Virus record (IMG/VR): IMGVR_UViG_3300047163_000118
Location: 1 to 28,669 of that record
Length of the DNA stretch: 28,669 bases
Origin: a virus
Reading direction: 5' to 3' (one strand)
In this document: in pieces, positions 1 to 28,669 of the stretch
How positions within the stretch are numbered: the stretch's first letter is position 1
How the letters are laid out: each line of letters starts with the position of its first letter
Notes under the pieces: generated by a model
What the model was told of the DNA's origin: nothing
The model's input: only the letters and a program-made list of their open reading frames with translations
Databases searched by the model: none
Translations under genes and position numbers: made by a program

Positions 1-267
1 TGTAAGGCCGCTCACGCCGAGAAGCAGCGGGCCTACCGCGAGCAGAACCGGGCCGAGATCGCCGAGAAGCAGCGGGCCTACCGCGAGCAGAACCGGGCCG
101 AGATCGCCGAGAAGAAGCGGGCCTACCGCGAGCAGAACCGGGCCGAGATCGCCGAGAAGCCCGACGACCCCCGCCACGGCACCATCCACGCCTACAACAA
201 CCTCGCCTGCCGCTGCGACCGCTGCAAGCAAGCCGCCCGCGACTACCGCACCGCCCGGCCCCGCTGA
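1..267 (+). CDS. Partial Cys-rich protein with 15-residue tandem repeats
   Basis: The reading frame is open from base 1, so the start lies outside the window; 88 residues are visible. After a leading CKAAHA come three near-identical 15-residue units (EKQRAYREQNRAEIA), rich in Glu, Arg and Gln and probably helical. The C-terminus, HGTIHAYNNLACRCDRCK, has the HGT...CxCxxCK pattern of small phage proteins that carry a short zinc-knuckle-like Cys motif. The leading CK and the similar ending suggest growth by duplication of an internal unit. The TGA overlaps the next gene's ATG (ATGA-type junction), so the two are probably translationally coupled. The function is unknown; a structural zinc or nucleic-acid-binding role is only a guess. 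Confidence 0.7.
   Translation, partial: CKAAHAEKQRAYREQNRAEIAEKQRAYREQNRAEIAEKKRAYREQNRAEIAEKPDDPRHGTIHAYNNLACRCDRCKQAARDYRTARPR
19..153 (+). repeat. Three tandem copies of a 45-bp coding repeat
   Basis: Units lie at 19-63, 64-108 and 109-153. Their only visible difference is one CAG to AAG codon change in the third copy. The period is a multiple of three, so changes in copy number keep the frame. A partial fourth copy (GAGAAG) starts at 154. Confidence 0.9.
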
Positions 268-602
268 TGGCCGCCAACGGGTTCCGGCGGCGCGACAGCG
301 TCCAGCAGTCGATGATGCCCGCCGTCACCGAGAAAGACTTCCAACGCCAGGTCGTCCAGCTCGCCCAACTATTCGGCTGGGCCCACTACCACCCGTTCCT
401 GTCCATCCACTCCCAGCGCGGCTGGCCCGACCTCGCCCTCTGCCGGCCGCCACGACTCGTGCTCGCCGAGCTCAAGTCCGCCGTCGGCCGGGTCTCACCC
501 GACCAGAAGCAGTGGCTGGACATCCTCGGCCAATGCCACGGCGTCGAGGCCTACCTGTGGCGGCCCGCCGACCTCGACCGCATCATGGACATCCTCAAGT
601 GA
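267..602 (+). CDS. VRR-NUC domain nuclease
   Basis: This 111-residue protein has a stand-alone VRR-NUC (PD-(D/E)xK superfamily) layout. An N-terminal helix (TEKDFQRQVVQLAQLFGW) carries the conserved acidic position. It is followed by SQRGWPDLALCRP, where the Asp of G-x-PD is catalytic, then LVLAELKS, which supplies the E-x-K pair, and VSPDQKQWLDIL, the usual Q-x-x-W/L helix. Known members are structure-selective endonucleases or Holliday-junction resolvases, often found in phage replication regions. All the key residues are present and the length is normal for a minimal VRR-NUC protein. ATG 267 overlaps the previous stop, and its own stop overlaps the next GTG. A role in resolving replication or packaging intermediates is inferred. 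Confidence 0.88.
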   Translation: MAANGFRRRDSVQQSMMPAVTEKDFQRQVVQLAQLFGWAHYHPFLSIHSQRGWPDLALCRPPRLVLAELKSAVGRVSPDQKQWLDILGQCHGVEAYLWRPADLDRIMDILK

Positions 603-931
603 TCCGCCGGCGACCCGCCCGGGTCTTCGTCGACTGCCTCACCGAGGGCTGCGGCACGGTCACCCTGACGGCCGAAGAGGTCCAGCTCCTCTACTGCGCA
701 GAGACCGACCTCTCCACCTTCACCTTCCGCTGCCCGGCCTGCAAGCGGCTCGACACTCGGCCCACCCCGCCCGGAGCCCGCGGCGCCCTGCTCATGCACG
801 GAGCCCCGGAACGCCTATGGCACCTGCCCGCCCTCGAAACGGCATCCGGGCCGCCCATCACCGTCGACGACGTCGCCCAGTTCCAGGCCGGCCTCGACGG
901 CACCGACTGGGCCAGAGAGCTCCGCCGGTGA
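599..931 (+). CDS. Small zinc-ribbon protein
   Basis: The protein has 110 residues. I place the start at GTG 599 because it overlaps the previous TGA as GTGA, like the neighbouring junctions; the same frame stays open further upstream but would run over the nuclease gene. Two Cys pairs are visible: CLTEGCG near residues 11-16 and CPACK about 30 residues later. They are separated by a beta-rich stretch, the pattern of a four-Cys zinc ribbon. The rest is acidic and shows no recognised domain. Such proteins are common in actinophage early regions and usually have no known function. Nucleic-acid or protein binding is the likely use of the ribbon. Confidence 0.65.
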   Translation: MIRRRPARVFVDCLTEGCGTVTLTAEEVQLLYCAETDLSTFTFRCPACKRLDTRPTPPGARGALLMHGAPERLWHLPALETASGPPITVDDVAQFQAGLDGTDWARELRR

Positions 932-1053
932 AAGCGGCCTACCCGCCCCGCTGGGCCGCCGAGCTCGTCGGTAGCGCCCTGGTCGTCGCCGTCGCCGCGG
1001 CCGCCCATCTCCTCATCCAAGCCATCACTCCCAGACAAGGGGCACAGCCATGA
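928..1053 (+). CDS. Tiny single-pass membrane protein
   Basis: A 41-residue protein starting at GTG 928, which overlaps the previous stop by four bases (GTGA). A short basic N-terminus (VKAAYPPRW) leads into one hydrophobic stretch, ELVGSALVVAVAAAAHLLI, long enough to span a membrane, then a polar tail. Length and layout are all that can be read. The stop overlaps the next ATG, which supports it being a real member of the operon. The function is unknown. Confidence 0.55.
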   Translation: MKAAYPPRWAAELVGSALVVAVAAAAHLLIQAITPRQGAQP

Positions 1054-1217
1054 AGTCCAAGTACGTGACCGAGATCGTGAAGATCCGGGAGGCCGACGCC
1101 ACGATCGCCGCCTGGGGCGACGTCGGGTTCGAGGTTCACACCTTCGCCGTCGTCGACGCCCGCAAGGCCGTGATCCTGTTCCAGCACACCCAGCCGATCG
1201 AGGCCCAGGCGGCGTGA
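1050..1217 (+). CDS. Small hypothetical protein
   Basis: A 55-residue protein from ATG 1050, overlapping the previous stop (ATGA). It begins MKSKYVTEIVKIREADATI and is predicted to be a small alpha/beta protein with no Cys pairs or membrane segment. I recognise no family. The evidence for it is position: it exactly fills the space between two coupled genes and ends in a GTGA overlap with the next start. Confidence 0.5.
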   Translation: MKSKYVTEIVKIREADATIAAWGDVGFEVHTFAVVDARKAVILFQHTQPIEAQAA

Positions 1218-1609
1218 GAAGCTCCGAACCGACCCGTTCCGAGAATGTGTACAACCCCATCCACCCACACGAGTTCGACCACGGCATCCCTCCCATCATC
1301 ATGGAGGACGGCCACTGTGCGGTGTGCCGTGCCTTGGTGCGGGCCGAGGAGAGGGGAGTGGAAAAGGGCATCGCGACCGCCGACCGAACGCCGTTGTGGC
1401 TGCTTGAGGGCGATCTGGAGTGGCTGGAGTACGCCATCTCCGACTACATCTGGCGGTGGGGCCAGCACCTCCCTGGGGTCCACCCGACATCCTGGGCGGG
1501 CACGCCCACCGCCGTAGCCAACATGGCCATGACGGTGATCCGCAAGAGCATCAGGCGCATCGAACCCCGCCCGCATATCGACAGGATTGACGGCGAGACC
1601 GGCCCGTGA
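1214..1609 (+). CDS. Hypothetical early protein
   Basis: A 131-residue protein from GTG 1214, overlapping the preceding stop. It has a His-rich N-terminal segment (NPIHPHEFDHGIPP) and one CAVC pair, so a metal site is possible though not complete. An aromatic, acidic middle (LLEGDLEWLEYAISDYIWRW) follows. Codon choice is less extreme than in its neighbours, with more A- and T-containing codons between about 1215 and 1480, which could mean a different recent origin. I do not recognise the family. The stop overlaps the GTG of the next membrane protein. Confidence 0.55.
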   Translation: MRSSEPTRSENVYNPIHPHEFDHGIPPIIMEDGHCAVCRALVRAEERGVEKGIATADRTPLWLLEGDLEWLEYAISDYIWRWGQHLPGVHPTSWAGTPTAVANMAMTVIRKSIRRIEPRPHIDRIDGETGP

Positions 1610-1818
1610 TCCGCGCCTTCGATCACGCCACCAGACACCTCACCGACGGCCAGGTCTACACCCTCATCATCACCATCCTCGCCGCCGCCACCTGGATCAC
1701 CTGGCAGGCCTGGCTGGCCGTCCAACGGCAGCTCCTCGAGCGGCGCCGCGTCCGGATCATCGACGCCGGCGCCAGACATCCCGCCAGCCCGCCAAGCCAC
1801 GTCCGTATCAACCCCTGA
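1606..1818 (+). CDS. Small membrane protein
   Basis: A 70-residue protein from GTG 1606 (GTGA overlap). It has a polar N-terminus of about 15 residues and one clear membrane segment (YTLIITILAAATWITWQAWL). A basic cytoplasmic-type tail (QRQLLERRRVRII) follows. The positive residues after the segment suggest the N-terminus faces out. The function is unknown. It lies immediately before the replication-initiator-like gene, with a short 23-base gap. Confidence 0.55.
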   Translation: MIRAFDHATRHLTDGQVYTLIITILAAATWITWQAWLAVQRQLLERRRVRIIDAGARHPASPPSHVRINP

Positions 1819-1841
1819 GCCAGGAGCCAGCGACTTCCCCC

Positions 1842-2813
1842 ATGGCCCGCACCTTCGCTCGACTCCTCACCCGTATCTGGCAGGACCCCGACTTCGTCGC
1901 CCTGTCCTCCGGCGCCCAACGGGTCTACATCCTCGCCATCAGCCAGGCCACCACCAACCTCGTGGGTGTCACCACGTGGACCCCACGTCGCTGGGCGCGG
2001 CTGTCCAAGGACTCGGACGCCGCCGGCGTCGAGGCCGACGTCGCCGAGCTCGTGGCCACCAGATTCGCTGTGATCGACGAGGAAACCGAGGAGTTCTGGG
2101 CCCGCTCTTTTGTGCGTCATGACGGGGTGTTGGACGTGCCGAATGTCATCAAATCGATGACCCATGATTTCGAGGTTGTGCAGTCGCCGATCCTGCAGGC
2201 TGCAATCCTCGACTGGTTCAAGATCCAGTTCCCGGACGGGTTCTCCAGCTGGCTGTGCGACCGGTACCCGAACGCCTTCCCGAAGGGTCTCAGAGGACTG
2301 AACCAACGCTTCATGGAAGGGTTAGCCGAACCGTTACCGGAACCCTTAGCCGAACCCTTACCGGAAGGGTTCACCGATGGGTTTCCTCGGGCGTGGGCGC
2401 ATGCGCGCGTGTGCGCCCAACCGTCCCCGTCCCCGTCCCCGTCTCCGACACCGTCCCCAGCCGGCAGCACCGTCAACGCCACTAGCACCCACCCAGGCCT
2501 CACCGGCAGGGACGGGGCGCTCCGCACCGAGACCCAGGGACAGGGACAGGGACCAACCCAGCTCATCCACCGCCTGGCCGCCGCCTGCACCGCCACCAAC
2601 CGCGACGTCGCCCGCATCGAAGCCACCAACGTCATCCAATGGGCTATCCGATACGTCGATACAGCCCTAATCGAAGACGGCATCTTCTGGGCAGAAACAC
2701 GCGACGGCAACGACCGGATAAAGCTGCCCCGCGGTGTCGCCATCACCATCCGAGAGAAGGCCCACGACAAAGGCATCGCCATGCCAGCCTTCGACCCCAG
2801 AGCCTTCGCATGA
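1842..2813 (+). CDS. Replication-initiator-like winged-helix protein
   Basis: The protein has 323 residues. The start is ATG 1842, because homologous actinophage proteins begin with this MARTFARLLTRIWQDPDF pattern; the frame is also open upstream. The N-terminal domain (about 1-110: DFVALSSGAQRVYILAISQ, then TPRRWARLSKD, then a strand pair ending RSFVRHDG) matches the winged-helix replisome-organiser type found next to replication genes in actinophages. The middle (about 150-230) is low complexity, with LAEPLPEPLAEPLPEG and a Pro-Ser run. The C-terminal part is helical and DnaD/O-protein-like in layout. By analogy with lambda O, it would bind origin repeats and load host replication proteins. 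The origin may be inside this gene (12-bp repeats at 2322-2381). The family call comes from pattern recognition, not a search. Confidence 0.65.
   Translation: MARTFARLLTRIWQDPDFVALSSGAQRVYILAISQATTNLVGVTTWTPRRWARLSKDSDAAGVEADVAELVATRFAVIDEETEEFWARSFVRHDGVLDVPNVIKSMTHDFEVVQSPILQAAILDWFKIQFPDGFSSWLCDRYPNAFPKGLRGLNQRFMEGLAEPLPEPLAEPLPEGFTDGFPRAWAHARVCAQPSPSPSPSPTPSPAGSTVNATSTHPGLTGRDGALRTETQGQGQGPTQLIHRLAAACTATNRDVARIEATNVIQWAIRYVDTALIEDGIFWAETRDGNDRIKLPRGVAITIREKAHDKGIAMPAFDPRAFA
2322..2381 (+). repeat. 12-bp iteron-like direct repeats, candidate replication origin
   Basis: Four units of TTAGCCGAACCC/TTACCGGAACCC type run at 2322-2333, 2334-2345, 2346-2357 and 2358-2369, with a degenerate fifth unit to 2381. 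A perfect inverted repeat (GAACCCTT, 5-base loop, AAGGGTTC) spans 2352-2372. The repeats encode the LAEP/LPEP stretch. Origin function is inferred from their place inside an initiator-like gene. Confidence 0.45.
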
Positions 2814-3016
2814 ACACCTGCACCTGCGGAACCGCACTCGAAACCATCGAGATCGCCCACCGCTCCGCCACCGCCATGTTCTGCCCCGCCTGCAACACCA
2901 TCTGGCAGCCCTACCTCCACGAACCGCTCCCACCCGAACCGAAACCAGCCATCCACCCCTACGGCGCCGACTGGGCCCGCCACATCCGCCAGCAGCTCGA
3001 AGAGGAAGCCACGTGA
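2810..3016 (+). CDS. Small zinc-ribbon protein
   Basis: A 68-residue protein from ATG 2810, overlapping the previous stop (ATGA). The N-terminal half has a complete two-pair ribbon, CTCG at residues 4-7 and CPAC about 20 residues later, with a tryptophan after the second pair. The C-terminal half is Pro-rich and then helical, ending LEEEAT. No catalytic motif is present. It is one of several small Cys-rich proteins in this early cluster. The function is unknown. Confidence 0.6.
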   Translation: MNTCTCGTALETIEIAHRSATAMFCPACNTIWQPYLHEPLPPEPKPAIHPYGADWARHIRQQLEEEAT

Positions 3017-3207
3017 CCAGATGGGACGCCGCCCGCCACAAGCGAGCCAGCCACGACGCCACCAACCTCAGCGTCGAACGACTCACCTGGCGATGCCTCG
3101 AATGCCGCGGGCAACTCCCAGCCGGCCGCATCGGCTACTGCAGCGACGCCTGCTCCAAGACCTCCAGAGCCAAGATCCGATCCGGTCGCCTCAAGGAGGC
3201 CACGTGA
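3013..3207 (+). CDS. Small basic zinc-finger protein
   Basis: A 64-residue protein from GTG 3013 (GTGA overlap). A helical basic N-terminus precedes CLECRGQLPAGRIGYCSDAC, a C-x2-C...C-x3-C finger in which the YCSDAC half resembles treble-clef knuckles. It is followed by a very basic tail (KTSRAKIRSGRLK). The charge and finger suggest nucleic-acid binding, perhaps RNA or DNA packaging or repair, but nothing more can be said. The next gene starts at an ATG overlapping this stop. Confidence 0.6.
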   Translation: MTRWDAARHKRASHDATNLSVERLTWRCLECRGQLPAGRIGYCSDACSKTSRAKIRSGRLKEAT

Positions 3208-3662
3208 TGCCCACCAACCCGTCCGCCATCGTCGACGCCATCCAAACCGACCTCGTCACCCTCGGCCTCAACCCCAAGAAGACCTGGAGCTACGTCGAAC
3301 CCACCGTCATCATGCCCACCAACTGCCCGCTCCTCGCCGTCTGGTGCCAAACCAGCGACTACCAGATCCTCACCGGCGGACTCGGAGCCGAAGCCTACGA
3401 ACGATCCCACCTCGTCGTCATCGAATGGGTCGTCTACAGCCCCACCATGGCCGACACCGGCGGCACCGGCGACCCGACCACCGTCCAAGCCCTCGACGCC
3501 ATCACCGAGCAGCTCGTCAACCGCGCCGCCAGCTACAGCGCCGGCCTTCCCGGCGGACTCGGCCCGCAGATGATCGCCACCCTCCAACAACGCCAGATCG
3601 TCGCCAAAGCCGGCGACCTGTGGTCCGCGCAGATCCACCTCACCGCCGAAGAAGCATCCTGA
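3207..3662 (+). CDS. Tail-terminator-like protein (tentative)
   Basis: A 151-residue protein with start at ATG 3207, one base inside the previous stop. It reads as an alternating alpha/beta protein: an N-terminal helix (SAIVDAIQTDLVTLGL), then short strands with PTNCPLLAVWCQTSDY, then HLVVIEWVVYSP, a long helix, and a final strand (LWSAQIHLTAE). This order resembles phage tail-terminator or tail-completion proteins (gpU-like). No other candidate for that job is obvious in the structural block, where it would normally lie before the tail tube. The location among early genes argues against the call, so I hold it loosely; it may simply be an unrecognised early protein. Confidence 0.4.
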   Translation: MPTNPSAIVDAIQTDLVTLGLNPKKTWSYVEPTVIMPTNCPLLAVWCQTSDYQILTGGLGAEAYERSHLVVIEWVVYSPTMADTGGTGDPTTVQALDAITEQLVNRAASYSAGLPGGLGPQMIATLQQRQIVAKAGDLWSAQIHLTAEEAS

Positions 3663-3672
3663 ATCACGAACG

Positions 3673-3984
3673 GTGACCGTCGACCCGCTCGCCGCCATCC
3701 TCGAACCGTTCCGGGCGCCCTGGCGGGCCCTCGCCGCCTGCGACAACCCAGACCTCATGTACGACCCCCGCCGAGAACACGAAGCCAAAACCATCTGCCG
3801 GCACTGCCCCGTCCGAACCGAATGCCTAGCCGAAGCCCTCGACCGCGGCGAACCCGACGGCATCTGGGGCGGCCTCAACCCCACCCAACGCACAGAACTC
3901 GAAACCAGCCGCCCAGCCGACATCCCACGCCTAATGCAAAAGTTCGCACAAGCCGACCGCTCTAGAACTCAGCGAACATCGTGA
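3673..3984 (+). CDS. WhiB-family iron-sulfur transcription regulator
   Basis: A 103-residue protein from GTG 3673. The four iron-sulfur ligands are present in the family spacing: Cys23, then Cys42-x2-Cys45-x5-Cys51 (CRHCPVRTEC). They are followed by the GIWGG turn at 63-67 and a basic Arg-containing tail. WhiB proteins bind a 4Fe-4S cluster and act with the primary sigma factor in actinobacteria. Phage copies are known (for example WhiB of mycobacteriophage TM4, which interferes with host WhiB2 control). The tail after the turn has few Arg/Lys before the C-terminus, so its DNA contact may be modest. This gene is the strongest single sign of an actinobacterial host. Confidence 0.93.
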   Translation: MTVDPLAAILEPFRAPWRALAACDNPDLMYDPRREHEAKTICRHCPVRTECLAEALDRGEPDGIWGGLNPTQRTELETSRPADIPRLMQKFAQADRSRTQRTS

Positions 3985-3985
3985 C

Positions 3986-4528
3986 ATGGCCGACCTCCTC
4001 ACCACCGCCGAAGCCTGCCAACTCCTCCGCTGCCACCGCAACACCCTCATCAACATGGCCAACCGAGGCCAACTCGCCCCCATCCGCCTCAACCAACGAC
4101 GCATCCTCTACCGCCGCAGCGACATCGAAACCCTCCTCGACCCGCCCGCCGCGCACAGCGACGCCCTCACCGTCGCCGCAGCCCTACAACGCATCGCCGA
4201 ACAACACGCCGCCGAACAACGGCCGCTCTGCACCGAATGCGGCCGCCGCAGAGTCAACCGCGGCCACTCCTTCTGCACCTACTGCGAACAGTCGATCGAA
4301 GCCCAACTCGAACACAAGCGGCGCTGGTGGGAGGCCAACAACGCAGCCGCCAACGCCGCCAAACGAGCCCGGCGAGCCCAGCAACACCAGGAGCCAGACA
4401 TGCCAGACCAACAGCCCGACCACGACAACCAGGACCAGCCGCAGACCACCGACCAGCCGGCCCGGCGCATGCCGCTCCGCACCACCATCCCACCACGCGA
4501 GCAGCCCACACCCCATGACGGCCGCTAA
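3986..4528 (+). CDS. Excisionase-like helix-turn-helix protein with zinc ribbon
   Basis: A 180-residue protein from ATG 3986. Residues 1-52 form a MerR/excisionase-type HTH_17 domain: LLTTAEACQLLRCHRNTLINMA, then the wing RGQLAPIRLNQRRILYRRSDIETLL. A helix follows, then a four-Cys ribbon (CTECGRRR...FCTYCEQ, about 82-101). A long basic/Ala-rich helix and a disordered Gln/Asp/Pro tail complete it. Single HTH_17 proteins in actinophages serve as recombination directionality factors or as immunity and early regulators. The added ribbon is less usual. The gene is far from the integrase at the right edge, unless the molecule is circular or the missing left part brings them together. Whether it is Xis or a regulator is unresolved. 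Confidence 0.75.
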   Translation: MADLLTTAEACQLLRCHRNTLINMANRGQLAPIRLNQRRILYRRSDIETLLDPPAAHSDALTVAAALQRIAEQHAAEQRPLCTECGRRRVNRGHSFCTYCEQSIEAQLEHKRRWWEANNAAANAAKRARRAQQHQEPDMPDQQPDHDNQDQPQTTDQPARRMPLRTTIPPREQPTPHDGR

Positions 4529-4781
4529 CCCACGCCGCTACCGGCACACCAGCCGCTGGCGCACCACCACCCGCACCGCCGTCCTAGCCAAAACAGGCAA
4601 CCGCTGCGCCGTCTGCGGCTGGCCCGGCCAAGACGGGAAGGGCAAAGGCATCCACCTCGCCCACATCATCGAACCCGAGCTCGGCGGATCGAACGAGGCA
4701 TGCAACCTGCTCCCGCTCTGCCCGACCCACCACCGCGGCTACGACGCAGGCAAGCAGCGAGCGAGGCGAGGCGGGCGATGA
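4515..4781 (+). CDS. HNH endonuclease
   Basis: An 88-residue protein from ATG 4515, overlapping the previous gene by 14 bases. The HNH fold is clear: a basic lead, CAVCG as the first Cys pair, then IHLAHIIEPELGGSNEACNLLPLC, with the His of LAH followed by the GG-S-N turn and the central Asn, and finally CPTHHRGYDAG with the last His. HNH proteins placed just before the small terminase subunit assist large-terminase cutting at cos sites in several phages, including HK97 gp74. That context fits here, though a homing role cannot be excluded. Confidence 0.9.
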   Translation: MTAANPRRYRHTSRWRTTTRTAVLAKTGNRCAVCGWPGQDGKGKGIHLAHIIEPELGGSNEACNLLPLCPTHHRGYDAGKQRARRGGR

Positions 4782-5017
4782 GCGGCGCTGATACCCCCAG
4801 GTCGACTTTTGCTGGCGGCTCGGCCTCTGCACCGTCGCAAATCACACGTGAACGCGGCCCGAATTGGAGGTTTTCGGGGGCGGTCGACGGGGGGTCGCTG
4901 GCGGCGGGGGTGGGGTCGGCCGATATTCGGCCGGAATCGTCGGCCGGTCTGGGGGAGATATCCGCCTCGCTCGGGCGTTCCCTAGCCTTGGTCGCTGACT
5001 GTCTGGCGGCCCTGTGA
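4778..5017 (+). CDS. Doubtful 79-residue ORF in the pre-terminase spacer
   Basis: An ATG at 4778 overlaps the HNH stop and the frame runs to a TGA at 5017. The product is Ser/Gly/Ala-rich with no motif. It uses codons its neighbours avoid (ATA, CTA, TTT, ACT, AGG), so third-position GC falls. The DNA holds a near-palindromic GC-rich stretch at 4914-4949. It could be a real small gene, or mostly a non-coding spacer holding a cos site or a late promoter, as often lies between HNH and small terminase genes. I lean toward a regulatory spacer. Confidence 0.3.
   Translation: MSGADTPRSTFAGGSASAPSQITRERGPNWRFSGAVDGGSLAAGVGSADIRPESSAGLGEISASLGRSLALVADCLAAL
4922..4943 (+). repeat. 22-bp sequence repeated in inverted orientation at 18153-18174
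   Basis: GATATTCGGCCGGAATC followed by G/A and TCGG occurs here, and its reverse complement occurs at 18153-18174 with one mismatch in 22. The core CGGCCG makes each copy nearly self-complementary. One copy precedes terminase, the other precedes the tape measure gene. The meaning is unknown; a protein-binding site is possible. Confidence 0.5.
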
Positions 5018-5475
5018 GCACCCGGGGCCGGAAGCCGACGCCGACGGCGCTGAAGGTGGTCCGGGGCGAGACCCGGCCGTCCCGGCTGAACAAGAACGAA
5101 CCGAAGCACGCCCCGAGGGCGCCGGGCTGCCCGTCGTGGCTGCGGCCCGAGGCGAAGGCGGAGTGGCGGCGGGTGGTCCCCGAGCTCGACCGGGTCGGGA
5201 TGCTGGCCCGGGTGGACCGGGCGGCGCTGACGGCTTACTGCGTGTGCTGGGCGCTGATGGTCGAGGCGGACAGGGACGTCCAGGAGCACGGCGTCGTGCT
5301 CGAAGAAGGCAAGCGGAACCCGAGCCTGTTGACGGCGAAGGACATGGCGACGCAGGTCCGGTTGTTCGCTGCGGAGTTCGGGCTGACGCCGAGCTCGAGG
5401 GCCCGGATGGATGCGCCGGTGGCGCCGCCGGCGGCAGGTGGAGGGCCGCGTGCAGCGGACCGGTTCCTCTCTTGA
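5014..5475 (+). CDS. terS: Terminase small subunit (P27 family)
   Basis: A 153-residue protein from GTG 5014, overlapping the preceding stop. It opens with the P27-family signature RGRKPTPTALKVVRGETRPSR, followed by NKNEPKHAPRAPGCPSWL and a helical body (EAKAEWRRVVPELDRVGML, then DRAALTAYCVCWALMVEAD). The end, MATQVRLFAAEFGLTPSSRARM, is the usual closing motif. Small subunits bind the packaging site and regulate the large subunit's ATPase and nuclease. The length is typical. It sits directly before the large subunit, whose start lies inside this gene's end. Confidence 0.92.
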   Translation: MSTRGRKPTPTALKVVRGETRPSRLNKNEPKHAPRAPGCPSWLRPEAKAEWRRVVPELDRVGMLARVDRAALTAYCVCWALMVEADRDVQEHGVVLEEGKRNPSLLTAKDMATQVRLFAAEFGLTPSSRARMDAPVAPPAAGGGPRAADRFLS

Positions 5476-7174
5476 GGTCTGCGGATACACCTGGGACGAC
5501 GTCGCCTGCGCCGAGTCCGGGCTTCATGTTTGCCGGCCTCGGGCGGCCCGGGCGGTCGGCTGGTACGAAGAGGTCCTCGTGCACACGAAGGGCCGGTGGG
5601 CGAGACGGCCGTTCCTGCTGGAGCCGTGGCAGCGCGACGACCTGGTGGTGCCCCTGTTCGGGACGGCCCGCTTCGACGAGCAGCTCGGCGAGTACGTCCG
5701 CCAGTTCAGCTTGGCGTGGATCGAGTTGGCCCGGAAGAACGGCAAGTCGGAGTTCGTGGCCGGCGCCGGGCTGCTGCTGCTGTGCGGCGACGACGAGGAG
5801 GAGGCCGAGGTGTATGGGGCGGCGAAGGACCGGGACCAGGCCGGCGTCGTCTATCAGGTGGCCAAGCGGATGGTCGAGCTGTCGCCCGCTTTGTCGAAGC
5901 GGCTGGCGGTGATCGATTCCCGCCGGCGGATCATCGACCCGAAGACCGGCAGCTTCTACCAGGTGGTGGCGGCGGACGGCTCCGGGAACCTCGGCTCGAA
6001 CCCGCACGGGGTGCTCTTCGATGAGGTGATCACCCAGCCGAACCGGGAGCTGTGGGACGCACTGAAGACCGGGATGGGCACCAGGTCGCAGCCGCTGATG
6101 CTGGCGGCGACGACGGCCGGGAACGATCCGTCGTCGATGGCGGCGGAGGAGCATCTGCATTCGGAGCGGGTGATCTCTGACCCGGAGCTCGACCCGGCCC
6201 GGTTCGTGTTCATGCGGAACACCCCGCCGGACGTCGACTGGCAGGACGAGGCGAACTGGTATTACGCCAACCCGGGGCTCGGGTCGTTCAAGCGGGTGCA
6301 GGCGATGCGCGACGAGGCTTTGGAGGCGGCGGAGTCGCCGGCGAAGCAGAACGCCTTCTTCCAGTACCACCTGAACATCTGGGTGCGGCAGGTGACCCGC
6401 TGGTTGGACCTCGGGCTGTGGGATGCCAATGGCGGCCGGTTCGACGGGGAGGAGCTGGTGGCCAAGGAGTGTTTTGCCGGGCTCGATATGGCGTCGACGA
6501 CGGACTTCGCCGCCTGGGTGCTTGTCTTCCCGGGGGTGCTGGAGGACGGCCAGGCCGACGCCGTGCTGCCCAGGTTCTGGACGACCGAGAAGATGGTCTC
6601 CTCCCGCAAGGACGCGATGCGGGCCCGGTTCGAGGAGTGGGCCCGGGCGCGGCAGATGGAGGTGTGCCCGGGCGACACGATCGACCTCGACGCGATGCGG
6701 GCCCAGATCGACCGGGATATGCAGATGTTCCGGGTGCGGGGTGTCGGCTACGACCGGTGGGGCGCCAACGAGCTGGTGCACTGGATGAAGGCCCGCAAGG
6801 GTGACGAGTGGGCGAAGGGGATCCCTCAGACGACCACCGCCCTGAACGCCCCGTCGCTGGAGCTGGAGCGCCGTCTGGCCCGCCGCCGGCTCCGCCACGG
6901 CGGCCATCCGGTGCTGCGCTGGATGGCCGACAACGTGCAGGCGACGAGGGACTCGCAGGGCAACGTCAAGCCGGATCGGGCGAAGTCGAAGGAGAAGATC
7001 GACGGTGTCGCCGCGCTGGTCGACGCTCTGGCGGTGATGCTCGAGGCGCCGCAGAAGGACTTCGCCTTCCTGCTGGCCGGCAGCTCAGGCCCGACGGCCG
7101 CCCGTCCCGAGCCGGCCCGGCCGGCGCCGGACGCTTCCCCTCTGATCACTGGAGTTCGACGTGACGATGCGTAG
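5450..7174 (+). CDS. terL: Terminase large subunit
   Basis: The protein has 574 residues from GTG 5450, which has GGAGGG four bases upstream; ATG 5411 is a longer alternative. The N-terminal ATPase has the Terminase_1 Walker A ARKNGKS at 94-100 and Walker B VLFDE at 188-192, with ATTAG as the coupling motif soon after. The C-terminal RNase-H-like nuclease shows GLDMAS with Asp346, a second acidic site at Asp435 (GYDRWG), and a third at Asp518 in KEKIDGVAALVDALA. It powers DNA packaging into the prohead and cuts the concatemer, working with the small subunit and probably the HNH protein just upstream. All key residues appear intact. Confidence 0.95.
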   Translation: MQRTGSSLEVCGYTWDDVACAESGLHVCRPRAARAVGWYEEVLVHTKGRWARRPFLLEPWQRDDLVVPLFGTARFDEQLGEYVRQFSLAWIELARKNGKSEFVAGAGLLLLCGDDEEEAEVYGAAKDRDQAGVVYQVAKRMVELSPALSKRLAVIDSRRRIIDPKTGSFYQVVAADGSGNLGSNPHGVLFDEVITQPNRELWDALKTGMGTRSQPLMLAATTAGNDPSSMAAEEHLHSERVISDPELDPARFVFMRNTPPDVDWQDEANWYYANPGLGSFKRVQAMRDEALEAAESPAKQNAFFQYHLNIWVRQVTRWLDLGLWDANGGRFDGEELVAKECFAGLDMASTTDFAAWVLVFPGVLEDGQADAVLPRFWTTEKMVSSRKDAMRARFEEWARARQMEVCPGDTIDLDAMRAQIDRDMQMFRVRGVGYDRWGANELVHWMKARKGDEWAKGIPQTTTALNAPSLELERRLARRRLRHGGHPVLRWMADNVQATRDSQGNVKPDRAKSKEKIDGVAALVDALAVMLEAPQKDFAFLLAGSSGPTAARPEPARPAPDASPLITGVRRDDA

Positions 7175-7436
7175 ACGGTCACAGCCACCTGTCACAGTGG
7201 AAGCACGGGTCACGGCTCGGGATGACGTCGGCGGATGGCTCGAGGGAGCGGTCCGCCGGCGGCTCCTGTTCCACCTGACCGACGACCGGTCGGTCGAGGG
7301 CGTCATGACGTTGGCCGCGGTAGACGGGGTGGTGTTGTGGGCGGCGAAGCTGAAGGGCAGCCCTGAGGTGGATCTCGCCGGCGAGGTGTTCATCCCCCGG
7401 GAGAAGATCCTCCTCGTCCAGACCCTCCGCCAATAG
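7161..7436 (+). CDS. Small beta-rich protein between terminase and portal
   Basis: A 91-residue protein from GTG 7161, overlapping the end of the large terminase gene. After a basic lead it is strand-rich: RRRLLFHLTDDRSVEGVMTL, VDGVVLWAAKL, then EVFIPREKILLVQTL. The spacing of strands around SVEGVM recalls the small Sm-like barrels common at this position in actinophages, but that is only a resemblance. The function is unknown. The following 31-base gap contains the first CTAGCCG element. Confidence 0.55.
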   Translation: MTMRRRSQPPVTVEARVTARDDVGGWLEGAVRRRLLFHLTDDRSVEGVMTLAAVDGVVLWAAKLKGSPEVDLAGEVFIPREKILLVQTLRQ

Positions 7437-7443
7437 GGCGGCC

Positions 7444-7467
7444 CTAGCCGCACGCCACCATCAGGCC
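7444..7467 (+). promoter_or_regulatory. CTAGCCG start-associated element, site 1
   Basis: CTAGCCG at 7444-7450 is followed 17 bases later by GTG 7468. No Shine-Dalgarno sequence is visible. GCC-ACCATCA-GGC (7454-7466) forms a short inverted repeat, and CAC (7451-7453) could extend it by pairing with the GTG start. The stop codon region upstream also makes TAGGGC-G-GCCCTA. Confidence 0.55.
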
Positions 7468-7833
7468 GTGCAGACCTTCCCGGCCCGGCGTGTGGCCACC
7501 GTCGACGACCTCGAGCGGCCCGGCGACTACTGCGCCACCCAGGAGCTCGACGCCGACGAGCGGCCGACCGGCCGGGGGGTGTGGTTCATCCTGCCGACCG
7601 CCGACCCCGGCCAGCCGCTGAAGGTGTTCCCTGACCGGGCGACGGACCGGGCCGGGTGGGCGGCGCTGCGGCGCAACGGCCGCCACCGGGTCGCCGAGCC
7701 GCCATGGCAGATCCGGGACTGCCCCGACGGGTCGATCGAGATCCGGGAGTCGATCGCCTGCGGCCGCGGCGATCCCGAGGGCGAGTACTTCCACGGCTAC
7801 CTCGACGCCGGCAACGTCTGGAGGGTCCTCTGA
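7468..7833 (+). CDS. Hypothetical protein upstream of portal
   Basis: A 121-residue protein from GTG 7468. Features are an N-terminal PGDYCATQELDADERPTGR segment, a middle rich in Trp, Arg and Pro, and an end reading EYFHGYLDAGNVWRVL. That ending, with SIACG before it, is a pattern I have seen in small phage proteins of this neighbourhood, but I cannot name a function. No membrane segment or Cys ribbon is present. The TGA overlaps the portal ATG (TGATG), so they are coupled. It has no Shine-Dalgarno sequence and depends on the CTAGCCG element region for its start. Confidence 0.6.
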   Translation: MQTFPARRVATVDDLERPGDYCATQELDADERPTGRGVWFILPTADPGQPLKVFPDRATDRAGWAALRRNGRHRVAEPPWQIRDCPDGSIEIRESIACGRGDPEGEYFHGYLDAGNVWRVL

Positions 7834-9191
7834 TGCACGTGCAGGCCGCCACCGGGGAATCCGTCGACGTCTCGAAGCGGGGCTGGCCGCTCGCGGGCAC
7901 CAACTACCAGTCGGAGTACTCCCAGAGCTGGGCCGGGCTGCGGATGGGGGCCCTGCCGACCGGCGAGTCACGGATCCTGTCTCTGCGCCGGATCTACAAG
8001 GGCAACCCGTGGGTGTACGGGATCGTGAACATGATCGCCAACGGCCTCGCCGGCTTCCCGATCCGGGTGACCGACTGGGGGCCGTCCGGTCAGCGCCGGC
8101 CCGTCCGGGGTGATCTGCCGCAGACCCGGCCCGGGCCTCCGTCGGCGCTGCAGCAGCTCGACTTCCGGCTCAACCATCCCGCCCCGAGGATCTCGAGGCG
8201 GCGGACGGTCCGGCGGGCGATGATCGACAAGCTGGTGTACGGAAACGGCATGTGGGTCAAGGAAGGCGACGGGTACGGCGGGCTGGCCGGCCTGTGGCAC
8301 ACCCCGTGGCGGACGGTGGCGGTGATCGCCGGTGTCAACCAGCCGATCGTCGGCTACCGGGCGATGGGTTTCGCCGGCACGAAGGTCTTCGACCTGTCCG
8401 AGGTTGTCCACTTCGGGGAGGGCGACCCGGACGCCCCGATCTCGCCGTCGCCGCTCGAGTCGCTGCAGTATACGATCGCCCTGATGGACGCCATGTCGCG
8501 GCATCTCGTCGGCTTCTTCCAGAACCAGGCCCGCCCGTCCGGGGTCCTGAAGATGTCCCAGATGCCGCAGGAGGACGAGCTCAACCTGCTGCGCGAGCAG
8601 ATCAAGCAGCTGTACACCGGCCCGGAGAACGCCGGCGTGCCGCTGATCACCTCGGGGGACTGGTCGCCGATGAACGGCGGCAGCTCCTACGCCGACCTGG
8701 TGGAGCTCGCCCGCCTGTCCCGGGAGGAGGTGTGTGGCGCCTACAACGTGCCGCCGCCGGTCGCCGGGATCCTCGACAAGGCGATCAAGTCGAACGTCGA
8801 GGAGCTCCGGGAGCAGTTCCTGCGCGACGTTCTGGCCCCGACCGGCACCGAGTTCACCGACGAGATCGTCGCCCAGATCGTCGACCCGGCACCGCAGTGG
8901 GCCGGTGCGGGCTGCGGGTTCGACATGTCCGACCGGCTGCTCCCGGACCTCGAGGCCCTGGCCGTGGCGTTCAAGGAGCTGAAGCGGGTGGCGACTCTGA
9001 ACGAGCTGCGCCGGATGATGCGTCTCGAGGACCTCGATTTCGAGTGGGCGAACCAGCCGTGGATGGAGCCCGGGTCGCTGCCGGCCGGTCTGGCGCCGCA
9101 GGGGGCGACGATCAGCCCTGACAGCGGGACCGGCGAGGAGGAGGACGACGACCCGGGTTCGCCGCCGCTCGACGACGAGGACGACGACTGA
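7833..9191 (+). CDS. Portal protein (HK97 type)
   Basis: A 452-residue protein from ATG 7833, overlapping the previous stop. It shows the HK97-type portal layout: LRRIYKGNPWVYGIVNMIANGLAG early (helices before the wing), the hydrophobic strand block with DKLVYGNGMWVKEG, and the FDLSEVVHFGEGDPDAPISPSPLESL segment. RPSGVLKM, then DWSPMNGGSSYADLVELARL and YNVPPPVAGILDKAIKSNVE in the stem region, are family hallmarks. The dodecameric portal forms the vertex through which DNA enters and leaves and which docks terminase and the connector. The C-terminus is acidic and disordered (EEEDDDPG...DDEDDD), which is common. Confidence 0.93.
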   Translation: MHVQAATGESVDVSKRGWPLAGTNYQSEYSQSWAGLRMGALPTGESRILSLRRIYKGNPWVYGIVNMIANGLAGFPIRVTDWGPSGQRRPVRGDLPQTRPGPPSALQQLDFRLNHPAPRISRRRTVRRAMIDKLVYGNGMWVKEGDGYGGLAGLWHTPWRTVAVIAGVNQPIVGYRAMGFAGTKVFDLSEVVHFGEGDPDAPISPSPLESLQYTIALMDAMSRHLVGFFQNQARPSGVLKMSQMPQEDELNLLREQIKQLYTGPENAGVPLITSGDWSPMNGGSSYADLVELARLSREEVCGAYNVPPPVAGILDKAIKSNVEELREQFLRDVLAPTGTEFTDEIVAQIVDPAPQWAGAGCGFDMSDRLLPDLEALAVAFKELKRVATLNELRRMMRLEDLDFEWANQPWMEPGSLPAGLAPQGATISPDSGTGEEEDDDPGSPPLDDEDDD

Positions 9192-9212
9192 CCGTAGGGC
9201 CGTGAGGCTGCT

Positions 9213-9237
9213 CTAGCCGGATCCGACCCTGTCGGCC
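9213..9237 (+). promoter_or_regulatory. CTAGCCG start-associated element, site 2
   Basis: CTAGCCG at 9213-9219, then 18 bases to ATG 9238, with no Shine-Dalgarno sequence. A perfect five-pair inverted repeat, CCGAC-CCT-GTCGG, lies at 9223-9235, directly before the start. GGCT at 9206-9209 can also pair with AGCC of the motif. Confidence 0.6.
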
Positions 9238-10380
9238 ATGGAGCACGCGAAGCGCCGGATCCGGATGCAGGTCCGGGCGACCCCCGAAGACGGCGAAGGC
9301 ACCTTCACGGCCAAGGTGTCGACCTACAACCTCGAGTACGACGTCGGCTGGGCGTGGACCGAGATCATCCTGCCCGGCTGCTTCACCGACTCCATCTCCG
9401 CCCACCCCACCATCCCGATCTTCTACAACCACAACTGGTCCGGGGCGCCGATCGGATCCGGCAAGCCGTCCGAGGACGGCGACAACCTGACGGTCTCCGG
9501 CCGGCTGTACCTCGAGATGGGCGACCCGCTCGTCGCCCGGGTCTACCAGGCCATGAAGGACGAGGCCCTCGAGGAATGGTCGATCGGGTTCTGGCCGGAG
9601 GTCATCGTCAACGACCAGGACAAGAAGATGTGCGACCAGATCCAGAAGGGCGATCTGGCCGAGGCCTCCGTCTGCGTGCGGGGCGCGAACCCTGACACCG
9701 GCACCATCGACCTGGCCGGCCGGGTGGCCTATATCGCCGGCGACCAGAAGGCCCGCGACCGTGAGGTCGCCCGGCTCAGGTCGCTGTTCGGTGGCCCGGG
9801 CCGCCGGCGTGCGGGGGGAGCGTACGAGCCGGAGCCGTACCGGCAGGACGGCGACGAGCTCGTGGTCTGCCCCAAGTGCACGAAACGGAACGACAGCGAC
9901 GCCGGCTGGTGTGACCAGTGCGGCTACAACCTGCATCTCGTGGGATGGCGGCCGGCGCCGTACCATCAGGACGTCGACGAGGTGGTGACCTGCCCGACCT
10001 GCGGGTTGAGAGACGACGTCGACGCCAGCTTCTGCGACCAGTGCGGCTTCGAGCTCGCCGGAGCCGAGGACGTGGACGTCGACGATGACGTCGACGAGGA
10101 GGCGGCAGGCCGTCGGCGTGCCGCAGGTCACAGCCACCAGCACACCCATGACGACGGGACCGTGCACGCCCACGACCACACCCACTCCGGCGGGAACTAC
10201 GGCCACGACGCCTCCGACCCCGAGGTCACCCACGCCCACAGCCACCCCGACCCGGAGCCGCCGCCGTCCTCTGAGGATCCCGGCCCCGACGAGAACGACC
10301 GGGCCCGGGCCGACCGGGCGTTCGACTCACCGCACTGGCGGGACTATGCCGCCGGAATACTCAAGGAGCGCCGCCCGTGA
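9238..10380 (+). CDS. HK97-type prohead protease with zinc-ribbon and His-rich C-terminal extension
   Basis: A 380-residue protein. Residues 1 to about 165 are the S78/U35 prohead protease: ILPGCFTDSI, IPIFYNHNW with the catalytic His65, then EEWSIGF with the nucleophile Ser115, and an ending LAEASVCVRGANP. Normally this domain is followed by a short acidic tail. Here two consecutive zinc ribbons follow (Cys211, 214, 225, 228 and Cys252, 255, 266, 269, each C-x2-C...CDQCG). An Asp-rich linker, a histidine-rich stretch (HSHQHTHDD, HAHDHTH, THAHSH) and a charged helix complete it. The enzyme matures capsid proteins, cutting the delta domain. The extension may serve as a scaffold or bind metal; that part is inference. 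Confidence 0.9.
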   Translation: MEHAKRRIRMQVRATPEDGEGTFTAKVSTYNLEYDVGWAWTEIILPGCFTDSISAHPTIPIFYNHNWSGAPIGSGKPSEDGDNLTVSGRLYLEMGDPLVARVYQAMKDEALEEWSIGFWPEVIVNDQDKKMCDQIQKGDLAEASVCVRGANPDTGTIDLAGRVAYIAGDQKARDREVARLRSLFGGPGRRRAGGAYEPEPYRQDGDELVVCPKCTKRNDSDAGWCDQCGYNLHLVGWRPAPYHQDVDEVVTCPTCGLRDDVDASFCDQCGFELAGAEDVDVDDDVDEEAAGRRRAAGHSHQHTHDDGTVHAHDHTHSGGNYGHDASDPEVTHAHSHPDPEPPPSSEDPGPDENDRARADRAFDSPHWRDYAAGILKERRP

Positions 10381-11378
10381 ACCTGTTCGCCCTCGCCGCC
10401 CGCCGCTACATCGAGTCCGAGACCTACCAGAAGTGCCGGGCCGCGGCCGACGGCAACACCGGCCGACTGGCCCGGGCCCTCCAGGAAGCCGGGCCCGTCC
10501 CGGTCCTCGACAACGCCGAGCTCCGCCAGGCGCTGTCGCTGCGGACCTTCTCGAACCTGTACCCGTTCTCGATCGACGGGAAGGCCTACGCCGGCGAGCT
10601 GCCCGGCGCCGTGAACGTCCCCCAGGCCGTCGAGACCATCGCCTCCGAGAAGATGCAGGTGGAGCTCGGCGCCGAGACCTCCGAGTCGATCCTGGCCACC
10701 GCCGTGCCGACCGGCACCCCGCTCCCGGAAGGCCAGATCAACGCCGGCGCAACCCCGACCCTCCAGGTCCTCAACCGGTTCGGGGTCGCCCTGCCCGTCG
10801 CCCTCGGCGTGCTCGACAACCCCGGCCAGATGGCCAGTTTCCTCAACCGGCGCATCGAGCTCGGCCTCAACCTCGGCCTCGAGAACGACATCCTCAACGG
10901 CAACCAGATGTGGACCGGGGCCATAGCGTCGGTGCCGGGCGGCAACACCGTCGCCAAGAGCGCCGGCTACAACGTCGACGCCCTGACCAACGCCCTCGCC
11001 GACGTCCTCAACGCCGGCTGGTACGCCCGGCCGCCGCAGATCGTCACCTGGCCGACCTCCAAGGCGAAGGTGTTCCTCGAGCGGGACAGCTCGGCCCGGC
11101 CGCTCGGCATCATCGAAGTCCTCAAGGACTGGGTCGACCCGGCCAGCGAGGGCCGCCAGCTGATCATCCCGTCGAAGTTCATGCCGGCCGGCCAGGCCCT
11201 CATCGGCGACCTGTTCGGGGCCATCGCCCTGTTCGTCCACGGCGACCTATCCGTCGAGGTGTCCCGAGTCCATCTCGACTTCCTGGGCCGCAGCATGGCC
11301 GAGATGAAGCTCGAGTTCCGGGCGCACTCGTGGGTGCGGGAACCGTCCGCGCTGGCGCTCGTCACTGGCATCGCCTGA
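10377..11378 (+). CDS. HK97-fold capsid protein, first copy (no delta domain)
   Basis: A 333-residue protein from GTG 10377, overlapping the protease stop. It lacks the long N-terminal coiled coil of HK97 precursors and begins near the fold itself. VNVPQAVETIASEKMQVELGAE, a P-domain-like helix (NRRIELGLNLGLENDILNG) and a C-terminal stretch (VEVSRVHLDFLGRSMAEMKLEFRAHSWV...ALALVTGIA) match the end of HK97-fold capsids. Its ending is clearly related to that of the next gene (HLDFxxRxM...L...VTGI/L). Two capsid proteins may divide hexon and penton positions, or one may be a minor head protein. The next start is preceded by a CTAGCCG element. Confidence 0.78.
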   Translation: MNLFALAARRYIESETYQKCRAAADGNTGRLARALQEAGPVPVLDNAELRQALSLRTFSNLYPFSIDGKAYAGELPGAVNVPQAVETIASEKMQVELGAETSESILATAVPTGTPLPEGQINAGATPTLQVLNRFGVALPVALGVLDNPGQMASFLNRRIELGLNLGLENDILNGNQMWTGAIASVPGGNTVAKSAGYNVDALTNALADVLNAGWYARPPQIVTWPTSKAKVFLERDSSARPLGIIEVLKDWVDPASEGRQLIIPSKFMPAGQALIGDLFGAIALFVHGDLSVEVSRVHLDFLGRSMAEMKLEFRAHSWVREPSALALVTGIA

Positions 11379-11384
11379 TCCGCT

Positions 11385-11410
11385 CTAGCCGCCCCCGACC
11401 ATTCCGACCC
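11385..11410 (+). promoter_or_regulatory. CTAGCCG start-associated element, site 3
   Basis: CTAGCCG at 11385-11391, then 19 bases containing CCGACCATTCC to ATG 11411. That ATG opens an eight-residue ORF (MNQHLREA, 11411-11437) that overlaps the start of the second capsid gene. The inverted repeat seen at other sites is weak here. Confidence 0.5.
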
Positions 11411-11437
11411 ATGAACCAGCACCTCCGGGAGGCGTGA
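11411..11437 (+). CDS. Possible eight-residue leader peptide
   Basis: ATG AAC CAG ... GCG TGA encodes MNQHLREA. It starts where the CTAGCCG element predicts a start and its TGA overlaps the capsid ATG 11437, so it could couple ribosome entry to capsid translation. GGGAGG inside it is the capsid's own Shine-Dalgarno sequence. It may equally be chance. Confidence 0.25.
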   Translation: MNQHLREA

Positions 11438-12894
11438 TGGACCAGGACCTGAAGCTGTCGATCGTCGGCGACCGTCTCGCCTGGGTCACCCCGGCCGGGA
11501 AGGTGTTGCCGTGGGTCCGCGGCGGCGAAGGCCCGACCGCCACCATCGAGTCCGAGATCGCCGAGCTGCGCGGCCTGATCTCCTCGACCGAGGAAGAGGC
11601 CCGCCAGATCAAGGAGGCCGTCGACGCCGACCGGGACCGGCTGCGGGCCGAGGGCGTCAACCTGCTCGTTGACTCCCGTTTCGAGGAGTTCGACGCCCGC
11701 TACAAGGAGGCCGACCTCAAGAAGGACCAGGCCGTCCAGATGCGCGGCCGTCTCGAGGCCGCCCTCACCCGGATGGCCGCCGAACGCGGTGTCATCCCCC
11801 CCGGCGGCGACAAGGCTCTCTCCCGGGCCGAGCGCCGCGAGTTCGAGTCGATCGCCAAGCGGTTCCTGCGCTCCGACACCTACAAGCGGCTGCGGGAATC
11901 CGGCAGCCTGGCCGCGGCCGGCACCCACTTCGCCACCGACCCCGTCGAGGTCCTCGAGCGGGGCGGCTGGAACGACGAGACCGGCCAGATGGACTCGCCG
12001 CTCATCCGGGCGCTGCAGACCCGCACCACGGTCAACGTCGGCGACGCCGGCGCCGTCGTGCCGATCGACCAGCAGGTGTGGCCGCCGGTCATCATCCCGG
12101 TCCGGCAGGTGCAGCTCCTCGACCTGATCTCCATGCGGACCACCGAGTCCGACATGGTCAACTTCGTGCAGCAGTCGGTCCGGTCCGACTACGCGGCCGA
12201 GACGCCGTACGGCACCGCCGCACCCGAGGCCGACTACGAGTTCGCTCTCAAGCAGGCGTCGGTCAAGCGGATCCCGCAGTTCATCCCGGCCACCAAGGAC
12301 GTCCTCGCCGACCAGGGGCAGCTGCAGGGAGTCCTGCAGGACCTGCTGATGGCCGGCGTCCGGCTGAAGCTCGAGACGCAGATCCTCACCGGCGGCGGCT
12401 CCAGCTTCACCGACACCTCGATCCAGGGGATGCTCAACGCATCCGGGATCGGGTCGGTGACCTACCAGTCGTCCGGGCACACCTCCGAGTACCAGCTCGA
12501 CGTCACCCACCGGGCCATCACCACCATCCGGCTGACCCTGTTCTCGGACCCGACCGCGGTGGTCACCCACCCGACCGACTACGAGTGGGCCGTCCTGAAG
12601 AAGGACAGCTACGGCCGGTACATCTTCGACCCCGACACCGAGGCCGACGTCAAGAGCCTGTGGGGCCTGCAGACCGTCGTGTCGCCGGTCATCGCCCAGG
12701 GCACGCAGTTGGTCGGCGACTTCAAGCAGGCCGCCGCCCTGTGGATGCGCACCGGCCTGTCGGTCACCGCCTCGACCGAGCACCTCGACTTCTTCACTCG
12801 CGGCATGGTCGCCATCCTCGCCGAGCTGCGGGCGGCGTTCGCGGTGCTGCAGCCCCGGGCGCTCTGCCAGGTCACCGGGCTCACCGGCCCCTGA
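11437..12894 (+). CDS. HK97-fold major capsid protein, second copy with delta domain
   Basis: A 485-residue protein from ATG 11437 with GGGAGG four bases upstream; GTG 11434 is in frame but too close to that site. Residues about 25-110 form a long charged coiled coil (EIAELRGLISSTEEEARQIKE, EFDARYKEADLKKDQAVQMRG), the delta or scaffolding domain removed by the protease. The fold follows: VPIDQQVWPPVIIPVRQVQLLDLI, an E-loop segment, QFIPATKDVLADQGQLQGVL, QILTGGGSS, NASGI and the P-domain/A-domain end HLDFFTRGMVAILAELRAAFAV. It is the best candidate for the main shell protein. Its C-terminus resembles that of the preceding gene, which points to an old duplication. Confidence 0.92.
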   Translation: MDQDLKLSIVGDRLAWVTPAGKVLPWVRGGEGPTATIESEIAELRGLISSTEEEARQIKEAVDADRDRLRAEGVNLLVDSRFEEFDARYKEADLKKDQAVQMRGRLEAALTRMAAERGVIPPGGDKALSRAERREFESIAKRFLRSDTYKRLRESGSLAAAGTHFATDPVEVLERGGWNDETGQMDSPLIRALQTRTTVNVGDAGAVVPIDQQVWPPVIIPVRQVQLLDLISMRTTESDMVNFVQQSVRSDYAAETPYGTAAPEADYEFALKQASVKRIPQFIPATKDVLADQGQLQGVLQDLLMAGVRLKLETQILTGGGSSFTDTSIQGMLNASGIGSVTYQSSGHTSEYQLDVTHRAITTIRLTLFSDPTAVVTHPTDYEWAVLKKDSYGRYIFDPDTEADVKSLWGLQTVVSPVIAQGTQLVGDFKQAAALWMRTGLSVTASTEHLDFFTRGMVAILAELRAAFAVLQPRALCQVTGLTGP

Positions 12895-12912
12895 TAGGAG
12901 GAGATCCGCTCG

Positions 12913-13338
12913 ATGTCATCGAACGACGAGGTCCTGGCCCGCACCGCCGCCCGGGCCGAGAACACGTGGGTGTTCGACCACCCCGACGGGCACTGCATCG
13001 TGCTCGCCCACCCCGGCCAGCCGAAGCCGCCGACCGACCCGAAGTTCCTGCGGGAGAACTTCGGGATCATGCCGGCGCACACCCATCTGGTCCGCCGGCT
13101 GTCCGAGTCGCCGCACCGTCCGCTGACCGAGGCCGAGAAGGCCGTCGAGCGGGCCGGGAACCGTCAGTCCCGCATCGACGAGCTGAAGGCGGAGCTGTCC
13201 CGGCTGATGGCCGCCGAGGGCGTCGAGGCCGACCGGGCCGCCAGCGAGGACCTCGACGGCGAAGGTGACGGTGACGGCGAGCATCCGGCGGTCGCTCCGG
13301 CCGGGCGCGCCGCCAAGTCCCGCAGCGCAGCGGAGTAA
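12913..13338 (+). CDS. Small protein following the capsid gene
   Basis: A 141-residue protein from ATG 12913, with a strong AGGAGGAG Shine-Dalgarno sequence upstream. The N-terminal half (NTWVFDHPDGHCIVLAHPGQ... LRENFGIMPAHTHLV) is compact. It is followed by a helix with coiled-coil character (EAEKAVERAGNRQSRIDELK) and an acidic, Gly-rich disordered tail. I recognise no domain. Its position right after the capsid and before the connector suggests a small virion or assembly protein, but nothing in the sequence shows this. Confidence 0.6.
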   Translation: MSSNDEVLARTAARAENTWVFDHPDGHCIVLAHPGQPKPPTDPKFLRENFGIMPAHTHLVRRLSESPHRPLTEAEKAVERAGNRQSRIDELKAELSRLMAAEGVEADRAASEDLDGEGDGDGEHPAVAPAGRAAKSRSAAE

Positions 13339-13341
13339 CCC

Positions 13342-14514
13342 GTGCGGGCCGTAGCCGGCCAGCCCGCCACGGTCCGGCTGCAGGTCGCCACCGACGGCGG
13401 GACCGCCGAAGCCGCCGACGCCGCACCGACAGTCACCGTGGTCGCCGGCGACGGCACCACGGTCCTGTACTCCAACCAGGCTTCCACCGCCGACGGGGCG
13501 GGCACCGGCGCCTACAAGTGGGTGCTGCCCGCACAGTCCCAGCTCGACACCCTCCTGGCCACCTGGACATGGACGGTCTCCTCTGTCCCCTACAGCGCCA
13601 CCGTGCCGATCAAGGTCGTCGGCCGCCGCCTCGCCGACCCGTACCTGTGCCGGCAGGACCCCACCGTCGCCGGCCTGGCCCTGACCGACGCCCAGCTCCT
13701 CGACCTCATCGACGCCGTCGAGGACAAGATCGAAGAGTTCATCGGCTACCCGCCGATCCTCTCCGGGGCCCGCCAGGAATGGGACGTGCTGCGAGGCACC
13801 CTCACCGACGCCCTCTACATCTCCGGGACCGTCAACGGCCTCCCGTACGGGTGGGGGGCCGGCCGGATGCTGATCCCCGGTGTGAAGAAGCCTGTCGCCG
13901 CCGGCTACCAGTCCGGCACCGCCGCCCTCTACGCCGCCATCCCCGCCGGCGCCTTCACCTCGGTGCAGATCGCCGGCGACCAGGTCGGCACCATCGGCAC
14001 CGGCTACACCCTCGAGCTCGCATCCAGCGTCACAGCGGTCACGACCAGCTCGGGCAGCTGGGACGGCACCAAGACCACCTACACCGTCGGATCGACGACC
14101 GCCCCGTCGCTGATCACCGCCGGCCAGTCCGTGGCGTGGGCCGGCCCGGCCGGCGGTCCCGGCGCCATCTACGGCGGCACGATCAACGGCGTCGCTCTCG
14201 ACCCGATCGCCGACCTCCCGAACCTGGTGATCATCAACGGGGCGCTCGCCTGGAAGGACTACCGGCCGTGGATCTCCGGCCGGTACTCGCTGTGGCTCAC
14301 CCACGGCGACGTCATCCCCCGCAACGACCTGTGCCGGGCCGCCCGCAAGCTCGTCTCGTTCTACGCCCAGTCGAACAACTACCCCGACCGGGCCGCGCAG
14401 GTCATCACCGAGGGCGCCACCATCGTCTTCAACTTCCCTGACGCCGACCACCCGACCGGCATCCCCGAGGTCGACGCCGTCCTGAGAGACGCAAGACTTC
14501 AGTCCGTTATCTGA
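13342..14514 (+). CDS. Head-tail connector/adaptor-like protein with Ig-like N-terminus
   Basis: A 390-residue protein from GTG 13342. Residues 1 to about 95 are beta-rich (ATVRLQVATDGG, PTVTVVAGDGTTVLYS, YKWVLPAQ) and look like an Ig-type domain. The next part, LTDAQLLDLIDAVEDKIEEFIGYPP, is the opening helix of gp6-like head-tail adaptors. After a beta-rich insertion with Ser/Thr/Gly repeats, the final helices (DLCRAARKLVSFYAQ... PEVDAVLRDARLQ) match the adaptor C-terminus. It would dock under the portal. The inserted beta domain of about 130 residues is larger than in minimal adaptors. The gene is followed by the broken endonuclease insertion. Confidence 0.65.
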   Translation: MRAVAGQPATVRLQVATDGGTAEAADAAPTVTVVAGDGTTVLYSNQASTADGAGTGAYKWVLPAQSQLDTLLATWTWTVSSVPYSATVPIKVVGRRLADPYLCRQDPTVAGLALTDAQLLDLIDAVEDKIEEFIGYPPILSGARQEWDVLRGTLTDALYISGTVNGLPYGWGAGRMLIPGVKKPVAAGYQSGTAALYAAIPAGAFTSVQIAGDQVGTIGTGYTLELASSVTAVTTSSGSWDGTKTTYTVGSTTAPSLITAGQSVAWAGPAGGPGAIYGGTINGVALDPIADLPNLVIINGALAWKDYRPWISGRYSLWLTHGDVIPRNDLCRAARKLVSFYAQSNNYPDRAAQVITEGATIVFNFPDADHPTGIPEVDAVLRDARLQSVI

Positions 14515-14519
14515 GTGAT

Positions 14520-14542
14520 CTAGCGTTCCGTAAAGGTCGGGC
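14520..14542 (+). promoter_or_regulatory. CTAGCGT start-associated element, variant site 4
   Basis: GATCTAGCGT replaces GATCTAGCCG at 14517-14526, then 16 bases to ATG 14543. CCG...CGG flanks TAAAGGT. It precedes the broken endonuclease gene. It is the only variant of the heptamer among the eight sites. Confidence 0.4.
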
Positions 14543-15034
14543 ATGTGCTCGATCGAGGGATGTGAGAAGCCGCTGGTGGCCCGGGGCTACTGCGGGATGC
14601 ATTACCGGCGGTGGCGGGTCAACGGCGACCATTGATCGCCCGAGTCCCGGTGGTCATCGCCGAGGACGGATCAAAGCGGTGCACGAGCTGCTCGCGCACC
14701 CTGCCAGCGGACAGCTTCCACCGGAACCGCCGAAACCGTGATGGCCGAGGCGTCTGGTGCCGCTCATGCCACGCAGCCTGGCACGAGCAGCTGCGGCGGC
14801 TCCAGGAGGGTCGATGCGCTATCTGCCGGGTCGAGTCGATGCGCTATCTGCCGGGTCGAGCTCGGGCCGATCGGCAAGTTCTCGGTCGATCACGACCACC
14901 AGACCGGGGCCGTCCGCGGCCTCTTGTGCCAGAAGTGCAACCACGGTCTGGCGATGCTCTCGGACGGCCCCGAAGGACTCCAGAGCGCGCTCCGGTACCT
15001 GAGGCGGCCACCGGCCCGGCTGGTTCGGCTCTAG
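14543..15034 (+). pseudogene. Broken HNH / recombination endonuclease VII gene
   Basis: Three frames together spell one typical phage endonuclease. Piece 1 (14543-14635) is MCSIEGCEKPLVARG followed by YCGMHYRRWRVNGDH and a stop. Piece 2 (from TTG 14632, or GTG 14611 in the same frame) gives IAEDGSKRCTSCSRTLPADSF and a CRSC knuckle up to GRCAICRVE. Piece 3 continues LGPIGKFSVDHDHQTGAVRG, LLCQKCNHGLAM and ends at TAG 15034. The DHDH and C-x2-C...C-x2-C residues of endonuclease VII are all present. Piece 2 to 3 is broken by a perfect 25-bp tandem duplication (14811-14860). Adding one C near 14630 would join piece 1 to 2 as GDPLIARV. As it stands the second frame runs on without homology to 15093. 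It is a free-standing endonuclease inserted in the structural block. Confidence 0.8.
14811..14860 (+). repeat. Perfect 25-bp tandem duplication causing a frameshift
   Basis: The same 25 bases occur at 14811-14835 and 14836-14860, encoding the CAIC knuckle twice in different frames. Removing one copy restores the endonuclease VII frame. GGGTCGA lies at both ends of the unit, a microhomology that allows slippage. Confidence 0.92.
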
Positions 15035-15054
15035 CCGCCTCCGACCATCACGGC
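15031..15054 (+). promoter_or_regulatory. CTAGCCG start-associated element, site 5
   Basis: CTAGCCG at 15031-15037 is part of CGGCT-CT-AGCCG, a near-perfect palindrome. It is followed by CCG-ACCATCA-CGG (15041-15053) and, 17 bases after the heptamer, by GTG 15055. That GTG opens a 12-residue ORF (MLIHVIERTCRG) overlapping the next gene's start. The TAG in the heptamer is also the stop of the broken endonuclease. Confidence 0.55.
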
Positions 15055-15093
15055 GTGCTGATCCACGTCATCGAAAGGACCTGCCGTGGCTGA
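15055..15093 (+). CDS. Possible twelve-residue leader peptide
   Basis: GTG 15055 to TGA 15093 encodes MLIHVIERTCRG and overlaps the next gene's GTG 15086 by eight bases. Like the short ORF before the second capsid gene, it starts at the distance set by a CTAGCCG element. It may be a coupling leader or chance. Confidence 0.25.
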   Translation: MLIHVIERTCRG

Positions 15094-15499
15094 TGACCTC
15101 TCCGCCGATTCGGTAGCCCCCCGGGGCATCGACCTCATCGCCGGCCGGGCCGGGGCGTTCACCCGGGGCGGGACCACCACCCCGTCGACGGTTACCTCGA
15201 CGGCCACCGGCGTCGTCGGCTCCTCCGTCGAGGTGTCCGGCCACGGCACCGCCCGCCTCGACCTGGTGATCTCCGCCGTCTCCGGTACCACCCCGTCGAT
15301 GACGGTCACCATCCAGACGTCGTTCGACAACGGCGCCACCGACGCCTGGCGGACCGTGGCCGCGTTCCCCGCCCAGACCGCGGCCGGCACGGTGCGCCAG
15401 TCGTTCACCGGCCTCGACCGGTGGATCCGGGCCAACGTCACCGCCGAGACCGGCACCACCCCCTCCTTCACCTACAGCCTGTCCGGCGAGCTCGTCTGA
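15086..15499 (+). CDS. Beta-sandwich virion protein
   Basis: A 137-residue protein from GTG 15086 with AAAGGA upstream. After a short lead it is almost all strands: TVTSTATGVVGSSVEV, TARLDLVISAVSGTTPSMTV, TIQTSFDNG, WRTVAAF, then FTGLDRWIRANV and FTYSLSGELV. This arrangement is recurrent in phage structural regions between connector and tail tube genes and is usually annotated only as a virion or hypothetical protein. A decoration or neck role is possible. No catalytic residues are evident. The stop overlaps the next ATG. Confidence 0.6.
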   Translation: MADDLSADSVAPRGIDLIAGRAGAFTRGGTTTPSTVTSTATGVVGSSVEVSGHGTARLDLVISAVSGTTPSMTVTIQTSFDNGATDAWRTVAAFPAQTAAGTVRQSFTGLDRWIRANVTAETGTTPSFTYSLSGELV

Positions 15500-15879
15500 T
15501 GGCCGGCCAGTTCGGCACCTGGACCGTCGCCGAGGACCTGCACCTGTCGCTCGGCAACGACGACTTCGATTTCGCCGCAGGCGAGGTCACCCCCGCCACC
15601 GCGGCGGAGGCCGCCGCCCTGGCCCATCTCGCCTCGGTGTCCCGCCAGGCGCCCGGCGACGAGACGTCGCATCCGATGGCCGAGCTCGTCGCCGGACCCG
15701 ACCCGGCCCCGGCGGCCGCCGCCAGTCCGCCGGCCGGGACGGAGCCCACCCCCCCGGCCACCGTCCCGGCCGGCGCCACCCCCAGCGACGAGGTCTCCGC
15801 CGCGGAGGCCGAGCTCGCCAAGGCCGAAGCCGACCTGAAGGCGGCCGAGGGCCAGCAGCCGCCGCCCGCCACCGCCTGA
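15499..15879 (+). CDS. Small Ala/Pro-rich protein before the tail tube
   Basis: A 126-residue protein from ATG 15499, overlapping the previous stop (TGATG). The first 40 residues (FGTWTVAEDLHLSLGNDDFDF) look folded. The middle is Pro/Ala-rich and disordered (PAPAAAASPPAGTEPTPPA), and the end is a charged helix (EAELAKAEADLKAAEG). The family is not recognised. Position suggests a neck or tail-joining component, but the sequence itself does not show it. Confidence 0.55.
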   Translation: MAGQFGTWTVAEDLHLSLGNDDFDFAAGEVTPATAAEAAALAHLASVSRQAPGDETSHPMAELVAGPDPAPAAAASPPAGTEPTPPATVPAGATPSDEVSAAEAELAKAEADLKAAEGQQPPPATA

Positions 15880-15890
15880 GGAGGTAGCCC

Positions 15891-17105
15891 GTGCCCAGCA
15901 TCATCCAGCGCCGGCTGCAGCAGGCCGGCCTATCCAAGCAGACCGCCAAGGGCTCCCCGCAGACCACGGCCACCTTCGGGTACGGCACCGACGGCGGGTC
16001 GATCGCCAAGCTCCAGCTCGACGAGAACGAGATCCCGCTCACCTGGTCGAACCGCGACGTCCTCGCCTACGACCGCAAGGGCATCAAGCCCGGCCAGGCG
16101 ATCGGCACATTGGCCACCCCGTCGATCATCGGGCTGCTCCTCCTCGGGATCCTCGGCGCCGACGCCGTCACGGCGGTCACCGTCAACGTCTCCGGTGTGA
16201 CGTCGTCGGGTTCGGCGCCGAACATCATCGCCACCATCACCACCGCGACGGCCCACAACCTGGCCGTCGGCCAGACGGTGACGATCGCCTCGGTCGGCGG
16301 CGCCACCCAGGTCAACGGAACCTTCCCCGTCGCGTCGATCGTCGACGCCACGCACTTCACGATCTCGATGGGCTCGACGGTGGTGTCGGCCTACACCTCG
16401 GGCGGCACGGTCACCACCGGCTACAGCCACGTTCTCACCCCCGCCGCCACCCTCCCGTACCTGACCGCCTTCGGCCAGTTCGGGACCGCCGACTGGATCC
16501 AGCTCGCCGACTCGAAGGTGTCGTCGCTCGAGCTGTCATGGGAGAACGCCGGCCGGGTCGCCGTCAAGCACGAGATCTCGGCGATCACCCCGGCGATGCT
16601 GGCCTCCGCCTACACCGTCACCAACCTCGAGATCCCGTCGTCGTCGTCGTATCTGACCGCCGGCGGCGGCACCTTCACCGTCGAAGGCAACTCGTTCCTG
16701 GTGACCTCCGGGTCGATCAAGTTCGACACCCACATCGAGCAGCCGATCGCCTCGGCCACCGTGCTGCCCGCCGACGTCGTCGAAGGAAAGCTCGAGACCA
16801 CCTGGTCGCTGAAGATCCTGCCGACCGACACCAGCCTGTGGCGGGAGACGATCTTCGGGTCCGGGGCGGCCGGCGCCCTGTCCGGCCCGGTCGCCTTCCC
16901 GCATCTCGGGGCGGTCAGCTGCCTGTTCCCGTCCCAGTTCGGGTCGCTCACGGTCGCCTCGCCGAAGGTGCGGTTCATGGTCGACTTCCCCGAAGGCAAC
17001 CCCGACGGCGGACCGTCCGAGCTCACTCTCGCCGGCACTTCCACGCTGCCGCTGACCGGGTCGTCGGTGACCGCGACGCTGGTCAATCAGGTCGCTTCTT
17101 ACTGA
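15891..17105 (+). CDS. Major tail tube protein with inserted FCCH-like domain
   Basis: A 404-residue protein from GTG 15891 with GAGGAGG upstream. The outer parts fit the siphovirus tail tube: an N-terminal arm, LQLDENEIPLTWSNRDVLAY, and a C-terminal half with WIQLADSKVSSLELSWENAG, PADVVEGKLETTWSLKI and a closing strand set. Residues about 100-180 are an insertion: IIATITTATAHNLAVGQTV, TIASVGGATQVNGTFPV and DATHFTIS. It reads like the E1-FCCH-type domain (AHNLxxGQTVTI...NGTFPV) known as a surface add-on in phage proteins. The tube protein polymerises around the tape measure. The insertion probably decorates the tail outside. Confidence 0.82.
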   Translation: MPSIIQRRLQQAGLSKQTAKGSPQTTATFGYGTDGGSIAKLQLDENEIPLTWSNRDVLAYDRKGIKPGQAIGTLATPSIIGLLLLGILGADAVTAVTVNVSGVTSSGSAPNIIATITTATAHNLAVGQTVTIASVGGATQVNGTFPVASIVDATHFTISMGSTVVSAYTSGGTVTTGYSHVLTPAATLPYLTAFGQFGTADWIQLADSKVSSLELSWENAGRVAVKHEISAITPAMLASAYTVTNLEIPSSSSYLTAGGGTFTVEGNSFLVTSGSIKFDTHIEQPIASATVLPADVVEGKLETTWSLKILPTDTSLWRETIFGSGAAGALSGPVAFPHLGAVSCLFPSQFGSLTVASPKVRFMVDFPEGNPDGGPSELTLAGTSTLPLTGSSVTATLVNQVASY

Positions 17106-17108
17106 GCC

Positions 17109-17522
17109 GTGGCCGTCGTCCGCTTCACCATGGCCGACGGCCAGGTTCTCGAGGAGGAGACGGGCGGCCCGTGGACCGCCCGTGAGCAGATCGCCTGGGA
17201 GGAGCACCACCGCCAGTCGTTCGTGAACGTGTACCGGGCCATGCAGGCCGACCGGGCGGCCGCCGACGCCGACCCCGAGGCGGCCGCCTCCTCCTACCGG
17301 CTCGGCTGGGTGCTGTGGTTCGGCTGGTACCGGCTGCGCCCGAGAGTGGCCAACCGGTTCGCTGCGTTCATCGACGACCTCGACGACTGGGACTTCGTCG
17401 TGCCCGCCGCCGACGAGCCGGCCGGCGAGCCCGAGACGGAGGGCCCGGGCGAGGACGGGAGCCTGGACCCTACGACCCCGCCAGCGGAGCCTTCGCCGGC
17501 GGATCCGTCGCCGACGCCCTAG
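17109..17522 (+). CDS. Tail assembly chaperone, short form (G-like)
   Basis: A 137-residue protein from GTG 17109, four bases after the tail tube stop. The N-terminal half is folded (VVRFTMADGQVLEEE, then helices with AREQIAWEEHHRQSF and YRLGWVLWFGWYRLRP). The C-terminus is acidic and Pro-rich and dissolves into PAEPSPADPSPTP. Location between tail tube and tape measure, together with an overlapping frame that continues into a helical protein, is the classical G/GT chaperone arrangement. Both forms bind the tape measure during assembly and are absent from the virion. Confidence 0.8.
   Translation: MAVVRFTMADGQVLEEETGGPWTAREQIAWEEHHRQSFVNVYRAMQADRAAADADPEAAASSYRLGWVLWFGWYRLRPRVANRFAAFIDDLDDWDFVVPAADEPAGEPETEGPGEDGSLDPTTPPAEPSPADPSPTP
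17441..17447 (+). other. Predicted -1 ribosomal frameshift site GGGCCCG
   Basis: In the short chaperone frame the codons are GAG GGC CCG, giving G GGC CCG, an X-XXY-YYZ heptamer (GGG, CCC, G). A shift of -1 moves directly into the open frame that ends at 17743. No other heptamer of that type is visible in the overlap. It is an unusual heptamer for known actinophages, so the exact site is inferred. Confidence 0.5.
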
Positions 17523-17743
17523 AACGCACCGGCAGCGCCGCCCTGCTCGCCACCGAGCTGTGGATGGAGCTCCGCCTGCCGCTCGAGGAGATCCTTGACG
17601 CCCCGCCATCCATCCTGCAGGCCCTCGTCGGGCGGATCTGGAAGCAGCAGATCGACCAGGCCGAACGCCGCCGCCGGCAGGAACACGAGCGGGACATGGC
17701 CGCCGCCAACGCGATGCACCGAATGTTGAGAGGAGTGGGCTGA
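17447..17743 (+). CDS. Tail assembly chaperone extension (T-like), read after -1 frameshift
   Basis: The -1 frame carries a helical, charged protein: DALERTGSAALLATELWM, LPLEEILDAPPSILQALVG, and a basic C-terminal helix (QAERRRRQEHERDMAAANAM). It has no good start codon of its own at the right place, as expected if it is made only as a fusion. With a shift at 17441-17447 the fusion would have about 211 residues, a normal GT size. The frame upstream of the slip site has Arg-rich low-quality coding, which argues against an independent start. Its stop overlaps the next ATG. Confidence 0.72.
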   Translation, partial: GRGREPGPYDPASGAFAGGSVADALERTGSAALLATELWMELRLPLEEILDAPPSILQALVGRIWKQQIDQAERRRRQEHERDMAAANAMHRMLRGVG

Positions 17744-18159
17744 TGCCGATCGAGATCTCCGGCCTGAAAGAGTTACGCGCCGAGCTCAAAGCTCTCGACC
17801 GGGCCGTCCCCCGGGAGCTCAACGCCGCCCTCAAGGAAGGCGCCAAGGTCGTAACCGCCCGGGCCGTGCAGCTGGCCCCGCAGGGCAAGACCGGGAACCT
17901 GAAAGGGTCCGGCCGGCCGTTCTCGAATGCCAGCGGCGCCGGCGTCCGGTTCAGCGTGCCCTACGCCGGGGTCCAAGAGTTCGCCACCTCATGGCAGAGA
18001 CGGTCCCGGGCCGGGAAACCGGAGACAGTCCACTACCGCAAGGACGGGCCGCCGCCGCGGTTCGCCTACAAGGCCATCAACGAGCTCGGCGACGGCCTGG
18101 TCGCCGACACCTTCGACCGGATCCTCGGGGTGCTCCGCTGCCACGGCTGGTTCCGATGA
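17743..18159 (+). CDS. HK97 gp10-like tail completion/neck protein
   Basis: A 138-residue protein from ATG 17743, overlapping the chaperone stop. It begins IEISGLKELRAELKALD and VPRELNAALKEGAKVVTARA, then LAPQGKTGNLKGSGR, the family's basic GKTGxLK motif. VRFSVPYAGVQEFATSW and a basic C-terminal helix follow. gp10-like proteins usually lie between the connector and the tail tube; here the gene follows the chaperones, a displaced order. The role is to complete the head-tail interface. The last codons overlap the 22-bp repeated sequence at 18153-18174. Confidence 0.78.
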   Translation: MPIEISGLKELRAELKALDRAVPRELNAALKEGAKVVTARAVQLAPQGKTGNLKGSGRPFSNASGAGVRFSVPYAGVQEFATSWQRRSRAGKPETVHYRKDGPPPRFAYKAINELGDGLVADTFDRILGVLRCHGWFR

Positions 18160-18174
18160 TTCCGGCCGAATATC
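18153..18174 (+). repeat. 22-bp sequence, inverted copy of 4922-4943
   Basis: CCGATGATTCCGGCCGAATATC is the reverse complement of 4922-4943 with one mismatch. It spans the end of the gp10-like gene and the gap before the tape measure gene. A nine-residue ORF (MIPAEYLAL, 18156-18185) is also encoded across it. Confidence 0.5.
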
Positions 18175-18197
18175 TCGCCCTGTGATGAGGTGACCGC

Positions 18198-21080
18198 GTG
18201 GCTGACAAGGAGCTGAAGGCCAAGTACGTCGTCGCCTACGACGGCGCGGGAGCGAAGGCCGCACAGAAGGGCATGTCCGACCTGGACAAGTCGGCCAAGA
18301 CGATGTCGGACAGCTTCGACAAGCACACCTCGGCGATCGGCGGGATGTTCTCGAGCTTGTCTTCGACGATGGCCGGCTTCGGGCTGCCGTTCACCGGGTC
18401 GCTTGATCGAATGTCGCAGCATCTCGACCAGGCGAAGTCGTCGGGGAAGGGTTACGGGCAGGTGCTGTCCGACCTCGGCGGGGCGACGCTCTTGACCTTG
18501 GGCGGCGGGTTCATCGCCGTCGGCGGCGAGTCGTTGAAGATGGCCGCGAACTTCCAGGAGTCGATGACCCAGCTGGTCACCGGCGCCGGCGAATCGGAGG
18601 CAGGCCTGAAGGTCGTCTCGCAGGGGATCTTGGACATGGCCGGGCAGGTGGGGGAGTCGACCTCGCAGCTGGCGCAGGGCATGTACATGATCGAGTCGGC
18701 CGGCTACCACGGCGCGGCCGGCCTCAACGTGTTGAAGGCGTCGGCGGAGGGGGCGAAGGTCGGGAACGCCGACCTGCAGACCGTCGCCGACGGTGTCACC
18801 ACCCTGCTCACCGACTACAAGATCCCGGCGTCGGAGGCGGCGACGGTCACCTCCAAGCTGGTGGAGACCGTGGCGTCGGGGAAAACGAAGATGCAGGACC
18901 TGGCCGGCGCGCTCGCCCAGGTCGCCCCGGCGGCCTCGGCCGCACATGTCGACATGAACCAGCTGCTCGGGGCGATGGCGACCATGACCGCGGCGGGGAC
19001 GCCGGCCGCCGACGCCGCCACCCAGCTGAAGCAGACGATCCTGCAGCTGTCGAACCCGTCGGCGAAAGCGAAGACCGAGATGCAGTCGCTCGGCCTGAAC
19101 GCCAACGACGTCTCCCAGAACCTCGGCAAGCGCGGCCTGACCGGCACCTTCGATCTGCTCACCCAGGCCATCGCCGCTCACACCTCCGGCGGCACGGTGC
19201 TGATCCAGCAAATGCAGAAAGCGGCGGCCGCCGGGTCGGGCTGGCAGACCGAGCTGGCCCGGATGACCCCGGTCCAGCAGGCCCAGATCGACACTCTCGC
19301 CGGGCAGGGTCAGGCGATGGAGCAGTACAAGCTGGAGATGGCTTCGCTGACACCGGCGCAGCGCAGCCTGGTGACGGCGATGGAGAACGGGGCGACGGGC
19401 ACCAAGACGTTCAAGGCAGCGTGGGAGCAGCTGGCCCCGGCCCAGCAGCAGCAGATCAGTCAGCTGGCCGGCGGAGCGAAAGCGTTCGCCGAGTACAACG
19501 CCCAGGTGGCGGCCCTGCCCGCCGCCTACAAGAAGGTGTTGGCCGGGGCGACGGCCTCGAAGGAAGGCTACAAGGATCTGACGACCACGATCGCGGCGTT
19601 GCCTCCGGTCGAGCAGACCCAGATCGGCGCTCTGGCCGACATGGTCGGCGGCACCAAGAGCATGCAGGCGGCGCTCGAGCTGACCGGGTCGTCGGCGTCC
19701 ACGTTCCGGGCGAATGTCGGGACGATCTCGAAGGCGTCGGCGGACTCGAAAGGCAACGTGCAGGGCTGGTCGACCGCGCAGAAGGACCTCAACGTCCAGC
19801 TCGACCAGGCCAAGGGGACCGCCGAGAAGCTGGGGATCGAGTTCGGCACGAAGCTGATCCCAGTCGTGGAGCATCTGATGAACGACACCATCGCGACGAT
19901 CGGGTGGTTCGAGAAGCACAAGGACGCCGCCTACGCCCTGGCCGCGGTGATCGGCGGGGCCCTGTCGGTCGCGGTCGGCGCCTTCGCTGTCAACAAGGTC
20001 GTGTCGATGGTCAAGGGGGTGCAGCAGGCGGCGTCGGCGATGGGCGACTTCGCCGGCAAGGTCGGTTCGAGCGCCACGACGGTGCTGGAGAAGTTCGGGG
20101 TCATCGGGACGGGTTCGGATGAGATGGCCGCCAAGGTCGAGGCTGACACCAAGGGTATGGCCGCCTCGGTCGAGGCCGACACCACGGCGATGGCGTCGCA
20201 GGCGGAGGCGTCGGTGGCCGGGATGGACGCGTCGGCGTCGGCGTCGGCGTCGGGGATGGAGGCGAAGGTGTCGGCGTCGGCCGCCGGCATGGAAGCGAAG
20301 GTGTCGGCCGATGCGGGGGCGATGGCCGCCAAGGTCGACGCGGCCACCGCGGGGATGGAAGCGACGGTGTCCGGTGACACCGCTGCGATGGAGGCCCGGG
20401 CGGGCGGAGCTGCCGCGGGGATGGAGGCGAAGGTGGTCGGCTCCGCTGAGGGGATGGCCGCCCAGACCAAAGCGGCTGTGGGCGGCATGACGGGGGCGGT
20501 CGACGCCGACGTGGCGGCCATGGACTCCACTGTCGCCGCGGGGGCTGCGTCGGCCGAATCGAGCATCGCGGGGGCGGAGGCGGCGGCTGGGGCGACGCCG
20601 GGGGTCGGTCAGGCGGCCATGGCGGTCCTGGGAGCCCAGTATGCCGGCTACCAGGCCGGCCAGTACTCCCAGAAGAACCAGGGGACGCTGGGCGGTTCGG
20701 TCGCCGGCGGCGTCGGAGCTGTCCTCACTCCCGGGGCGTCGCTGCTCGGCCAGACCGGCGCGTCGATCTCCGACATCCTCCACTTCAAGATCCCGCACCT
20801 GGCCGAGGGCGGGCTGGTGACGAAACCGACGTTGATGGTCGCCGGCGAGTCCGGCCAGGAAGCCGTCGTCCCCCTGGGGAACCTGTCCACCGAACAGCCC
20901 GGCGGCCTGCCGGGCGGCATGTTCGGCGGCGCCGGAGGCGCCCAGGTGGTCAACATCTCACTGGTCGTCGGAGGCCCCGTCTTCAACTGGGAGGACTTCG
21001 CCCGCCAGGCCATGCCGGCAATGCGGAACGCCCTCATGATGCGCTCCCAGGTCGGCGGGACGTCCACCCTGACGCTGTGA
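18198..21080 (+). CDS. Tail tape measure protein
   Basis: A 960-residue protein from GTG 18198 with TGAGG upstream. The first 230 residues are TP901-type (DLDKSAKTMSDSFDKH, then TLGGGFIAVGGES, FQESMTQLVTGAGESEAGLK, MAGQVGESTSQLAQGMYMIE). An Ala/Gln helical zone with imperfect repeats of LTPAQRSLV type (about 350-490) follows, with a hydrophobic segment near 575-600. Residues 642-784 are thirteen perfect-length 11-residue repeats (GMEAKVSASAA type). The end has the common HLAEGGLVTKPTLMVAGESG. It sets tail length and is threaded in the tube with the chaperones; known scaling (about 0.15 nm per residue) suggests a tail near 140 nm. No peptidase domain is obvious. Confidence 0.95.
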   Translation: MADKELKAKYVVAYDGAGAKAAQKGMSDLDKSAKTMSDSFDKHTSAIGGMFSSLSSTMAGFGLPFTGSLDRMSQHLDQAKSSGKGYGQVLSDLGGATLLTLGGGFIAVGGESLKMAANFQESMTQLVTGAGESEAGLKVVSQGILDMAGQVGESTSQLAQGMYMIESAGYHGAAGLNVLKASAEGAKVGNADLQTVADGVTTLLTDYKIPASEAATVTSKLVETVASGKTKMQDLAGALAQVAPAASAAHVDMNQLLGAMATMTAAGTPAADAATQLKQTILQLSNPSAKAKTEMQSLGLNANDVSQNLGKRGLTGTFDLLTQAIAAHTSGGTVLIQQMQKAAAAGSGWQTELARMTPVQQAQIDTLAGQGQAMEQYKLEMASLTPAQRSLVTAMENGATGTKTFKAAWEQLAPAQQQQISQLAGGAKAFAEYNAQVAALPAAYKKVLAGATASKEGYKDLTTTIAALPPVEQTQIGALADMVGGTKSMQAALELTGSSASTFRANVGTISKASADSKGNVQGWSTAQKDLNVQLDQAKGTAEKLGIEFGTKLIPVVEHLMNDTIATIGWFEKHKDAAYALAAVIGGALSVAVGAFAVNKVVSMVKGVQQAASAMGDFAGKVGSSATTVLEKFGVIGTGSDEMAAKVEADTKGMAASVEADTTAMASQAEASVAGMDASASASASGMEAKVSASAAGMEAKVSADAGAMAAKVDAATAGMEATVSGDTAAMEARAGGAAAGMEAKVVGSAEGMAAQTKAAVGGMTGAVDADVAAMDSTVAAGAASAESSIAGAEAAAGATPGVGQAAMAVLGAQYAGYQAGQYSQKNQGTLGGSVAGGVGAVLTPGASLLGQTGASISDILHFKIPHLAEGGLVTKPTLMVAGESGQEAVVPLGNLSTEQPGGLPGGMFGGAGGAQVVNISLVVGGPVFNWEDFARQAMPAMRNALMMRSQVGGTSTLTL
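20121..20549 (+). repeat. Thirteen 33-bp (11-residue) repeats in the tape measure gene
   Basis: Each unit starts Gly/Ala/Glu-Met and follows G-M-E-A-K-V-S-A-D/S-A-A. Copies differ at many bases, so this is a protein-level repeat under selection for an 11-residue (hendecad) coiled-coil period rather than a fresh DNA expansion. Confidence 0.85.
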
Positions 21081-23014
21081 CCCTCCCGCAGCTGTCAGTC
21101 CGCGTCGCGTTCGGTTCGAACCCGCTCGACCCGACCCTCACCTGGACCGAGATCGGCCCGGCCTCCGGCGCCGGCCCCGGCAGCAAAGGTTGGGCCCGCA
21201 AGATCACCACCAAACGGGGCCGGGAACGGCTGCTGCGCACCCGGGTCGGGTTCCAACCGGGCACGGCCACCGTCGCCCTCGACAACCGGGACCGCCGCTT
21301 CGACCCCACCAACACGGCCGGCCCGTACTGGCCGAACGTGCAGCCCGAGAAGGTCATCCAGGTCGGCGCAACCTGGTCGGGCACGTTCTACCCGATCTGG
21401 ACCGGCTACGTCGACGACTGGCCGCAGGCGTGGCCAGGGTTCTCCGAGGCAGAGACAGCGGTGGCGGCCACCGACTACTTCAAGGCGCTGTCAATCGTGC
21501 GGGTCCTGTCGTCGGGCTACCCGAAGCAGGTCCTCGCCGACGGCGCCACCGGGTATTGGCGGCTCGGTGACGCCGTCGGATCCGCCCAGGCGGCCGACTC
21601 GGCCGGCACCAACCCGGCCACCATCCTCACAGCCGCCGGTCCCGTAGCCTTCGGCAACTCGCCGCTCCTGGTCGGCCTTCCCGCCACCTCGGCACTCGTT
21701 AGTTCAAACACCAGCGGCTTGTACTCAGGCTTCCAGGCCCGCCAGTTCGGCACACCGTCGTCAGCGAGTGGTGTCACCGTCGAATGGTGGGCGCAGCCGG
21801 GCAGCAACTCCGAGATGAACACGATTCTGCCCATGAAGTTCGGCAGCAGCACCTATGCCGCCTTCCTCATCGCCCGGTCCGCCACCCAGATCGAGATCGG
21901 CGACTGGGGTGCCGGCGCCATCGTCTACGCCACCACTCCGAACACCCAGGACGGCAACCCACACCACTTCGTCTTCGCTATCAACACAGCCTGGGCCTAC
22001 GTCCTATACATGGACGGCGTGTCCGTCGTTTCCGGCACAATCGGCGGAGGGCTCACCCCCCTCGCAGCAGTCAATATCCCAGCCCCGCAGATCAACGCCT
22101 ACAGCTTCTCCGGAACCGCCACTATCGCCTTCCAGGAATGGGCGATCTACCCCGTCGCTCTCTCCAACATCCAGGCGGCCAACCACTACTACCTCGCCGC
22201 CTTCCGGGCCCAGTACACCGGCCAGTACATCACCCAGGTCCTCGAGAACTGGCTCGGCTACCCCTCCAGCCGATCGAGCATCGCCACCGGCTACACCTAC
22301 TGCCAGGCCGACACCCAATCCGAGTTCAACACCAAGGCCATCGACTTCCTGCAGAAACTTGAGCAGACCGAACAAGGGCAGCTGTACGTCGCCGCCGACG
22401 GCACCCTCGTCTTCCAGGACCGCTACCACCGCTACACCAACCCGAACCTCACCCCGCAGGCCACCATCGGCGACGGAGGCAGCGCCTACCCCGCCGAGAT
22501 CCCGTTCGCCATGGGAGGCGTCACCCTCAACTTCGACCGCGTCGAGCTCTTCAACGACATCGCCTGCACCCGCCGCGGCGGCTACGTCCAAGAAGCCACC
22601 AACCCGGCGTCGATCACCGCCTACGGCAACCGCGGCGACCAGGGCCTCACCGACCTCCTCATGGCCGCCGACGTCGACGCCCTCTACTGCGCCCAGTGGG
22701 TCCTCGCCGACACCGCATACCCGCAGTTCCGGGTCGGCACGCTCGTCATCGACCCCCGCGTCGACGACCGCTGGTGGCCCGTCATCCTCGGCCTCGACAT
22801 CGGCGCCGTCGTCACCGTCAACAAGCACAACATCCCCGGCGGCGGCGCCGCCGTGTCGCTGGTCTGCCGGATCGAAGGCATCGAACATCAGATCGACCCG
22901 CCGAACCAGTGGATCACCACCTGGCACGTGTCGCTGATGGGCACCCAGCCGTGGCTGATCCTCGACGACCCCGTCACCGGCCTCCTCGACTCCGGCAACC
23001 GGTGGGGCTGGTAG
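21077..23014 (+). CDS. Minor tail protein with LamG-like domain (distal tail type)
   Basis: A 645-residue protein from GTG 21077, overlapping the tape measure stop. The first 150 residues, with LTWTEIGPASG, RKITTKRGRERLL, GTATVALDNRDRRFDPTN and YPIWTGYVDDW, are the conserved start of actinophage minor tail proteins (distal tail/baseplate hub side). Residues about 155-380 form an inserted concanavalin/LamG-like domain (GYWRLGDAVGSAQAADSAG, VTVEWWAQPG, HHFVFAINT). This fold binds carbohydrates in many phages. The C-terminal part resumes the hub fold (EQGQLYVAADGTLVFQDRYH, LVIDPRVDDRWW). It probably helps attach to the host surface. The two-part outer fold with insertion is common in this class. 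Confidence 0.82.
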   Translation: MTLPQLSVRVAFGSNPLDPTLTWTEIGPASGAGPGSKGWARKITTKRGRERLLRTRVGFQPGTATVALDNRDRRFDPTNTAGPYWPNVQPEKVIQVGATWSGTFYPIWTGYVDDWPQAWPGFSEAETAVAATDYFKALSIVRVLSSGYPKQVLADGATGYWRLGDAVGSAQAADSAGTNPATILTAAGPVAFGNSPLLVGLPATSALVSSNTSGLYSGFQARQFGTPSSASGVTVEWWAQPGSNSEMNTILPMKFGSSTYAAFLIARSATQIEIGDWGAGAIVYATTPNTQDGNPHHFVFAINTAWAYVLYMDGVSVVSGTIGGGLTPLAAVNIPAPQINAYSFSGTATIAFQEWAIYPVALSNIQAANHYYLAAFRAQYTGQYITQVLENWLGYPSSRSSIATGYTYCQADTQSEFNTKAIDFLQKLEQTEQGQLYVAADGTLVFQDRYHRYTNPNLTPQATIGDGGSAYPAEIPFAMGGVTLNFDRVELFNDIACTRRGGYVQEATNPASITAYGNRGDQGLTDLLMAADVDALYCAQWVLADTAYPQFRVGTLVIDPRVDDRWWPVILGLDIGAVVTVNKHNIPGGGAAVSLVCRIEGIEHQIDPPNQWITTWHVSLMGTQPWLILDDPVTGLLDSGNRWGW

Positions 23015-23016
23015 GT

Positions 23017-23040
23017 CTAGCCGCCCAGCATGGTGGCCCG
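23017..23040 (+). promoter_or_regulatory. CTAGCCG start-associated element, site 6
   Basis: CTAGCCG at 23017-23023, then 17 bases to GTG 23041. CCA-GCA-TGG lies between and GGCT precedes the motif by seven bases. There is no Shine-Dalgarno sequence except a weak GGTGG. Confidence 0.55.
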
Positions 23041-23496
23041 GTGATCCTGGCCGCAGAGGACCGCCACTACCCGACCCCCGACCATCCCGAGCACACCCCG
23101 CCCGAGACGGTCGTGCACCGCTTCTGGCGGCACAAGCTCGGCGAGGTATCGGCCCCGCAGGTCGGCCAACCGAAGGGGGAGTGGCCGGCCGGCGTCCACG
23201 ACACCGTCGCGGCCGTGGCCTACGTGAACCACGGCCGGTGGGTCGTCGACTGCCCGTTCGGATGCGGGTCCGCCCAGATGGCCTCCCGGTCGGACCGCCG
23301 GTTCTTCTGCGTCGAGTGCGGCCACCGAGGCGACGGCCGGTGGCTGCCCGTCGTGTGGCCGTCCGACCTCGAGGTCCAGACCGTCGAGGCCGTCCTCGAC
23401 GCCCGGCCCGACATGGCCACCCGCAACTGGCGGCCCGGCGAGCCGATCGACGCCCTCGTCGCCGAGAACGCCGGCCACGGGCTGGCGCCCGCCTGA
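23041..23496 (+). CDS. Zinc-ribbon protein in the tail module
   Basis: A 151-residue protein from GTG 23041. After a His/Pro-rich lead (HYPTPDHPEHTPPETVVHRF) there is a central four-Cys ribbon: CPFGCG, then FFCVECG some 15 residues on, with VVDCPFG and GDGRWLPV around it. The rest is acidic. I do not recognise a named family. It lies between the minor tail protein and a fibre-like protein, which suggests a tail tip or assembly role, but ribbon proteins here may also be regulatory. The stop overlaps the next ATG (TGATG). Confidence 0.6.
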   Translation: MILAAEDRHYPTPDHPEHTPPETVVHRFWRHKLGEVSAPQVGQPKGEWPAGVHDTVAAVAYVNHGRWVVDCPFGCGSAQMASRSDRRFFCVECGHRGDGRWLPVVWPSDLEVQTVEAVLDARPDMATRNWRPGEPIDALVAENAGHGLAPA

Positions 23497-23945
23497 TGGC
23501 CTGGACCACTCCTCGTACGTGGACCGTGGGGGCCGCCGGCACCGCGGCGGATCTGAACACCTACGTGCGGGACAATACGAGCTTCCTGTACGGCGACGTC
23601 GGCTGGACGGCCCTCACGTTGCAGTCCGGCTGGGCGACCACCTCCGGGTGGCCTGCATTGGCTGTGCGGCTGTCGAACAACCGAGTGTCATTCCGGGGCA
23701 GGGTGTCGAACACGACCCTTGCTTGCACGGCCGGCGCCCGCTACCAGATCGCCACGCTGCCCGCCGGCTACGCCCCGCCGAACCGGACGTCGATCCCGGC
23801 CGTCTTCCAGATTGCCGGCGCCGCCTCATATGGGGGGTCGATCGTCGACATCCAGTCGAGCACCAACCTCGGCTTCTACAGCCCCTCCGCCGGCACCGGC
23901 GTCGTAGCGCAGTTCGACGGCCTGTCGTTCGACATCGTCAGCTGA
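23496..23945 (+). CDS. Tail fibre-like / minor tail protein
   Basis: A 149-residue protein from ATG 23496, overlapping the previous stop. It opens MAWTTPRTWTVGAAGTAADLN, then TYVRDNTSFLYGDVGW, a start shared by many phage receptor-side proteins. The rest is beta-rich with Gly and Ser (LQSGWATTSGWPALAVRLSN, NRVSFRGRV, RYQIATLPAGY), ending in a short C-terminal strand set (VVAQFDGLSFDIVS), as in trimeric fibre tips. It is shorter than full fibres, so it may be a tip or a decoration. Host-surface binding is likely but inferred. Confidence 0.72.
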   Translation: MAWTTPRTWTVGAAGTAADLNTYVRDNTSFLYGDVGWTALTLQSGWATTSGWPALAVRLSNNRVSFRGRVSNTTLACTAGARYQIATLPAGYAPPNRTSIPAVFQIAGAASYGGSIVDIQSSTNLGFYSPSAGTGVVAQFDGLSFDIVS

Positions 23946-23972
23946 GCCCGCGGGAAGGGCCATCGAGCCCAC

Positions 23973-24000
23973 CTAGCCGTCTAGCCGGCCTCCACCATCA
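23973..24000 (+). promoter_or_regulatory. Double CTAGCCG start-associated element, site 7
   Basis: Two heptamers in tandem, 23973-23979 and 23981-23987, lie before GTG 24001 (13 bases from the second; GTG 24007 is 19 bases away). CCAC-CATCA-GTGG (23992-24004) forms a stem that includes the GTG. There is no Shine-Dalgarno sequence. Confidence 0.6.
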
Positions 24001-24756
24001 GTGGCAGTGACAATCTGCCCATTCGCCGTCTGGCGGCCCGTCCCTTCCTACTCCGGGCCGCTCTCCGCCCACCAAGGCCTCGTCGTGCACGTCCAGGTCG
24101 GCACCGGCTCCTGCTACGGCGAGTTCTCCAACCCCGCCAACCAGGCGTCCTCGACATGGTGGATCGGTGTCGACGGCACCCTCGAGCAGTACGTCGACGC
24201 CGACATGACCGCCTGGACCGAGATGGCCGGCAACCCCTACTACGACAGCGTCGAAACCGAAGGCACCCCCGACCAGCCGTGGACCGACGCCCAGCAGGCG
24301 ACCCTCGCCCGGCTCATCGCCTGGGGGCATCAGACGTTCGGGTGGCCGCTCGCCCTCGTCGACCACGGCGGCAGCGGCATCACCACCCACGCCCACTACC
24401 CCTCCGGCGTCCCCGACGACGCCTGGGGCGGCCACCCCTGCCCGGGCCCGGTCCGTACCGCCCAGCTCCCCTCCGTCCTCGCCGCCGCCGTGGCCATCGT
24501 CGACCCCCGCCCCGTCTCCGCCACCGCAGCAACCGTCCCGGCCCCGCCGGCCGTGCCCCAAGGGAGAACCATGAAAGCCGTCCTGCACTCCGACACCCAG
24601 CAGCTCCTCCTCCTCGACGACGAGACCGTCGTCCCGATCAAGACCCCGGGCACCGGCGCCTATCTCACCCAGCCGGCCCCGCAAGGGCTCGGCCTGCCGT
24701 ACTGGGGGCCGATCGACGACGGCACCCTCGCTGGGTTCCGCCGCGCCGCCGGCTGA
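24001..24756 (+). CDS. N-acetylmuramoyl-L-alanine amidase endolysin
   Basis: A 251-residue protein from GTG 24001. Residues 1 to about 165 are an Amidase_2/PGRP domain: LVVHVQVG with the zinc ligand His30, then WWIGVDGTLEQYVDADMTAW, then THAHYPS near 129-135 and GHPCPG with His145 and Cys147 as the other ligand region. A Pro/Ala linker and a short C-terminal part (MKAVLHSDTQQLLLLDDETV) of unknown binding function follow. It would cut the bond between muramic acid and L-alanine in host peptidoglycan. There is no signal peptide, so it needs a holin or a similar route, and several membrane proteins follow. There is no lysin B in the window. Confidence 0.88.
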   Translation: MAVTICPFAVWRPVPSYSGPLSAHQGLVVHVQVGTGSCYGEFSNPANQASSTWWIGVDGTLEQYVDADMTAWTEMAGNPYYDSVETEGTPDQPWTDAQQATLARLIAWGHQTFGWPLALVDHGGSGITTHAHYPSGVPDDAWGGHPCPGPVRTAQLPSVLAAAVAIVDPRPVSATAATVPAPPAVPQGRTMKAVLHSDTQQLLLLDDETVVPIKTPGTGAYLTQPAPQGLGLPYWGPIDDGTLAGFRRAAG

Positions 24757-24760
24757 CCCG

Positions 24761-25090
24761 GTGAGCGAATCGGCGGAGGCCTACCATCGGGCGGCCGACT
24801 CGGTCGAGGCGACGAACCGGCGGGTCGAACGGTTCATCGTCATCGGCGGAGCCGCCCTGTTGGCCGTGGCGATAGTCGTGATCATCTGGGGGGCGGTCAG
24901 TTTCGGGTCGGCGATCCAGACCGTCAAGGACCGCCAGGTCCAGTTCCACAACGACACCACCCGCTCCGACGCCGTGCTCACCTGCGAGACGCAGGCCCTC
25001 GACGAGATCCTCACCGAGCTCGGCGCCGCCCAGATAGCCCAGTCCCGACATCTGCCGGCCCCGCAGTTCGTGTTCCCGAAACCATGCTGA
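24761..25090 (+). CDS. Single-pass membrane protein of the lysis module
   Basis: A 109-residue protein from GTG 24761, three bases after the amidase stop. A polar, partly helical N-terminus (AYHRAADSVEATNRRVE) precedes one strong membrane segment (FIVIGGAALLAVAIVVIIW). The rest is soluble and ends in a Cys after PKP. The layout could be a holin partner or a spanin-like protein, and the C-terminal part would face outside if the N-terminus is in. No family is recognised. It overlaps the next gene's start by seven bases. Confidence 0.6.
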   Translation: MSESAEAYHRAADSVEATNRRVERFIVIGGAALLAVAIVVIIWGAVSFGSAIQTVKDRQVQFHNDTTRSDAVLTCETQALDEILTELGAAQIAQSRHLPAPQFVFPKPC

Positions 25091-25476
25091 CCGCGGCGTC
25101 CCAGCTCACCTCGGCGGAGATCCTCGGGACCCTCGGAGGGATCGTCACCCTGATCGGAGCGGCGGCCGCCGGTATCGCCTACTTCCGGGCGCGGGCCGGC
25201 CAGACCACCGGCAACCTGCAGTCCCAGGCGATCGACGCCCTCGAAGGCCAGCTCCACGCCTCCGACCGCCAGATCGAGGAGCTCAAGCAGACCGCCCAAC
25301 GGCAGCAGGAAACTATCGGCGACCTCCGCGACCAGGTCCAGGTCCTCCAGGAGCTCGTCACCCAGACCGCCAAGGTCGATCTGCTCCGCAAGGAAGTCGA
25401 CGAAGGGTTCAACAAGGTGCTCGCCGCTATCGGCGCGGATGGGGGCAAACGTGAAGGTCCTGATCGTCGAGGATGA
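25084..25476 (+). CDS. Membrane-anchored coiled-coil protein (holin or spanin candidate)
   Basis: A 130-residue protein from ATG 25084, overlapping the previous gene. One membrane segment (ILGTLGGIVTLIGAAAAGIAYF) is followed by a long charged helix with heptads (LEGQLHASDRQIEELKQTAQ, then RQQETIGDLRDQVQVLQ and VDLLRKEVDEGF). It ends in a basic disordered tail. This matches the one-TM plus coiled-coil proteins found beside endolysins in actinophages, which are thought to be spanin-like or class-III-like lysis proteins. The response regulator start lies inside its end. Confidence 0.6.
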   Translation: MLTAASQLTSAEILGTLGGIVTLIGAAAAGIAYFRARAGQTTGNLQSQAIDALEGQLHASDRQIEELKQTAQRQQETIGDLRDQVQVLQELVTQTAKVDLLRKEVDEGFNKVLAAIGADGGKREGPDRRG

Positions 25477-25807
25477 CCGCTCCGTCCGGAACCTGATCGC
25501 CGCCCTGTTCTCACTCGAGCACGGCTGGGAGACCACCGCGGCCGCCAACGCAGTCGACGCCTACACAGCCGTCGCCGCCGGCCGGTTCGACGTCATGGTC
25601 CTCGACCTGGCCTGCCCGGGCGAGAAGGCCGGCTGGAAGCTCCTCGAGACGTTCTCCGGTGTCCTGCCGACCGTCGTCGTGTCCGGCCACGTCGACAGCC
25701 CCCGCCTCCAGGACCGGGCGCTGCGCATGGGCGCCCGGGTCGTCATCGCCAAACCGTTCGACAACCGCTGCCTGTGCCTGGCGGTGGCCATGGCGGCCGG
25801 CCGGTGA
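25451..25807 (+). CDS. Single-domain response regulator (CheY-like receiver)
   Basis: A 118-residue protein. I choose GTG 25451, with GGGGG five bases upstream, because the domain starts exactly there (VKVLIVEDDRSVRNL); ATG 25439 would add four residues. All receiver positions are intact: acidic pair Asp8/Asp9, phospho-acceptor Asp52 in FDVMVLDL, Ser78 in VVVSGHVD and Lys101 in VIAKPFD. There is no output domain. A complete phosphorylatable receiver inside a lysis cassette is unusual. It might sense or sequester a host histidine kinase signal, or act as a regulator of lysis timing; both are inference. No kinase is in the window. The stop overlaps the next GTG. Confidence 0.9.
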   Translation: MKVLIVEDDRSVRNLIAALFSLEHGWETTAAANAVDAYTAVAAGRFDVMVLDLACPGEKAGWKLLETFSGVLPTVVVSGHVDSPRLQDRALRMGARVVIAKPFDNRCLCLAVAMAAGR

Positions 25808-26157
25808 AGCTCCGCCATCACGCCAGCCACGCCCTCCGGGGCCTCGCCGTCGGGGCCGCTGTCGCCGCGGCGGTCATCGGCACGGCGCTCGGGGTGTTCG
25901 TCGCCGCCTGGGGGTGGGCCCGGTTCCGGGCCGACTTCTGGCCGCTCGACAACTCCCGGGTCGGCCCGAACCTGGTGGCCAGCATCGTGCTCACCGTGCT
26001 CGTCATCGGCCACAACGAGTACCGGACGACGGTCCGGGCCGTGAAGGCCGGCGAGACCGTCCGCCAGCTCGCCCGCGACCTCGAGGCCGAAGTACTCCAT
26101 CCGGCCGAGACCGCCGAGCAGCACATCGCTGACGACGTCGCTCAAGACGGTTCATGA
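25804..26157 (+). CDS. Two-TM membrane protein, holin candidate
   Basis: A 117-residue protein from GTG 25804 (GTGA overlap). A basic N-terminus (KLRHHASHALRG) precedes TM1 (LAVGAAVAAAVIGTALGVFVA) and TM2 (NLVASIVLTVLVIGH), joined by a polar loop with a Trp pair. The C-terminus is charged and helical (DLEAEVLHPAETAEQHIADD). Two segments and a charged tail are class-II-holin-like. It directly follows the response regulator and may be its target by coupling. No function is proved by the sequence. Confidence 0.6.
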   Translation: MKLRHHASHALRGLAVGAAVAAAVIGTALGVFVAAWGWARFRADFWPLDNSRVGPNLVASIVLTVLVIGHNEYRTTVRAVKAGETVRQLARDLEAEVLHPAETAEQHIADDVAQDGS

Positions 26158-26167
26158 TTCATGAATC
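26156..26167 (+). promoter_or_regulatory. AT-rich 12-bp palindrome GATTCATGAATC
   Basis: A perfect palindrome starts at the stop of the previous gene in otherwise very GC-rich DNA, 22 bases before the next CTAGCCG element. It could be an operator. Evidence is composition and symmetry only. Confidence 0.3.
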
Positions 26168-26188
26168 GTGACTTGATCGCCGGCTGAT

Positions 26189-26212
26189 CTAGCCGGGCCG
26201 CACGCTGTGCCC
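26189..26212 (+). promoter_or_regulatory. CTAGCCG start-associated element, site 8
   Basis: CTAGCCG at 26189-26195, then 17 bases to ATG 26213. GCAC-GCT-GTGC (26200-26210) is a perfect four-pair inverted repeat directly before the start, and CGGCT-GATCT-AGCCG is a palindrome over the motif. There is no Shine-Dalgarno sequence. Confidence 0.6.
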
Positions 26213-26740
26213 ATGACCCAAGCTGCATCGACGCCCTCGGCGCTGCCCAAGCAGATCCAGGCCACCATCGGCTCAGAAGCCTGGTGGGCCACCCACATCG
26301 GAGCGGCCCTCTCCCTCGCCGTCGCTGTCATCTCGATCATCCACCCGGCGTGGGTGCACGAGACCTCGGCCGCCCAGGCGTGGGTCGTCCCCGTCGCCCT
26401 GCTCACCTCGGTGCTGTGCGTCATCGGCTACCTGACCTTCGCCCTCCTGCACCACAAGATCTCCCGTCAGACCTACGTCGCCGACGTCGAGGCGGAGATC
26501 CCCGGGCTGAAGCAGGCCGCGCAGACCCTTCTTCCGCTGGTCGACCAGGTGCCGGCCCTGAAGTCGGCTATCGATGCGACGTCGCAGGACATCTCGACGG
26601 TGAAGGCGCAGCTCGGTCAGACGACGGCCGGGCAGGGTCTCGAGGCGGCGGTGGAGGCGGCGCTGGCCAAGCGCGGCTTCAGCCTGCCGCCGGCCGCCCC
26701 GGCGCCGGCAGCGACCGCCGTGGCGGGCCAGGCCAGCTAA
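26213..26740 (+). CDS. Two-TM membrane protein with coiled coil
   Basis: A 175-residue protein from ATG 26213, chosen over GTG 26207 because of the spacing of the CTAGCCG element. TM1 (GAALSLAVAVISIIH) and TM2 (WVVPVALLTSVLCVIGYLTF) are separated by a short loop. The C-terminal half is helical and charged (LKSAIDATSQDISTVKAQL) with a Pro/Ala end. It could be a second holin or an anti-holin. The TAA overlaps the stop of the convergent minus-strand gene by two bases. Confidence 0.6.
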   Translation: MTQAASTPSALPKQIQATIGSEAWWATHIGAALSLAVAVISIIHPAWVHETSAAQAWVVPVALLTSVLCVIGYLTFALLHHKISRQTYVADVEAEIPGLKQAAQTLLPLVDQVPALKSAIDATSQDISTVKAQLGQTTAGQGLEAAVEAALAKRGFSLPPAAPAPAATAVAGQAS

Positions 26741-27411
26741 CCGGCCGGGATCGTCGGGCCGGGCCCCGACGTCGTCCCCGAGTAGATCTGTCCCACAGCG
26801 TCGTTCCAGTCCGACAATGCCGTCTGGAACTGGTTGTTGAAGCTGGCCAGCGTGGCCGCGTTCGGATTCCCGATGTAGGTGCCCATCGCTGCCATCGAGT
26901 TCTTCAGCTCGTTGGCAGCGTTCGTGAGGGCGCCCCCAGCGTTGTTGAGCGGGACGTCTACGGCGATCTGATCCTTCAGGTTCGTGAGGCTCGTGTGCTC
27001 CTGGTCGGCAAGCTGGGCCAGCGCGTTCAGATCGCTCTGCGCGCCGTTGTCTTGGATCACGATCCCCAGCTGGGTCATGACGGCTTCGACCCCAGCTTCA
27101 ACCTCCTGGATATCGGTGGCCACCGAGCCCTTCACGGTCTGCGGCCCTTTGGGTCCAGAGCTGCCGGTGGCGGCGACGATCACCACTATGAGCACGACGG
27201 CTGCGAGGCCGATGATCCCAAGGACGAGGACTGGGTGTGAGCGGCCCTTCTTGGCGGTGGTCTTCGGGCTTGGGCCTGGCATTCGGACCGGCGGCACAGG
27301 AACGGGTTGGCTCTGAGCCGGCCGGGTTTGCTGCTGACTCCATGTGTCGCCGAACCAGTACCGCTCCTGGCCCGGGACCTGAGGATCGGGATACCACCCC
27401 GCCGGGTTCAC
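26737..27411 (-). CDS. DUF2510-type membrane protein
   Basis: A 224-residue protein from GTG 27411, 17 bases after the integrase stop and in the same direction. The N-terminus VNPAGWYPDPQVPGQERYWF, followed by GDTWS, is the DUF2510 motif (WYPDP...RYWDGxxW), a mark of actinobacterial proteins. A Pro/Gln linker, a basic stretch and one TM (about 60-82, LVLGIIGLAAVVLIVVIV) follow. The outside part is about 140 residues long, helical and without Cys. It is encoded opposite to the lysis genes, so it may be made from the prophage. A role in host-surface change or superinfection exclusion would be a guess. Confidence 0.75.
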   Translation of the reverse strand: MNPAGWYPDPQVPGQERYWFGDTWSQQQTRPAQSQPVPVPPVRMPGPSPKTTAKKGRSHPVLVLGIIGLAAVVLIVVIVAATGSSGPKGPQTVKGSVATDIQEVEAGVEAVMTQLGIVIQDNGAQSDLNALAQLADQEHTSLTNLKDQIAVDVPLNNAGGALTNAANELKNSMAAMGTYIGNPNAATLASFNNQFQTALSDWNDAVGQIYSGTTSGPGPTIPAG

Positions 27412-27428
27412 GGTCGAGAGGGTAGTCC

Positions 27429-28424
27429 CTAGCTCGCTCGGATAGCGTCGTCGACTACCAGTCCCTCCGTGGCGCCCCCGGTGGCCGGTACGCACATACC
27501 GGTACCGGGGGCGCCACGCAGGGCCGTCGAGCCTTCGATGGTAGCCAGAAGCGGCCTGGCCTCCATCGCCCGGCGCAGCTCGTCGAGACCGACCAGGCCG
27601 AGGTAGATCTCCGTCGACTGCAGCGATCCGTGCCCGAGGAGCTGCTGCACGAGCCGCAAATTGGCGCCGGTGTTGAGCGTGTCGGTGGCGCAGGTGTGCC
27701 GGAGGGCGTGGGCGGTGCGCCGGTCGCCGGCCCGGTGCACGCCGGCGTCGGCCATCAGCCGGCCGGTGCACTTCGAGATCCACTTCGGCGACAGCCGGCC
27801 GCCCGGGTTCTTTGATCCGACGGCCAGGAACAGAGGGCCGCTGCGCCAGCCGCGGGCGGTCAGGTAGTCGTTGATCGCCCGGGCCGTCGGCGCCGGCACC
27901 GGGAGGATTCGTTCGTGGCCGCCTTTCCCGACGACTCGTATGACACGGCCGGCCGGGTCGTAGTCGTCGAGGTCGAGCCGGGAGATCTCGACGCAGCGCA
28001 GCCCGCAGTCGACCATCAGACGGATGATGGCCCGGGGCCGGGCGCTTGGGCAGGCGTCGAGGATCCGCCTGACGTCCGACGTGGGCAGGGCGCGTGGGGC
28101 CCGTTTCGGTTCTCGCACCCGGGAGAGGTGCACGGTCAGGTCCTCTTCGAGGTGACCCTCGACCTTGAGCCACCGCATGAACTTTCCGACCGTGCCGACG
28201 GTCGACCGTCTCGTCGCCGGCGCCAGGTGGCCGATGTCTGCCTGCCAGACAAGAAGCAGCCTGCGGTCCAACACCTGCGGCGGCCGTTCGCCGACGCGTC
28301 GCAGTAGCGCCTCGAGCCGGGATCGCTCCACCTTTGTAGATCGGCCGTTGAGCTCCGACCGTCGTTCTCGTCCGTCCAACCAATCGTGCGCGAGGGCGCG
28401 CAAGGTCAGCGTGCCGTCTCCCAA
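27429..28424 (-). CDS. int: Tyrosine integrase
   Basis: The protein has 331 residues from TTG 28424, which has GGAGGGGG six bases upstream on the minus strand; a longer in-frame TTG at 28544 would add 40 basic residues with no clear Shine-Dalgarno sequence. The N-terminal SAM-like core-binding domain (about 5-105) is followed by the catalytic domain with Arg143 (GLRCVEI), Lys167 (GKGGHER), His239-x2-Arg242 (HALRHTCAT), His265 (LLGHGSL) and the nucleophile Tyr274 (TEIYLGL). Every catalytic residue is present. A Gly/Ala-rich tail extends past the family norm. The att-like tRNA end upstream (28597-28643) fits the usual int-att arrangement. No excisionase lies next to it. Confidence 0.93.
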   Translation of the reverse strand: MGDGTLTLRALAHDWLDGRERRSELNGRSTKVERSRLEALLRRVGERPPQVLDRRLLLVWQADIGHLAPATRRSTVGTVGKFMRWLKVEGHLEEDLTVHLSRVREPKRAPRALPTSDVRRILDACPSARPRAIIRLMVDCGLRCVEISRLDLDDYDPAGRVIRVVGKGGHERILPVPAPTARAINDYLTARGWRSGPLFLAVGSKNPGGRLSPKWISKCTGRLMADAGVHRAGDRRTAHALRHTCATDTLNTGANLRLVQQLLGHGSLQSTEIYLGLVGLDELRRAMEARPLLATIEGSTALRGAPGTGMCVPATGGATEGLVVDDAIRAS

Positions 28425-28570
28425 TTGGTTCCCCCTCCGTGTCCGCCGCGACCGCCCGTCGGTCGTCGGTCGTCGGGCCAGGAGATTACCAGCGGGGAAT
28501 TGGAGAATGACGGCTCCTTTTTCGGGAGCGCGGTTATGCGGCAATTGAGTCCTGATCCGGAAGCTCGGGG

Positions 28571-28606
28571 AGGACCATCAGGTGGCGTCGGCCGCCAGGA
28601 CCATCA
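28571..28606 (+). repeat. Two AGGACCATCA direct repeats next to the att region
   Basis: The 10-mer AGGACCATCA occurs at 28571-28580 and 28597-28606, 26 bases apart start to start (about 2.5 helical turns). It could be a pair of integrase arm-type sites. Short, so modest evidence. Confidence 0.35.
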
Positions 28607-28643
28607 CCACTAGGTTGGGGGTTCGAGTCCCTCCCCCGGAGCA
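28597..28643 (+). other. Candidate attachment site: tRNA 3' end with T-arm
   Basis: GGGGG-TTCGAGT-CCCTC (28617-28633) is a tRNA T-stem and loop, followed by acceptor strand CCCCGGA (28634-28640), G and CA. The 5' half does not fold as a tRNA: no matching anticodon stem or D-arm is found, and the 5' bases near 28555 (TCCGG) match only part of the acceptor. This is what an att core copied from a host tRNA gene looks like. It lies about 170 bases upstream of the integrase start. Confidence 0.5.
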
Positions 28644-28669
28644 GGCTCCCGCCGTCCGGGTCTAGGTCG

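Follow-up and report, generated by a model that had tools for sequence, protein, structure and literature searches.

The DNA analysed here (the window) is a stretch of 28.7 kb (28,669 nt) from viral record IMGVR_UViG_3300047163_000118, with a GC content of 69.5%. Its + strand carries terminase, portal, protease, major capsid, tail, tape measure and endolysin genes, and an integrase gene (27429-28544) lies on the - strand. Upstream of the terminase gene are two adjacent + strand genes for candidate regulators. The first (3673..3984) encodes a WhiB-family transcription factor (Pfam Whib, 7e-19) with the four cysteines and G[IV]WGG of that family, here within the motif EPDGIWGG. The second (3986..4528) encodes a protein, referred to here as HTH-Zn, made up of an HTH_17 (BldC/Xis/MerR-like) domain, a four-cysteine ribbon and a long basic helix. 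The window has no close cultured relative, and no DNA match to one; in the phage collection its capsid and protease have only distant matches (<60%) and HTH-Zn has no homologue. Related contigs were recruited via the terminase and capsid proteins, and the comparison set comprises 11 non-redundant contigs (367 kb, 196 CTAGs) which are metagenomic or proviruses, several with incomplete early regions. The element-bearing phages among them form one clade. The nearest provirus is in Acidiferrimicrobium (terminase identity 72%) and another is in an Acidimicrobiaceae MAG, suggesting that the hosts are probably Acidimicrobiia.

An earlier note on this DNA had reported CTAGCCG at eight sites ahead of gene starts. 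The motif coordinates it gave are all exact on rechecking, and the motif is recurrent beyond chance, with nine copies in the window, all on the + strand, against 2.6 expected and none of 100 shuffles reaching nine. CTAG overall is scarce, as had also been claimed (18 against 31 expected). Aligning the sites on CTAG indicates, however, that CTAGCCG is only the left part of the real conserved unit, CTAG-N9-A-N3-T (CTAG-N9-ANNNT), which has rigid spacing. This definition adds a site at 3962, and leaves out both an isolated CTAGCCG half-copy at 23973 and a coding CTAGCCG at 3826. The full unit occurs nine times in the window, again always on the + strand, against 1.34 +/- 1.15 expected, and 0 of 100 shuffles reach that number. 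Half of the window CTAGs (9/18) have the A and T at those places, for which the chance probability is ~1e-10, a value qualified by the pattern having been picked after the sites were seen, the relatives being the cleaner test. Across the 11 contigs, spacer 9 on the + strand gives 73 sites, against a mean of 4.3 (maximum 12) for other spacers and 5 on the - strand. When a matrix was built from the other phages, without the window, and both strands were scored, seven of the nine window sites take ranks 1-7, while site 3962 ranks 12th and site 14520 is absent from the 16 listed. The original proposal of a recurrent, selected, start-associated element is upheld, with the consensus 5'-GC[T/G]-CTAG-C[C]G-N5-S-A-Y-C-N-T-S-N5..7-RTG-3'. 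The element is weak in G012 (50% GC), where none precedes the HTH gene, and matches in L047 were rejected as promoters as they appear to be a local repeat.

Element 1 (CTAGAACTCAGCG AACAT, 3962..3979), overlooked in the earlier note, begins CTAGAAC and so lacks CCG; it overlaps the end of the whiB gene and precedes the ATG at 3986, the putative +1 and start of the HTH-Zn gene, a position matched in L029, L004, G010, G011, G015 and G017. Element 2 (7444..7461) precedes the GTG (7468) that starts a 121-aa gene; the TGA of this gene and the portal ATG (7832) overlap. Element 3 (9213..9230) precedes the ATG (9238) of the head maturation protease. Element 4 (11385..11402) belongs to the major capsid gene, element 5 (CTAGCGTTCCGTA AAGGT, 14520..14537) precedes an ATG (14543) at the head of an HNH-type endonuclease reading, and element 6 (15031..15048) belongs to a tail-protein gene starting with the GTG at 15086. 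Further downstream, element 7 (23017..23034) lies before the GTG (23041) of a 151-aa gene conserved in G001, G010 and G015, element 8 (23981..23998) before the GTG (24007) of the endolysin, and element 9 (26189..26206) before the ATG (26213) of a 175-aa gene. The half-copy (23973..23979, +) is just 5' of element 8 and has no ANNNT at the right distance. Across the phages, the gene families bearing the element are HTH-Zn, the portal or the gene just before it, protease, capsid, tail proteins and lysin. Copies occur almost only ahead of gene starts. In both the window and G001 the portal gene is separated from the element by a different small gene, which starts at the RTG of the element; the element therefore keeps its place in the genome, not its gene.

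Each site listed in the earlier note is followed by an ATG or GTG at about the distance claimed. Over 72 sites, the RTG is 6, 7 or 8 nt past the T in 15, 42 and 7 cases respectively (64/72), with counts of 0-3 at other distances. At fifty of the 72 a gene of 75 aa or more starts directly. The remaining 22 divide into 16 with an RTG at 5-8 nt opening an ORF of at most 30 codons and 6 with no RTG. Before capsid and tail-protein genes such ORFs have 6-13 codons and end at or near a Shine-Dalgarno start, and five of the six sites lacking an RTG have a Shine-Dalgarno start ~29-42 nt downstream. At such leadered sites, an RTG occupies the +1 place much more often than chance would give (~1e-12). The reported lack of Shine-Dalgarno sequences holds for most window sites but not for the major capsid gene (11385) or the 15086 gene (15031). 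At these two the motif-proximal ATG or GTG opens a mini-ORF of 8 or 12 codons, predicted to be leaderless (MNQHLREA and a stop, 11411..11437, +; VLIHVIERTCRG and a stop, 15055..15093, +), and the true starts lie ~26-31 nt beyond. Each mini-ORF contains the Shine-Dalgarno sequence (GGGAGG and GAAAGG, respectively) and its stop overlaps the following start, as TGATG in the case of the capsid, so the starts of both genes should be read in the light of this architecture. The two mini-ORFs suggest how the virus may join a leaderless to a Shine-Dalgarno start.

A control in 400 kb of the Acidiferrimicrobium chromosome found TANNNT before candidate starts to peak 6-7 nt from the RTG (6 + 10 counts versus ~1, from only 16 candidate starts). 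ANNNT is therefore where the host -10 box sits in leaderless genes. An A and T of -10 type at -11/-7, with the start 6-8 nt on, are as in sigma-70-type promoters; the T at -12 and the -35 box of such promoters are not, the former being depleted (4/72 sites, C/G instead) and no conserved column being found for the latter in the 50 nt upstream (-50..-5 from CTAG). A sigma-54 promoter (GG at -24, GC at -12) was rejected, the consensus being CTAG plus SAYCNT. The element, given this sequence, spacing, geometry and distribution, is very probably the core of a phage-specific leaderless late promoter for virion and lysis genes rather than a translation signal, because its geometry is -10-like and the sites without an RTG usually precede Shine-Dalgarno starts. 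This agrees with the protein site that was among the options of the earlier note. RNA polymerase with the host primary sigma would take ANNNT as a degenerate -10 (A at ~-11/-12, T at ~-7/-8), and from the position of the start codons we infer that transcription begins at the R of the RTG, making most mRNAs leaderless. For the major capsid and 15086 genes, the +1 RTG would open the mini-ORF, which is probably coupled to the Shine-Dalgarno start. A phage-encoded factor on CTAG (centre ~-23) would substitute for the -35 box and the -12 T. A point against the promoter reading is that CTAG, at ~-25 to -22, lies where sigma does not usually make contact. The putative promoters resemble the leaderless promoters known from Actinobacteria, which in mycobacteria have the RTG at +1 (PMC4633059), in their -10-like box 6-8 nt before the RTG. 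Coupled leaderless 5' small ORFs stopping at the next start codon are likewise known in mycobacteria (PMC4633059). The putative promoters differ in the replacement of the -12 T by C/G and in the CTAG 9 nt 5' of the -10 A, which is found in phages only.

The distribution of the element in hosts bears on who reads it. Of 24 matches to the full element in the 5.1-Mb Acidiferrimicrobium genome, 9 are in one 22-kb provirus at ~180-202 kb of C23 in G010, all on the + strand, and the rest are scattered; in a second host genome one contig has 5 matches, all on the same strand. Over 400 kb of the Acidiferrimicrobium chromosome, spacer 9 showed no excess. The strict form has 8 matches in 148 Acidimicrobiales genomes, fewer than a reversed-pattern control, one of these being the provirus and the other seven isolated, and a search of the same 148 genomes for further proviruses with the element only returned isolated matches in stretches without phage homologues. 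A host-wide promoter was rejected, since the genome scans show the element clustered in proviruses and the chromosomes not enriched; to judge from these scans, it is specific to the Acidimicrobiia phage family and not to its hosts. The same scans make it unlikely that a host alternative sigma factor reads CTAG-N9-ANNNT and has the phage genes in its regulon, as strict matches in seven host genomes are isolated and without phage homologues, and as the element is similar in phages of ~54% to 70% GC with presumably different hosts. Such a factor would nonetheless suit the bipartite sigma-type architecture with its fixed spacing, and a Pfam scan of the phage proteins, with early regions incomplete in several contigs, recognised no sigma factor or RNA polymerase. 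That the copies are repressor operators (stoperator-like) of a lysogenic or late repressor over ordinary promoters seems rather improbable to us: there are many copies on one strand, CTAG adjoins the -10 box and an HTH protein could repress, but copies placed almost only before gene starts argue against operators, and promoters without a -35 in which T is depleted at -12 would be weak unless activated.

The earlier note had described inverted repeats between motif and start and suggested selection on their paired arms. Repeats are visible by eye at some sites, but over 72 sites they barely exceed column composition: the longest stem averages 3.60 pairs against 3.39 +/- 0.11 in column-shuffled sites (reached by 5% of shuffles), and 10 sites have at least 5 pairs against 7.6 (reached by 21% of shuffles). 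Pairing is not clearly kept in relatives, the arms are under no clear selection to pair, and a hairpin with covariation was rejected; a search of known RNA families gave no match. The spacer between CTAG and ANNNT is fixed at 9 nt, but the position of the start codon varies by 6-8 nt, which argues against the suggested RNA structure or initiation signal. We find it very hard to favour a transcript-processing site at which an endonuclease would cut just 5' of the RTG to yield leaderless mRNAs, as its cut position would have to float by 6-8 nt, the spacing equals that of host -10 boxes, the key A and T are four apart as in a -10, and conserved RNA structure was not found, although the near-constant distance to the start codon and the location of the genes in one long late region are what processing would predict. 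A translation initiation signal akin to the start-associated sequences of cluster K phages is more improbable still; most sites lack a Shine-Dalgarno sequence and have the RTG at 6-8 nt (64/72), but six have no start codon there, five of these precede Shine-Dalgarno starts, the signal would need mRNA upstream of the RTG, the geometry is that of the -10 box of host leaderless promoters, and in the portal region it is the genome position and not the gene that the element has retained. The likeness to cluster K drawn in the earlier note extends to a repeated phage element, mostly in one orientation, immediately before gene starts and conserved by gene family among relatives (PMC3203893). It does not extend to the sequence, as the cluster K element is the 13-bp GGGATAGGAGCCC just before the start codon and the consensus here is different, nor to the conserved inverted repeat of the extended cluster K form, which has no counterpart here; the start-proximal part is -10-like here and some copies have no start codon.

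For the proposed phage-encoded factor, HTH-Zn is the best candidate. The whiB and HTH-Zn genes are adjacent and upstream of the terminase in 9/9 element-bearing contigs covering the region, and in 7/9 the HTH-Zn gene has the element directly upstream, often overlapping the whiB end. HTH-Zn was found in no TerL relative that lacks the element, a group that takes in L136 (51% identical) and the whole genomes of six hosts that carry related proviruses; within this group WhiB was found in L064 only. As the element-bearing phages form one clade, a single evolutionary event, or a few, may account for the co-occurrence of HTH-Zn, WhiB and the element. The HTH_17 domain matches BldC (3e-11) and phage Xis, and the AlphaFold model (pLDDT 80, pTM 0.35) has a MerR-like HTH with BldC and phage Xis as best PDB matches, whose Foldseek E-values are 0.004 at best; neither the four-cysteine ribbon nor the long helix is present in the matched structures. 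When 296 genomes of the class were searched with the HTH alignment, most matches were generic HTH_17 domains, and only G010 and G012 matched at full length. From synteny, co-occurrence with the element and fold, we give HTH-Zn an even chance of being the reader of CTAG, or part of it. Its own gene is usually under the same promoter, which would provide feedback. HTH-Zn would probably work with the adjacent WhiB, whose role, by analogy, would be to hold region 4 of sigma-A, and we tentatively propose a two-protein switch in which WhiB on that region removes the need for a -35 box and HTH-Zn reads CTAG at ~-23. If true, such a switch would re-aim host RNA polymerase at leaderless late promoters that it could not use alone for want of the -12 T. 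WhiB may be unconnected with the element; the motif EP[DAE]G[IV]WGG is kept only in the window, G001, G011 and G015. Conversely, WhiB alone could read CTAG at the same promoters with HTH-Zn as an excisionase, since WhiB adjoins the element and is in all contigs covering the region, WhiB proteins bind sigma-A region 4 (PMC6282962), and PHROGs groups HTH-Zn with excisionases, which are among the HTH_17 proteins. This is possible but doubtful, as the WhiB7 contact is reported just upstream of -35 and not at -23 (PMC6282962), no AT-hook was found in the window WhiB protein, the HTH-Zn gene is not beside the integrase, and the ribbon and long helix are foreign to the matched BldC and Xis structures.

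HTH-Zn as reader may be compared with the winged HTH proteins BldC, MerR and Xis, with which it shares the HTH_17 domain; the four-cysteine ribbon and the long helix are additional in HTH-Zn. The binding site of MerR proteins is between -35 and -10, and CTAG is about there. A MerR-type promoter carries its dyad at the centre of the 19-20 bp that separate -35 from -10; the core position fits here, but the -35 and dyad are missing, and the CTAG flanks are asymmetric, without the dyad expected for a MerR dimer. BldC binds head-to-tail on AATT direct repeats (PMC6428758), none of which is evident in the element consensus.

The literature search found no paper describing these promoters, and we know of no description of late gene control in Acidimicrobiia phages. 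Activator-dependent late promoters are familiar from other phages, with P2 Ogr, Mu C and T4 gp55/gp33 as their proteins. The promoters proposed here would resemble them in being dispersed, without the usual -35, ahead of virion and lysis genes and dependent on small phage proteins, and would differ in position (~-23), sequence and candidate protein. The putative regulon is phage-wide, with ~7-13 promoters per well-covered genome, and an exact core with two adjacent candidate regulators, obtained from sequence alone, makes the question of late control testable. The element may also serve as a practical marker for such proviruses and their true start codons. T or C predominates before CTAG in the clade of the window, and G stands there in G003, G011 and G017, a shift that would fit a co-evolving reader but is only suggestive.

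Of 296 Acidimicrobiia genomes, one (L198) has a tRNA-Asn(GTT) gene whose 3' end exactly matches the 31-nt sequence GGGGGTTCGAGTCCCTCCCCCGGAGC at 28615-28645. This stretch adjoins the integrase gene (27429-28544, - strand) and is probably an attP core.

Between the promoter element and the portal gene lies a 121-aa gene of no known family (7468-7833, + strand), the place of which is occupied by a different gene in the related phage contig G001. The portal gene probably starts at ATG 7832 rather than at 7656; ATG 7832 overlaps the 121-aa gene in a TGATG and is preceded by GGAGGG. Leaderless mini-ORFs are predicted on the + strand before two further genes, one of 8 codons (11411-11437) ending at the start of the major capsid gene and the other of 12 codons (15055-15093) ending at the start of the tail-protein gene (GTG 15086), and relatives have comparable mini-ORFs of 6-13 codons.

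The HNH/endonuclease VII-like gene, reading from ATG 14543, contains a perfect 25-bp tandem duplication (14810-14860) that shifts its frame; either the gene is broken or the assembly is wrong at this point. A 45-bp in-frame repeat (18-160; 3.2 copies) is present within a coding region at the extreme start of the record, and the genes past the endolysin gene include a stand-alone response-regulator receiver domain (25439-25807; Pfam 1.7e-15).
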